Source: Cafeteria roenbergensis
Lineage: Eukaryota > Sar > Bigyra > Bicosoecida > Cafeteriaceae
Direction of reading: 5' to 3'
Length of the DNA: 64,000 nt
NCBI GenBank assembly: GCA_008330645.1
Contig: VLTN01000011.1
Span: forward strand, 186,001-250,000
Shown here: piece after piece, positions 1 through 64,000 of the stretch
How the letters are laid out: every line of letters starts with the position of its first letter
Numbering within the stretch: the first letter of the stretch is position 1
The notes under the pieces: generated by a model
Databases searched by the model: none
What the model saw: the letters and a program-made list of their open reading frames with translations, nothing else
What the model was told of the DNA's origin: nothing
Position numbers and translations under genes: made by a program

Positions 1-2303
1 TCGCCGCGCGCGTGGGCGTGCCCGCGCCGCCGCAGGGCAGGACCATCGACCGGTGGTTCGCCCTCGGCCCCGGCTCGGACCTGACCGGGCTCGGCAGCGG
101 CGAGGGCGGGACCTTCGTGGCGCAGCCCCGCGTGCGGCTGCGCCTGCACTGGCGCCCGCTGTGGGCGGAGCGGCGCGTCGGAAGAGCCATGAGCGTCGAC
201 GCGTCGCTCAGAGGCCTTGGCGTCTCGGTCGTTGACGCGTCCCCCCGCGAAGTGCTCTACCTCTCAGTCACCGGCCTGGGGGCATCGGTGAGCACGTACC
301 ACGACGGGCGGAACGCGGTCGCCGCGTCGCTGGGCGACGTCCAGCTCGACTCGCAGGTGCCTTCGTCGCAGTACCCCGTGGTTCTCTCCCGCCTGGCCAA
401 CACCAGCTCCAACGCGCTGGCAGCGGAGGCCTTCCTGGCGGGCGCGCCGCTCCTGGCGGCCGCAGGGGTGCCGGTGCCGCCCGGCCTGCTGGCCGCCGCG
501 CTTGCCGGGCGACAGGTTACCACCGCCGAGGTGCTCGGCGCCGTGGGCGGCCAGGCTCCCTTCATCCTGTTCACCGCGCTGACGCGCGCAAGCAAGCACA
601 TCGACCTCCACGTCGACGACGTCCAGCTGACGGTGCTGCCGCTGGCTCTGCGCCTCGACGACGGCCTCATCCGCGCGATCATCGACTTCGTGGCTGGCAT
701 GGATCGCGAGGCTGCGGGCGCCGCCGCCCCGGTGGGGGATATTCCGAGCCTCTTGCGGGTCATCCGGCCCGCGCCGCGGCCCGCGCGGCTCCACACCCGC
801 ATCCGCGCCCAGGCGCAGCGGGCCATGGAGGCCAAGGGCTGGGTGGGCGACTGGGCGACTGGGTTCCTCGCGCCGTGGGCAGCCAGGCAGGCGCAGGGGG
901 AGGCGGCCCAGGACCGGGGCGCCGGTCTGATGCGGTCCGCCTCGCCGTGGGTGGTCCGACAAGCGGGCGATGCCGAGGCCGGGGCCGCAGACGCGACGCA
1001 GCCCCGCGCCGTGCCCGCGCCTCCCCCGCGCTCGGCCTCGTCTCTGGGCCGAGGGGGGGGCGCGTCCGCCCGAGCAGGCGGTGGTCCCCGCTCCCCGCCG
1101 CCCCGGCCAACGTCTCCGCCCGTGCGGCCGCAGGCGCCGCCGGGCCCCTCCCCGCGCGCCCCGGCGGCCGCCCTGAGCCCCGCAGCACGCAGCCTGCAGG
1201 CCGGCGCGGCGCGGGCTGACGGGTCGCCGTCCTCCACCGCAACCACGCCGCCGCTGCGGCTGCCACGGCCGGACCGGCTGCGCTCTGAGGGCAGCGCAGC
1301 CGCCCTCGCCAGCCTGCTCAACACCCCCGAGCGGTCCGTTGAGGGCCCCAGCAGTGAGGACGGGCCCGATGCCGGCCTGGGGCGCGACCAATGGGCGGAG
1401 GAGGACGAGGCGGAGGACGAGGCCGGTGACGAGGAGGAGGGCGAGGGCGCTGCGCACCCGCGGTTCGGCGCCGCTGTTCGGGAGCGCGACGCCGACGCCA
1501 CGGCAGTGGCCGACCGCCGCGATGCCGCTCTGAGCTCGGCTGAGCTGATGTCGGCATCCAGGTCGAGCTCCGTTGCGCTGGCTGCGTTCGGCCTGGCTGC
1601 CGCAAGGCCCATGGCTCCGACAGAGCTTGAGCGCAGTCAGTCCATCCTGCAACGGCGCGGGCAGGGGCAGACGCTGGCCAGGGAAGCCCTGGCCACGGCG
1701 CGGCGGCGGCGGCGCGCCGCGGGGGACCGGGCGGCCTGGAGCGCCCTCGTGTCGGCAGCAGCGGACGCGGTGCGCCGCGTGGCCCTGCCGACGCTCGGCC
1801 GCCTCCGCGCGTCTGGAGCGCTGTCGGCGCTGTCCGCGCTGGCCCTGTCCGCTGGCAACTCGGACACAAGCGCCATCGCGGCGACGGGCACGGAGGAGTC
1901 GCGGCTGTACTTCGAGCGGATGCTGCTCCGGCCGGTGTCGCTCGAGGTCTCGGTCCACATGGGGGCGGACCCCCACCTCATCTCCTCCCTACTTCCCGAC
2001 TCGCCGATGCTGCGCGCCGTGAAGCCGGTGCTGGACGGCCTGTCCAACCTGTTCGCCAATATCGACAAGACGGTCATCGCCCTGCCTCGCTTCGTCAGGC
2101 AGGCCGAGTACCAGCCGCAGTCGCTGCTGGCGTCCACGCTGAGCACGCACTACATCGACGGCTTCAACGGCCAGCTATACCACATCACAGTGAGTGCGCT
2201 GGGCTCTGCAGACCTGGTGGGGAACCCGGTGGGGCTTGTGAAGGAGACTGTGGGCTTCCTGCGGCAGCCTGCCACGGCGCTGGTGGACCGGGCGACAGGC
2301 GGG

Positions 2304-2338
<35 letters not shown>

Positions 2339-5300
2339 GGGTGGCCCCGGCGCTGGCGCCGCAAACGGCGCGGCTGACGCGGCCGTGGCCTCTGCCGGCG
2401 AGGCGGCCTTGGGAGGGCGGCAGCAGGCCCAGCGTGTGGCGATGCGTCTGTCCGGCTTCGCGGTGGGCGCAGTGTCCGGCACGGTGGGCTTCGTGGGCAT
2501 GGCCGCAGGCACCGTGCTGGAGAGCGCTGGTGGCGTGCTCGACGCCGTGGGCAAGGGTTTGCGCGCCATGGACTATGACCCAGTGCCCGCTATGCGGCAG
2601 GCGCCTGCGCCGCCGCGCGGGGCGATGGAAGGGTTTGGGCAGGGCTCGCGCATGATCGCAAACGGGCTGATCCACGGCGTGGCCGGCGTGGTGCTAACGC
2701 CGATCCGAATGGCGCGGCAGCGCGGGGCGCTGGGCTTCGCGCAGGGAGTGGCCGCTGGCGTCTGGGGGCTCCCCGCCAAGGCGCTGGGCGGCACGGTTTC
2801 CGGCCTGGGACTTGTCCTCAGGGGCGTGTCCAAGACGGCGAAGCGCGAGCACTCGCGGGAGCAGCGGCAGCGCCCTCCGCGGTTCATGGGCGCCCGCGGT
2901 CTGCTCACGCCCTACTCGCTGCGCGAGGCCGAGGGCTGGGCGCGGCTTTCGGCGCTGCAGTCCCGAGGCGTCGGGGTGGGCGAGACTTACGTGTACCACT
3001 GCCCTGTCATCGACGCGCGCGCCTTTGACCGGACCGGTCTCGAGGACCAGCAGGTGACTGCCACGCGGCTGCTGCTGCGGCAGTTCGACCGCCTCGCCTC
3101 GCTGCAAGCCCTCGCGGCCAACGACATGGGCCGCACTGACGACGACGAGGCCCTCGACGGCGCCGACGGAGTGTGGAGCGAGTGGGGGGGCGACGCAGGC
3201 TCCGAGCACGACGCGGCTGGCGGGCCTGCGGCCGCCTCGGCGCGCATGTCCCCGCCGCACTCCCCGGGCAGCGACGGCGGCGGGCGCGCGGCCCACAGCC
3301 CGGACGGGCCGGCCAGCACAGGCGGCGCTGCAGCCCCGGCTGCGTCCGCCGCGTCGGCCGCCGCCGCGGCGAACCGGAGCGCCGTCCGCGCGATGCTGCG
3401 CGGCAAGCAGTCCGCCATCCGCGCGGCAGAGCTGCGCGGGGCAGCGCGCGTGAGCTCAGCCGTGCGCGGCGAGGGGGGGCTCCGCTCCGCGGGGTCGGGC
3501 GCGGTCGGGTGCTTCCCCGCCGCCGCCATGGGCGCCGTCGGCTCGATGCGAGGGACGCCCCGGCAGCTGACCAGCGCCCGCTACGCGCCGGTGCTGGCCG
3601 AGGCGGCGCCCTTCATCCTGCTCGTCACCGACGCAAGGGTGCGGCTGCTGCATGCGGGGAGCAACCAGGCAGTGGGGCGAGGCACGCTCACGCTGTGGCA
3701 GTACCGCCACTCGCGCCTGTCCGCAGGGGCAGCAGCGGGTGGCGCCACGGGCGCGGCATCCGGGCTTCACGGAGGCGCGAGGGCCATGGCGGCAGCTGCG
3801 CGCGCCGGGGGCGTCCAGCCGCTCATCCAGACCGACACCGACAGGTCCGTGCTCGCCCTGACCATCAAGGAGCGGTCGGCGGGCTGGTGCTGCCTGCTGC
3901 GGTCAGACGTGGAGGCGTCCCTCGGCGCCACCGCAGTGCGGGTCAGCGCGCTGGGCGACGCTGCCAGGCCGCTGGTCAGGCGGCAGGAGGCGTGGGTGGC
4001 GTCGGCCGTGGCAGCTGCTGCCAGGGAGCTGCGCTCCGCCGTCACGCGCCGCGCCGAGGCCAGCGCGAGCATGGCCCTCGCCGACGTCAGGTCCGGGGCC
4101 GCAGCGAGGGCCGCTTCCGCCTCCGGCCGCGCTCACGGCGGCAGCAGGCCCGGATCCCACCACCAGGCCTCCCCCCACTTGGCGGACGCGCAAGGGGCCA
4201 GCAACGTCGTGCAGGCCCTGGCGGCAGCCGCGGCCGCCCAGCGCGAGAGCCAGCAGGGGCCCAGCCCCTCGCCGGTGTCAGGCCCCGTCATCGACGCTGC
4301 TGTGCTGGCTGCAGCGGCCACGGCGCCGTCGAGGCTTCACCGCATGGCGGTGCAGCGTCTCTCAATGCGAGGCACCCGGTCGCTGCACATCGCTGCGGTG
4401 TGGGTCGAGGCCTTTTACCCCGCGGCAGAGCGCCACCTGACTCTGCCTGGCAGGGTGTTCCTGCGGCGGGTAGACCCCGAGATGCGGGCTGCGGTCGAGG
4501 CGGCGGAGGGTCGCTCGGGGCGAGGCAGGGCGGGCGCTGGCGGCACGGGGCGACGCCGCTCGTCCTCCACGGGCGCACGCAGAGCGGGCGAGGCGGGGCT
4601 GCAGCAGCCGCGGCCGTCGCCGCAAGAGGTCGCCTGGCGGGTGGCCTCCACGTCCGCCGCTGCGGCGGCCGCGGCTGCTGCGGCCCACCCCTCGGAAGCC
4701 AAGGGCCGCGACTCGGTGCCGGTGTACGCCATCGGCACTGTGGCCTCGGGCGGCCTGGCAGCAGTGGTGGTGTACCGCACGCTGGATCAGATCGCGGCCG
4801 CACTGGCCAAGGTGCCCTCCCGATGGATGGTGCCTGCGGTCACTGCGGCGCGCCCCCCGGCCGACGCTGGTGCGCCCCGTCGCCCTGTGCGCCTCGTGGG
4901 CGGCGCCCGGCCCTCCATCCCGGCTCTGCCTGAAGTGCAAAAGGGTTGGCGGCTCTTCGGGCGGGGCAGGGGCCTGGACCCCGCCTCCCCGCAGGCGCGC
5001 GACGCCGTGCACGCCACGATCGAGTCGCTCCTGGCGGCGGCGCAGCGCGAGGCAGCGCTGCAGTCCATCGAGCACGCTGCAAGCCTGCCCGCCTCGGCCG
5101 ACGAGGTGCTTCAGGAGGCTGTCTGCTCGCTTTTCGGGGCGAAGGAGGTGCTGCGCGCGGCGGGCGCGAGCGGCAGGTCTGCTGGCGGCGTGCTGCTCAG
5201 CACCAGGCAGCCGGCTCGGTCTGCGGCATCCCCGTCCCGGGCGCTGTCGCCGGGAGCCGCGGCACGCGCCAGCGCGCAAATCGCCTTTGTCAGCCCCATG

Positions 5301-5360
5301 GCGGCTGCGAGGCAGGGAAGGGGAGCGTCCAGCGGCGCCACGCCGGCCTCGAGGCGCTAG
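1..5360 (+). CDS. VPS13: VPS13-family lipid-transfer protein, C-terminal part (5' end outside window)
   Basis: The frame is open at the left edge and runs to a stop at 5358-5360, so only the C-terminal ~1,785 residues are present. VPS13 proteins are rod-shaped bridges that move lipids between organelles at contact sites. Visible hallmarks are a region near nt 200-400 resembling the VPS13 'LY-S...LD-Q-P-S-YPVVL' segment; a stretch at nt 1930-2230 ending in SADLVGNPVGLVKE, which matches the conserved 'GS-DLLGNPVGL' motif; then a glycine-rich amphipathic block at nt 2450-2900 (GxxxG patterns, GARGLLTPYSLREAEGW) typical of the VPS13_C/ATG2-like tail. Near nt 3600, APFILLVTDARVRLL looks like the start of the C-terminal PH-like domain. 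Alanine-rich disordered inserts lie at nt 1000-1600 and 3100-3500. No introns are needed in this part. The next gene is convergent. The family assignment is strong; the paralogue is uncertain. Confidence 0.85.
2299..2337 (+). repeat. GGC trinucleotide microsatellite in the VPS13-like gene
   Basis: A nearly uninterrupted run of GGC codons encodes about 13 glycines in a disordered linker between the conserved NPVGL block and the C-terminal amphipathic region. It is a probable length polymorphism. Confidence 0.9.
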
Positions 5361-6497
5361 ATCGGCCCCTGGCCTCCCGGGCGGATGGATGCCACGTGAA
5401 TGCTGGCTTGGCTGTCACTGTGTGCTGGCAGCTCAGAGTTGCGTCCAATCGTGCATGCATGTGATGCAACTCGCGCGAGCCGTCCCTTGCAGGCACGCAG
5501 ACGCCATGTATGCAGAACAGCGTTTTTGTCCGGTTCACTCCCTCGCCAACACTTGCCCCACAACAAGAGTGACCGCGAAACTGGTGCAAACACACATTGA
5601 GGGATGGTTCCGAGGCAGCAGACGCACCCAGCCAAGGGCGCAGCCGGCGGCACCCGAAAGCGACGGCACACACTCGGCAGCGTTCCGCGCACACACTCCA
5701 CTCTGAGGCTTCGTCTCCCCATGCTGAAAACACACCGCATCATCCCGAGGCGGGCGCGCCGCGCGACGCAGGACCGAGGGACACGACCGAGCATCCATTG
5801 CCTGGGTCGGGTCCCCGAGTGGTCCCAGCGCCGCGAGGCGACGTCCGTTGGCTCGGGCAGCAGGCACCCCAAGTCACGCCTCCCCACGCCCAGCCGGCGG
5901 CCGGGTGCTCAGCCCGTCTCTCTGCGACATGGCGCTGCGACTTGCGATCGAAGTCAAGTCGCGAGGCCTTATCCAGAGGGGGCCGAGATTTGCGAGAATC
6001 GCAAACCGCACTCCATATCCAGTGCGCACCGGTCGACGCCAGTGACGAGAACGATGGCACTCCCGCTGCGTCTCACCGCTTCCGTTCCGGAAGCGGTGTC
6101 GAGCAGCGCAGAACCCGTCTCGCCGTCCAACCAATCGAAGGGAAGGCGCTCCTGCCGCAAGGCCCCTCCCGTGCAACTCACAGGTCACTGCCGCGCTCCG
6201 TGTGCCAGCTGGAAAAGGCACCGCGGGGCGAAGCAAGACACCGTAGTTGCAGGGAGGGGCTCGAAGCGCAGCGCAGCACAGCGAGTTCCGCCAAGAGCAC
6301 CCAGGAGAAACACAGCAACCCGCGACACGACCAAGCCTGCGTCGTCAGCCGCTCTCCTGGGCATCGGTGAACACGAATGCCGGGCGGAGCGACGCTCCCG
6401 GCCCGCCAGGGCATGACGCCTTCCTGCCAAGGTGGCTGGAATGCGCTGCTGCCTGGCGCTCCCGGGACGCGGTCCGCAAAGAAGGTCGAGCAGCTGC
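5361..6497. other. Convergent 3' intergenic region, no gene seen
   Basis: The 1.1 kb lies between the stop of the VPS13-like gene (+) and the stop of 14-3-3 (-). Base composition is less GC-extreme than the flanking genes. Open frames of up to ~270 codons on either strand have no protein-like composition and mutually contradictory reading, so I call none. It presumably holds the two 3' UTRs and polyadenylation signals; no clear AATAAA is visible. Confidence 0.6.
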
Positions 6498-8080
6498 TCA
6501 GCTGTCGAGGTCCTCGACGTTGCCGTCATCGCCGCCGTCGGTCTGGTCCGAGGTCCAGAGGGTCAGGTTGTCGCGGATGAGCTGCATGATGAGGGTGGCA
6601 TCCTTGTACTCGTTCTCATCGAGGCCGTCGAGCTCGGAGATGGCGCTGTCAAAGGCCTTCTTGGCCAGGCTGCAGGCGTCCGCGTGCATGCCGAGGATCT
6701 CGTAGTAGAACACGGAGAAGTTGAGGGCAAGGCCCAGGCGGATGGGGTTGGTGGGCTTGAGCGGGTCGCCGCTGATCTTGCCCTCGTCCTTGCCCTCAGC
6801 CGCGGCCTCGGCGCGGGAGTACATGTCCTTGGCCTTGCCGGCCTGCGCGCTGCGAGCGTCAGCCTGGGCGAACTCGGCGAGGTAGCGGTGGTAGTCCCCG
6901 GCCATCTTGAGGTAGAAGACGGCGCCCTCACGAGACTCGTCGTTGGGGAGCAGGTTGGTGTCAAGAAGGGTCAGCAGGCGGCCGCAGACCTCCTCGAGCT
7001 CCTTCTCCACCTTGGCGCGGTACTCCGCCACGAGGGCGGTGTGGCCGCTGCCCTCCTTGCGCTCAGCATCCTTGGCCTCGATGCTGGAGAGCACGCGCCA
7101 CGAAGCGCGGCGGGCGCCGACCACGTTCTTGTAGGCGACGGAGAGCAGGTTGCGCTCGTCCACGGTGAGCTGCTCGTTGAGCTCGGCGAGGGAAGACACG
7201 TGCTCGACCATGTCCTCATAGCGCTCGGCCTCCTCGGCGAGGCGGGCCTGCGGGAGCATCGGACAGACAGGCATAATACCAACGACGCAACAATCGTGGG
7301 GGGACGGGGCTCAACCGGGCGGCAGACGGACGGACGGACGGACGGCAGGCTGGGCAGGTACACCCGCCAACGGATCGACCAACTCCTCGGCCCATGCGCA
7401 CGCGGCAAGGGCACGGCGGGGAATGGGGTGCAGCCGCCCAGGCGGGCGGACCGTGGTGCAGCGGGCAGGGAGGGAGGGCGGTGCAGCCGGCCGGGGAGCG
7501 GAGCACGCGAGGGTGCACGTCAGGAGCCCAACGGGCGATCAGTGGCGGGATCTGGGACCGTTTCTTTTTCAGCCGCTGGGCTCGGCCGTAGCCGCCAATG
7601 CCGGACAGGCACGCGCGCTCGCGGCCCCCGGCCGCACTTGCCGCAGCCCCAGGCTCCCGAGCCCCGCGGAAGGCCACGGGGCGCGCCCGCGCTGGCTCGC
7701 CGGCCCCGCGGCGGGAGGAGGGGGAAAATGGGCGGGTTTCGATTCGAAGCTGGCTCGACAGCGGAAACGTGTCATCCCGCTACCCCGTTTCCCCCAGCGG
7801 CTGGCGGCCGCTCGATCCGCCACGGAGGGCAGGTTCATTTGGAACCCGAGGTGGAGCGGCCCGAGCCATGGCGCGGGGGGGCGCCAGGCGGGAGCGGCGC
7901 GCCGGGGAGCCGTGCCTCTTCGCCCTCAAAACGGCGTTGCTTGCCGGGAACTCCTTTCGGCCGCCGTCCGCCGACAAGCCTCCTCCCCGGGGCCAGGGCC
8001 CGAGGCTGCCGGCAGCCCAGCGGCGAGGGGACCAACCAGCACGTGCTCACCTTGTACACGAGGTCTTCGCGGGTGGACAT
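6498..8080 (-). CDS. 14-3-3 protein, two exons
   Basis: This is a phosphoserine/phosphothreonine-binding adaptor that acts as a cytoplasmic dimer. Exon 1 (8080-8051) encodes only [10 protein letters not shown]. It is followed by a GTGAGC donor and an 803-nt intron (8050-7248) ending CCCGCAG; exon 2 (7247-6498) starts [13 protein letters not shown]. The spliced product is 259 aa, a normal family length. Diagnostic motifs are [19 protein letters not shown], which carries the Lys and Arg of the phosphate pocket, plus [15 protein letters not shown] and [15 protein letters not shown], and an acidic tail. Phase 0 at the junction rebuilds the family N-terminus exactly. A charged insert (about [14 protein letters not shown]) precedes the PIRLGLALN helix. 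The start is 204 bp from the divergent oxygenase start, so the two probably share a bidirectional promoter. Identification is very secure. Confidence 0.95.
7248..8050 (-). other. Long first intron of the 14-3-3 gene
   Basis: This 803-nt intron is bounded by GT (8050-8049) and AG (7249-7248). It is the longest intron seen in the window; the others are 34-215 nt. It contains a GGAC repeat-like patch near 7320-7345, but no open frame with protein-like character. It may hold regulatory sequence or an alternative first exon; that is inference. Confidence 0.8.
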
Positions 8081-8284
8081 GACTCGCAAGAACAATGGGT
8101 ATCGTGTGCCCCCGCCCGTCGTTGGCGAACCGAAGATCTTGGCTCGGAGCGACGCGCCTCTGCTTCCCAAATGTTTGCGCGCCGCAAACGTTCGAGTCGC
8201 CCAAACTGTGTGCGCCGGGCAGCGCGGCTGCTGCTGCGGCTGCTGGGACGGGGCGCACACTCCTGGCCGACGCGGGGAGGCCGC
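8081..8284. promoter_or_regulatory. Presumed bidirectional promoter, 14-3-3 / oxygenase
   Basis: 204 bp separate the start codons of two divergent genes, so both promoters and 5' UTRs must lie here. No TATA box is evident. The assignment rests on geometry alone. Confidence 0.45.
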
Positions 8285-9433
8285 ATGCTTCGGGTGTCCC
8301 GCGCGCTGCGGCATCCGCCGGCAGCCTGGGTTGGCCCCTGCGGGAGGCGGCTGAGCGCGCTTGCGACAGTCCGGGCGACGGACGCGTCCGCGCTCTTGCA
8401 CGCCCTGTCCACGCAGGGCTTTGCTGTCATTCCTGGCGCGCTGGATGCGGCCCTGGTGCGCGACGCGCTTGGCTCGGTGGCCCAAAGCGTCCTCGGCGAG
8501 GGGGCGTCTGGCTCGCTCCGCGCGGCGTGCGCCTCTGAAGGCGTCCTTCCCGGCTACCACCAGTATGCGCTTGCCCCCAACGCGGGCGCAAGGGCTGAGA
8601 CAAGGGCCTTTCGTGTGTGGAATCCAAGCTGCACTCCGCGCGAGCTCCGCGAGGCGTACACCGCTCACCGCGAGTGGCCCGAGTCAATGCTGCGCGCGCA
8701 CCTCGGGAGCAGGGGCAACTTGTGGCCCGACGAGCTCACTAGGGCGACCGCAACTGCCCTTTGGCAAGGCATGGCCGGCCTGGCTGACGAGCTCCTCTTG
8801 GCGCTCGAGGGCGCGGCCGGCGCGGCGTCCTACCCGGCCGGCGGCGGTGGTCGTGGGGCGGGATGGACTGGTCTGTCGGACTCGCACAGGATGCGAGACT
8901 ACGTCCTTGAGGCGAAGCGGTACGTGGTGCCCGGGGCGGCAGCGCCGGGGGACGCTGAGGCCGAAACCGGGCCAGGCGCCTGGCTGACGGCGCTGCCAGC
9001 CCACTCCGACCTCACCACGCTGACGCTGCTGGCAGCCGGTCCCTCGATGGGCGTTGAGGGCGGGCTAGAGGTATGGGACTGGGCTAGGGGGCAGTGGGAG
9101 GTCGCCGCCGGGCTGGGAGCGGGAGACGTTGTGGTGAATGTGGGCGAGTTTGGAGAGGCGCTGTCGGGCGGCAGGCTACGGTCCACGCCGCACCGCGTCA
9201 GGCTGAGGAGGAGCGCCCAGACGACGCGGGCTGGACAGGGCCGCGCGTGGCGCGAGAGCGTGGTGCTGTTTGCCGCCCCGGATGCCCACACAAACGTGCG
9301 GTCGGCGCGGCTTCCTCCGAGCAAGCAGTCGCTGGACCGCGCGGGATTCGCCAGCCTCCCGCCTGCCAGGTATGGCATCGACCACGCTGTGTGGGACGCA
9401 GAGCCACTTGTGGGGGACCACCTTCCGCTGTGA
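8285..9433 (+). CDS. 2-oxoglutarate/Fe(II)-dependent oxygenase (isopenicillin N synthase-like), probably organellar
   Basis: A 382-aa single-exon protein. It begins MLRVSRALRHPPAAWVG, basic and serine/alanine-rich without acidic residues, which resembles a mitochondrial presequence. The next block (about residues 40-60, LLHALSTQGFAVIPGALD) matches the N-terminal 'DIOX_N' style of the family. The iron ligands are visible: HSD (His240, Asp242) in PAHSDLTTLTLLA, and His303 in LRSTPHRVRL. The later RESVVLFAAPD matches the R-x-S element that binds 2-oxoglutarate. Such enzymes hydroxylate or oxidise small molecules using O2, Fe(II) and 2-oxoglutarate; the substrate cannot be inferred. A Gly/Ala-rich insert lies near residues 180-195. 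ATG 8285 was chosen because homology begins soon after it and it is the first Met giving a presequence. Confidence 0.85.
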   Translation: MLRVSRALRHPPAAWVGPCGRRLSALATVRATDASALLHALSTQGFAVIPGALDAALVRDALGSVAQSVLGEGASGSLRAACASEGVLPGYHQYALAPNAGARAETRAFRVWNPSCTPRELREAYTAHREWPESMLRAHLGSRGNLWPDELTRATATALWQGMAGLADELLLALEGAAGAASYPAGGGGRGAGWTGLSDSHRMRDYVLEAKRYVVPGAAAPGDAEAETGPGAWLTALPAHSDLTTLTLLAAGPSMGVEGGLEVWDWARGQWEVAAGLGAGDVVVNVGEFGEALSGGRLRSTPHRVRLRRSAQTTRAGQGRAWRESVVLFAAPDAHTNVRSARLPPSKQSLDRAGFASLPPARYGIDHAVWDAEPLVGDHLPL

Positions 9434-9693
9434 TCCCGGCTTGCGGCTAGCGCGCGAGCGCGTGAATGCAGAGCAGCAAACATTTTTGGGATGCGGTTGC
9501 CCAGCCACTCGCGCCTGGCTCGCAACGGAACACCGCGCTTGCCGCGCAAGCGCCTGGCTTTCCTTTTTCCCCACTTGCTCCTGTGCGCCCTCTGGAGGCC
9601 TGGTGGCTGCGGCGCCCACGCCAGCGGCAGCAGGCTCGCAAAACAACCGCGCTCTGTGCGGGCTCGGTCCCCCTGTCCGATTCTCGCCCGGAG

Positions 9694-10068
9694 ATGGCCG
9701 CCGCTGCAGCCGTCGGGCGCCGGTCCGTCGCAGCCACGCCCAAGCGCGCGGACATGAGCGACCCGCAGGCGACAACGTGGCTTCACGTCGCGAGCGACAT
9801 CGAGCTGAAGGCAACGGACGCGCCCCCCGAAATTCGGCACGTTGCGTTCGTGGCGGCTCGGCTGGCGCTGCGCAAGCGGACAACGGGCGCCCTCTCGCAC
9901 GACCACGAGGCTGCGAAGGAGATTGCGCAGGCCCTGGCTGTGGAGCACAAGGGCTCTTGGCACGTCATGGTCGGCCCGGCGTTCGCCGCAGTGGTGACGC
10001 ACGAGGTCGGCACCAAAGTCTTGTTCACGCTTGGAGGGACGGGCGTTTTGGTGTTTCGGCACGGGTAG
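9694..10068 (+). CDS. Dynein light chain, LC8/DYNLL-like
   Basis: A 124-aa protein, or 104 aa if it starts at the downstream Met (9754, MSDPQATTW). The C-terminal half matches the LC8 fold: SWHVMVGPAFAAVVTHEVGT corresponds to the family's 'WH-IVG--F-S-VTHE', and it ends in a hydrophobic strand closing with VLVFRHG, as in 'ILLFKSG'. LC8 is a dimeric hub that binds short linear motifs in dynein intermediate chain and many other partners. The N-terminal strand is diverged, so this may be an axonemal or otherwise specialised paralogue rather than canonical DYNLL1. The gene sits 260 bp after the oxygenase on the same strand and convergent to the kinase gene 212 bp downstream. Confidence 0.85.
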   Translation: MAAAAAVGRRSVAATPKRADMSDPQATTWLHVASDIELKATDAPPEIRHVAFVAARLALRKRTTGALSHDHEAAKEIAQALAVEHKGSWHVMVGPAFAAVVTHEVGTKVLFTLGGTGVLVFRHG

Positions 10069-10280
10069 CCGTCTGAACCGGTGCGCCAGCTGTGCCCGCG
10101 ACGCTGCTGCACAGGTGTGGCGCGCAGTGTGGCGCCCGGCTCCCTGCCAAACGAGGGCCATCCGCTGAGAAGCGCGCTTTGCTTGCGCCTGCCTGCCACG
10201 CTCATGCACACCGCTCAAGAACTTGCAAGCCCACTGCTCGCAACGGACAGCTGCATCACAAGGGTTTCCGGGCCTGCGCG

Positions 10281-13200
10281 CTACCACGCATTCCCCTGGC
10301 CGCGAGGAGGCGGGGGGCCGCCGCGCGGTCCGGGGCGAGACCACTCGGCGTCGGCCTCGGCCCGACTGCCGCCGCGGCGGGACGGGGCGATGGCGCCTTG
10401 CCGGTCGTACCCCTGACCTCCGAAGCTCCGGTGGTCCGTCCCGGCGCCTGCCCCTGGCCCGTGCCATCCGTGCTGCTGGCGCTGCGCTCCGGGCGGGTGT
10501 GCGTCCCACCGCCGGTCGTCGGCGCTACGGGGCGCCTGCCTCTGGCCGGCCATGCCACCGCGGGGGTTGTCCCTGGCGTCCCAAGAGGGCGCGCTCCCCG
10601 CCCGGTGGTGGGATGCAGGGGGTGGGCCGCGGGCGGCACGTCCAGGGGCGGGACGGTGCTCGTGGTGGTGCTGGTGGTGGCCGTTGTGAAGGTGCTGGTC
10701 ACGCCGGGGCTGGTCGGCCGGGGGACTCCGGAGAGCGCCTCCCCGCTGGCCCCCTGCAGCAGCGGCGCCATAGCTCGCGCGGCGCTCATGCGGGTCGCCT
10801 CTGCCGGACCACTCGCCGGCTCTGCCGGAGGCGTCAGCAGCAGGCTCGCGAATCCCAGCGTCCCGCCCAAGCGCCGCGCTTGGCCGGTCCCACGCCGGGG
10901 CTCTGTCGGCGTAGGCTGGCTGCGGCGCGGCCTCGCGGCTCGGGTGCCCGGCGCGGCTGCCTGCGTCGTGGTCCCTGGGCGACGGGCCCGGCGGCCTGAG
11001 GGAAGCGCCGGCTGGTGGGCCGGCGGGGGCGGGCCGGCGCTGCCACTCTGCCCCATGCGGAGGCTGGTGCTGCTGGTGCGGCGGCTGTGGCTGCCAGCCG
11101 CCGTAGGCATGGCCAGCGCTTGCTAGGCCGTCCTGGGCCGCAGCGGGCCGGGTGTGCGCTCCGGGGCGATCCGATGTCGCGTGGCCTGGTCGGGCCTGCC
11201 AATGGGGGCCCCCGCGGTCCCTGGACGAGCTTCTCTCATACGGCGTGGCGTGCGAGTCCGGGAACCTATCCGTGCTTGTGCTGCGGCGGTCCGGGAGCGC
11301 GTGGGCGCCCGCCGCGTCATGGTGCCTTGCAGCGGGCGACGGAGCAAGGAGGGCCCCCGTGGGCGGCGAGCGGCGCGGCGCGTGGTGGGATTGGGTCGGC
11401 TGCGCCGCGTGGGGGTGGGAGTAGGCTGGCGGGGAGCTGGAGACGTGACGACCGATGGACTGGCGCCCGTCCGTCGGGCCCTGGCTGGGGGCTCGCGCGG
11501 GCGGGGGCGGGAGCGCCCCCGTGTCAGCGACGCGGGACGACGAAGCCCACTGCGTTCCATCAGGTGCCCAGCGGCCGCCAGGGGCCGAAGGGTAGCCCTG
11601 ATGCGACTGGGAGGAATGCTGCTGCTGGTGCTGCTGGTGCTGCTGGTGCTGCTGGTGCTGCTGGTGCTGCTGGTGCTGCTGGTGCTGCTGGCTGCGCATG
11701 TGCTCGTGGTGCTGCGGCGGCATGGAGGGGGCAGCCATGAGGTGCCGCTCCGCATCGGCGGCAGGCTGGTGCTCGAGTCCGCTTGAGGCCCGAACAAGAG
11801 GCTGCGGCGGCTGCATGGCCGGCAAGGGCATTGAGCCCTGCGACGAGGCATCCTTGGGCGCCATGTGCTGAGGGGCACGGTGCGAGCGAGCGGCCGCGGC
11901 TGAGAGGCTCTCGGATCTGCGCGCCTTGGTTGAGTCGTCCAGCGAGTCTCGCGTCGCCTCCCCTGGAGCCCCGTACTGGTACGGCGCGGGCGTGACTATG
12001 GGCCGCGACACGGATTCAGTGGCTGCCGCGGGCGGCTTGCCCTGCTCCGCGGCCTTGGTCGACTTGGCAGCGGGCAGCGGTGTCGCCAGAGGGGGTTTTG
12101 GCGGCCCGTGCAGCGAGGGGCCAAGCCGCTTCCGGAGAAGCTGCTTCGTCGGCGCCACGCGGAGCCGCTCCTCTCGAGCTGCAGCCTCGACGCGATGGCG
12201 CCAGATGGCAAGGCGGGCGCGGCGTGCCATAACGCCGCCGCCAGTTGCGCCCGGCACGAGCTGGAAGGCCGGGATCCCAGCGGCGAGGGCAGCCGCGACG
12301 GCCGCCTTGGCAGCTGCTGCGATGCCCCCCTCTGCTCCGGCAATCGGCGAGTCCACGACTAGGCTGAGCAGAAGGAGGGCTTCCGTGGCTCCCTCCCCGG
12401 CCCCCGGGCCGCCTTGCAAATCCCCGTGCATGGTGTGGCCTGCAGCGCTGGGGTCAGCCGCCCCGACCTCCGCTGCGACTGGGTCGTCCATGCCGTCCAG
12501 GGCTGCGAGGCCGCCCGTCGCCGTCAGGGGCAGGCGAGAGCCGCACTCGGCCACCCACTCCTCCAGGGCCCCTGCCTCCGCGAGGACCCCAAACTCCAAG
12601 AGGGCGCTCGCGCGGCGGGCGGCAGCGTCGAGCCGGATTCCAGTTCCGGACGCCGTCACCGCGGCGCAAGCCGACAGGCCTGCGAGGGCCATGTGAGTAA
12701 AAGCCGACGCCATCGTGTCCATGCCTTCTGTGAGTTGCGGCCAGACGCGCGCGCGGATGACGCGGGCGAGGCCCAGGCAGGCCTGCATCCTCTCCCGCCG
12801 CTGGTCGGGCGTGGACGCCTGCGCCTCGATCACCGCCCTGGCGCGGCGAGCAGCCTCGGCTGCTTGCGACTCGACAGAGCCAGCTCGGAATGGGGCGCCA
12901 GACGACGCCACCAGCGGCGACGAGGCGGGAGCAGCCGGGGACAAGGCGCTCGAATCGCCAGAGGCGCCGGCAGCGGGCGGCGATGACGAGCGCGGCCGCT
13001 TGGCCGCGCGGCGCCCAGCGGAAGCAGCGTCGCCCGCGCGAGTTCCAGCCGAGCTCGCACTGGTTCCGCCGCTGCGCGCTGCGTCGGCCTCGGCCTCGGC
13101 CTCGGCCTCGGCCTCGGCCTCCTCCTCCAGCTCGTGCTGCGTCTGGTCCTGCACGAGGGACCCCGCGCAGTCCAAGCCGAGGGCGCTGTACAGCGCCGCC

Positions 13201-15494
13201 TCCACGTCTGCCTCCGACCACGGCTCGCCGGGCGCGGGCACGGGGGGGGCACCCTCCGCCCCGCTCTCGGCCTGAGAGAGAGACAGGATTGCCTGTGACC
13301 TGCCAAGCCTCGACACGGGGCCGAGGCGCATTCCTGGGCCCTCGGCCGCAATCCAGCTGCCCCCGCGGCTCTCCAGCACAGTGTCGCAGGACATTGGCGT
13401 AGCACGCGTGTCAAAGAGGCCTGGCTCGCAGTCAATGGCCGTAGCGACGGCCCAGCGAGCCTGGCGGAGTGCGGCCGGGGGCATCTGGTCCGCGGGGGGC
13501 TGCCCCGTGCCGTCGGGCCCCAGGCCTCCGGGGAAGCTGCGAAGGGGGCCTCGGGTGATGCCGCCGCTGGCGGTGGTGGTATGTGCTGCCGAGGCCCCGC
13601 TCGCAGCGCTGCTGCTGCTGCCGCCGCTGCTAGCGGAGGTGCCGCTGCTGCTAGCGGAGGTGCCGATGGCTGGCTCCGGACCGGGAGCACCGGCCGCATC
13701 CCGCGGAGCGGTCGCCCCGCGGTCCTCGGCCGGCGAGCAGCAAGCATCCACCCAGGCCGCCCACAGGCGCTTCTCCTCTTCGTCCTCCGCTGCCCGCAGC
13801 TCGTCGCGCGCCGCCACCATGAGCCGGCAGATGAGGGCGTAGTCTGGCTTGGACTCGTGGGCCAGCGCGGAGAGGTGGGAGGATATGGCCAGCAGGGACG
13901 CTCTGCCAGGCATGTCTTCGGGGAAGAGCATGCCCGGGTCCTTTTGGGCCTGCTGCTTCAGCTTGCCAACCTGCTCCCTGTCCATGGGGGCCTCGGTAGC
14001 CGCAGGGGAGGCTGCGCGGCTGGACGAGCTGGACCTGCGGGTGGGAGCAGGGCTCGGCTTGCCGGAAGGTGCTTCGGCTGCGGCAGTGGCGGCAGCGGCG
14101 CCAGCGGTCGCAGCGCTGTGCGTAGCTGCCGGTGGTGCTGCCGCTTCGGCTGCCGGAGCGGAACCCGTCCCTGCCGCCTGGGGCCCGGCGTTGGCTGCCG
14201 CGCCTGCCTCGGTGTTGCGCCTCAAGCCCGCTGCTGCCTCGCGCTCGATGGCCGCCCGCTCGTCGCCGTCGGCCTCTTGCCGAGCTGCCTCGTTGAACGC
14301 CGCCGACGCCTGGCGCCGCTTCGCATCCCACTCCCTCTCGCGCGCAGCGTCGCGCCAAGGCAGCCCCTGCGGCGCAACGAGGTCCACCACAGTGTAAAAC
14401 AGCGACCAGAGGTCGTCCCGCCGCCCGAGGTCCTTCTGCTCGTGGGCGCTCACGCTGGCGTAGCTCTTGGTGCCACGGAACTGGCCCGTGTAGCGCTGGG
14501 AGCGGTGGCAGCTGACCGCGCCATCAGGCAGAGCCGCAGCAGCGGACGCCGGTCGCGCGAGCGCCGCCTGCGCCTTGGCCTCTGGCGTGAGGTAAGGCCT
14601 GGCGAGCCCGTAGTCGAGGAGAAACACTTGGCCGCGGGACGGCATGTCCCTCGAGAGGCGCAGGTCGCGCAAGCGGGGCGCGCCACTGGCCCTGGTGAAG
14701 CGCTCAAGGCCTGCCATCTCGCGCAAGCGTGGGAGACACGGGTGGGTCACCACGGGAGCGCCGACACAAAAGTTGGACGGCTTGATGTCGCGGTGGACCC
14801 ACCCGGCGCGGTGGCACGCTTCGATAGCGTGGAGCATCTGCATGCTTAGCTCCATTCCTGTGCTTGGCCGGAAGCGGCCCGAGGGCTGTCGCAGGCGGAG
14901 CTGCGTCAGGCTCTCGCCAAGGAGCTGCATCACGACCGCATTCTTCTCTGCCGAGCCAGAGCCCCCGGAAGACGATGAAGACGAGGAGGAGCCGCGGATC
15001 GGGACATGGCTGCGGGGCAGGGGACGCGCGGGGATCGGGCTTCGCGCGTCGTTGGAACTGTGGAGGAGCCGAGGCGCTCCGGGGAGCACTCACGCGGCCC
15101 CCTGTCCTCCCGTGCTCAGGTTGCGGGCCGCTTGCGCTGCGCACCACCATCGCGCATGACGGAGAAGGGCGTCGCTCGCGGTGCACCACACGGCACGCGC
15201 GGCCGCCGCCTGGACGCCTCTCACCAAAAGTCGAGCAGTCGCGGGAAGAATGGGTACGGCTGCAAGCTGGCCAGAACTCCGTGCTCCTCGGCCAGCTGAG
15301 GCGGCTGGCCACTGGGCTTCTCGATCTTTATGGCCACAACCTCGGCCGTCTCGCGGTTCGTTGCGATGTTGACCTCGCTGAAGGTGCCTTGCCCAATGCG
15401 CTCCCCGACTTCCCAGGTCCTGGCAACGACGGTTCCAGCCTGCGGGGAGGAACACAGCGGGGAGGGCCCTCACCATGTGCACGCCATTGAGCAT
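10281..15494 (-). CDS. CK1-group protein kinase, tau-tubulin-kinase-like, with ~1,300-residue disordered tail
   Basis: Three exons give 1,654 aa. Exon 1 (15494-15474) encodes MLNGVHM, then a 34-nt intron; exon 2 (15439-15225) is the N-lobe with glycine loop GQGTFSEV and VAIK (Lys45); a 215-nt intron follows; exon 3 (15009-10281) holds the rest. Splice phases agree (0, then 2). VVMQLLGESLTQLR and the catalytic loop HRDIKPSN (151-158) are followed by LLDYGLARPY, with DYG instead of DFG. RYTGQFRGTKSYASVSAHE and GRRDDLWSLFYTVVDL are CK1/TTBK/Asator signatures. A serine run sits between beta4 and beta5, and an Ala-rich acidic insert splits the C-lobe, which resumes near SKPDYALICRLM. The tail is Ala/Ser/Pro/Gln-rich with an HQQ repeat. 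TTBK-class kinases phosphorylate tau, tubulin and ciliary proteins; the role here is inferred. Confidence 0.85.
11619..11691 (-). repeat. 9-bp tandem repeat (CACCAGCAG on the coding strand)
   Basis: About eight copies of a 9-bp unit (CTGCTGGTG on +) encode HQQ repeats in the tail of the CK1/TTBK-like kinase. Copies are essentially identical, implying recent expansion and likely length polymorphism. Confidence 0.9.
13085..13124 (-). repeat. GGCCTC hexanucleotide repeat
   Basis: Six-base repeats encode an alternating Glu-Ala stretch in the tail of the CK1/TTBK-like kinase. Confidence 0.85.
15440..15473 (-). other. 34-nt intron (kinase intron 1)
   Basis: GTGAGGG at the 5' end and CCCCGCAG at the 3' end. 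Removing it joins MLNGVHM to AGTVVARTWEVGERIGQGTF in phase 0. Exon 2 has no in-frame ATG before the glycine loop, so some upstream exon is required; this is the closest one with good splice sites. Confidence 0.6.
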
Positions 15495-16298
15495 GTGTGC
15501 CTGCGCGAGCGCTGATACGGGCAGACGCGGCTGCGGCTCAAGGCCGCCGGTGTGTGAGTCGCCAGATGCGCTGCTCGCGAGCGCCCCAACGCTTCCCCGG
15601 CCGCCCTGAAACGCGCACCTTGAGGTTTCCGCGCCTCGACGACGGCGCAGGCCGTCTAGATGACATTGTCACTTCGGCTGCCAGCCAAGCCGCGCCGGCC
15701 TGCCCTCCCAAGTGCCTCGCCTGCCGCGGGCCGCGAGAGCAAGGGCGCCCGTCGGGTGGCAGAGCCGCCACTTGACGCCGCTGCTGGATTTCACTGGAGA
15801 GCGACATTCGGATGCCTAGCTCGCTCCCCGAGCGCAAACGCTGGACCTTGGCATCCTGTCCTTGCCGATGCGGCGGACCAGCAGCCCAAACAGGCCATCC
15901 CACCGAATCAGACGTTCGCACGGCTCATCGACCCGCAACCTGCGGTTGTTCGCGACGTGTTCGCTTCGGCCGAGCAATGTAGCGCTTCGGCCAGTGCGGT
16001 GACTCATGGCCGGATGTGCATGAACAGACAACGAAGTTCCGCAAGGGGGTGGGGGGGGTGATGCCGTGGAGCGCTTGGCAGGGCCAAGCGCGAGCCTATG
16101 AACGGAAGTCGCAGAGTCCAATGTCGATTGCACGGACACTTGACGCACGGGCCTGATTGGCGACGGGGAAGCGGGGTGGAGAGTGCGAGGGACAATTTGC
16201 GCTATTCGCCCTCTACGGGAAAGAGCGTCGGCATATGCTCAGTGAATCCCAGCGAGAAGCGCCGAGACACAGCTTGCGACCGATGCCACACTCACGAG
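15495..16298. other. Intergenic region upstream of the kinase, no gene seen
   Basis: The 804 nt hold the kinase promoter and the 3' UTR of the Clu-TPR gene. A G-rich run lies near 16043-16058. Open frames of about 110-130 codons on both strands lack protein-like composition. Confidence 0.6.
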
Positions 16299-19200
16299 CT
16301 ATGGGGGCCAGCACCTCTCCATGAGCTTCAAACACATCACGTAGCGCGGGTGCTCCTCGCCAACGGCAGACGCGTAGACTTGCGCACTCCGCTCCAGCAT
16401 CCGCAGTGCGGCGCTGAATTCTCCCTTGCCGAGCTGACATTGAGCCATCGTGTACAGCGTGTCCGCAAAGCTCGGGTGAGACTCGCTCAGCGAAGAGGCC
16501 TGGATGTCCCTGCACCGCTCCAGTAGCTCCAAGGCCGCATCGTACTCGCCCATGCTGTGCAGACACTGCGCCGTCGTCATGAGCGTCGTGGCGAACACTG
16601 GATGGGATTTGCCCAACGACCTGGCCTGAATGGCTTGGCATCGAAACAGCAGCAGCAGGGCCTTGCCCTGCTCGCCGGACAGCAAGCGGCACTGCGCCAT
16701 CGTGCGCAGGGTTGTCGCGAAGACAGGGTGGTCTTCGTCCCCGGAGGAGGCGAAGATGGCACTGCATTGCTCTAGCAGCTTCAGCGCTGCCGCGACTTCT
16801 CCCTTTCGAACCCGACACTGCGCCTTCTTGAGCAGGACAATCGCGAAGCTCGGGTGGTCTTCACCCGCCGAGCAGGCGAAGATGGCGCTGCATCGCTCCA
16901 GCAGCCCCAGCGCTGCGTCATATCCGCCTTTGTGCATGTGGCATTGCGCAATCTCCATCAGCGTGGCGCCCAAGTCTGGGTGCTCGTCGCCCACAGTTGC
17001 GGCCCGGATGAACTTGCACCGCTCCAGCAGCTCGAGCGCCGCATCGTACTCGCCCTTGTGCAAGTGGCACTGAGCCATTGTGAACAGCGTGCTCGCGAAG
17101 CTAGGGTGGTCCTCGCCCACAGTTGCGGCCCGGATGGACTTGCACCGCTCCAGCAGCTCGAGCGCCGCATCAGGCTGGCTCTTTTGGCATCGACACTGCG
17201 CCATCTCGTGCAGCGTGCTCGCAAAATTCGGGTGGCCTTCACCCACCGAGCAGGCGAAGATGCCCCTGCACCGCTTCAGCAGCTCCAGCGCCCCGTCGTA
17301 ATCGCTCTGGCTTTTGAGACACTGCGCTCTCGAGACTAACGCGATGGCAAAGCTTGGGTGTTCCTCGCCCACTGAAGCAGCCAAACTGTCCGCGCACCGC
17401 TCCAGCAGCTCGAGCGCCGAATCGTACTCGCCCTTGTGCAAGCGGCACTGTGCCATTGTCAGAATTGCGTGCGCGAAACCCGGGTGGGCCTCGCCCACCA
17501 TGGAGGCGAAGTGGTCTCTGGATTGTCCTAGCAGCTCAAGCGCCGTGTCGAACTCTCCATTGTGAATCTGGCACTGCGCCATAGTGAGAAGTGCCTCGCC
17601 AAAGCCTGGGTAGGCCTCACCCTTCAGGGAGGTGAGCTTGGTCATGCACCGCTCCAGCAGCTCAAGTGCCGCACCATACTCGCCCCGCTCCATCCGGCAT
17701 TGCGCCATTGTGTGCAGCGTACGGGCCACGCATGGATGAGCCTCGCCCAACGACGAGCTAACGTTGCCCCAGCAGCACTCCAGCACCTCCAGCGCCTCGA
17801 CGTACTCGCCCTTGAACATACGGCACTGCGCTATCGAGAGAAGCACTTCGGCGGCACTCGGGTGGCCCATTTCAACTGACGATGTGAAAATGCGCCTGCA
17901 CTGCTCCAGAAGTCGCAAAGCCGCGTCGAACTTGCCCTTCAGCAAGCAGCACTTTGACATCGTGAGAAGTGTGTCACCGAAGGCAGGGTGATCTTCGCCA
18001 ACCGTCGACATCTGTAGGTCCTTGCAGCGCTCCAGCAACTCAATCGCTAGATCAACCCTCCCCATCTGCATCTGGCATTGCGCCGACGCGCGAAGTGTGT
18101 CGCCGAAGCAAGGGTGGGTCTCCCAATCGAGACGCAGCAACAAACTCCTGTGACTCTCCAGCAGCTTCAGAGCAGCCGTATATTCGCCTTTGGCCATGTG
18201 GAGCTGCGACCTCACAAGCAGCGTTGCTGCGGAGTCGGGGTGGTCCTGGCCAAATGAAGAGGGCTGAATGTCCTCGCACCGTTCCAGCAAGTCCAGAGCA
18301 GCATCGAGACGGCCCATCGCCATTCGGCACTGCGCCATCGTTCGAAGCAAGCGACAAGCGCTGCTGTCGCTAGTTCCCGCAGGCGAGGCCTGCTTGGTTT
18401 TGCACTGCTCCAGCAGGTCCAGCGCCGCACCGAAATCGCCTCGCTCCATCAGCCTGCGAGCGCATGCGAGGCAAGCCCCTCCTGCAGGCTCGCCCCCAGA
18501 CGCGCACGAGTCGTCTGCAAGCGATTTAAGGAGACACAGTACCTCAAGCTCGCTGTCCACTGACGCGCGTGCACAGGTCCGTGCCAGCCTGCGCACCGTT
18601 TCGCCTTGCCGATGGCACCAGCCCACGCCGCACAGGCGCTGGCTCAGCCACAGCCCGTGAAGCTGAGATGCAATCAACTGCCTGGATTGCGGCAAACAGC
18701 CGCTTCCAAACGAAAGCGCAGATCCACGCCGCTCGCGATGCAAGCCAGCCCCGGACACCTTCACACGCCGGCTGCATCGCCGCTGCGTGGCCTTCCACAC
18801 TTGGACGGCAGACGCGCCTCCTTCACTCATTGCTTTGGCCATGCGAACCGCCTCTCTCGGGCTCACGCCTCGCCCCCTTGCTGCCATCCCTCGGGCCACG
18901 CAGCACGCTGTGAGCCAGCTGGTGCCCCCATCCCGTCCGCCTTCTGCCGACGAAATCAGGCTCTCCAACGCCGCTGCCCCACTCGAGCCTGGGCTCGGCA
19001 GGCTCGCACACGCCGCAGCAGTCTCGAGCAGTGCTCGGGAGGGCCCTTCAGTCGCGCTCGTCCCTGTCTCCGCCGCGTCCAGCAGCCTGCATAAAACCAC
19101 CCATGCGTGCCGCAGACCCAATCCGCGGGCGTGCAGCCCAGCCTTGACCGCGCTCCGGACAGACCCGAAATCGTCTCCCTGCCCGAGACGCACGCAATCG

Positions 19201-20993
19201 CTCAGCTGCCTCAGCACTGCCTTTGCAGCCAAGCTGGAATTGGCAGTGCCAACCAGCACGGCATGTGCCTTCAAGAGGCTGGCCAGCGCTTCTCCCTCGG
19301 GGTCAGCTCCTCCAGCCATCACAGCATCGGGAGAGACGGGCTCGACCCCTGCCTCCCGCAAAATCGCTGCTGCCTCGGGACGAAAGAGCGCTGTCAAGTG
19401 GGCAGCCCTCCAGTACATGTTGGGATGCGGCAAGAGTACCCTGAGCCTCCCCTCGAGCGACTGTAAAACCGACACGCCGCAGCACGACGACAGCGCGTCG
19501 AGCTCGACCTCCCGCCAACTGTTGTGGGGGACGAAGCAGGGCGCTAGCCCGGCTTGCCGCGCCGCCTGGCTGGCTCGGCCACCGACGGTCGCCTCGCTGA
19601 CGGACAGCGACACAACCCGCATCACCGAAGCCATCGAGTCCCCTGCTGCAGCATACCACACCACTGCCGTGGGGGCAAGCCCACCGCCATCGTCGCCGCT
19701 GACCACATCGGGGATGCAAAGCCGGTGCGTGTCCAGCAGCACCACCTCGCCCCACGGCAGCGCGTGCAGCTCCACGTCGAACGGCAGGGGTGCGGTGGCT
19801 CCGCTGGCCACGGCAGACTCGGTGACCGTGTGCTCCGCGTGCACCGGCCGCAGCGGATCCAGCACCACGCAGTGCTCCGCCTCCACCTGCGCGCACACCC
19901 CCGAGCTCTTGGCCGCATCCCTGCCCGCCCCCACGCGCTCCAACAGCGCATCCATCGCGAGGCCAAGCCTGGGTAGCCGGCTCGGGTCCCTTTCGCCCGT
20001 GACTGTCCGGTACTCGTGCTGCTGCCGCACCGCGTGCCGAGGCGTGAAGCAGCTCGGCGCAAGGTGCAGCGCCGCCGCCAGCCGTGCAGCGGCCTCGCCC
20101 AGCGCCCCGCAAGCGTGATACGTGTGTCCTCCATCGCTCGACCCCACCCGCAACGTGTCGCCGCTGACAGCGTGCCGCGAGAAGCCCTGCACGCGGTACA
20201 CCCGCTCCGGCCGACCAGCCGCGTCGCGCACCGTCACGTCCACGCACGACGCCAGCGGCACCGTCAGCAGCCGCGCCGCGTCCGCATCGTGGAGGTGCGT
20301 GAGCATGGCCAGCTCGTGCTTGGCCGCCTTGTCCGCCATCACTGAGGAGCCCTGGTAGATGCCCACCGTGTCCTCGGCGATCTTGAAGAAGGCCCCCGTG
20401 CTGGGATCAGCAACCTTGACGCCCCCCGCAATGCCTGCGTCCACCACCTGGAGCGCCTCACCGCCCCGCAAGCGGCCCATGCACTCCTGTGTGATGGCCT
20501 GCAGCGACCTGGCGTCGCCGCCGCGCTTGCGCTGCTTGGCGTCATGGAAGGCCCGGGCGATGGCGTCGGCGGCGCCCTCGGTGATGTGTTGGAACTCTCG
20601 CCTGGCCTGGGCAAGGTCCTGCAGGCGCTCTTGGTGCTCGTGGCGCATGAGGGTTGGCATGTTGCGCAGGCGCATGGCGCGCTCGCCCACTGTCTCGCGT
20701 TCAGGCTCGTCTGAGGCGTGCACATCGGTCGGGCAGGACAACACGGGCGGCCCAGTGCGTCCGGCTGCTTGGCCCAAGTCCTCGTGCACTGCCTGCACCG
20801 CGGCGTCCCGAAATCCGAGGCTCGCGTGGCGACATGCACAGCCGCTGGCTGCACGCGTGCCAGCTGGGCTTGATGGGTCCTCCCCGGCCACGGGAGCGAG
20901 TTCGCAATCTCTGCAGACGACGCCACCGCCGCGACCGCCTGGGTCGCGGGCATCCACTGCAGACGGTGGCCGGACTCCGGGGACGCAGCGCAA
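16299..20993 (-). CDS. Clu-like domain protein with C-terminal kinesin-light-chain-type TPR array
   Basis: 1,564 aa. Residues ~180-720 resemble the Clu domain of CLU/CluA proteins: FFKIAEDTVGIYQGSS, then DKAAKHELAML, a 'VYR...GSSDGGHTYH' block, PFDVELHALPWGEVVLLDTH (compare Clu 'DVEGH-G-DGR-YLLD'), then LFRPEAAAIL and AGLHARGLGLRHAWVV, which echoes the family's 'lH-RGIN-RhlG'. Residues ~850-1564 are about 17 TPR units of exactly 42 residues with consensus YDAALELLERC...VGEDHPSFA.TL.TMAQC...KGE. Clu proteins bind mRNAs for mitochondrial proteins and control mitochondrial distribution, and many end in TPRs. The same function here is inference because the Clu match is distant. The start is uncertain: Met107 (nt 20675) is an alternative, and an upstream exon is possible. 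A paralogue lacking TPRs lies at 29244-32363. Confidence 0.7.
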   Translation of the reverse strand: MRCVPGVRPPSAVDARDPGGRGGGVVCRDCELAPVAGEDPSSPAGTRAASGCACRHASLGFRDAAVQAVHEDLGQAAGRTGPPVLSCPTDVHASDEPERETVGERAMRLRNMPTLMRHEHQERLQDLAQARREFQHITEGAADAIARAFHDAKQRKRGGDARSLQAITQECMGRLRGGEALQVVDAGIAGGVKVADPSTGAFFKIAEDTVGIYQGSSVMADKAAKHELAMLTHLHDADAARLLTVPLASCVDVTVRDAAGRPERVYRVQGFSRHAVSGDTLRVGSSDGGHTYHACGALGEAAARLAAALHLAPSCFTPRHAVRQQHEYRTVTGERDPSRLPRLGLAMDALLERVGAGRDAAKSSGVCAQVEAEHCVVLDPLRPVHAEHTVTESAVASGATAPLPFDVELHALPWGEVVLLDTHRLCIPDVVSGDDGGGLAPTAVVWYAAAGDSMASVMRVVSLSVSEATVGGRASQAARQAGLAPCFVPHNSWREVELDALSSCCGVSVLQSLEGRLRVLLPHPNMYWRAAHLTALFRPEAAAILREAGVEPVSPDAVMAGGADPEGEALASLLKAHAVLVGTANSSLAAKAVLRQLSDCVRLGQGDDFGSVRSAVKAGLHARGLGLRHAWVVLCRLLDAAETGTSATEGPSRALLETAAACASLPSPGSSGAAALESLISSAEGGRDGGTSWLTACCVARGMAARGRGVSPREAVRMAKAMSEGGASAVQVWKATQRRCSRRVKVSGAGLHRERRGSALSFGSGCLPQSRQLIASQLHGLWLSQRLCGVGWCHRQGETVRRLARTCARASVDSELEVLCLLKSLADDSCASGGEPAGGACLACARRLMERGDFGAALDLLEQCKTKQASPAGTSDSSACRLLRTMAQCRMAMGRLDAALDLLERCEDIQPSSFGQDHPDSAATLLVRSQLHMAKGEYTAALKLLESHRSLLLRLDWETHPCFGDTLRASAQCQMQMGRVDLAIELLERCKDLQMSTVGEDHPAFGDTLLTMSKCCLLKGKFDAALRLLEQCRRIFTSSVEMGHPSAAEVLLSIAQCRMFKGEYVEALEVLECCWGNVSSSLGEAHPCVARTLHTMAQCRMERGEYGAALELLERCMTKLTSLKGEAYPGFGEALLTMAQCQIHNGEFDTALELLGQSRDHFASMVGEAHPGFAHAILTMAQCRLHKGEYDSALELLERCADSLAASVGEEHPSFAIALVSRAQCLKSQSDYDGALELLKRCRGIFACSVGEGHPNFASTLHEMAQCRCQKSQPDAALELLERCKSIRAATVGEDHPSFASTLFTMAQCHLHKGEYDAALELLERCKFIRAATVGDEHPDLGATLMEIAQCHMHKGGYDAALGLLERCSAIFACSAGEDHPSFAIVLLKKAQCRVRKGEVAAALKLLEQCSAIFASSGDEDHPVFATTLRTMAQCRLLSGEQGKALLLLFRCQAIQARSLGKSHPVFATTLMTTAQCLHSMGEYDAALELLERCRDIQASSLSESHPSFADTLYTMAQCQLGKGEFSAALRMLERSAQVYASAVGEEHPRYVMCLKLMERCWPP
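16302..18444 (-). repeat. ~17 tandem copies of a 126-bp TPR-coding unit
   Basis: Each 126-bp unit encodes one 42-residue kinesin-light-chain-type TPR. Spacing is perfectly regular with no indels, and neighbouring copies share long nucleotide blocks such as the segments encoding ALELLERCK and AATVGEDHP. Copies ~10-13 are closest to each other. This suggests expansion by unequal exchange. Confidence 0.85.
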
Positions 20994-21738
20994 GTGCTAA
21001 GGACCATCGGCACATCGCGAGCGCCTTTTTCGAAGCGTCGCCCGCTGCCTGGCCACGGCGCACCACGCGCACTCTCCCCCCCTGGGCGACGATGGGCGCA
21101 TTCTCACTTGTTGCTGGACTGTCTCGAGGCTCAGTCCGTGCCACGAATCTGGGAGTGGCGGACAGAGCTGCGCCTTGGCTTGAGGCACCGTCGCCGGCGG
21201 GTGATCGATTGCCAGCGACCAAGTCCGGAGCCCAACACGGCAGGGCGCGCCCACTGATGCGCCCGTTGGGCTCGCCAGCTCGAGCAATAGTCGCGAGTCC
21301 GGGCAGCACGCAATCCAACGCATCGCGCGCTGCACGCTGCTGCTGGGCGACAGCAACCCTGCATGCGTCGCAGCCCCGGGGGCAGCGCAGATGGGACCCC
21401 GAGGTCCGTGCGATATGGCGCAGAACTCGTCGAGGGCAACCACACCATGGGCAGCGATGCAGGGCGCCATTGCGATCTCGCGAACCACACCAAAGGGTTG
21501 ACCCAGATCGGTGTGCTGACCGATTTTCTCAGCGGGCCGGGGCGCGAAGCTTCCTTCGCGAGTCTGCTTCGTCTGCGCGTCAATTTCAAAGTCGCGACCG
21601 CGCGTGCGTGCCTCGTCAATGCGCAGAGTGACACCTCCCTCGACCTCTTGCTTGACCAGCACACATACACCACTTGCGAGCTCGCTCCAAAAGGCAGTGG
21701 AAATTAACCGTGCGCCAGCCAAGCTTGGCCAGCTCGGG
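20994..21738. other. Intergenic region with ambiguous coding signal
   Basis: 745 nt lie between the Clu-TPR gene start and the stop of the next minus-strand gene. Two frames in opposite orientation look partly protein-like: + 21363-21707 (about 114 codons) and - 20997-21863 (about 288 codons). Each has only ~60-70% GC at third positions, well below the true genes, so neither is called. It could be the promoter plus an upstream exon of the Clu-TPR gene, or a decayed gene. Confidence 0.4.
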
Positions 21739-23784
21739 TCACGGCTCGCTGTGCCTAGCACCCTCCAATGGCCACGCCTCCCCGGCCTCCCACGCGCCAA
21801 GCGACTCGACCCCATCCTCCATGTCGTCGCCTCCGGGCGCGCCACCGTGCCGAGTCGGGCCACCGTCAGGAAGGCTGCCAGCGCGCGATCCTGGCAGGGG
21901 CCGGCGGAACAACGAGGGGGTGCCCTCTGCTGCGACGCCGCTGGCTGCCACTGCGCTCCTCACCCATCCGGCGGCGTCGGCCAAATGCTCCGCCGCGTCC
22001 ATGGCCTCTTTCCCTTCTGCTCTGGCGCGCCGCGCGGCCGCCCCGTCCTGGCCCTGCCTCAACGCCTCCGCCCTGGCGCGGTGCTCCGCTGCCTCAGTTC
22101 GCAAGCGCGCGATCTCCGCCATCACAGCGTCTTGGTCGACCGCAGCAGTGCCTTGACCCTCCTGTGCAGGTCGCTCACGGCTTGCTGGCCGCCGACCCCG
22201 CCCCGTCGTCGGCCCCCCCTTGGACGCCGCGGGGGGACTGCCGGTCCCCTTGCCCCGATCGGGCCCACGCACCCCGTCCCTCGTTTCAGCCCGCTGCGCC
22301 TGCGCTGGACGCACAACCCCTGCCCCCGACGCACGCGACCGCGCCCCCCTGCGACCGGGCCCCGCGGCGCTCGCGCGCGCAGCCGTGCCACCGTCCTCCG
22401 CCTCCCTCGCCTCCGACAGCCTCACTGCCTGGGCCGACAGCCGCGCGAGCCTCCTCCTCTCAGCCGCCAGCGCCCGCGCAGTCGGCCCGGCGCGCAGGTC
22501 ACCAGCCTCCGACTTGCTCCCTGCTCGCCCTTGCCGGTGGCGCCCTCCCCGCCCCGCTCCCCTCCCCCGCTGCCCTCTGCCGCGGGCAGCGCTGCCGGAC
22601 CGCGGTGGCGTCGCCCCTCGCTCGCCTCTGGCAGCCGGCGCCACCGCTAGCCCCTGCGGCTCGCGGGCGCCTCGCTCGCCCGCGCTCTCTGCCGCCTGCT
22701 CACGCGCGCCAGCACGTCCAGCCGACCACCACGGCGCACCCGATGCAGAGCCAACGCCAGACCGCCCCCTCCGAAGCGCGCTCTGGGGCCTTCGCGCCGG
22801 CGCCGCGCCCACGGGGCGCCTCGAAGCCGGAGCAGCAGCGGCCGCCCCCGACGGCCCCAGCCCCCTCCCCCGAACGCTGGGGGGAGGCACCGCCGCGCTC
22901 CTGGCCGCTCCCGCTGCCTCAGGCCGGCCGATCCGCGACCGGGCCGCTGAGCGCGACCCGCTCCTAGCAGCGTGCTTGCCAGGCACTGGGCGGCCTTGAG
23001 CCCGCTGCCAGCAGCCGCCGTCGTCGCCGCCGCCGTGTTCGCCGTCCTCGGACGGGGCGTAGGAGGAAGAGGAGGAGGAGGAGGAGGAGGGGGAGGAGCC
23101 CCTGCGCGCAGCTGATCGGCGCGGCGCGGGCGGCGCTGGCTCTGGTGCTTGCACAGGCGGGGATGCCCGAACAGCCGCGCGCCCTGACCCGTCGCTGCTG
23201 CCGCAGCTGGCGCTGCTGCTCCTGCGGGCCCTGCTGCGGCTGCGGGCGTCGGTGTCGGCGCGCTCCGTTCGGGCGTCGCGGTCCGATGCGGGCGCGGGGC
23301 CGGGCGCGGGCGCTGGCGCTGGCGCCAGGGCGGCCGACGGAGCAAGGGGGCGCCACGACGGCGCGCCCGTCTCCCATCGGGGCGCGTACCGGCGCGGGGG
23401 CGGCTCGCGCGAGCTGCTGGTTGCAGCGGCCGCGGCGTCTGGGCCTGCAGAGCGGCCTGGACGTGGCGGCGCGTCGAGCTTGGCGTCCAGGCCCGCGCGC
23501 CGCGCCACAGCGAGCGGGTTTGCTTTGCCAGACGCCATGGCTTGCAGCGACGCGATGGTCGCCTGGGCCGCCGCCTCGGCCTCCTCGATTGCCCACGCGA
23601 GCGCGGACGCCTGCTTGCGCGCGCCTGCCACCCTCTGGCCGTCCGCGGCATCGGCGGCACGCGGGCTTGGCGGCCGGGCGGCTGGAGCAAGTTCTGTCCC
23701 GAAGGCAGCCCGCGCCGCGCGGTGCAGAAACTGCGCAGCGTCGTCGTACTCGCGCGCCGCCGTTGCCGCAGTTGGCCAAGCCAT
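21739..23784 (-). CDS. Unrecognised Ala/Arg/Ser-rich, mostly disordered protein
   Basis: 681 aa from Met at 23784; the frame is open further upstream, but this Met starts the most protein-like segment. The N-terminus (about residues 1-100: AAREYDDAAQFLHRAARAAFG, AIEEAEAAAQATIASLQAM) is predicted helical and faintly recalls MIT- or TPR-like helical hairpins. The middle is low-complexity with Pro-Ala runs, a poly-Ser tract and Arg/Ser dipeptides. The last ~100 residues (DAVMAEIARLRTEAAEHRARAEALRQG) look like a short coiled coil. No catalytic motif is visible. It is divergent from PEX16 with a 375-bp spacer. I do not recognise the family; introns within the low-complexity part cannot be excluded. 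Confidence 0.55.
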   Translation of the reverse strand: MAWPTAATAAREYDDAAQFLHRAARAAFGTELAPAARPPSPRAADAADGQRVAGARKQASALAWAIEEAEAAAQATIASLQAMASGKANPLAVARRAGLDAKLDAPPRPGRSAGPDAAAAATSSSREPPPRRYAPRWETGAPSWRPLAPSAALAPAPAPAPGPAPASDRDARTERADTDARSRSRARRSSSASCGSSDGSGRAAVRASPPVQAPEPAPPAPRRSAARRGSSPSSSSSSSSSYAPSEDGEHGGGDDGGCWQRAQGRPVPGKHAARSGSRSAARSRIGRPEAAGAARSAAVPPPSVRGRGLGPSGAAAAAPASRRPVGAAPARRPQSALRRGRSGVGSASGAPWWSAGRAGAREQAAESAGERGAREPQGLAVAPAARGERGATPPRSGSAARGRGQRGRGAGRGGRHRQGRAGSKSEAGDLRAGPTARALAAERRRLARLSAQAVRLSEAREAEDGGTAARASAAGPGRRGARSRASGAGVVRPAQAQRAETRDGVRGPDRGKGTGSPPAASKGGPTTGRGRRPASRERPAQEGQGTAAVDQDAVMAEIARLRTEAAEHRARAEALRQGQDGAAARRARAEGKEAMDAAEHLADAAGWVRSAVAASGVAAEGTPSLFRRPLPGSRAGSLPDGGPTRHGGAPGGDDMEDGVESLGAWEAGEAWPLEGARHSEP

Positions 23785-24159
23785 GAGATTGCCGCGCGGG
23801 CCAGGGCACGTAGCGCAGCTCAGGCCGCCTCGCGCACCCAATTCACTGCGCCACGACTTGCGTGCACTTGTCACCCGACTGCGGCTGCGATGCGGGACTG
23901 GGCGGCGGGGAGCAGGCGGCCAAGTGTGGCTGCACGCCCGCAACTCGGACGCGAATACCGCTCCAACTCAGAACGCCGTCAGCGCATAGTCGTGGCCGAC
24001 CCCGGCAGCTCCTGCAGAGTCCCGCGCGTCGCCCGAAAGCGGCAACATGGGGCGAGCTCAACCCTGCGCTCGCACCTGCGCGCGCTCCCCGTCGCGCAGC
24101 GGGAGGCTTGCTCAAGGCGGCACAGCTCGCCGCATCCTTCACCGGCTCCGTCGCCCGGC
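23785..24159. promoter_or_regulatory. Divergent spacer upstream of PEX16
   Basis: 375 bp between two divergent start codons must hold both promoters. No motif stands out. Confidence 0.4.
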
Positions 24160-26136
24160 ATGGCATCTCCTGGCGAGCAGGCAGGGCAGTCGCGATCTCA
24201 AGGGGCTGCCCTGAGCGCCGACGAGTGCGATGCGCTGGCGCGACGCTCCCCGCTGCCGGCTCCCCGTCTGCCAGCGACGGGCAACGGCGTGCCGGCTGGT
24301 GCCACCCCTCTCGTGCCGACGGGCGCGACTGCGCCTTCGCGCGCGCCCAGCTCTGGCGCCGGCGCAGCCAGCGCAGCCGCCGCCGCCGCCGGCGCACCTT
24401 CAGGCGCCGCTGCCGCCAGCGTGTTTCCCTTTGAGATTCCGCCCTCGCTCGAGCCCGCTGCGTACGCCCAGTGGATTCGGGCGGATGCCGCTGGTCGGCG
24501 CGCGCGCCGAATGGAGGAGGTGCTCAGCACGCTCACCCTTGTCTTGCCGAGCCTCTTGGGCAGCGCCGGCGAGGTGGTGAGCGAGGGCATGACAGCACTC
24601 TCTGGCCTGCTCTCCATGCACCACGCGGTGCTGCTGCGCGGCGACCCCACCCTGGCGGCCGCTCGCCGCGAGCGGGCCCGCGCGGCGGCGGCGGAGGCAG
24701 CAGGGTCCCGGACCGCCCGCCTCCCGCTCGCCCCCGAGACGGAGCGCATGCTGCAGTGGGCGCTTTCCGTGATTGGAAACGTTGACGCGGTTGTTGAGAT
24801 TGCCGTGCTGCGCGCCGCGGGGCCCAAGGCCCGCTGGGTGTCCGTGGCTGGTCTGGAGACTGCGCGGGCGGCACTCAAGCTGGCGCTGCTGTGGCAGGGG
24901 CAGCACCGCAGGGCCAGGGGCGACGCTGACGCGCCCCGACACTTGATCAACGGCGGGAGGGTCGACTTCGACCCCGCCCAGCAGCCCGGGGCGGCCGCTG
25001 CGGCGCCGGCGGGGAGCGCGCCGGAGCCGGACACGCAGCGTGCGGCCCTGGCAGCGGCGTGGGCGGCAGCGGCCGGCCGCTCCAGCGCCGACGCGGCAGA
25101 GGCTGCGCCGCCCCCCGCCACCGCGGCAGAGGCAGACGGAGCGGGGGAGGCCGCGAGGGCGTCAGCGGCCGCGGCCGCGGCGGGGCCTGGCGACGCAGCT
25201 GCCGCCCCTCTCTCTCGCCTGGCGTCGGCAGCGGAGGCCGGGGCAGAGACCGAGGCCGCCGGCAGCGCCTCCGCAGCGTACTGGGAGGGCTCCAGGTCCG
25301 GTGTGCGGCTCTGCATTCCCGCCGGCGTCGGGGCGGAGGCGACGGCTTCGGCAGAGGCGGAGGGCGCGGGGCGCGACCTGGACGCTGCGGCAGCGCCCCT
25401 GCGCGCCGCGGCGGAGGTCGCCGCCATCCTGCGGCCCGCGGTGTACGCTGCTGGCAGAGCCGCAATGCCCGGGGAGGGCGCGGCCGCGCCTTGGCTGCCC
25501 TGGCTCGCCTCAGCCGCGCTGGACGCGGCATCCTTCAGCCTCGTCGCGGCAGCCGAGCACAGGGCGAGCGGCGTTCCTGCCAGCGACGCCCGCCCTCCGC
25601 CCTCGCGCACGGAGTCCGCGCTGGAGTCCGTCGCGGCGGCGCTGGGAGCGTGGGCGGCGCCCGCGCCGGCGAGGGCGGGAGCGTCCGCCGAGGACATGCT
25701 GACGCTGCCCCCCGCCAGCCTCGCCAGCGTTGCGACCGGCGTGTCGGCAGCAGTGGCCGCCACAGGCGCAGCAGGGGGGGCCGCCCCCCCCGCCCCCACC
25801 CCCACCTCCACCTCCTCAACCCCCGCCGCCGCCCCGGCCGCGCTCTCTCTCCCGTCCGCCATCGCTCGCCAGCTGGTCTTCTGGTTCATCAGCGGCAAGG
25901 GCTCCCGCCACTCCACTCTGTCCACGGTGGAGGCCGGCGAGCTGAGCCGGCGGCAGTGGGCCCTCCTCTTCTACTTCACCAGGGACCCCATCTGGTCGGT
26001 GCTCACCAAGCCGGCGCTGGAGCGCATCCTCGGCCCGCTAGAGAGCATCCCGCTGCTGGGCATGGCCATCGGCCCCATTCGCTCCATGGCAGAGTACTAC
26101 CAGTCCCTGCACTCGCAGACGGCGGGCGCTGTGTGA
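24160..26136 (+). CDS. PEX16: Peroxisomal membrane biogenesis protein PEX16, enlarged by Ala-rich inserts
   Basis: 658 aa, about twice the usual 330-360. PEX16 is an integral membrane protein that recruits PEX3 and starts peroxisomal membrane assembly at the ER. Conserved blocks appear in the family order: AYAQWIRADAAGRRARRMEE followed by LTLVLPSLLG (N-terminal helices); ERMLQWALSVIGNVDAVVEI and ARWVSVAGLETARAALKLAL (match 'LLTWLSVLECVEVFMEMGA...RWLVIALVQLAKAVLRM'); WLPWLASAALDAASFSL (match 'WKPWLLAGVVDVTSLSL'); and the C-terminal ELSRRQWALLFYFTRDP with the family's 'RR-LLLYYLLRSPFYD' pattern. The extra length is Ala/Pro/Glu-rich sequence before residue 90 and between the central and C-terminal blocks. 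The start at 24160 (MASPGEQAG) is the first plausible Met. Strong assignment. Confidence 0.88.
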   Translation: MASPGEQAGQSRSQGAALSADECDALARRSPLPAPRLPATGNGVPAGATPLVPTGATAPSRAPSSGAGAASAAAAAAGAPSGAAAASVFPFEIPPSLEPAAYAQWIRADAAGRRARRMEEVLSTLTLVLPSLLGSAGEVVSEGMTALSGLLSMHHAVLLRGDPTLAAARRERARAAAAEAAGSRTARLPLAPETERMLQWALSVIGNVDAVVEIAVLRAAGPKARWVSVAGLETARAALKLALLWQGQHRRARGDADAPRHLINGGRVDFDPAQQPGAAAAAPAGSAPEPDTQRAALAAAWAAAAGRSSADAAEAAPPPATAAEADGAGEAARASAAAAAAGPGDAAAAPLSRLASAAEAGAETEAAGSASAAYWEGSRSGVRLCIPAGVGAEATASAEAEGAGRDLDAAAAPLRAAAEVAAILRPAVYAAGRAAMPGEGAAAPWLPWLASAALDAASFSLVAAAEHRASGVPASDARPPPSRTESALESVAAALGAWAAPAPARAGASAEDMLTLPPASLASVATGVSAAVAATGAAGGAAPPAPTPTSTSSTPAAAPAALSLPSAIARQLVFWFISGKGSRHSTLSTVEAGELSRRQWALLFYFTRDPIWSVLTKPALERILGPLESIPLLGMAIGPIRSMAEYYQSLHSQTAGAV

Positions 26137-26672
26137 ATCCCGACGGACCGCCCCGCCGAGCGGCAGCTGTGCCATTGCCACGCGCGGCCCTGTCTGTCGT
26201 CGCGAGCGGTGGGCACCCGCAAGGGCCGCGCGGGCCGGTGGCGCGGCTGCCGCCCGAGCCGCAACCGCTGCAAAAAACAAGATCGAATTCGCAAACGCGC
26301 GCGGCTTGGCTGAGCCCGGGTCCTGGCGCCCACCCAGCGCGCGCGCAAGCGGGGCAAGGCTGTGGCAGCGGGAGTGGGAGCCCGAGCGTGGCAAGGGCCG
26401 CGCCTGGCCATCGAGTGCGGCTCTATGGTCAGCGTTCGCCGCCCAGCCCAGCACGCGCGAGCAACACGCCAAAGCCGGCGCGCCTGTGCATGCTGCGCCC
26501 AAGCCGTTGAGGCGCGTGTGTCCGTCTCGACCTAAGGGCTGCCAGCCACCCAGGCCACCCGAGAGCCAAGCCAACGCATTTGGCGGCGCGCACACTCACG
26601 GGCACAACTCACAAAGAGGCAGGGGGGGGTGTGGGCGGGCCGCGCTCTAGTACACTCGCGCAAGCATAGCGG
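26137..26672. other. Convergent 3' intergenic region, no gene seen
   Basis: It lies between the PEX16 stop and a 53-bp repeat array next to the following minus-strand gene. Nothing coding-like is seen; presumably 3' UTRs. Confidence 0.55.
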
Positions 26673-26799
26673 GCGCCGCTCGGCCTCCTCTGCCGCGCTC
26701 AGCGGCGGCCTGCTCCGCCGGCACGGCGCCGCTCGGCCTCCTCTGCCGCGCTCAGCGGCGGCCTGCTCCGCCGGCACGGCGCCGCTCGGCCTCCTCTGC
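26673..26799. repeat. 53-bp tandem repeat, ~2.4 copies, spanning a stop codon
   Basis: Identical units begin at 26681 and 26734, and a partial copy at 26787 extends into the coding sequence of the flanking minus-strand gene. Each unit carries the gene's terminal codons and its TGA stop. Because 53 is not a multiple of three, the distal copies are out of frame with the gene. Confidence 0.9.
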
Positions 26800-27717
26800 T
26801 GCGGACATCAGAGCCTCGATGTCAGCCACAGACGGGGCCGCGTCCTCCCCCCGCCCGCCGCGCCGAGCAGGGGCCCCGCCTGCCGCCGATCCGTCCGATC
26901 CTTCCTCCGCGTCGTGAGCTCCGTCGGCGCCGTCTCCGCCCCTGCCGCTGCCGATTCCCATGTCAAGGCCCTTTCCGCCGGCCTCGAGCAGGTTCCCGCC
27001 CTTGTGGGACAGCATGTAGCGCACCACGGGCAGGAATAGGCCGCCCACAGCGCCGAGCGCCGCGTACCAGACCACGGTGGCGGTGGGCGAGGTCATGCGA
27101 AACAGCACCGCAGGCGCAGCCTTGGACGAGTCGCGCACCAGCGCAACGAGGGCGCCGGCAATGCCCCCCGTAACCGCTTGGCTCGCGGTGGTGTCTGCGC
27201 CGCTCGCGCCATCGTTGTGGCGCGGGCCGATGCGAAGCTGGTCCTCGGCAACAACCTGCGCAGTGCCGGCCAGCACGGCCCAGCCGACCGGCCGCGCAAC
27301 CACGCCCGAGGCGTATGCGAAGACCTTCCCCATGCGCTGCAGCCGCGGAAGCTCCCTGCGGTTGATTTGCCGAAACAGAACGCGCGCAGATGCGCTGCTG
27401 GTGGACTGGCTGGCGGGCAACGCGGCTTCGTAGCAGGCCAGCTCCAGCTTGCCCTTGCCAACCCTCCCGCGGCTTGGCGCCTGACCCAAGGCTGGCACCC
27501 GCACACGCACGCGGGATTATCCCGCTCACTTCCATGCGGCCGTCGGTGCCAGGAGGCGCGCGATGGCGGCCGGGCCTCCGACGTAGAGGAGCACTGGCAC
27601 TGCCGCCAGCGCCGTCTGCGCGAGCGTCGCTTGCAAAATGTCAGTCATGCTGGCTTGCCGCAGGCGGCGGAGCGCCTCAGCATACTCGGCACTCGAGCGC
27701 TTTCGTTGGCCCTCCAT
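26752..27717 (-). CDS. Unrecognised small, probably multi-pass membrane protein
   Basis: Proposed exons are 27717-27530 and 27463-26752, joined across a 66-nt intron (GTGAGC donor; acceptor CGGGAG), giving 299 aa with the reading phase preserved. Exon 1 starts MEGQRKRSSAEYAEALRRL and carries a hydrophobic stretch (LAQTALAAVPVLLYVGG). Exon 2 adds more: ARPVGWAVLAGTAQVV, AVTGGIAGALVALV and ATVVWYAALGAVGGLFLPVV, whose GxxxG-rich spacing vaguely recalls Tim17-type or other mitochondrial inner-membrane proteins. The C-terminus is charged and low-complexity, ending SAAEEAERRRAGGAGRR. The acceptor choice is the weakest point: other AGs nearby give the wrong frame. It is divergent from the NIP30-like gene (190 bp between starts). 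I do not recognise the family. Confidence 0.5.
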
Positions 27718-27907
27718 CCTTCCGGGCTTGCGGGCGGCGCGGTGCTCGCACCTGGCAGCGCCGGTCGCCTTGCGAAGCAACACCCTGCTCGCCTCTGCCG
27801 GAATCGCGCTGCGGCACCAGGCGGGCCGCACCTCCTATCCGGGTCGGACGCCTAGCCCCTGAACAGGTAGCGTATCTGCCTTTCCTCGCCTGGTTGGCTC
27901 GGGCGTC

Positions 27908-28660
27908 ATGAGCCTCGGGGACGGGTTCGAGGCGGCGGAGGTGCTGCAAGTGACTGAGACGGGCAAGTTTGACACCAAGGCCATCAAGCAGGGCGACGAA
28001 GGACCGCGCGACCTGCTCATCCTGAAGCAGCGCGAGCTCGAGAACCCCGGGGCAGCTGCCGCAGCGGAGGCGGCTTCCCTTGCCCGAGAAAATGGAGCAG
28101 GCCTGGGCACACACCCGGAGCAAACGCCCAAGGACCGCGTGCAGGCGCTCATGGGCTCGCGCGGGCTTGAGGACGACGAGGTGGAGTTCTTGGACGGCGT
28201 TCGCTCCAAGGCGTTGGCGAAGGAGCGCGCTGCCAAGCGGGCGCGCGAGGAGGCCGAGGACGAGTTTGATGCCGCGCTGCGAGAGCGCGTGGTGGCGACC
28301 GCCGGGCCGGTTGCTGGCATTGCTGTCAAAGCGGACGGCAATCTGTTGCCCCCCGCAGCCCCTGGCGCGTCGGCAGCCTCGATCTCGGCTGCAGCCGCTC
28401 CCTCGACTATGGGCCGCGGGCTTGCTGACGCCAAGCGTGGCTCTGCCAAGTCGTCGCACTTTGCTCTCATGATGGCGAGGCGACAGCGGCCAGCGGCCAG
28501 CCCCAGCTCCAGCTCCAGCCCTTCGGCGGCGGCCCGCGCTGGCCCAGCCCCGTCGTGCGGACAAGAGTCTGAGCCGAAGCGGCCGCGCCAGGCTGCAGCG
28601 CTCTCCAGGGCTGCCGCAGCCATCGCCACCTACGCTTCGTCGGACTCTGAGAGTGACTGA
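27908..28660 (+). CDS. FAM192A/NIP30 (PIP30/Fyv6) N-terminal-domain protein
   Basis: 250 aa, single exon. The central segment RGLEDDEVEFLDGVRSKALAK (residues ~79-100) closely follows the NIP30 signature 'RGLDEDEVEFLD-V', and it is followed by the expected Arg/Lys/Glu helix (ERAAKRAREEAEDEF). In animals the family member PIP30 binds the proteasome activator PA28-gamma; the yeast member Fyv6 works in the second step of splicing. Which role applies here is unknown. The rest is Ala/Ser-rich, and the C-terminus (SDSESD) is serine-acidic, like CK2-phosphorylated tails known in PIP30. ATG 27908 is the first in frame, 190 bp from the divergent membrane-protein gene. Confidence 0.8.
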   Translation: MSLGDGFEAAEVLQVTETGKFDTKAIKQGDEGPRDLLILKQRELENPGAAAAAEAASLARENGAGLGTHPEQTPKDRVQALMGSRGLEDDEVEFLDGVRSKALAKERAAKRAREEAEDEFDAALRERVVATAGPVAGIAVKADGNLLPPAAPGASAASISAAAAPSTMGRGLADAKRGSAKSSHFALMMARRQRPAASPSSSSSPSAAARAGPAPSCGQESEPKRPRQAAALSRAAAAIATYASSDSESD

Positions 28661-28883
28661 ATCAAGAGCGCGTTGGACGCTGGCCCGTGGTCCGGCGCAG
28701 GACCGTGTGCCTGTGGCGCAGCTGGCACGGCCACGCTTCAATTTCGCTTCGCAGGCAAGCCTCGCCCCGACGCTGGCGCTGCCACGGGGGCCGGCTGGCT
28801 CGTGAAATTCCCACTGTTGCCGTTGCCTGCGAGCGTGGCAGGGGCACGGGCGCCGTTTAACCGCCCCTTGGAACCCCAAGGCT

Positions 28884-28911
28884 GGTGTGTGTGTGTGGGG
28901 GGGGGGGGGGG
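28884..28911. repeat. GT run followed by 15 G
   Basis: A short (GT)n stretch runs into an uninterrupted G15 tract in the convergent spacer. It is a candidate slippage site and a likely sequencing-error hotspot. Confidence 0.9.
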
Positions 28912-29055
28912 CGGCTTGGCAAGGCGCGCTCGTTCCGCCAGCATCGCGAAACCGCCTCACGCATGTGCAAGCCTGCTCGCTGCAGTCGAACGAGCGGTGC
29001 AGCTCTCCAAACCACGGGCCCAGAATCATCCAGTCCGTCCCGCCGGCAGCCCGTT

Positions 29056-29118
29056 GCCCGACGGCGCGCTGCTCTCCTCGGCAGCCCATGGCCCGACGGC
29101 GCGCTGCTCTCCTCGGCA
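29056..29118. repeat. 35-bp tandem duplication
   Basis: Two 28-nt identical blocks begin at 29056 and 29091 (period 35) in the 3' intergenic spacer. Confidence 0.85.
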
Positions 29119-29243
29119 GTCCGTGCGGCGCCGCAGCCAGCCCGTGGAATGCCATCGAGACCCAAGTCGGCTTGCGGAACCAGCGCGCCGCTCGGCGCCA
29201 CCACGGACGTTGCGCGCTCTTTGGCCACCGATGAGCTGCAAGG

Positions 29244-32200
29244 CTAGCGCGCCGCGCGCGCAGCGCTGACGATGGCGTCGCCCAGCCTGCGATCCGCTTT
29301 GCCAACAGTCTCGCCAATGGCAACCGCCTCGGAGATGCGCTCATCTGAACCTTGCGCAGTGTATTTCCACAACAGAACAAGCAGCTGCAGCGCCACGAGC
29401 GCGCTCAGCTCCGCCGCGCCGGATTCCACTGCGGCCAGAAGCAGCTGCTGCAGCGGCAGCACCAACTCCAGCTCCTCTGTGACCAGCGCCTGGCACCAGC
29501 GGAGCTCCCGCGCTGCAGTGCGCACGGCCGCCGAAAAGTCACCGCCCAACGACGGCGTGCCATGCAAGGGGGAGCTGGCCGTAGCCCCGCGCCCTCGCAC
29601 TGGTCCCGGCGTTGTGGGCGCGTGGGGAGCAGAAGCAGCGCCTGCCACCTCCGCGTCGGCCGCACGCGCTTCGGCCACGCTGTCGTCTGTGGCGGTTGCA
29701 AACACGAAACCGCCCTCCGAGTCGTCCGTAGCCCCCGTTTCCAGAGCGTCGAGGTGGTCTGGCCCGCCCGTCGGACCTGCGTCGCTCAGAAGGCCATCCC
29801 CGCCTTGGGCGGCCGCGCCGGCCAGGCCGTCACCGCCCAGCCCCGCGCCTGTCGCAGGCCGCAAGAAGGCGGAGCTTCCCCGCTGCCGCTGCAGAGCGAG
29901 CCACGTGCGGCACAGGCCGGCATGCCGGACGACAAGCCGCGCCAGGGACGCCGCGTCCCGCGCGCTCGTGGTTCGCCCCTTGCTGGCGACTGCTCGCGCA
30001 GCGATGACTGCGACAGGCCAGTCCCCGTCGCCCAGCGCCGCCAGCCGCTCGAGAGCCACCCCCGCGCAGCTCCCCGGGCGGGGAAGGCAAGCGCAGACGA
30101 GAGCCTCGTCCAGCAGCGCGCTTTCCTCGATATCCCCGCGCGCTGCCGCTGCGTGAACAAAGGCAACATGCCTCAGGCCGAGGCCTCGCAAGTGCAGGCC
30201 CTGCTTCACTGCGCCGCGAAGCGAGAGAATTCGCTCCATGGCGGCATCGCCTTCCGAGGAGTCGCCCCCCGACTCCAGCACAGCGGCAGCGGCCTGCACC
30301 GCAGCCAGCACGGCGCGCGCAGCGGCAGCGGTGTTCCTGGGCCCGAGCAGCGCCGCTGTTGCAGCCACAGCCGACTTCCCGTCGTCCGTGAACACGTCAT
30401 CAGGCGACACCGCTGGACCCCCAAGGCTGCGCAGCACCGCGCCGGCGCCTGGCGGAAACAGGGCTGTGATGAAGGGTGCAGCCCAGAGCTTCTGCGGCTG
30501 CGGCAGCAGCGCCACAGGAGCGCCGTCCGGGCTGCAAAGCAGCTGCGACCCGCACTGCCGCGCGAGCTCGCCCGCTGCACTGTCATCGCCTCGGAGGCAC
30601 AAGCCCTCGGCGCCGCCGTGCGCGCGGGATGCCTCCTCGGCCGCCTTCACAAGCGCACTTGGCTGCAATTCTGAAGCAGCCGCCGCGTCGCTCACGTACA
30701 CCCCCTCCGGCCCAACGCCCACGACCACGCCCAAGTCCCAGTGTACCACGGGCACCTCGGGAATCGCCAGCCGGTGCGCGTCCACCAGCAGAAGCTGCCC
30801 GCTCGGAAGCCCGTGGACCTCCACGTCGAACGGCAGCGGCAGCTGGCCGGTGCTGCAAGCCGATGCAGCCCTGCTGCTGCTACACCTGTTGCTGCCGCTG
30901 CTGCTGCTGCTGCGAGGTGCGCCAGCCTGGGTCGTTTCCGCGGCTGCCGCTCCCTGGAATCCCGCTGCCATAGCGGCAGCCAAAGCCTCGTCCACGTCGT
31001 CCTGGTCGCCGTCGGCGGCAGCGATGTCCGGTGCATCGCCGAAACCCGGCGGCGGGACGGGCAGCTTCACGGTCTCCCACTTCGCCGTGAAGTGGTAGAG
31101 CGGGTCAAGCCGCACCCCGAGCAGCGCCTCCAGCTCGGCGCAGCGCCCTTCTGTTGAGTACAGCCTCGGACTGGCCCCGAGGGTATCCAGCCACTCGAAC
31201 AAGCGCCCGTCGCCCGGGAGCTCTGGCGCGAGCCTGCGGCCAGCGCTCACCAGAACGCGCGAGTGATCCACAACGACGCCTTGCGACGGCTGAAACCGGC
31301 TCGGGGCCACGTGGCAGAGGTCAGCCACGACGCGCGCGCGCTTCGCCACCGCAGCGCAACTGTGCACCGTGAGGCCCCCATCGCCCGACCCGAGCCGCAG
31401 CGACTCCTCTCCCACAGGCAGGTTGAGCGACGCCATCACTCGATACACGGCCACTGCGTCGCCGCCACTGTTCCGAGCGATAATGTCCGTCACCGTCGAA
31501 GGCGACACCATTAGCCCGGCTGACTCCTGGTATCGCGCGCAAAGCCAGCGGCACACACTCGCCTCGCGCTTCGCGGGCTTGCCTTGCATCGCCGAGATCC
31601 CTTGAAAGACGCCCTCGCTGTCGTCCGCGATTTTGAAAAACATTCCATTCTCCGTGTCCACCACCTTCGCCCCCCCTGCGATGCCTCCGATGTGGGGGCG
31701 AAGGGAGCCTTCGGGCCGGTTCCGGGTCAGTTCCGCGGAAAACTGCCTGGCAAACGTCGGACCGGCTGGCAGTTGCTGTTGGGCTGCGCCAGTTCCGTCA
31801 GCGGGTGCTTTGGCTCTCCTGGCTTGAGACGCGGCATCGCTCGAGGACCCCGCTTCAACAGCGGATCGGAGCTCGTCCTTTGCCGCATGGAACGCCTTGG
31901 CGACGGTCACTGAAGCCGCTTGAGCTCGAGCGGTGAAGGCTGCCAGGCTGCCAACCTCCCGGTGCCCCGCCTCGCTCGCCGGCCTGCCCCAGCGGATGCT
32001 GGTCTGGAATGACTGGAGAAAGGGCGCCGCCTCTGCTGCCGCAGGCGGCCCGGAGGAGGAGCTTCCAATGGAGCTCGGGCTTGCCAGTCCCCGGAGGCTG
32101 GGGCTTTGCGGACTCCAGCAGCTTGGGGTCCGGGGAATCTCCTGCGCCCAGTGCAGGCGCCCCCCGTCCGAGCTCCCGGCAGTTGAAACCGCATTGCTTC

Positions 32201-32363
32201 CCTGCGATGCCGCCCGGGCCAGGCTTGCGGTGCCCCGAAGGCTCGAGGAGGCCGAGCCAGCCGAAATGGCCGGGCCAACCGCCGGCGCGCGCCCACGCTC
32301 GCCCAGGGCTTGGCGGCCCTGTGCGCCCGTGGCACCGGCCATGGCGACCCGGCAGGCCTGCAA
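29244..32363 (-). CDS. Clu-like domain protein without TPRs (paralogue of the 16-21 kb gene)
   Basis: 1,039 aa from Met at 32363; Met 32342 is also possible. It aligns with the Clu-TPR protein along nearly its whole non-TPR part: GGIAGGAKVVDTENGMFFKI against GGIAGGVKVADPSTGAFFKI; LRLGSGDGGLTVHSC against LRVGSSDGGHTYHAC; PLPFDVEVHGLPSGQLLLVD against PLPFDVELHALPWGEVVLLD; KQGLHLRGLGLRHVAFVHAA against KAGLHARGLGLRHAWVV; CACLPRPGSCAGVALERL against CASLPSPGSSGAAALESL. It then stops after a helical tail instead of entering a TPR array. The N-terminal ~190 residues are Ser/Ala-rich and unlike the paralogue. Biochemical role unknown; a mitochondrial or RNA-related function is inferred only from the distant Clu match. 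Residues near 470-510 contain a Ser/Cys-rich insert. Confidence 0.7.
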   Translation of the reverse strand: MQACRVAMAGATGAQGRQALGERGRAPAVGPAISAGSASSSLRGTASLARAASQGSNAVSTAGSSDGGRLHWAQEIPRTPSCWSPQSPSLRGLASPSSIGSSSSGPPAAAEAAPFLQSFQTSIRWGRPASEAGHREVGSLAAFTARAQAASVTVAKAFHAAKDELRSAVEAGSSSDAASQARRAKAPADGTGAAQQQLPAGPTFARQFSAELTRNRPEGSLRPHIGGIAGGAKVVDTENGMFFKIADDSEGVFQGISAMQGKPAKREASVCRWLCARYQESAGLMVSPSTVTDIIARNSGGDAVAVYRVMASLNLPVGEESLRLGSGDGGLTVHSCAAVAKRARVVADLCHVAPSRFQPSQGVVVDHSRVLVSAGRRLAPELPGDGRLFEWLDTLGASPRLYSTEGRCAELEALLGVRLDPLYHFTAKWETVKLPVPPPGFGDAPDIAAADGDQDDVDEALAAAMAAGFQGAAAAETTQAGAPRSSSSSGSNRCSSSRAASACSTGQLPLPFDVEVHGLPSGQLLLVDAHRLAIPEVPVVHWDLGVVVGVGPEGVYVSDAAAASELQPSALVKAAEEASRAHGGAEGLCLRGDDSAAGELARQCGSQLLCSPDGAPVALLPQPQKLWAAPFITALFPPGAGAVLRSLGGPAVSPDDVFTDDGKSAVAATAALLGPRNTAAAARAVLAAVQAAAAVLESGGDSSEGDAAMERILSLRGAVKQGLHLRGLGLRHVAFVHAAAARGDIEESALLDEALVCACLPRPGSCAGVALERLAALGDGDWPVAVIAARAVASKGRTTSARDAASLARLVVRHAGLCRTWLALQRQRGSSAFLRPATGAGLGGDGLAGAAAQGGDGLLSDAGPTGGPDHLDALETGATDDSEGGFVFATATDDSVAEARAADAEVAGAASAPHAPTTPGPVRGRGATASSPLHGTPSLGGDFSAAVRTAARELRWCQALVTEELELVLPLQQLLLAAVESGAAELSALVALQLLVLLWKYTAQGSDERISEAVAIGETVGKADRRLGDAIVSAARAAR

Positions 32364-32773
32364 ACTGTACGACCGTCGAGCAAACCAGTGTCCTAGGCGG
32401 CAGTTTACGCTGCTCGGCGCCGGCAGCAGTGTCGGGCCGCTCTGCGCGAGCTGTCGCTAGCGACCACGAGAGTGTCGGGCACGCGGGTTGGGGTAAGCGA
32501 CCGCCCCGGTCCGCGCCAAACGCCCCGCCCCCAAAGCCACTCGGGCGACCCTGGCAGTCTGTGAGCGGAGCCTGTTGTCGGAGCGCGGCGCCGATCGTTT
32601 CGCGATATCGAGACACCTCCCCGAATGCCGCCTCAAGCTTCGGGCTGCAGCAGCCAACTAGGCTCACATTCAGACCCTCTCAAGCGCGCACGCACGCACA
32701 CACACGTGCGGCCCACGAGCGCTCGCTTGCGGCCATGTTGGGGACGGGATGCGCACTTCTCAGCTCGGCAAGC
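32364..32773. other. Intergenic region, no gene seen
   Basis: 410 nt between the start of the second Clu-like gene and the stop of the giant coiled-coil gene, both on the minus strand. It presumably holds the Clu-like promoter. No credible ORF. Confidence 0.6.
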
Positions 32774-35700
32774 CTACAGCCGCTGAAAATGGCTCGAGTA
32801 CGCGTCCACTGCAGACCTTGCTGCTGCCGCGGCGTCGTGCATGGCGAGCGCAGCAGCACCGGAGCGCGGCAGCGGCCCCGCCGCTCGCTCGGCGGCGTGG
32901 ACAAGCGCCGCGGGGGCTTCGACCCGCGGGCTTGGCCGCGCGCCGCGGGAGAGTGCCTCCCTGGCTCGGGCCGCTGTCACCAGGTCCATCGTGGCTGTCA
33001 TTGCCAGCGCCCGGAGCCCGGCAGCGTCCTGCGAAGCGCTGGCCGCCGCAGCTGCGCGCAGCAACTGCGTGGCCCGGGCGCTGTACTCGCGCCCCACTGA
33101 CGCTGGGAACACGGACCCAGCCGCAATGCCCCTCCGAGACACAGCCTCGGCCACCTCCGTGTGCACCCGCCCCGCGATGCCAGCCACGGTCTCCACGAGG
33201 CTCCGCATCTGAGCCGTGGCGGCCTGCGCCTGCGCCTCGGCCCGCGCCACCAGCTGCTGTGATCCTGCCGCCCGCGCCTTGGACCGCCTTGCCGCCCTCG
33301 CTGCCGCCTCCGCCTTGAGCCGCAGCTGCGCCATCGCAGTCATGGCTCGAGCCTCGCGCCTCCGAGACGCCATCGTCGCCTTCCTGGCCGCCGCGGCAGA
33401 GCGCCGAGCAGCTGCCGCCGCCGCCTCGGTCCGAGCCTCCCGCTGCCGCGCTCTCGCCTCCAGGTCGGCTGCGATGCTCTCCCCGTGCTCTGCCGCCTGC
33501 CGCCGCAGCCGCTGGCTCTGCATGTCCAGCAGCGCGCCCAGGCGCCGGGCTGCAGCCTCTCGGCCGAGCGGAGCCGCCCCGCCACTCGGCCCCCGCTGCG
33601 CCGCTGCCGCCGTTGGATGGGCCTGCCCAGGACCCGATTCGAACACTCCGACCCCGGGACCTTGGCTGCGGCTGCGGCTGCGACTGCGGCTGCGACTGCG
33701 GCTGCGACTGTGGCTTGCCGAGCCGCTGACCGCCCTCGAGCCGCCCCCGCAGAGCTGGCAGGAGCGCCCGTCGTCCCCAATGGCCTCTTCCATCGAGGCG
33801 CTGGCGCTGCTGCTGGCGCCCGCGACCCGGCCATCGACTCGCCAGCGCTGCCCACGCGCCCTCCCGGCAGTATCGGCAGAGCTGGCATCTGCAGAAGCAA
33901 CTGGACTGCCTGCCGCCCCCGCTGCACGCTCGGGGGGGCAGCAGTCATCACTGCGGGCGGCTGGCGCAACGACCCCCCCCGTTGCATCTCTCGGCCCCTG
34001 CCGCCGCCGCCACCACCACCTGCACCGCCACCACCACCGCCGCCGTCGATGCCGCCGCCACCACCTGCGCCCCCCTGCTCCTGCCTACTCACCACAGCAG
34101 CCACCCTGGCGCGGGCTGCCGCGGCCATGCGACGGGCGTGTGCCACCTCGGCCTCGGCTGCCTCGCGAAGACCCCTCTCCTGCACCGCCACGCTCTGCGC
34201 CTGCGCGAGCGCCTCCCGCCCCGCACGGTGCTGCTCTGCCAGCGCACGTGCTCTGCCCAGCGCCGCGCGGGCCTCCTTGCCCCTGCGGCCCGCGAGCCGC
34301 TTGGCAGCCTGGAGCCTCGTCTCCGCCACCCGCAGCAGCGACCACAGGCGCGCCACGAGCTCCGAACCCTCCCAGGAGGCGCCGGCAGCTGTCCGGCGGA
34401 CGGGTCGCGCTGCGCGCCGGGAAGCAGCCCCCGGCCCGCGCGACGCCGGGCGTCCGATCGGGCTGCGCGCCCGGCCTCGCACACTGGCCTCGGACACGGC
34501 TCTGCGGCGCGGCGGCGACCCCGCCAAGCGAAACCGCACGGACTTGCTTCGCCTCGCAGCCTGTGCCTCGGAAGCGGCGCGGGAGCGGGGGCGGCTCGGA
34601 GGGCTGCCGGCCGCGTCCCATGCGCGATCGATGAGGGCGTCGTCGTCGAGGCGGCCCCGTTGGGGCCTGTGGGCCGTCGAGGCCTTCGCCATGCGCCTCA
34701 AAAACGCCCGGGAGGGCCTGGCCGATCGACGCACTGACGGTGGCCCGTTGCCGCCGGAGCGCCGCTCTGAGGCCTGCCTGGCGCCGGGAGGGGCCCCACG
34801 GCCCGCGGCATAGCCCGCCGCTCGGCTCACAGCCGCCACCGAGGGGGGTGACGACGCCGATCGCAGGCGCGACCGGGAGCTGAGCCGCTTTCGACGGGGC
34901 GCGGCAGGCTGCGCAGCGGCGCTCCTCGGCATGGCGCCGACAGATGCAGGGCCGGAAGGACCTGGCAGCCCCGCCGAACCGGCGGCTGCCGCAGCAGGCG
35001 CCGGCAGAGACGCGTGTTGCAGCAGCCCGGTCGCAGAGTCCCGCCCAGGCGCAAGCCCGCCGGGCGGGGCAGATCCTGCTCGGCGGCGCAGCCCGCGGCT
35101 GCCCGCCCTGGCGAGGCCACTAGGCCCAGCAGCGGCCGAGAGCCCGTCGCTTTTGGAGCCGTCCGACTGGTCCGGGCTGGCCGAGACGCCCCTCCGCGCC
35201 GGGCTTGGCTCCGCACTGCCGTGGCTGCCTCCCGCGTCGGAGCCCGCCAGCCTCGCCGCCCGCTCGCGACCCCTCCGCCCCGCTCTTGCCAGCGCCGCGG
35301 CCGCCTTGGCCGTTTCCGACTGGGCACCCCGCAGCGCCCGCGCAGCCGCCCTCTGCACCTCCTCGAGCCGCCGCTCCAACGCCTTCACCTGCCCCGCCCG
35401 CCGGCCAGCGGTCCGCTCGGCCGCCTCCGCCCGGCTCTCCGCGCGCCCCACCGCTGCCTCTGCCGCTTTGCTAGCCTCTGCCGCCCGCGCCTCCGCGCGC
35501 CGGGTTCGGCTTTCAGCAGAGCTGGCCGCTCGCCCTGCCCTGGCGGCCGCCTCGGCCGCTTCCGCCCCGTCCTCCCGTGCCCGCGCCAGCAGCGCAAGCG
35601 CCGCCTCGCGCTCGCTGATGGCTTCGCGCGTCGCAGCCTCCGCCGCCTCTGCGCGCCCCTGCAGCCGCGCGGCGCTCTCCTCCGCGGCGTCAGCTGCCTC

Positions 35701-38700
35701 TCTCGCGCGTGCCTCCGCCTCGCGCAGAGCATCCAGCTGCCTCTCGAGCTCTGCCACACGGGCTCTGCAGGCTGCAAGCGCCCCCCTCGCGTCCCTGGCC
35801 TGGCCCTCAGCAGCACGGGCAGCCTCTTTGGCTGCAGCGACGTCTTGCCGTGCAGCCCGGGCGGCGGCCGCGGCCTCGGCAGCGCGCGCCTCGGCAAGCT
35901 CCCTCGCCTGCTGCTGCGCCGCTGCGCGCTCCGCCGCCTCCCCGGCCACCTCTCTCGCCGCGGCGCCCTCCGCCTCCGCGTTCTCCAGAAGCGCCCGCAT
36001 CTGGTCCAGAGACGCCTTGGAGCCCTCTGCCTGCGCTTCTGCCGCCTCCGCCCGCAGCTCTGCCGCATGGGTGGCCTCGCTGCTCTGCCGCAGGGCCGCC
36101 TCCAGCCGTGCCTCGGCCTCCTCCGCCCGGCGCTCCGCCGCGCCCACGGCGCCCTCCGCGTCCTCTGCGGCCTGCCGTGCCTCCGCAACCGCCGCCGCCG
36201 CCTCGTCCGCCGAGCTCTGCCTGAACGAGTGCGCCTCAGACGCTGCCGCCCCCGCCGCCTCCACATCGCGGCGGGCCCTGGCGGTGGCCTCAGCAGCCTC
36301 CATCCGCGCCGCCTCGAGCGCTCGCTGCGCGGTTTCGGCGGCGCGACGAGCGTCGCTCATCTGCTGGCGGTGCTCCGCCGCAGCGGCATCCGCCGCCTCG
36401 GCCGTTGCTGCGGCCTGGCGTTCCACCCCGTCCGAGTGGGCTCGAAGCCTCGCGTAGGAGGCGGCCAGCCGTTCGGCCGCGCGGCAAGCAGCCCGCCAGC
36501 TCATTGCCGCAACGCGGCCACTGCGCACGCCGCGTGGCTGAGGCCCCGGGCTGATGCTGCCGTCGCCGCCGCCGCCCTCCGCCGGTGCTTGGCTTGCTGG
36601 CGCGGCGACACCGTCGTCTGCCCAGCCCGCAAGGGGAGCGCCCCGGCCGCGAAGCAGCCTTTCAAGCGCCGCTGTGGCGTCGGAGGACTGCTCTCGAAGC
36701 TGCTCCGCCTCCTCGATAGCCGCGGCTGCAGCTTCGTTGGCAGCCTCCGCCTCCGCCTCCGCGTCCCCGCACTGCTCAGCCAGCCTGCGCGCCATGGACA
36801 GCACCTGGTCCAGCGCCGCCCTGGCGTCCGAGTCGTCCCGAGGCGCGGTACCAGCACCGCCGAGTGCTGCCCGAGCGGCCGCCTGCACCGGCGAGCCCGA
36901 CGCCGAAGATGCCGACGACGAGGCGGGCGATCGTCCGGGGCTGCCCGACTCACTGGGCGGGGAGTCGCTCTGCTGCCACTGGCCTCGGAAGGCGGCTCCC
37001 GATGCAATGGCTCTGCCGAGTGCCTCCACGGTGTGCGAGAGGCGGACTGCGGTGCGCATTGCGTCGGACGCAAGCGAGCCGCTCCCCGCCTCAAGATGCG
37101 CGGCTCGGGCCGCAGGGCTCCCTGGCCGCTCAAGCGCAGCCCCCCCCTGTGGACGGGGTGATGTATCCGATGCACCGGCACCGTCGACGCGCGCCAGGGC
37201 CGCGCCGGCACTCGCTGCGGACGGCTGCGGCGACTCAGCTGCAGGGTGATGATGACCGCTCGGGGCGGGGTGCGATCGCCGAAGCGCCGCAAAGCGCACC
37301 GCCCACAGCAGGGCCAGCCTGGAGGCCTGCTGCGCTCGCCGCCGCAGCTGCTGCAGCCGCTGCTCAATCCCGCCCTCGAGCGGGATTGGCTCCGGCTCGC
37401 GGCAGCGGCCGCCTGCGGAGGACGGGCTGGGGCCAAGCCGCCAAGGCTCCGACGCGGACCCCTCCGGTCCGCTGGGGCCGGCGGGCGTGTCGCTGCCTCT
37501 GCCCCTAGCGGCGCCGTCTGCGCTGGCAGTCTCGGCCGTACCTGCGGCGCCCCGCCTGGCCTGCGCTGCCCCGTCTACCCCCGCGCTCTCGCGCGCCGCG
37601 GCGATTCGAGCCAGCTCGCGCCTCGCGGATGTCGCGCTGCGGAGGAGGCCGGACGCCTGAGACACCCACTGCGCCGAGCGCGCGTCGTCCTGAGCCCGGG
37701 AGGCTGCTTGGAGGGCCGCGTCTACCGTCGCCGCGACGGCTGCGCGCACGTCCCGACGCCGCCTGGACCGCACCCTGACACGCAGCTGACCAGCGGACGA
37801 CAGGCCCTTTGCAAGCCTCGCGTCCGCCCAAGCGACGTGAGCTGCCGCCGCCTGCCCTGCCGCAGAGAGGGCAGCGGACATGGACAGAGCAGCCGCCTCG
37901 GCGGCCGCTCGCGCGGCTGCAAAGCCGCCAGCGGCGCCAGCCCCGGACCCTGTGGACCAGGCGTCGCCGCGCCACCGCCCCCGCGTCGCTGCCTCGTCGG
38001 CCACGGCTTGCGCCTCCGCCGCCCTCGCCTCCGCCTTGAGCGCCCTCGCGCACGCAGCAGCCTCGGCGGCATGGGCGCCGGCCGCCTCTCGAGCCATTCC
38101 CTCGCACAAGGGGCACCTGGAGGACAACGCCGGCCCCGGCGTGCCGTCAGGACTGGCGCGTCCCACAGAGGCAGACGGCCCGGCGCCGCCGACTCCCGCG
38201 GCGGCATTGCCACCGGCAGAGGCGCCCATCCCCGCGCGGCCAGGCCGCGACGTGCCGTCACTCTCGGCACCGCTGGCCCCAGCTGCAGCAGCAGCTGCTC
38301 GACCACGGGGGGGGGACCAGGAGGGCAGCTCCGGGCTGACGCCGACGGCTGTCGAGCTCGGCCGGCCGGCCGCCCCTGACGCCGCGGCAGCGTTGGCGGC
38401 GGCGCTCACGGTTCCAGCCAGCCAGTCGCGCAGCCCGGACATGCTCTCGGCTGCGAACCCGCGCTCAGCGGCGCGTGCCGCCGCCGCCGCCCGCTCCGCC
38501 AGCCGGTGACCCTCCGCCTGCTGCTCAGCCAGCGCGGCGACCAGGCCGTCGACGTCGGACTCGAGAGACGCCACTGCAGCCCTCTCGCCTGCCAGGGCGG
38601 CCTCCGCCTGGCCCGCCCGCCGCGCAGCCTGGCCCGCCCGCTCCGACGCGGCCCTGGCAGCGCAGAGTGCCGCCGCCACTACCGTGGCCTCACCCGCGCC

Positions 38701-41700
38701 GCCGCTGCCGCCGCTGCTGCCGCCGCCGCCGCCGCCGCCGCTGCTGCGGTGGCTCACTGGCATAGCCGCGCCAAGTGCCGAGCTCGGCGACGCGTCTCCG
38801 AAATCGCTCCAATCGCTGGATCCTGCTCCTGCGCCGCTGCTTGCGAGCGCCAGCGCGTGACGGAGAGCTCTACTGAGCGACTCCTTCAGTGCCGCGGTTT
38901 CGGCTGAGAGGGCGATGACCTCCCCGCCAAGGGCGGCCAGCCTCACATTACGCAAAGACTCTGACGACGAGCCGGCAGAGCCGCTGCTCCCCTGGCCGGC
39001 GGGGGCGCGGCTGGCGGAGAATCGCGCGCCAGCAGCGCCGCTGGCACGCGCGCTGGGGCCCAGGGGTGCGGCGGGGAGGGAGGGAGGGCGCGCCGCTCGG
39101 CCCCGCTGGCCAGCCAGCTGCCGGCCGGCAGAGCCTCGCCCGCGCGCCGCGCGTCTCTCGTCGATGGCGCGCATGCCCTCGTCCGTGGCTGCGAGGCCGT
39201 CGACGGCTTCCTTGGATTCGCTAGCGGTGCTGCCGACGCCTGCGCGGTCGGAGTCGTCGCTCGAACCAGCTGCGGATTCATCCTCATAGTCAAGACCTGA
39301 GTCATGATCGGACCCCTCGTCGTCATCCGGCTGCGGCAGCAGCTCCTCCTGGCACCACCGAACCAGGTCGCCGGCCCACGCCGCCAGCCTCGTGGCCTCG
39401 TCCCGCGCCTCTGCCTCGGCCTCATCCCCCGCCATCGCGGCGCCTCTGGAGTGGTCGGTGGCGCGTCCGTCGGCCCCCGAGGCGCCACCACCCAGCCCAG
39501 CGCGGCCTGCCACGTGTACCAGCGCCCGCCCGCAATCCCGCAGCGCCAGTAGCAGCACGTCGCGGCCAGCGCTCGCAGCCGCACGCACGCCGTCGCAGAG
39601 CGGACACTCGCCTCCGGACCGCCCGCCAGAGGCGCCCAGCGCGCCGCCCGACAGCGCCGTCCGCATGCGAACCGCCTCTGCCTCCTCCTGGTGGCGCTCC
39701 GCCGCCGCCTCGGCGGCCTCGGCCCTCGCGTCGGCTCTGGCTGATCCAGCCCTGGCCTCGGCCAGGGCGGCAGCGGCAGCCGCAGCGCGTCGCTCGGCGC
39801 CTTCCGCGCGCACAGCAGACCGCCCTGCCTCGCCCTTGGCCGAGGCAACATCCGCCCGAAGCTGGGCTGCGCGGCAGAGAGCCTCCACCACCGAGGACGC
39901 GAGCGCCGCCGTGTCGCCCCCACCGAGCCGCATCGCCTCCTGGGCCGCCAGTAGCGCGGCGTCGGCTGCTTGCTTCGACTCCAGGGCCGCCGATCGGTCC
40001 AGCACGGCTGCGTCTCGCTCGGCCGCAGCGGACTTTGCCAGCTGTACCAGCCGCCTCCGCTCGGCATCCGCGCGGTCCGCCGCTGCCTCTGCGGCCGCTC
40101 GCGAGGCCGAAACCGCCGCTCGCGCTGCTGCCAAGGCCTTCTCCGCTGCTGCCCTCGACTGCCTCTCGCTCTCGAAGCGCGACCGCCAGGTCTCGGCACC
40201 AGCGGCAGCGCGCACAGCCTCGGCCCCCGCCGCGGCTTCGCGGCCTGTGCAGCGCAGCGCCGTCTCCACCGCCAGGGCCGCAGCCAGCGCCCCCGTCGAG
40301 TGCTCGCTGGCGGCCGCAGCAGCCGCCCCCACTCGGCCAAGCATATGAGAAGCCTCGCTGCCCAGAGCGTCGTCACCGAAGGCGTCGGCGTCGTCGGTCG
40401 GGGTCGCCACTGAAAGCGAGTCAGCCCACGCCACGCGGCGCCCCGGGCGCGACGCGGCCCTGCCGCAATCCCCGCCTTCAGAAGCCTCAGCTCGGCCGCC
40501 GGCGCCAGCGCCAGCTGCACCCCAGCTTTCGGCGGCCGGACCCGCCACAGCGAGACTTCCGCAGAGGGCGCTGACGCACATGCCGCTGACGAGGGCCTCC
40601 CCGTGCGCCAGGCATCGCCTTGCCGCTCCGACCGGGTCAGTCTCCAGTCCACGGCGCAGAGCAGCGAGCTGCGGCCACAGCTGACAAACGGACACCCGCC
40701 GCGGCCCCGCGACGGGGTCCGACGCCGCGCGGGGTTCGCGTGGCACCCCTCCTGACGACGCGCCGGCGGCAGCCGCGCGACCGGCCGCTGGGGCTGCAGC
40801 CGGGGCGCTGCTTCCGCCCGCGCCGCCGCCCTCCTGGCCAGCTGCCCCCGGGCCGAGGCCGGCACTCCCCATAGCAGCCCGGAGCCAGGCCGAGGCCGCG
40901 TCCCCGGCATCGGCCCGCTCTCGAAGCGCGTCCAGCTCTCGGTTCGCGTGCGCGAGCGCTCTCCGTGCGCGCGCCGCCTCAGCACGGGCCGCCCTGGCGT
41001 CCTCCGCTGCAGCAGCGGCGCTGGACGCGGCCTCGGCGGCCCTGCGCCTCTCCCGGTTGGCTGCTGCACCGGCTGCCAGCTCTGCCGCGCGGAGGCTTTG
41101 CTCCGTGGCACTCCGCCTCTGGCTGCTGCCGCCCGCCGCGTAGGTGTGGGCGGATACTGAAGCCGAGCCTGAATGGAGCATTTGCTCGTCCAGCGACGCG
41201 CTGAGCGACGCCGAGCGGGCTTGCTCCGCCTCCAGCGCCGCCGCCAGCCGAACGGCGCCCGCGCGCGCCTCTTCGGCCGCGCCCGCTGCCGCCCTCACAC
41301 GCCTGCGCAGCACCGACAGCTCTGCAGCGTGGCGCGCTGCGGCCGCAGCAGCCGCAGCCTCCACCGCTGCCAGCCTGTCAGCGAGCTCTGCCGCAGGCAA
41401 GACCACGGGCCTGTCGCCGGCGGCGGCTGCGCCCTCTGCTGACGTCGCCTCGCCCGCCCTTGAAGCTGCCGCGGCCTCTCTTGCTGGCGGCGGAGCTGGG
41501 GCAGCGGTTTCGCGGTCAGCTCTGCCAGCCGCTGCAGCGACCGCCCTGGCATACTCGGCGCAGGCTGTGGCCTCTGCGCGAGCGGCCGCTGCCTCGGCCT
41601 CTGCGCTGCCGGCCCGCTCCTGTGCGGCTGCCAGGGCCTCGAGCAGGCGCATGCGGTTCTTTGCTTCGTGACGGGGCAGGAGGACTGAGAGGAGAGGCCC

Positions 41701-42494
41701 CCGAGGCCGTTCGTTGCGCTGCTGCGGCTGTTGTTGTTGCTGCTGCTGCTGCTGTCCGTCTGGCTGAGGCGCCGCGTAACTGTCGTCTTCGTCGCGACTG
41801 GGCGGAGCATGCTCGACACGGAGCGACGCCTCGATCCCGCTGGCGACGCCCTGCGACCCAGCTCAGAGCACGCAACCACGCGGGCAGGACCGAACAGTGA
41901 GCTAGCAACGCGGCGCGCAGCGGGGAGGCCGGTCGCGGCCCTGCTGGCGCTGACGGTCCGAGGCGGACAGAGAGAGAGAGTGGCGTGCAGACGGCCAAAG
42001 GTCGGGCTACAGCGGGGGACGGCGAAAGCAACTTGGGCAGCACATGCACTCACGGATGCAGCATCCAGGTCGGCCCTGGCTCCCAGGAGCGCCGCCCGTG
42101 ACGCAGCAAGGGCCGACGCAGCAGCGCCCACCACGCCGCGCAGAGCCCGGTTGGCTGCTTTGGCTCTCGCAAGGTCCAGCCCCCCTGGTGCCAAGAAGGG
42201 TGCTCGCCCCGAATCGTAGTCGGGCTCAAGGGAGTCGTCGTGCAATCTCATCATCTGCTGCACAAGCTGCTCGGCGCGGCGGCACGCTGCGTCGGCAACT
42301 GCTTCAAATGCCGCCGGCTGCCGCCGCGCCTCAGCTGCGCCGGAATCGCCTCCGTCCGGTCCGGATGCTGCCCGGCGCATCGCGCGAGGCTCCGTGCTGG
42401 GCGGAGGTCGGGGCGCCGAGGCCGAGGCTCCTCCAGCGGCAGCCGCCGTTGGTGCCGGCACTCGGGGCGGACGCCCGGCTCGCCGTGAGGCCAT
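32774..42494 (-). CDS. Giant Ala/Arg/Glu-rich coiled-coil protein, three exons, 3,140 aa
   Basis: Exon 1 (42494-42054) encodes MASRRAGRPPRV... and ends AALLGARADLDAAS at a GTGAGT donor. Exon 2 (41850-34093) opens GVASGIEASLRVEH, passes a poly-Gln run and continues for 2,586 codons. A 95-nt intron (34092-33998, GTGAGT...GGCAG) leads to exon 3 (33997-32774). All junctions are phase 0. The body is long heptad-like helix (A/E/R/L-rich) as in golgins, rootletins or centrosomal proteins, broken by serine-rich linkers. Three short motifs recur: CPLCDG, CPLCEG and CQLCGG. An Arg-Ser dipeptide repeat (33665-33713) follows the last one. No motor, kinase or other catalytic domain is visible. Likely a cytoskeletal or Golgi scaffold; function unknown. 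Reading through the last intron would give a different Arg-rich C-terminus ending at 33340. Confidence 0.75.
33665..33713 (-). repeat. Arg-Ser-coding imperfect repeat
   Basis: GCTGCG/GCTGCGACT units encode alternating Ser-Arg (about eight dipeptides) in the last exon of the giant coiled-coil gene. Confidence 0.85.
38697..38747 (-). repeat. GGC/AGC trinucleotide repeat
   Basis: Encodes a Gly/Ser linker interrupting the coiled coil. It is interrupted by Ser codons. Confidence 0.85.
41728..41754 (-). repeat. CAG/CAA repeat coding poly-Gln
   Basis: Mixed CAG and CAA codons encode about eight Gln (after the segment APQPDG) at the start of exon 2 of the coiled-coil gene. Readable as protein only after splicing at 41850/41851. 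Confidence 0.85.
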
Positions 42495-42845
42495 GCCGAC
42501 TCACAGCCCGGGTCCGGCCTGGCCACCGTTCCAGCCAACCCCTCTCGCTCCTGTTGGCCGCTGCGCTCGCCGGTGTCCGCGGGCCGCACCGCAGCAGCGC
42601 AGCGGTTTTCCTGGCGGCCATATTTGCGGCAGCACAATATTGGCCCATGCTCAAGTAGATTTGCACGTCGCCCGCCATGGTTTTTCTGCGAGCAGCAGCA
42701 GAGCCTGGGTATGTCGGACTGGGCGCTCCCGAAACCACCCACGGCGCTGCGGCCAAAGAGGCTGGACCCGGGCCCCGAGGGCAAACAAGCACGTCTTCGC
42801 GTTCCAGAGCGCAGGCCCGAGCGCGCGTTTCGTGGACCGAGCGGA
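42495..42845. promoter_or_regulatory. Divergent promoter region, coiled coil / PP2C
   Basis: 351 bp between divergent start codons. No specific box is recognisable, although the patch near 42618-42660 is relatively AT-rich for this genome. Confidence 0.4.
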
Positions 42846-45800
42846 ATGGGCTGCGGTGCGTCCGGGCTGTCAAGCGCGGCGTCATCCGTCCTCGGGGGAA
42901 CCAAGGCGATCCCGACGCCGACCGAGGATGGGGTCGGCCATGGTCGCAGCATCATTCTGTCCAGGGCCGCGCGGGCAGTGATGCCGGAGGTGGTTCGCAG
43001 CATTCGGGCGGCCGATGGGTCGCTGGAGCTGCGGCCGGGGGCGCATTTCCTCATCGGCCGGTGGCGGCACGGGGCGTGGGACCCGGCCGCCGGCGCGACT
43101 CCCCCGTTGGCCATTGCAAACACGCAGCACACCTACGTGCCGTCGGGGAAGCGGCAGATGCTTCGTCTCAGCTATGGGTGAGAGCCGCGGGGCAGCGTTG
43201 CCTTCGCTCGCACGCAGCGTCAGCGCGCGTCGCAAATGTGACGTGGGCGCTTGACTTGCCGAGCGTCTGCACGCAGCCTGTTTTCAAGCCAGGGACACAT
43301 CGGGGAGCCCGATGCTCCGTACACAAACCAAGACAACCTTGTTGTGGTGGAGGGCATCGGCAACGTTGCCAGGCGTTGCCTGTTTGCTGTCTTTGACGGC
43401 CACGGCCCCTCGGGCAATCAAGCGAGCGTGAGATATGCGACGCTGGGCCGCGAACTGCCTCGCTCCGCGCAGCCTACGCAGCGCAGTCTGCGCGCTTCCG
43501 GCGCCGCACCTGCGTTGCAAGACCTCCCCGCTCTGGCGCGAGCTCCGTGCCTGGCGCAGGCGTTCGCTCGGGATTTGCTCCCCGACGTTTTGGTGAACGA
43601 CCGCCGGTTTCGGGACCAGCCTGTCGCCGCCATGGCAGCTGCCTTCCCCAAGCTGCATCGAAAGTACTTGGCGGCAAGGTGAGTCTCCCCCCCCCAAAAG
43701 GCTCGCTGTCTCTCGAGCGGGCCGCCGACGCTGCTCAGCCAGTTTGCGCGAGCACTGGCTCTCGAGGGGTGTGCCACGTCACTGCAGCTCGCAGATTGGC
43801 AATCGGGTCATGGACAGCCAAGTAAGCGGGACAACCGGCCTGGCGCTCCTCGTGGACGGCGACACTTTGGTTTGCGCAAACTGCGGAGATTGCCGCGCAA
43901 TCATTTGCTCGAAGGACGAGCGAAGCGCTGGCGGAGTGGTGGCCAGGCCGCTGTCGGTGGACCACAAGCCCAGCCGGCCAGACGAGCGCGCTCGCATCCT
44001 TAACAGCCCCCTTGCCATGGTGTGCTCGCTCAGCCAGGTGGTCCCGGGGGAGTCTGGCGCTCAGCTCTTCGTTTGCAGGCCGGCGGCCAGCCGGCGGCCA
44101 CCACGCGGGGCCCGCATGGGCCGGAAGCCGAGCGCGCCGCAGCTCAGCGACGCGGCAAAAGCAGATGCGGATGCGGGGGGTGACCCCTCCACGATTGGCC
44201 TCCAGGGCTTCGGAGGCACCGGCCGCAGCGCGCCATTTGCGGGAACGCAGCCGTCGGCTGGGGGACCTCAAGACGAGGAGGGCGACGACGTAGCCATTCA
44301 ATATGCCGTGATGTTCACGCGGTCCATGGGCGACGCCGACGCCCACGCGAACCTTGGCGTCATTGCAGAGCCCGAAGTCCGGGCCTCAAGGCTTCGTCCG
44401 GGAAAGGAGCTCTTCTTCGTGCTGGCCACTGACGGCGTGTGGGACACCATGTCGAACGAGCAAGTGGCGGACTGCGTTTCTCACTCGACTGGGCCTCAAG
44501 CTGCCGCTGAGGCCGTGACCGCACAGGCTCGGTGGGCATGGTCCATGCGCAGCGGAGAGAGGAAGGACGACATCACTTGCGTCGTCGTGTGGCTTCGCTG
44601 GATGGACGAGAGCGAGGCGCGGCGCGAGAGCCGTCTCCGTGAGCGTCGGATCCGGGAGGAGGCCGAGCTGGCGCAAGCCCGCCTCGACTCTCCATCGGCC
44701 GGAATGTCCCCCGCTCCGGCCGCCCATTCAGGACTCGGACACGAACTGCGCCCCGAGGCCAGGCATCGGAGGCCTGCCCGGCCCTCTGCATCTGCACAGC
44801 CGTCGCCCCTTGCGCGAGCAGACACCATGACGCGGCATCAGCGGCATCGTTCCTCGTCTGCTGGAAGCATCGGCCACCGCAGGGACTCCAAGCCCGCGCC
44901 CTTCACGCGCCAGGGCGCCAGGAGAGCGTCTGTGCACGGCAATGTGCCCGCAGTGCAGGTGGTGCTGCCAGCACCCGCGTTTGCTCAAGAAGTGGCAGCG
45001 GGGTCCCCTGCGGCCGCACTTCAAGCCAGCGAAGTCCTTGCAGCACGCTGGAACGCGCAGCTGCAGTCGAGCGATGAGGCAGCCGCAGACGTTGCGTCCA
45101 AGTTCAGGCACGCGGTCGATGTTGCCGGCCGGGTCAAGGCAATCTCGGAGGTTTCGAAGGAAGCTTCGGACGGCTCGAAGTCACCTGCGGACATGGCCAG
45201 CGTGGAAGTGACCTCAGATCCCCATGCGGAGGCTGCATCGTCTCGGGTATCTGCGGTCCATGCAGCCGCTCCAGCCGGGCCCGAGCTTGCGCCCGAGCCG
45301 GGCGCTGGTCGCCAGACCGCGAGGGAGCGCCGACAGAGCCGGAGGGTATCGGAAGTGCAGGGCCTGGCTTCCCAGAGCCTTTGGCTGGCTGCGAGCGCGA
45401 GCCATGGCCAAAGAGCGCACGTTCAATCCGGCGGAGGCGAGGCCCGCCGGCCGTTCCAGCGGGCAGCAGCGAGCGATGTGCCAGTCGACCTTGAGTCGTC
45501 GGCAAGCCTGCAGGCATCAGCTTCAGTCTCGCCTCGTGGAGGGCGGAGTCAGGGGACCAACCCTGCTGCGCACAGCCCGATTGCCAGCATTGGCGACCTC
45601 GTCGACGAGGAGCGCGACGATTCGGCCAAGGCGGTCGAGGGTTCTACAGTCAGCCTGACTGCAAGACCCGACGGTCTGGGCTCTTCGGCGCCACAGGCTG
45701 CAGCGGAGCGCTCCTCAGCTGGACCGAGGCCGAGGCCGGCCGCGGCATTTGCCGGGCAGGAGAGACGGCGACGGCGGTGGTCGGAGCGCCCTCCTGAGAG

Positions 45801-45861
45801 GGGGTCGCCTGCGACGGGAACCCGCGGGCGCCGCCACAGGCTGCAGGGAGGGGCCGAGTGA
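42846..45861 (+). CDS. PP2C-family Ser/Thr phosphatase with N-myristoylation signal, four exons
   Basis: Exons 42846-43177, 43289-43427, 43560-43678 and 43788-45861 give 887 aa. The start MGCGASGLSSAAS has the Gly2/Cys3 pattern of dual myristoylation and palmitoylation, implying membrane attachment. Catalytic motifs are spread over the exons: PYTNQDNLVVVE and LFAVFDGHGPSG (metal-binding Asp residues) in exon 2; then SGTTGLALLVDG and CANCGDCRAIIC, PLSVDHKPSRPDERARI, FTRSMGD, LATDGVWDTMSN and GERKDDITCVVVWL in exon 4. All Mn/Mg-coordinating Asp motifs expected for PPM phosphatases are present. A serine/glycine-rich insert (about 70 residues) sits before the 'RSMGD' motif. The C-terminal ~400 residues are disordered. 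Intron 2 (43428-43559) is 132 nt, a multiple of three, and has no in-frame stop. Assignment is very secure; the phosphatase substrate is unknown. Confidence 0.92.
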
Positions 45862-46156
45862 GCCGCAATGCAACGTTTCAGCAGCGCGGGGCTCGACTCG
45901 CGGCGCCAACAACACGAATGGGCACGGTTTGGCGCGCCCGGGCGCGCGTGGAGGATCGCCCACAAGGCGAGAAGCCCCGCCGGCCAATGAAAGCACGCAC
46001 CGCAACACCACAAAACAGTGGATTCGACACTCATGCACATGCTTGGGACACACTCAAGGCCCATTCGCCGCACTCGCGGCGCAGCCTCAGCGCCTCAGAT
46101 CAGGGGCAACAGCCACAGTGCAGTTCCGCAGCCTCTGCAGGCCTCGAAGCTGAATT

Positions 46157-49066
46157 TCAACTGTCGTCGTCGTCGTCAAACAGCAAGTTGCTCAGCGCGT
46201 CGTGGTCCACGTCCGCCCCCTCCTCGACGTCTGGGCCGTCGTGCTCCTCAGGCTGCAACACAGGCAGGGGGCGCGAAGGCGCTGCCGCGGCCGCTGCCTC
46301 CCGGAGCTGCCGCTCGGCCTCCCTCTGGGCCGCCCAGGACAGCGCCGCCGGTGGCTCCCCGCCGCTCTCGGGTCCCGACTGATCGCCATCGTCGCTGTCC
46401 GAGTCCGAGTCCGAGTCCGAGTCGTCGCTGGAGCACTGGCTGTCGGAGTCGTCCCGCTCTGCAGTGGCTCGACGAAGCGCGTCCACGCCGTCTTCGCCGT
46501 CGAGCACTACCGGCTCTCGCACGGTGTCGTGGTCCACCGCAAGCTCTCCCAGGCATGCCAGGCCTCTGGGAAGCACAGCGAGCCGCGGATTGTTCCGCAC
46601 ATCGAGGCGAAGCCGCCGGACCTTCCAGGCGAGGCTGCCAAGGGCTGCTGCTAGGCTCGCTGCAGCATCGTCGTCCATCTCGCACTGCCGAGCATCGATG
46701 AAGGAGAGCGTGTCACACGCCCGCGAGGCCAGCAGTGCGTGCAAGGCAGCTCCCCCCGCGTGCCCGGGCAGCGAGTTGTCGTGGATGTCGAGCGTCCGCA
46801 GGCGGGGCGACGTCCCGTCCGACATGGCGCGCGGCCGCCTGGGAAGCGAGCCAGGCGTAGCAGAGGCTGGGGGAGCGGCAGCCTGCAATGGACGCGCCTC
46901 TGCGGCACCGGCACGGAGAGTAGCAGCGCCAGCAGCGCCGGCAGCCTCGACGCCCGAGGCGGAGCCAGCTGCAGCAATGCCAGCCTCAGCCGGCTGGCCT
47001 GGAGGCGGCACCATGGACCCTGGCAGAGCCAGTGCCATTTTGGACACCTCCTCTGGGCCGAGGCGACACGTGTGCAGGCTCAGGTGCTGCAGCTGCCACA
47101 GACGGCCGAGCAGCGGCGCAAGCGCCGCGAACCCAGCGGCGCGCAGGGGATTGGACCCCAGACGGAAGGACTGGAGGCATTGCCATTGGCCGTGGTATCC
47201 GCTCCTGCTCGCGAGGTGCTCTACGCCAGCGGCGCCGATGCGGTTGCGCTCCAGCCCGAGAACGCGCAGCCGCGGGAGGGCGGACAGAGCCGGTCCAAGG
47301 GAAGCCATTGCCGCGTCGCTCAGCCAGTTGCCCGAGAGGTCCAGGTCCGTGAGGCGGGGAGTGTGGGCAAAGGCTCTGGCAAGGGCGTCGCCGCCGTCGG
47401 CGTTTTCCGTGCCGCAGTCGTTGTCGGCAAGGCAGAGGGCGGACAGGCCGGACGCCTCTGCGATGGCGCCGGCAACCTCAGCGACGCCTGCTGCCCACAG
47501 GCGGCAAGCCCGAAGGTCGAGGACGCGGAGGGTGGCGGAGCACGCGCGGATGGCGCGGGCCAGCGCCTGAGCGGGAAGGCCGTTGCCGGCGCCAAAGTCG
47601 CAGCGCGCCATGGAGAGCACGGCGAGCCGGGAGGCAGACCCCAGAGAGGAGGCCAGGGCCAGGGCGACTTGCGGCGAAGTGGGGGCCGCGCCTGCCAAGG
47701 AGAGGCAGCGCAGCGTGGAGGCGGGGCCGCCCGGGTGCGACGCAGGAAGCGGCGTCGTCGCTGCAGCGTCGTGCTCAGGGGGCTCGGAGGTCGACGACGT
47801 GTTGGCGCTGGCGGACCGGCTGGCGACGGGAAAGAGTTTGAGGCTGGTGGCAGCTTCGTCGTCTGCCGGCACCAGGGGCGGCTCCGGCGAGCCCAGGCGG
47901 GGGCGGGCTGCCGAGTCGTCGTCGGTGAGGGACAGGGTCGGGAGCGCCTTGGCGCTGACAGAGAGGGCTCCCTGCACAGCTTCGGTGGGCTTGCTATCGC
48001 TGTCCAAGTCGTCGGTCGAGCAGGGGGGGACAACGCCTCCGCGATTCGCTGCTGCTCCAAGCACGGCCGGCACTATCTGCACGGTGCCGGCCCCGGAGGC
48101 AGCAGCAGCGAAGGCCAGGGCGGGCCTGGTCACGTCGCACACCGACGAAGCGGAGGATGTCGCTCCGCTGCCCCCGGTGTCCACGCACACGCCGGCGACG
48201 TCGCCTCGCAAGGCGGCGGCGAGGGATTCGCTGGCGGCAGTGGTGAGCACGTTGCCGGAGAGATCGAGAACCCGGAGCGACGTGAGGGTTGCCAGGGCGC
48301 GGCACACGGGCCCGCACACACTTGGCTCCGCGATGGCGGCAGAGGAGAGGTCCAGGCGGCTGAGGCTCGCGGCCGGCTCAAGCACTTGCGCGGAGAGCCC
48401 ACCGTTCACCTCGAGCGTGCCGACATCGGCGCCGCTCAGGCTCAGAGCCCGGAGGCGAGGGGCAACCGCAGCCAGCGTCCGGACCACAGCGGTCACGGCA
48501 AGGCGGTGGGGCGCAACTCCGCTGAGGTCGAGCGCAGTGACGGACGCCGGCGCTGCGGCCAGCGCCTCTGCTGCAGCGGCACTCGTTGCAGAAGGGGCCT
48601 CCCTGCCGAGAGCCGGCCCATACAGACGCAACGCGCACAGCCGGGCGCACAGGGGGAGCAGGTCGCCGGCCTCCAGGGCGGCATTCATCGTGGCAATGCG
48701 CAGCGACAGGGACACGACTGCGTCTGGGGCCGCCGTCAGCGTGCGGATGTCGTCCACAACCGGCTCCGCAAGCGCAAGCGCAAGCGCGAGCTCGTCCTCG
48801 TCCTCAGCGGTGTCCGCCGAAGACTGCGCGGCCTGGGCTGGAGAGGGCGCCGACAGGGCGTCGGACGGCTCACTGACTTCTGCCGAGACGGGACTGCAGC
48901 CGGGGGCGCCCGCGGCGGTCGCTGCAGCCGCCCCGAGCGCTCCAGGACGCACACTGGGCGACAGCGATGCGGCAGCTGACGGCAGCGCGTCGCCCTCGGA
49001 CGAAGCGGCCGCGCCCATCATGGCGGGAAGGTTCGCCCAGGTCGAACTCGCATAGCAGTCCGACAT
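46157..49066 (-). CDS. Leucine-rich repeat protein (RNase-inhibitor-like LRRs)
   Basis: 969 aa, single exon, start MSDCYASSTWANLP. LRRs of the ribonuclease-inhibitor/NLR type occur in two blocks: residues ~125-300 (LRALSLSGADVGTLEV, SLSRLDLSSAAIAEPS, SLRVLDLSGNVL) and ~450-700 (SGLSALCLADNDCG, RLTDLDLSGNWLSDAAMASL, PRLRVLGLERNRIGAAGVEHL), with one further cluster near 750-800 (LDIHDNSLPGHAGGAALHAL). Between blocks are Ser/Ala/Glu-rich linkers. The C-terminus is strongly acidic, with an SDSDSD run and a final ALSNLLFDDDDDS. No NACHT, kinase or transmembrane segment is visible, so it is probably an intracellular interaction scaffold. The gene is convergent with PP2C (295-bp spacer) and divergent from the ANK-kinase gene. 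Confidence 0.82.
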   Translation of the reverse strand: MSDCYASSTWANLPAMMGAAASSEGDALPSAAASLSPSVRPGALGAAAATAAGAPGCSPVSAEVSEPSDALSAPSPAQAAQSSADTAEDEDELALALALAEPVVDDIRTLTAAPDAVVSLSLRIATMNAALEAGDLLPLCARLCALRLYGPALGREAPSATSAAAAEALAAAPASVTALDLSGVAPHRLAVTAVVRTLAAVAPRLRALSLSGADVGTLEVNGGLSAQVLEPAASLSRLDLSSAAIAEPSVCGPVCRALATLTSLRVLDLSGNVLTTAASESLAAALRGDVAGVCVDTGGSGATSSASSVCDVTRPALAFAAAASGAGTVQIVPAVLGAAANRGGVVPPCSTDDLDSDSKPTEAVQGALSVSAKALPTLSLTDDDSAARPRLGSPEPPLVPADDEAATSLKLFPVASRSASANTSSTSEPPEHDAAATTPLPASHPGGPASTLRCLSLAGAAPTSPQVALALASSLGSASRLAVLSMARCDFGAGNGLPAQALARAIRACSATLRVLDLRACRLWAAGVAEVAGAIAEASGLSALCLADNDCGTENADGGDALARAFAHTPRLTDLDLSGNWLSDAAMASLGPALSALPRLRVLGLERNRIGAAGVEHLASRSGYHGQWQCLQSFRLGSNPLRAAGFAALAPLLGRLWQLQHLSLHTCRLGPEEVSKMALALPGSMVPPPGQPAEAGIAAAGSASGVEAAGAAGAATLRAGAAEARPLQAAAPPASATPGSLPRRPRAMSDGTSPRLRTLDIHDNSLPGHAGGAALHALLASRACDTLSFIDARQCEMDDDAAASLAAALGSLAWKVRRLRLDVRNNPRLAVLPRGLACLGELAVDHDTVREPVVLDGEDGVDALRRATAERDDSDSQCSSDDSDSDSDSDSDDGDQSGPESGGEPPAALSWAAQREAERQLREAAAAAAPSRPLPVLQPEEHDGPDVEEGADVDHDALSNLLFDDDDDS

Positions 49067-49531
49067 GGCCCGCGCGGCGAAGCGCGAGAGTGGCGCCAGC
49101 CGGGTTCAGCGCAGCCGCCAAAGGCACGCGGCTTCAGAGGCGAGGGCAGCCAGGCAAGCAGCTTCGCGCGACAAAGGGCCCGCGGTGGGGGCGTGGCCAA
49201 CCAGCGCCAGCGGCGACGGCAGCGCCAGGAACTGCGACAGGCGGCCTTGCAGAACTCTGGCGAGCGGCAGAGCCAAATGAGCTGGTGGAATCCCAGCAAA
49301 AGGCGAGCAGCTCGCGCCGCCGCGAGGCCCAGCACTCTCCCGCCCCCGCCACTGCGGACCGAGCGCTCCCTGCGCCACCCGCACAGGCCACCATCGGGGG
49401 CTGCGGGTCTGCCCGCTCTGGGTCTGAGAGCAAGCGGCCAGCTGTCGGGTGTTGAGCCGCAGAACATTTGCCAGGAGCTGGCTCGCAATCCTCGCCCCGG
49501 CTGAGCCACCACCATCGCGGCCCCAGGATCC
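49067..49531. promoter_or_regulatory. Divergent spacer, LRR / ANK-kinase
   Basis: 465 bp between divergent starts. Small frames on both strands are not protein-like. Presumed promoters; no defined motif. Confidence 0.4.
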
Positions 49532-52500
49532 ATGGCAGCAGGGCTTGAGGCCGAAAAGGCGGTACCTGTGACGGAGGTCCAAGACCACTCGCGTCAGCGG
49601 GATCTCTTCAACCTGGCAGGGATCGCCCATGACGAAGCCCATTTCGACAAAATGGTCGTCCTTGTGACCCGCCACGGCTGCGACCCGAACGCGCGCAACA
49701 CGGCAGCGAACTATCACTACACCCCGATGCATCAAGCCGGTGAGCCCCGCCCCGAACTCGTGCCCACATCGCGCGCGGCTGCGGATACGCTTGCACCGGC
49801 GACGCTTGGCGCATGACAAGCGGTTTTTGGGTGGATTCCGCGTTGCCCCCGAGCTCGCAGCCGTGGCAGGCAACATCGAGTCCCTGGCAGTGCTCATCGG
49901 ACTGGGTGGCAACGTTAACGTCTTCGACGGCGCCGAGTACTCACCCATGCACCGAGCCTGCTCACATGCAAAGTATCAGTCTGTGGCGTTGCTCATTGCC
50001 TTTGGAGCCGACGTCGTGCTGCCAGGAAGACACGGCAACACCCCCCTCCACGTTGCGGCCTTCATGGAGTCGTCACGCTGCTTGGGAGTTATCTTGGCAT
50101 CCGGCAAGGCTGAGCTGGAGCGGCGCAACGGGCCTGAGCACAACGCGACTGCCCTGATGCGCGCCGTGGAGGGGGGCACGCTCCGGTGCGTCAAGGCCCT
50201 TGTGAAGGCCGGGGCGGACTTGTTTGCCACTCGTGTGTGGCCCTCTCGGGCGGAGGTGGCCCGTGTGAAAGCGGCCGGGGGCAAGCTGCCCACGCCCATA
50301 GAGGAGACGGCTTCGGACCTGGCGAACAGGCTGGGCGATGGCCCGATCGCGGGGTACCTGGCGCAACAGATGCGGACCCGGACGGATGGCAAGGCCGCGT
50401 TTGAGGCATTCCAGGACATGCGGGAGGAGCGCGCTGCCGCCGCTGCTTCTGAGGCCGACGCCGCGGCCAAAGCACAAGCTGCCGCAGATCTGCTTGCGGA
50501 AGCAGCGCGTGGTGGCGAGGCTGTCGCTTCAGGCGACGACGCGGCAAACGAGCCGAGGCAGGCTGGGCCGGATTCCATGCCGCTTGGCGCTGGCTTGCAC
50601 TATTCAGGCCCAAGGGCGCTGAGGAGCGGCCGAACTGCCTCGGCTGCGGTGAGGGGGGAAGGCGGGGAGGCAAGCGATGTCTCAGAAATATACGAGCTTT
50701 CGGAGGCCGCCAAGGAGCAGCGGCGGCGGCAGCAGTCCCTCCGGCCAGGCGAGGCGCTCTTCGGGGGCAACGTTGCTTCCGACGCCACCATGCGCGAGCG
50801 CGAAGGACTCGCACCCAGAGCAGTGGATCGCGGTGCGTCCCTGGCGGAGGTGCTAACGGAGGAGGCTGTTGCGGCGTTCTTGGCCAAGCACGCCTCCGGC
50901 GTGGCGGCTCTCCAAGCTGCTCTGGACTCGCGTGCCGCGGAGACCGGGCCTGTGGCAGACGCTCCCTCCAAGCCCGGGAGTCCCGCACGCACCGCTCGCG
51001 GCGACGCCCCCGGATTCTCCCCAGCCCCACAGGGCATCCCAGCCGATGAAACGTGCGCGACAAGGGGAGGGCCGGTCGGAGCGGGCGTGGCCGCGGGTCG
51101 CGGCGCGCGTGACAGCTACCAGGACTGCCTCGGCGCGGAGGAAGGGCCGACACAAGGGGGACAGCCCGGCGCGAAGCCGGCGCACCCCAATCCACGTGCG
51201 TCGCGCAACTACGAGCCACGCCTGAGTGCTGGACCAGCCAGCGACGTGGCGGAGGGCTTCGTGACCGGCTCCGTGTTGGCGCGGGCCCCGTCGGCCGGCA
51301 CGGCATACTCGGCCGTGTTGGGGGAACCAGACGAGGCAGCAAACGACCAACCAGCTGCGCCCGCTGCAGGCGCAGCTGGAGCTGCTCTCTCCGCACCCGG
51401 CGCGTCCGTCTCCGGAGCTGGCGCCATGACAGCCGGCACAGCGGCCTCCGCAGGGACTCCGGTTGCGGAGGCCGGATCCCGGGCAGCAACGGCCTTCGTT
51501 CCGTCGCCCCTGGCGTACCGTCCCGTCACAGGGTCGTTCAAAATGGTGCGGTTCCACCCGACCGAAGACAAGGACGACGGCGCGCAGCGGCGCATGCAGG
51601 AGCTAGGTGAGAGCGCAATCGCGCGTCGCTGCCATGGTTTTACCGCCGGCCAACAGCCTTCCAGGCTTTCTGGCTAGCTGGGGCCGGCCACTTCGCTGTG
51701 CGAGGCCGCGCCAATCAAGCGTGCTGCCAACCTTGCGTCGCGGACGCTCGTGTCTCCCACCCCGCAGACGACGAGGCAGCGCGCCTGGGGCTGGCCCGGA
51801 CGTGGTCAAGCGCTTCCAGTCGTGGGTGTGTGTCGCCCGTGCTCAGCCCGGTTGGCGCTGGCGCGCCGCTAGAAGCCTCCGCGTCGGCTGTGAGCAGCAT
51901 TGGCAGCCCAACGCATGCGCCCCTCATGGCCACGTTCTCGTCCGCCAGCTCCGCCTTCGGCAGCAACCCGTTCTCGAGCCCTCGTCCCGGCTTTGCCGGG
52001 GCGTGCACCCCGCAAGCGCGCGCCGACATGGCTTCGAAGCTGGATGCGGCATCCTCGCTCCTGCAAGGCGCGGAGTCGTTCTGGGCCAGCAGCACTCCCC
52101 AAGCAGGCGGGCCGGACCTCGTTCGCGCCATGTCAGGCGACTCCGAACTCGTGGCGGCGGCGGCGCGAGCGGAAGAGGGCGGCAGCTCCGCTGAAAGTTC
52201 CGCCGCCGCCGCCAATGCTGCTGCTGCTGCTGCAGCTGAGGAGGAGGAGGCCTCCAGCCCAGAACCCACAGTTCCGTCTCCAGCAGCCGGCGCGGGCCAC
52301 CCCGACAGAGCTGCCCACCCCACGGGCCTATCGCGGATGCTTTCCCCTGCAGCCAGTGCCGGGTCTGCCACCACAGGCCCCTCGCTCAGCCCGGTGCGGA
52401 CAGCCTTCGTCAGGGGTTTGTCCGAAGCCAAACCACTGGACACGGACGGTGCGATTCCCCGAGTGGACGTGTCGCAGCTGTTGTTCCGCGAGAGCGACGT

Positions 52501-53989
52501 CATGGGCGAGGGCAAGGACAAGGAAGTGTTCAAGGGGTGGGTGCAGCCCGAGGACGGCGGCGAGTTGCTGCCAGTGGCTATCGCCAAGCTGAAGTCGGCC
52601 AACGCTTCCAAGACGAAGGAGCACGGGTTTATGGAAGCGCTGGCTGGCTGCCCTGGTGTCAGCCAGCTAGTGGCATGGGCCGTTGACAAGCACTACAACT
52701 ACTACGCGTTCGTGTTCGCGCAATACGGCGACTTGGCCCAGCAGGCCAACAGGGTGGGCCAGGCCGTGCGCGCAGACTGGTCTCGCCGAGTCGCACCCGC
52801 CTTGGTGCGCAGCACCGCAGCCAAAGCAATGGAGCTTTTGCGAACCAGTGCAGCAGCCACAGGCCCGCCCCGCGCCGAGGCGCCTGGTGCGAGGTCGTCG
52901 CTCGATTGCTACGCGAGCGCTGGCATTGAGCCGCGACACGACCCAACCCTGGCGGGAGCTGATGCCTCGGACATTGACAGGGCGGCTATGCAAGCAGTGC
53001 TGAGCCTCGGTGCCGAGGCCATTGAGCCAGTGGTTGCCAGTCTGCGGAGTTGCGCTCGAGAGGTCCAGAGGGCCTGCGAGGCGTGGACGGAGCCCGTGTG
53101 GCTGGACAGCGGCGTGATGTCGGCTCCATCGGTCTTCGGGCGGGTGATGCCCGCAACTGCCGCCCTTGTGGTGAGCCCCACAGTGCTACTGCAAGGGTGC
53201 CTGCAGGCGGCTCGCGGGCTTCTAGCCATTTCGGACTTGGGGGCAATCCACGGCGACTTTGCGGCCCGCAACGTCCTCGTGCTCGAGATGCAGGAGCACG
53301 CCCCGTTTGCAGACGCGTCGCGCTTCAGGGTTGCCGTGTCCGACTTCGGCATGTCTCTGTGGGTCACCACAGAAGAGAGCGTGGTGCCACGCGAGGCGCC
53401 CGATGGCATGCCGATGCGGTGGCAGAGCCCCGAGGTCTTCAGAAGCAAGAAGTTCTCTGCCAAGGGAGACGTGTGGTCATGGGCGGTGATGTGCTGGGAG
53501 CTTCTGACCCTAGGGGCGGGGCCGTTCCTGGACCGGGACTTTCCCCACACCGAGTGCTTCAGCAACGAAGGCAAGCCGCTGGGGATCAACGCGGCCGCTG
53601 CGTACGGAGTGGAGGGCACCGCGCCTCTCTTCCTCGATGACGCGGTCCGCGAGGCACAGAATGCGCAAGCCAAGGGACGAGGCCGCAGGTGGGCTCCGAG
53701 CGCCGTGACATACGGGCAGCCTCGTCTCCGACTTGGCCGCCCGGGAATCGGCGTGACGTCGTCCGCCGCCGCAGCTGCCCGGATCGAGAGGATGCGCCTC
53801 GATGGCGCCGACGATGCCGCAATCGCTGCCGCGGCTGCAGCTGCCACCGCGTCGCACCCTTGGATCCCAAACGACATGTGGAGCCTGATGCAGCAGTGCT
53901 GGGCGGAGGCGCCGGCGATGCGCCCCTCGTTCCGCGCCGTGGTGGCCGAAATGGAGGGGATTGTCGCCGGCCTGCACAAAGGGCGCTAG
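49532..53989 (+). CDS. Ankyrin-repeat / tyrosine-kinase-like fusion protein
   Basis: Three exons, 49532-49739, 49861-51606 and 51768-53989, give 1,391 aa; phases 1 and 1 match at both junctions. Residues ~25-260 are ankyrin repeats: HYTPMHQAAVAGNIESLAVL (formed across the first junction), YSPMHRACSHAKYQSVALLI and GNTPLHVAAFMESSRCLGVI. A disordered linker follows. The kinase domain begins near residue 890: glycine loop GEGKDKEV (898 on), VAIAKL (Lys925), catalytic loop HGDFAARN (1146-1153), DFG (1177-1179), then PMRWQSPEVF and DVWSWAVMCWELL. The lobe boundary holds ~115 extra residues and a second insert (~100 residues) precedes WSLMQQCWAEAPAMRPSF. The AARN and WxSPE motifs are of tyrosine-kinase/TKL type. 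HGD replaces HRD, but the catalytic Asp1148 and Asn1153 remain, so activity is plausible. Splicing that links the two halves is inferred from sites and phase. Confidence 0.8.
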
Positions 53990-54411
53990 GCAAGGCGATT
54001 GCGTGATGAGTGGGCTTGCTGAGCGCCAGCACCGTGCATGGCTGCTCGAAACTTGCATTTGTTTGCGCAAGTTCAGGGGCGCGGGCGGCACGCCTGCGCT
54101 GGGCCTGCGCAGTTTCTGCTTTCACGGCATGCCACCACGCAGAGATGGGGTCGCTCCTCTCCCGGCGGCCCCGGCGCGGCTCCTCCAGCCGCCCCGGGCG
54201 CGGCACGCGGCAGCGCAACAAAGAATAAGGAGCGCAGTCGCCACAGCCGCGCGCCGCGGACAGACACGGGGCTCAGTGGCGGTCCTCCGCGTGCGCAGCG
54301 TGCTCCGAAGCGGGCTGCGAAGCGAGGGGGAGGGGGGCCGGAGAAGAGGCAGGCGCCATTTTCGGGGTCGGGAGTGCAGCAGCCTCAGAAGCAGCAGCAG
54401 CAGCAGTCGTC
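53990..54411. other. Convergent 3' intergenic region, no gene seen
   Basis: 422 nt between the ANK-kinase stop and the stop of the 98-aa gene. GC-rich with a CAG cluster near 54385-54405. No credible frame. Confidence 0.55.
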
Positions 54412-55047
54412 TCAGCGCGGGCTTGCTGGAGCGCGGCGCGCGAGTGGGCCCAGGCCAGCGCGCAGCAAGCTCACCAGGCGGTGCACGTCGTCGTCGTGCG
54501 ACATGGCGTAGTTCTCGCGGTACTGGATGGAGCTCTCCACACGGGAGATGTCTGCGGGCGGACGCAAGCCAGCCGGAGCGCGGGGCAGCCGCAGCTTGCG
54601 AGGAGCCTTGGTTGGCGCTCCGCGCGGTCGCGCCACACACCGGCACCCGCAACGCGGCGCAGTCCCCGGCACTCCCCGCCCCTCGCGGCGGCAGCGCCCG
54701 GACCCTTCCTTGGCGGTGCGCGCGGCGGCGGCTCCGATCAAGCTCACGGGTCTCGTTGTCCTGCACGTGGCTGACCCAGGCAAGGAAGAGGGCGCCGGAC
54801 CTGCGGGAGCGAGCACGGGAGAGCGCAGCAGATGCTACGGGTAGAGTGGGGCAGGAGGCGCGCTCGGAGCCACCGCGCAGGCGCGGGGAGGGAGCCGGGG
54901 ACGCCGGCGGCGGCGGCTCGGCCCGCAAACAACTGCCGCTCACATGAGGCCGGTGGAGAAGAGCTTCACGGCCCGGCGGTGCGAGAACATGACAAAGTGG
55001 TTGTAGGGCCTGACCGTGGCCCAGGTCCAGAGGCGGGGGGACACCAT
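54412..55047 (-). CDS. Unrecognised 98-aa protein in three exons
   Basis: Exons are 55047-54944, 54800-54748 and 54551-54412, separated by introns of 143 and 196 nt with GTGAGC donors and CGCAG acceptors; phases 2 and 1 match. The product begins MVSPRLWTWATVRPYNHFVM, then FSHRRAVKLFSTGLM joined to SGALFLAWVSHVQDNET and HISRVESSIQYRENYAMSHD, ending in a short helical tail. The segment LFSTGLMSGALFLAWV could be one membrane-spanning helix flanked by basic residues, in the manner of small mitochondrial membrane proteins. None of this is readable in a single ORF. I do not recognise the family. Met55047 is the nearest start; a frame open upstream (to 55395) would allow a longer N-terminus. It is divergent from TPP2. 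Confidence 0.6.
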
Positions 55048-55407
55048 CTCGAGCCTCGGGGGAGTATGGTGCTGCGTTCGACGACGTCCGCTTCGGCGCC
55101 TTTTCGTGCGGGCGGCTCCGGCGCGGCTCTGCCGGCAAGGGCGCTGGAGGAGCGCGATCCGGGCTCGCGCGCCCGGCCGGCCCGCCGCACAGAGCCTCCA
55201 GTTGGGACTGCATCCGGCCATGGCATCCCCCATGTCGCTCACCGCGTTTCCTGAGGCGGGAATCATGCCCCGGGACGACACCGAGGTGAGCTCCAACCCG
55301 GAATGCGAGCGGCAAAATTTCTTGTGGCCTTGCGTGGTCGCGGCGCGCCGAGCCGCGAGCGGCCAAGAGCCCGCAGGGCTGATCTGGCAGCCCATTTAAA
55401 CTGCGCC
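55048..55407. promoter_or_regulatory. Divergent promoter region, 98-aa gene / TPP2
   Basis: 360 bp between divergent starts. ATTTAAA at 55394-55400 is only 8-14 nt before the TPP2 ATG, so it is more likely 5' UTR than a TATA box. An AT-rich patch (AAATTTT) lies near 55314-55320. Confidence 0.4.
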
Positions 55408-58400
55408 ATGTGCGAGTCGGGCTTCTGCGCTGCGTCTACCGGAATTGGGGCGCGTGTGCGGGCCGCGGGGCCACGATTGTTCTCGCGCAGGCTTCGCGGT
55501 TCGTCAGCGAGCACCCGGAGTGGGATGGCCGAGGGGTGACAATCGCTGTGCTCGACACCGGCGTGGACCCCGCTGCTGTTGGCTTGCAAACCACGTCAGA
55601 CGGCAGGCCCAAAGTTGTCGACATCGTGGACGCGACGGGAAGCGGCGACGTGGCCATGAGTGCCAGCGCGCGCGCTGTGGCCGGAGAGGACGGCCTCGTT
55701 CGCTTGCAAGGCCGGACGGGGCGCACGCTTGCGCTCAACCCCGAATGGAAGAACCCCTCGGGGGAGTGGAGGCTGGGCGTGAAGCCCGTGATCGAGCTTC
55801 ACGCAGGTCAGCTCAAGGGCCGCGTGACGGCGCAGGAGCGCGAGGACGCTGCTGCCGCCAGCAAGGCCATCGTCGTGGAGGCAGATGCTTGCCTCGCGGC
55901 GTGGCGCGCTGCAACGGGCGAGGCTGCGGCGGACCCCAAGGGCGTGGCTGACGTGGCGCTCCGTCGCGAGCTGGAGGAGCTTCTCGCTGCGCAAGCAGCG
56001 GCCAAGGCTGCCGCAGCCGTCCTTGGCAAGGCCAAGAGCGAGACTGACGTGATTGACGTGGTGGCTTGGAACGACGGCAGCACGTGGCGCGCTGCCATCG
56101 ACTCATCGCGGACCGGGGACATGCGAAGCGCGCCTGGGCTTGCCTCCTTCAAGGAGGAGCGCCAGTACGCCACGCTGGACCGAACGTCGCAGCTCAGCTA
56201 CTGCCTCAACGTCTACGACGACGGGGCGATCGTCAGCATCGTGTGCGACGCGGGGTCGCACGGCAGCCACGTGGCTGGCATCGCCGCAGGGCACCACCCG
56301 GGCTCCCCAGAGCGGAATGGCGTGGCCCCGGGCGCCCAGATTGTGGTAGTGAAGATCGGAGACTCCCGGCTCGGGAGCATGGAAACCATGCAGGGGCTGA
56401 TGAGGGGCGTGCGGGCCGTAGTCAGCAACAAGTGCGACTTGATCAACCTCAGCTACGGCGAGCCAACTGCCTGGCCGGGCAGCAGTCGCCTCATCGAGCA
56501 GATTCAAAACGCAGTCGGCACTCGCGGTGTCATGTTCATCACGTCGGCAGGAAACGCGGGCCCAGCCCTGAGCACCGTCGGCGCGCCAGCTGCCTGCTCC
56601 TCCGCCTGCGTTGCCATCGGCGCGTCCGTGTCTTCCAGCATGGCCAAGGCGGGCTACGGCGCCCGCCGCGGCCCGGACCAGACGCTCTACTCGTGGTCCT
56701 CGCGCGGCCCCGTCATGAACGGCAGCCTCGGCGTGAGCGTGTGCGCGCCGGGCGGCGCCCTCGCCTCCGTCCCCGTGTGGAACCTCTCCAAGGCGATGCA
56801 CATGAACGGAACGAGCATGGCGTCCCCCAACGCGTGCGGCTGCGTTGCGCTCGTCCTCTCGGCCGCCAAGGCTTGTGGTGTCGCCTACACCCCGCACTCC
56901 ATCCGCCGCTGCCTGGAGAACGCAGCCTCGCACGTGGAGGGCCTCAGCGTCTGGGGCCTCGGCCGCGGCCTCCTCAACGTGCGTCGCACGTGGGAGATGG
57001 TGCTCCGTGGCGCCGAGCGCGCCACCGCCGAGCTCCAGGCGCAGGTTGAGGCAGCCCGCCGCCACAGCGGCGACGAGGCTGGCAGCTCTGGGGCCGCCGT
57101 GGCAGACGCCATGGGCGGCGCCTCCGCGCGCGGCGCGGGCGCTGCCGGTGCTGCCGGCGCTGCCGGCGCGGGAGCAGCTGCCACAGGCGGCTGGCTTGGC
57201 ATCGACGCCGCTGCTCCCGGGGGCGGCCGCGACTCCGACCTTCCCCTCTGGGCGCACGGCGTGGTCGGCGCCTCCCGCTTCCGCTTCCGCTCCTCGACCG
57301 ACTCCGACCGGCCAGTGGCCTGCACTCCGTCCAAGGGCGGCCTGGGCGACGCCCGCGGCGAGGACTGGTCCTTTCCCGACATCGCGGTCAGCGTGCCCAA
57401 CGAGGGTGCCGGGTCCGGGTCCTCTGCCGACGTCGGCGTGTACTGGCGCGACCCGGCGCAGAGCAAGGCCGCGTCCACGGTCAACGTGAGCCTGCGGGCC
57501 GTGTGGCACCCGGCCGTGCACGAGCGCGTCCGCCTCTACTTCGAGCGCCGCTACGCCCTCGTGTCCACGGCCGACTGGGTCACTTCTGCCGGCCACATCA
57601 CCTTCTCGTCCCGCGGCGCCTCGTTCCAGGCCCGTGTGGACCCCACTGCCCTGCCGGCGGGTGTCCACTACGCGGAGATCCGGGGGTACCGCGTGCTCCC
57701 TCACGGCGCCTCCGTCGCCGATGCCACGTCGTCCGGGCCAGACTTCTTCGTCCCGATCACTGTCGTCCGCCCCGAGGCCGTGGCGGCTGGCCCGGCTGGC
57801 TCGCCTCCCACCTACACCTTCAAGCCGCTGCCCCCCGGGTCATCCACGCACGTGTCCTCCAACTCGCCGGCTGCGGCCGCCGCTGTTGCTGGGCGTGGGG
57901 CGGCGGATCCAGACGCCCAGGAGGCCTCGCCCATGGCCGGCGCCGGCTCCGAGCACATCACCCTTTGCCCTGCCAAGGTCGCCCGCCGCTTCGTGGAGGT
58001 GCCTCAGGGCGCAACGTGGGCGGAGATGGTCGTGAGGCGCGTCGACATCGGCAACGACGATGACTCCGCCGCCACCCTCTCGGCCGGCGGCGGCGCCGAA
58101 CCCGCGGCAGCTGCAGCCGCCGGGGCTGCTGCTGCTGCGGCGGCCGTCGTCAAGCCCGCAGCCGCGGCCCTGTCCTGGTACGGAGCAGGCGGGCTGAGCC
58201 CCGCGGCACGGCTCGCGCTCTCCGCTCCCGCTGGTGATGGCTCGAGCGCCGGCGCCGACGCCTCCGACTCTCAGTGCGAGGGCGACGAGGACGCCGTTCG
58301 GGAGGCCAGCTCCCGCATCGTCCTCATGCACTGCATGCAGGTGGTGCCGCACACCAGCGAGAGGAAGACCGTGAAGGAGGTGTACGCGCGCCTGCGCCCT

Positions 58401-60191
58401 GGCGAGGAGGCTGCCATGCGCTTCCCTGTCGTGGCCGGCCGCAGCATGGAGGCCGTCATCGGCCAGTACTGGAGCTCGCTCGGCTCCACGCTCCTCACCG
58501 CGCGGCTGACCTTCCGCGGCGTGCAGCTGCCCCGCTCCCTCGCCGCCAGCCCCTATGACGGGTCCATCCGCGTGGACGTGACGTCGGCCATGCACGACCT
58601 GACCATCACCCCCGCCGCCACGCTCAAGACCGTCCGCACTGCCCACGCCCCTCTCGAGGCCTCTGTGGCTCCTCTTGGCGAGCGCGACTTCGACGAGCAG
58701 GGCAGCCGGCTCTACCGCATCATGCTCCGGTACGCCTACACCTCCGGCGCCAAGCCCGAGGCCATCACCCCGTGGATCGGGTCCGTGCACGGCCTCCTGT
58801 ACGAGTCCCCCCACATGTGCCAGGGAGTCTACGTGCTCGACACCACGCCGGCACTGCCAGGCGGCGCGACCGCCACCAAGGCCCTCCAGGAGGCAGTTCC
58901 CGCCTCCACCAAGGCCGCCGGGCGCATGGTCGGCTTCTCCGACGCCTTTGGGGAGTCGATCAAGCTCGAGCCGGGCCGCACGTACAACATCGTTGCTCAG
59001 GTCGTGGGCCCGGACAGGGCCGCTCTCGAGGCGCTCGCAACGCTGCCGCTCACCGTGAGCCGCGCGCTCCCCTCCCCCGTCAAGCTCGTCGCTCGCTCGA
59101 CCGAGCACGTCGCTCACGCTCCCGGCGTGGGCCCCACGTTCGGCTCCGCCAAGCTTCGCCGCGGTGCCACCTCGAGCGTCTTCTTCCAGCTCCCCGCCGC
59201 CAAGGACCTCCCGGCCGGTCTCCCCGCGGGCGCGCAGCTTGTTGGGACCGTTGACATGGCAGACTACAGCAAGGGCTCGGCTGTCGGCGACGGGCGCAGC
59301 CCCTCGGGCGAGGCGGAGCTTGTGTATACGCTGACCGCCGGCACTGTCTCCGCGCCTGCCAGCCCGGCGGCGTCTTCTGCGGCCGCAGCTGCGGCCCCTG
59401 CCGCGGCGGACCTCGACGAGGAGGTCCACCGCGCGGTCCGCGACGCCTCCGTTGCGGCGCTGGCGAGCCTCAAGGGGGAGGCGTTTGACGTTCTGTACGA
59501 GACCCTGGCCTCTGAGAGCCCCAGGCACCTTCCCCTCCTGCTGGCTCTGCTTGCGCGCCGCAGCGCAGGGATCAAGCCGTTGCAGGGGTCCACAGCGGAG
59601 GCCATCTCGGCAGTGGAGGAAGTCGTGCAGGACATTGTCGAGCTCGTGGACGCCGACGACATCGCGGAGGTGCTCGGCCGCCGCGTGGACGACGACGCCG
59701 AGAACGCGGCGGAGGCCAAGGAGGCCCGCAAGGCTGTGGAGGAGCGCAAGTCGGCGCTGGTGAAGGCTCTCTGGGCCCGCTGCCAGGGCCACATGACCCA
59801 GGTCTGCGCGCTGGCCGGCGGGGCAGAGGCCGACCCGCGGCCCGCAGGGAAGCCGGACGCTTTCGTCAGCGCCCTCGGCCAGCTTCGCAGGTTCGAGGAC
59901 GTGTCCAAGGGTGCCTACCGCCTGGCCAAGGTGGAGGAGGCGCTGCTTCGCAGACAGCCCGCGGTTGCCTTCGGGGTGGTGACCGCTCTGCTCTCCGGCT
60001 CGGACGCCGATGCCGCCACCGTTGCGCCCGCCGCGGACCTGCGCAGGCTGCGGCTGGCCCTCGCCAAGCAGCTCGCCGGCGAGTCCCGAGAGCGCGGGTC
60101 TCTGGCCGCGTCCGCCTCCTGGGGGCTGGTTGCCGAGCGGTTCGAAGCCGAGGATGGCGCCCTTCGCGGCGCCACCGAGCTTGTCTTCTGA
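55408..60191 (+). CDS. TPP2: Tripeptidyl-peptidase II
   Basis: This giant cytosolic subtilisin-family exopeptidase removes tripeptides from peptides released by the proteasome. Proposed exons 55408-55455 and 55491-60191 (35-nt intron) give 1,582 aa, against ~1,250 in animals. The subtilase triad is intact: Asp38 (AVLDTGVD), His273 (GSHGSHVAGIAAGH) and Ser458 (GTSMASPNACG), with oxyanion Asn371 (SAGNAGPA); spacing matches human TPP2 closely. Other TPP2-specific blocks are SEHPEWDGRGVTIAVLD, DIVDATGSGDV, ERNGVAPGAQIVVVKIGDSR and RFVEVPQGATWAEMVV. The extra length comes from Gly/Ala-rich inserts at nt 57100-57240 and 58060-58300. Without the short intron the frame has no ATG after an in-frame stop at 55380, so an upstream exon is needed; ATG 55408 with the GT at 55456 gives the right phase. 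Confidence 0.93.
55456..55490 (+). other. 35-nt intron (TPP2 intron 1)
   Basis: GTGCGG at the 5' end and TCTCGCGCAG at the 3' end. Removal joins MCESGFCAASTGIGAR to ASRFVSEHPEWDGRG in phase 0, where TPP2 homology begins. Confidence 0.55.
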
Positions 60192-60481
60192 GGCGGCCCG
60201 GTCGCTGCGGCCGTCCGTGCGTGTGTGTGCGCCGCGCAAGCCCCGAGCCCGGCTTCGCCCTCCGAATCTGTGCGCTGCGCAGCGGGATCTGCGAACTCGC
60301 GTCGCAAACTCGCCATAGTGCCCGGCTCTGCTGCCGCCCCAGCGAGAAAACGGGACCATGCTGCAGGTTGCCCCCACTCCGCTGCACCAGGCGCGCGGCC
60401 GCTGCTGCGAAAGGCGCAAGGCCAATCTGCCCTGGAGCCACCCCTCGAACTCCGCTTGGCCTTGTCCACACTCGCGAGGTC

Positions 60482-61816
60482 ATGGCTGCGGCCGATTCTG
60501 CGACGCAGGGCGGGCTGACGGTCGAGGAATCTGTTTCTCTGGATGCCGACAGCGCGGAGGCCGCGCGTCTCGCTCCCCTCGGCTGGGGCCACGCGCCCAG
60601 CTCGGTGCGCTCGTCGTGGGACGTGCTGGCCCGTGCGATCAAGGGCGAGGGACGGCCTGGCGACCGGGGCGCAGCTTGCCAAATCGCATTCGTGGCTTGC
60701 AGGGACAAGGAGTTGGCGGGTGCCGCTCGGCGCCACGGGCTGCTGCCACTCCTCGCGAGCACCGTCGCGCCCGCCCAGGCAGCCGAGATTTCGAACGAGG
60801 AGCTCGTTTTCGCGCTCGACGCGCTTGTAAACTTGACTGTGGGCGACTCGTCCGCCATGGATGAGGTTCTCTCGCCAGAGTGGGTGGAGCGCCTCATGGA
60901 TCTGGCGGCATCCCCAGTGGAGCCCCTGGCCGAGTCAGCAACTGCTGTGGTATCGGCCATCGGCTCGGGAGGCCTGAGCCGTTTTGTCAAGACTGGCGAG
61001 CCAGCTGCGGCCAAGCTTGCGGGCGGCCTCCAGCGGCAGCTCGCCTCAGACAGCGGTCGCTGTGCTGAAATGGCGGCTTGGGCGATTTATTCGCTTTGCA
61101 GGGGGCGGGTGTCGTTGCTGGAGCTGTCGCGGGAGCCCGGGGCGGCGCAGTGGCTGTGCGCTGCCCTGAAGCGTCCCAGTCTGCCCTCGCGCGCAGTCCC
61201 GCGCTGCCTGAGCGCGCTGCAAGCAGCTTGCGGCTCCAAGAGCGCTGCCCTGGAGGCCGTGAAGGACGGTGGTGTGCTTGCGGCGTGGGGAGAGGGCCTC
61301 CGCAGTGAGGACCCCGCAACTGCCGCGAGCGCCGCCGCGTGTCTTCTGGCGCTGGGCTCGGCGGTCTCCGACGCGCCGCTGGTGATGGCGGAGTCAGGCA
61401 TGGCGTCGGACCTCGGCGCGCTTCTGGCGCGTGCCGCGCTGGAGGCCAAGTCGGCTGACGGAAGCAGCCTGGATGACGTGGACCTGGCGCCTGCAGACGA
61501 GTCCAGCCGCCACTCCCTGGTGTGCAAGGCGGGCGCGTCCGCCGCTCGCGTCCTCGCGGCCATATCCGGAAAAGGCTCGTGCTTCCGCATCGTGATGGGC
61601 ACCGGCGTCATCGCGCCGGCCGTGGCGGCGATGGCAGACGACTTTGCTCCGGGGCTGGCGGAGGCCGCGGCCTGCCTTCTCTCGGCCCTGTCCAAGCACA
61701 GCGAGGCTCGGTCGGGAATGATTGCGGAGGGCGCTTTGCGTGCGGCGCGGAGCGGGCACCGGCGGGGGGTCGCCGGCGCAGCGAGTATCTTGGACTCCCT
61801 GGCGCGCTCCTCCTGA
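60482..61816 (+). CDS. Armadillo/HEAT-like repeat protein
   Basis: 444 aa, single exon, start MAAADSATQGGLTVEES at 60482. The protein is a series of ~42-residue all-helical repeats with ARM-type spacing: ISNEELVFALDALVNLTVGD, PLAESATAVVSAIGSGGLSRF, RCAEMAAWAIYSLCRG, SRAVPRCLSALQAACGS, TAASAAACLLALGSAV, and the last helices AEAAACLLSALSKHSEARSG. The pattern 'AVSALVNL / AAWAIYSLCRG' echoes importin-alpha and beta-catenin-like ARM repeats, but no importin-beta-binding domain or other hallmark is present. Likely a protein-interaction adaptor with no known partner. It follows TPP2 on the same strand after 290 bp. A minus-strand Cys-rich frame ends just 2 nt beyond its stop. Confidence 0.75.
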   Translation: MAAADSATQGGLTVEESVSLDADSAEAARLAPLGWGHAPSSVRSSWDVLARAIKGEGRPGDRGAACQIAFVACRDKELAGAARRHGLLPLLASTVAPAQAAEISNEELVFALDALVNLTVGDSSAMDEVLSPEWVERLMDLAASPVEPLAESATAVVSAIGSGGLSRFVKTGEPAAAKLAGGLQRQLASDSGRCAEMAAWAIYSLCRGRVSLLELSREPGAAQWLCAALKRPSLPSRAVPRCLSALQAACGSKSAALEAVKDGGVLAAWGEGLRSEDPATAASAAACLLALGSAVSDAPLVMAESGMASDLGALLARAALEAKSADGSSLDDVDLAPADESSRHSLVCKAGASAARVLAAISGKGSCFRIVMGTGVIAPAVAAMADDFAPGLAEAAACLLSALSKHSEARSGMIAEGALRAARSGHRRGVAGAASILDSLARSS

Positions 61817-62142
61817 TCTCAAGCGCCCATGTTGTCGGGCGGCCGTGCTTGCGGTGCGGCGAACGTGGCGTTTGGGGCGTCGCATTGGCTCCTCTCGCGC
61901 GAGTGCGTGCACATGCTCGCGCAGCCAAGGGTCCAACTGGCGGTCTGCACGCAGTGGGCCACGCCACACACCCTGCACGTATGATGCGAGATGGTGGCAC
62001 GCCTCACACGAGCGCTCGCGGTGGAAGGCGGCCATCCCGGGGGGGATGGGGGGCGAGCCGGGGGGCGGAGGCTGACGCACGCTGCGGCAGAGCGACAACT
62101 GCCCGCAACGCAACCACCCGAGGCACAGCGCCCTCCGGATGC
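61817..62142. other. Spacer with a possible minus-strand cysteine-rich exon
   Basis: A minus-strand frame ending at 61819 reads HHTCRVCGVAHC followed by TASWTLGCASMCTHSRERSQC, then a short tail ending DNMGA and TGA. The HH-C-x2-C-G-x3-C pattern resembles part of a FYVE- or RING-like zinc-binding motif. No convincing start or upstream exon was found: a second minus frame (from Met near 62034) reads SCEACHH but is offset and cannot be joined in phase. It may be a real terminal exon or chance. Confidence 0.25.
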
Positions 62143-64000
62143 ATGGCCGCCAGAAGCAGTGAGAGTCGCCGAAAGCGCCCCTCCCCCCGTCCGCCCACTG
62201 CGCTGGAGGGAGGGCCACGGGTCAGGCCTTGCAGGCTGGGAGCAACGCGCAAATCGAGTCGCAATGTGCTGTTCGAAATGCCGCAGGCGCGCGCCGGCGA
62301 AGGGACTCGCCGGACAGCGACGTGGGCGACGGGGCTGCGTCTCCGCAATCAGCCGTCGTGGGAACTGTGCGGAAATCAGCCCGGCGAAGAGCCCAGGCGA
62401 GGTCGGTGGCCGCGCTTGAGCTCGACGACAGCAATGGTTTCAGTTCCTCGCCGCGTTCCGCCCAAAGCGATGCCGCATCGGACGAAGGGGACTGGTCAGA
62501 CGGCCCGCGGCCAGCCCGGTCGCGCTTCCGGCGCGCAGCTTCCAGCGGGGGACTGGGGGACAATGGGTGCTTCGCAGCGCCGCAGCTGCCGCGCGCGGAA
62601 AGCGCTGCCCCCTCGCACGGGCAGCTGGGACCAGGCGCCGTCGCCGCGAGGGTCGCATCTGCCGCACACGTTGCCGGAAGCAGCGCTTCCGCGGAGTGGA
62701 CCCTGCAGCTGGAGCGGGATTTTGAGGCGCACCACAGGCGCATGGCGCTGGAGGGGCGGGCCGACAGCGTGGCCATCTCTACAAGCGGGGCAGCTCCCGC
62801 TGCGGCTGTGATGGCAAGCACTGGAGGCGTCGTGGGCGGGCCATCAGCAGCCAGGGCAGGCCCGGCTGGGGCGCCGTCCAAAGCAGGAGCAGGCGCCGGG
62901 GCCGCCGATGGCCTTCGGACGTACAGGCGCAAGGACCGGCAGACCGCAGCTGGCGCGGTGGCCGCATACCAGAGGCGTGCTGCGCGACCTCTCGCGGACG
63001 TCGATGTGCTGGCCCGGTCTAGCGGGTCGGTGCGACGGCCGGACGAGGCGCCTGCGTCTGTGGGTGCGGCCAAACGCGCACGGAGGGCGGAGCGGGCGGC
63101 ACACGAGGCCGCGCAGGCTGCTATGCTGGAGGCAGTCGCGCCTCCCAGTCGCAGGCGGAAACGCGCCAGGGATGCGCCCGGGGCAGCCCGAGGTGTGGGG
63201 GACCCCTTTGACTCGCACCTGGCCAAGTGGGAGCAGCAGACGGCCCAGCAGCAGGCCTCCCTCGACGACGGCAACGGCAACGGCGACGGCACAGGCACAG
63301 GCACGGGCACAGGCAGCCCGGCCCCGACGGGAGGCAATGCCGGCAGGCTCGGCGGCCGCGACGCTGGCCGAGGGCCCGCGTCCTCGAGCCCCAGCTGCGG
63401 GCGGCCAAGCTCTCCCCGGCCCGATCGGGCACACGACACGGGCACGGGCACCACCCCCCGTGGGCCATGGAGCGGTGTGTCGCTCGGCAGAGCCTCGGAG
63501 GGGCCCTGGGGCGGGGGCGGCGGGGGCGGCGGGGGCGGGCCGCCCCCCACGATTGAGAAGTGGCCGGCAGACCTGCCGGCCGAGCGCCCGCGGCCGGCTG
63601 GGGCGACGGCGAGTGGCGGCGCCGCAGGCGCGGACGCAGGCAAGGCGAGACGCGCTGCGGGCCGCCTTGTGCCCGCCAGGCGGATATCGGACATTGTTGG
63701 GCCGGAGGCGCCGCTAGCCTGGCGGGACGACTCTCCCGTCCGCGCGTCGCCGCCACAGAGGCCGCGCCGCGCCGCGGCGTGCGCGTCTTCAGCGGCGCGT
63801 GCTGGGCCCCAAAGTGCGGCCCGACAAGAACCAGAGGGCCCAGGGTCGAAGGGCGAGGGGGAGGGCGACCGCGGCGAGAGCGACAGTGACGAGGCAGGCC
63901 CCCGAGAGGGCGGCAGTCAGCCATCGTCGCCGTCGCTGCACGTGGACGACGAGGCGCTGTTCCAGGACAGCAGGGGGCGCCGCTTGCCGGGATCGAAGTC
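62143..64000 (+). CDS. Unrecognised disordered, probably nuclear protein (3' end outside window)
   Basis: Proposed exon 1 (62143-62158) encodes only MAARS plus one base. A 128-nt intron (GTGAGA...GCCGCAG) leads to exon 2, which is open from 62287 to the window end. Phase 1 matches, giving MAARSSARRRRDSPDSDVGD. Without the intron there is an in-frame stop at 62160-62162 and no ATG before 62741. The protein is rich in Ser/Ala/Arg/Pro with acidic patches (SDAASDEGDWSDG) and basic clusters that could be nuclear localisation signals (KRARRAERA, SRRRKRARD). A helical stretch WTLQLERDFEAHHRRMALEG (near nt 62700-62755) and a later DPFDSHLAKWEQQTAQQQAS (near nt 63200-63260) are the only segments that look folded. 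An imperfect GT dipeptide run lies near 63290-63320. Family unknown; a long antisense frame here is rejected. Confidence 0.6.

Follow-up and report, generated by a model that had tools for sequence, protein, structure and literature searches.

The gene pair

The window analysed here, 64,000 nucleotides of contig VLTN01000011.1 of Cafeteria roenbergensis, contains two open reading frames (Table 1) that lie on the minus strand with 8.25 kb between them, in agreement with the coordinates and the distance of about 8 kb given in a preliminary description made from the letters alone. In BLASTP, the encoded proteins are 38% identical over 198 amino acids (E = 8e-28) and 34% identical over 344 amino acids (E = 1e-25). 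All six sequence blocks that had been quoted as common to the two genes are present in both and in identical order, with the small correction that the first block reads GIAGGVKV in gene 1 and GGIAGGAKV in gene 2. The contrast noted between a gene with an array of tetratricopeptide repeats (TPRs) and one without is equally borne out, with 17 such units of about 42 amino acids in gene 1 and none in gene 2. The TTG starts of both frames are artefactual and come from calling ORFs by a bacterial rule; in gene 1 the first in-frame ATG is residue 107, and another exon possibly lies upstream of the called ORF.

Table 1. Coordinates of the two genes and their parts, counted from the first nucleotide of the window
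Feature	Position	Strand	Basis or remark
Gene 1 (P0001)	16299..20993	-	1564-aa ORF, branching first in the 18-gene TPR-bearing clade
Gene 1, CLU-like region, residues 187-739	18777..20435	-	BLASTP to gene 2; family-alignment hhalign to CLU proteins
Gene 1, stretch matching Pfam CLU (PF13236)	20046..20399	-	residues 199-316, profile 67-184 of 225
Gene 1, TPR array, 17 repeats of ~42 aa	16365..18485	-	repeat matches, AF2 model, Foldseek
Gene 2 (P0002)	29244..32363	-	1039-aa ORF, CLU-like, no TPR array
Gene 2, CLU-like region, residues 227-827	29883..31685	-	BLASTP
Gene 2, C-terminal tail	29247..29882	-	low-complexity stretch followed by a probably helical part (judged by eye); TPRs not matched

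Relationship to CLU proteins

The CLU (clustered mitochondria) proteins, which share the domain PF13236 and include CLUH, Clueless and Clu1/TIF31, bind mRNAs of mitochondrial proteins and are required for mitochondrial distribution. The likeness of the pair to these proteins, which had been proposed together with a profile-profile check, is real but remote. An alignment of 26 genes of the family, compared by hhalign with five CLU-domain proteins of the same genome, gave a probability of 98.8 and an E-value of 5.8e-17 over 184 columns, and the Pfam CLU profile matches 22 of the 26 members at E ≤ 0.1 when their CLU-like regions are scanned. The full-length gene 1 protein reaches 23.9 bits, just under the cut-off of 24, and 26.9 bits when trimmed to the region (24.8 in another scan); gene 2, for which Pfam gives nothing at E ≤ 1, is counted as CLU-like because it is homologous to gene 1. 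Single-sequence hhalign reaches C24, C1_468 and C1_843 at E-values from 7.7e-11 to 9.7e-10, with five shuffled controls at 0.24 or above, and misses C1_943 (E = 0.059) and the probable CLU orthologue of this genome, C53 (E = 0.017). Likewise counting against CLU homology, a search with the family HMM recovered none of the five CLU proteins of the genome at E ≤ 10, and the part after the CLU core, aligned alone, attained at best an E-value of 4.3e-4 and a probability of 34. By eye, the motif GLHARGLGLRH resembles MHAMGINVRYLG of the orthologue; the hhalign segment to C1_943 overlaps this motif at an E-value of only 0.16–0.22.

In a phylogenetic tree a branch with support 99/95 separates the 26 genes from four other CLU proteins, which upholds the suggestion of a separate subfamily; C53, in which insertions or introns interrupt the CLU domain, was for that reason excluded from this tree. 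This probable orthologue combines CLU_N, CLU and eIF3_p135 domains, with TPR matches below the cut-off. CLU_N (PF15044) is absent from the 26 CLU-like regions, from gene 2 and from the best 25 of 35 Pfam families for gene 1, and eIF3_p135, the CLU middle domain (PF12807), has no match in the 26 regions, in gene 2 or, among the same best 25 of 35 families, in gene 1. Beside CLU, Pfam revealed no known effector or signalling domain in the 26 CLU-like regions, in gene 2 or, among these best 25 of 35 families, in gene 1. Five residues of the region (K102, E125, D304, H308 and D319, in region numbering) are invariant and, joined to the predicted strand order, suggest a kinase-like fold as no more than a lead; the predicted structure of the region is of low confidence (pLDDT 34.6), and a profile search for solved relatives of the region found none at E ≤ 1.

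Size of the family and origin of the pair

The host genome encodes at least 26 CLU-related genes of this family, 18 of which are of the gene 1 type, with uninterrupted frames of 1300–1671 amino acids in 18 of 18 cases, so that pseudogenes are ruled out for this type. Gene 1 shares 57–62% identity with 17 genes at other places in the genome and forms with them a clade (98/100) in which it is the first branch, the other 17 being held together at 89/81. Gene 2, with no same-genome relative above 46% identity over stretches of more than 100 amino acids, groups on long branches with C7_268, C17_478 and C5_841 (96/96), all three on other contigs.

The preliminary description had favoured a CLU gene that was duplicated locally, one copy then losing or gaining the TPR array. 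Such an origin would suit two homologous neighbours on the same strand, and the exact place of gene 2 is in some doubt, as this gene and its relatives have long branches, but the local duplication is largely contradicted by the separate groupings of the two genes and by their mutual identity of only 34–38%, and we regard it as very improbable. A tandem duplication far older than the radiation of the 18 genes, with the dispersed family descending from its TPR-bearing copy, would account for a first-branching gene 1 with gene 2 as its near neighbour; however, the outliers C38_005 and C45_135 attach to the side of gene 1 (82/94), as C7_268, C5_841 and C17_478 do to that of gene 2. Dispersed genes thus join both sides, so several of them are as old as the pair or older, and this origin, too, is very improbable. 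Because the three relatives of gene 2 carry TPRs, its missing array probably reflects a loss.

Scans that rest on short patterns gave 16 matches in viral contigs and 106 in prokaryotic genome contigs, and confirmed no relative among them. A scan for the 42-residue repeat scored 150 of 153 candidates and gave at least 130 matches with E ≤ 1e-10; among these, the ones outside the family frames are two short fragments (C22:252881 and C57:21111) and a broken tail of repeats behind the C48 array. Of the 14 youngest genes related to gene 1, 7 are no more than 20 kb away from a contig end, a position that is ambiguous as a subtelomeric sign since the repeats themselves break contigs; (TTAGGG)4 is absent from the assembly.

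Structure and homogenisation of the TPR arrays

The ten complete arrays consist of 10–18 repeats each, spaced at 42 amino acids. An AF2 model of residues 1160–1564 of gene 1 (pLDDT 91.3) shows a regular A/B helix pair every 42 residues, and the Foldseek matches to it include complexes of the kinesin light chains KLC1 and KLC2 with peptides, KLC1 (6swu) being the best. Among solved structures the best sequence match is 4y6c (E = 9.8e-26), which ranks 24th in Foldseek and aligns with the model over 207 columns at 31% identity and a TM-score of 0.84 by target length. The earlier statement that gene 1 has TPRs as typical CLU proteins do holds for their C-terminal presence but passes over what matters most, the array being of a fast-diversifying 42-residue type.

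In the young set (the 14 youngest relatives, with 157 repeats, 8 of these arrays being covered only in part), 82.4 of 157 repeats have their closest copy at the DNA level within their own array, against an expected 11.1 (about half versus 7%); 36 repeat pairs at 97% identity or more join different genes. By this calculation, the arrays are homogenised internally. Comparison was made with the criterion for high-internal-conservation (HIC) arrays, which asks for a repeat identity of 85% or more along 100 amino acids or more: 10 of the 14 young arrays contain at least three repeats mutually identical at 85% or more, and no such three exist in the other 4, in three older arrays on C22 or in gene 1, the repeats of which have a mean identity of 46% and no pair at 85%.

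Hypervariable groove positions

The scaffold of the young repeats is nearly fixed and entropy is concentrated at positions 10, 13, 20, 21, 30 and 39, six sites that occur in 144 different combinations among the 157 repeats. In our own alignment, positions 10, 13, 20 and 21 correspond to canonical TPR positions 2, 5, 12 and 13, described in a published analysis (PMC1261162) as concave, ligand-contacting and most variable; the chance of finding at least four of six hypervariable sites among the five published helix-A groove positions is 6.4e-4. By counting, a crude measure in a GC-rich genome where 72% of fourfold third bases are G, the six sites have a pN/pS of 1.36 (bootstrap 1.17–1.54), which is above 1 in 13 of 14 arrays (C29_244 has 0.90), and the scaffold sites have one of 0.60 (0.54–0.69), indicating constraint. 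In 372 close within-array pairs, which are not independent of each other, the five published sites diverge by 0.304 at their second codon positions and fourfold sites by 0.041, an excess of about 7-fold (0.357 versus 0.051 in another calculation on young arrays). Second positions of the six sites, which were chosen by entropy, exceed fourfold divergence in 12 of the 13 arrays with close pairs, and in the young genes the same is true of the published sites and of sites picked from older arrays. The young relatives thus have an excess of replacement at groove positions, and the CLU-like region of the same 14 genes, with a dN/dS of 0.42 (range 0.28–0.55), is under purifying selection.

The older arrays have pN/pS near 1 (1.11 in both gene 1 and C22_061). 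Second positions of the published sites differ at 0.485 in gene 1, not above its fourfold sites (0.536), and at 0.464 in C22_335, below fourfold sites at 0.713; both arrays lack the replacement excess and both are near saturation. Gene 1 is an older, diverged member of the family, and since it is itself without the excess the signature is read from its relatives. These older arrays are in keeping with neutral turnover, in which arrays that recombine readily would expand and contract and the variable sites would simply be relaxed surface residues. Yet neutral sites should not outpace the fourfold sites of the same 126-base unit, as the young grooves do, the scaffold sites are constrained, and the older arrays have little unsaturated signal left; we consider neutral turnover unlikely.

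A possible recognition repertoire

We propose, with a probability of about 0.5, that the family is a variable recognition repertoire in which a CLU-like module is combined with a superhelical TPR array that would act as a variable binding surface, perhaps in defence. Repeat units would duplicate and homogenise within arrays while diversifying selection alters the residues of the concave groove. Since groove residues are diversified within homogenised arrays, the paralogues probably differ in the ligand they bind, which would be passed on to an output that they share through the CLU-like module. Near-identical repeats that vary at predicted binding-surface positions are expected of proteins recognising changing partners, and the most likely use would be the intracellular recognition of changing non-self proteins, viral or bacterial, or of self versus non-self proteins. 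Gene 2 would be a relative that keeps the CLU-like module and has probably lost the array.

The same architecture could belong to CLU-derived adaptors of mRNAs or mitochondria, or to cargo adaptors resembling kinesin light chains, with grooves diversified for many endogenous cargoes and not for defence. CLU homology by profile comparison, the cargo peptides bound by KLC-type TPRs in the Foldseek matches and the presence in this genome of a probable orthologue with CLU_N, CLU and eIF3_p135 are all in keeping with adaptors; endogenous cargo alone, however, does not predict recent homogenisation together with replacement far above synonymous divergence, which leaves this alternative doubtful. A bolder form of the recognition repertoire, which we put forward tentatively, is that this flagellate possesses an NLR-independent set of receptors, in which a CLU-derived module carries rapidly recombining TPR arrays, and diversifying selection has tuned their grooves to viruses, bacteria or foreign self. 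If so, HIC arrays were recruited independently outside fungi, onto another chassis.

To our knowledge, very little has been learned about receptor repertoires in single-celled eukaryotes. The family bears marks of recognition receptors on a CLU-like instead of an NLR chassis, the signature itself being already familiar from fungal NLR sensors, and provides concrete genes and groove residues for testing; variable binders may, as it suggests, be built quite generally through the concerted evolution of near-identical TPRs. No title on the family appeared among the results listed in searches of open literature, which does not show it to be unpublished.

Comparison with known systems

With CLU proteins the family shares the core domain, by profile comparison, and gene 1, unlike gene 2, shares also the C-terminal KLC-type TPRs. 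The family differs by its lack of CLU_N and eIF3_p135 matches, its longer arrays and its multigene expansion, and by hhalign is closer to the CLU-only/RCC1 proteins of the genome than to the probable CLU orthologue.

Kinesin light chain is a motor adaptor whose coiled coil binds kinesin heavy chain. KLC1 and KLC2 have the 42-residue TPR class and fold of the gene 1 array, and a CLU-like region precedes the array in the family where kinesin light chain has the coiled coil. One report gives kinesin light chain six TPR motifs (PMC5642895), compared with the 10–18 of the family. A putative kinesin light chain of Podospora anserina (4y6c/4y6w), with near-identical 42-residue repeats, is the best sequence match of the gene 1 array, but the solved fragment has no CLU module and comes from a different host lineage.

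In mode of working the family would parallel the repeat sensors of fungal NLRs, without the NLR ATPase. Dyrka et al. (2014; PMC4986451) describe the same pattern in NLR TPRs, among HIC arrays that in Podospora comprise TPR, ANK and WD40 repeats. Both systems have TPRs modelled on KLC, near-identical units (here in 10 of the 14 young arrays), concave replacement excess in young relatives by counting methods, and varying repeat number, here between paralogues (10–18) of one genome. NACHT or NB-ARC domains were found neither in the 26 CLU-like regions nor in gene 2 nor among the best 25 of 35 families for gene 1, and a scan of the host genome gave one NACHT match and no NB-ARC match. Fungal NLRs join an effector to NACHT/NB-ARC, whereas the family described here has a CLU-like module in a protist host, probably a stramenopile.

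A family of CLU-like genes

The preliminary description placed a Clu-like pair here, one gene with a TPR array (gene 1) and one without (gene 2). Both open reading frames were confirmed, and the two are homologous by BLASTP, with two collinear alignments (38% identity over 198 aa, E 8e-28, and 34% over 344 aa, E 1e-25). The sequence blocks quoted as shared are all present in both genes in identical order, and the contrast in repeats holds, with 17 TPRs in gene 1 and zero in gene 2. The family scan of window neighbours comprised eight ORFs, two of them without a match.

The gene pair and neighbouring ORFs (window coordinates)
Feature	Position	Strand	Description	Basis
Gene 1	16299-20993	-	1564 aa	ORF
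Gene 2	29244-32363	-	1039 aa	ORF
Putative kinase ORF, casein-kinase-1/tau-tubulin-type-like	10281-15089	-	HRDIKPSNF; long low-complexity tail	by eye
Pex16	23542-26136		neighbour	family scan
LRR protein	46157-49066		neighbour	family scan
Ankyrin ORF	49740-51677		adjoins protein kinase ORF	family scan
Protein kinase ORF	51698-53989		adjoins ankyrin ORF	family scan
Tripeptidyl peptidase II	55410-60191		neighbour	family scan

The genome containing the window (G000; 36,303,456 bases, 167 contigs, with the window at C11:186001-250000) was searched with the CLU-like portion of gene 1 and gene 2, and encodes at least 26 family genes, of which 18 belong to the gene-1 type and 8, gene 2 among them, are outliers. 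Fourteen of the 18, here termed young, are 79-91% identical to one another, three genes on contig C22 share 69-74% identity, and identities of gene 1 with the remaining 17 range from 57-62%. Half of the young genes (7 of 14; contigs C56, C37, C36, C48, C7, C22 and C28) lie less than 20 kb from a contig end, a position that may be subtelomeric.

In a maximum-likelihood tree of 30 rows, which drew a long-branch warning from the tree program, gene 1 branches first among the 18 (clade 98/100; remaining 17 together 89/81) and gene 2 joins C7_268, C17_478 and C5_841 (96/96). The tree and the identities thus speak against a recent origin of the pair by the local duplication that had been proposed. 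Because the three tree partners of gene 2, and also the outlier C38_005, carry TPRs by Pfam, the simplest reading is that gene 2 lost its array. Two family genes, C17_270 and C54_050, gave no Pfam match.

Relationship to CLU

A direct Pfam search places gene 1 at about the CLU cut-off and finds no CLU match in gene 2; at E ≤ 0.1, 22 of the 26 members match, with a best value of 1.2e-6. Profile-profile comparison relates the 26-gene alignment to five CLU-domain proteins from this genome (probability 98.8, E 5.8e-17, 184 columns) and, with E 3.1e-18 over 285 columns, to three aligned CLU-only/RCC1 proteins; the 285-column match takes in the LPFDVE.H...LD.HRL block, although its later part, taken by itself, matches weakly (E 4.3e-4 at best). 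Against single CLU proteins, three of five comparisons are significant (E 7.7e-11 to 9.7e-10, with five shuffled control sequences all at 0.24 or more) and two are not (E 0.017 and 0.059), including that with the probable CLU orthologue; a search with the family HMM did not recover any of these five proteins at E ≤ 10. The probable orthologue, on contig C53, contains CLU_N, CLU and eIF3_p135, with TPR matches below the cut-off, and among the four further CLU proteins one has RCC1 repeats and one eIF3_p135 and TPR. The family is thus a remote CLU subfamily distinct from this orthologue, in agreement with the separate subfamily that had been suggested.

A different CLU architecture is seen at G000:C1:462000-471900, where a CLU-domain frame at least 2948 aa long also contains RCC1 repeats. 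Within the CLU-like region of gene 1 (window 18492-20687, minus strand), K102, E125, D304, H308 and D319 (region numbering) are family-invariant; their order is reminiscent of that of kinase catalytic residues.

Variable positions of the TPR array

Ten gene-1-type genes have complete arrays, of 10-18 repeats; the eight other arrays are only partial in the sequence analysed. Successive repeats are 42 aa apart, with a single double step, in C22_335. Past the frame of the C48 array, extra 42-residue repeats that occupy a short frame and contain stop codons (G000:C48:3293-3814) look like a decayed array tail, and short orphan pieces of the family repeat occur in small open frames at G000:C22:252881-253102 and G000:C57:21111-21371.

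The 157 repeats contributed by the 14 young genes share the near-fixed scaffold LGEEHPSFAxTLxTMAQCRxxKGEYDAALxLLERCRDIxASS, in which positions 10, 13, 20, 21, 30 and 39 have entropies of 1.99-2.79 bits (next highest, 1.71) and form 144 different combinations. An AlphaFold model covering approximately the nine C-terminal repeats of gene 1, with window sequences as sole input, has a pLDDT of 91.3; by manual mapping, its helices A and B span unit positions 6-21 and 25-42, respectively. When the 42-residue unit is aligned by hand to the 34-residue TPR through its G and A anchors, unit positions 10, 13, 20 and 21 correspond to canonical positions 2, 5, 12 and 13. According to Magliery and Regan, positions 2, 5, 9, 12, 13, 33 and 34 are the most variable, all on the concave face, and positions 2, 5, 6, 9, 12 and 13 contact ligand in two co-crystals (PMC1261162). 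The chance of at least four of six variable sites falling on the five published helix-A positions is 6.4e-4. The fifth of these, position 9 (unit position 17), is a conserved Gln in the family, and variable positions 30 and 39 lie in helix B and are absent from the published variable list.

Selection and homogenisation

Within young arrays, the six sites have a pN/pS of 1.36 (1.17-1.54 on bootstrapping over arrays) and the scaffold one of 0.60 (0.54-0.69); the six-site value exceeds 1 in 13 of 14 arrays (exception C29_244, 0.90). As a measure that depends neither on the choice of sites nor on counting mutational paths, second codon positions were compared with fourfold sites in 372 within-array repeat pairs of the young genes with at least 90% DNA identity. 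Second positions differ in 0.304 at the five published groove positions, in 0.36-0.41 at unit positions 10, 13, 20 and 21 singly, in 0.218 at six positions chosen from the four older arrays alone (gene 1 and the three C22 genes), and in 0.056 on average over all 42 positions; fourfold sites differ in 0.041. The six-site excess over fourfold divergence recurs in 12 of the 13 arrays with close pairs. Neutral repeat turnover, a rival explanation of this variation, is made less likely by groove replacement in excess of fourfold divergence. The CLU-like module, with a dN/dS of 0.42 (0.28-0.55, 91 pairs) among the young genes, is under purifying selection.

The site variability of gene 1 is similar to that of the young arrays (entropy rho 0.78), and its repeats are only 46% identical internally, near saturation. 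Second positions at the published sites do not exceed fourfold divergence in gene 1 (0.485 vs 0.536) or C22_335 (0.464 vs 0.713); they do in C22_061 (0.603 vs 0.312) and C22_226 (0.615 vs 0.495).

Of the 157 young repeats, 82.4 (with ties shared) have their closest DNA match within their own array, where 11.1 would be expected. Identity over all 126 bases is seen in six repeat pairs, every one within an array, and 36 pairs at 97% or more link different genes. At least three repeats are mutually 85% identical in 10 of 14 young arrays; neither gene 1 nor any of the three C22 genes contains such a set. In the young relatives, the module is thus linked to a TPR array that is homogenised and shows an excess of replacements at its groove positions.

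Comparison with known repeat sensors

Such an architecture would allow the TPR groove to bind varied ligands and the CLU-like module to deliver a common output, with changing non-self as the presumed selective pressure; alternatively, the genes could be adaptors specialised for many cargoes of the cell's own. Among solved structures, the gene 1 array is closest in sequence to 4y6c (E 9.8e-26), which consists of near-identical 42-residue repeats of Podospora, and then to kinesin light chains; by structure (Foldseek), KLC1 ranks first and 4y6c 24th (TM 0.84 by target length). Dyrka et al. describe high internal conservation (HIC), repeat number polymorphism and positive selection at concave TPR positions in Podospora NLRs, whose TPRs were modelled on KLC2 (PMC4986451), and Ament-Velasquez et al. 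the same logic for WD40 sensors (PMC12222747). No NACHT or NB-ARC match occurs in the 26 CLU-like regions of the family, among the families listed for gene 1 or in gene 2, and a six-frame, intron-blind search of the genome gave one NACHT match and zero NB-ARC matches. By analogy with the Podospora NLRs, which its young members resemble in behaviour, the family would work like a HIC sensor, yet one outside the NLR family.
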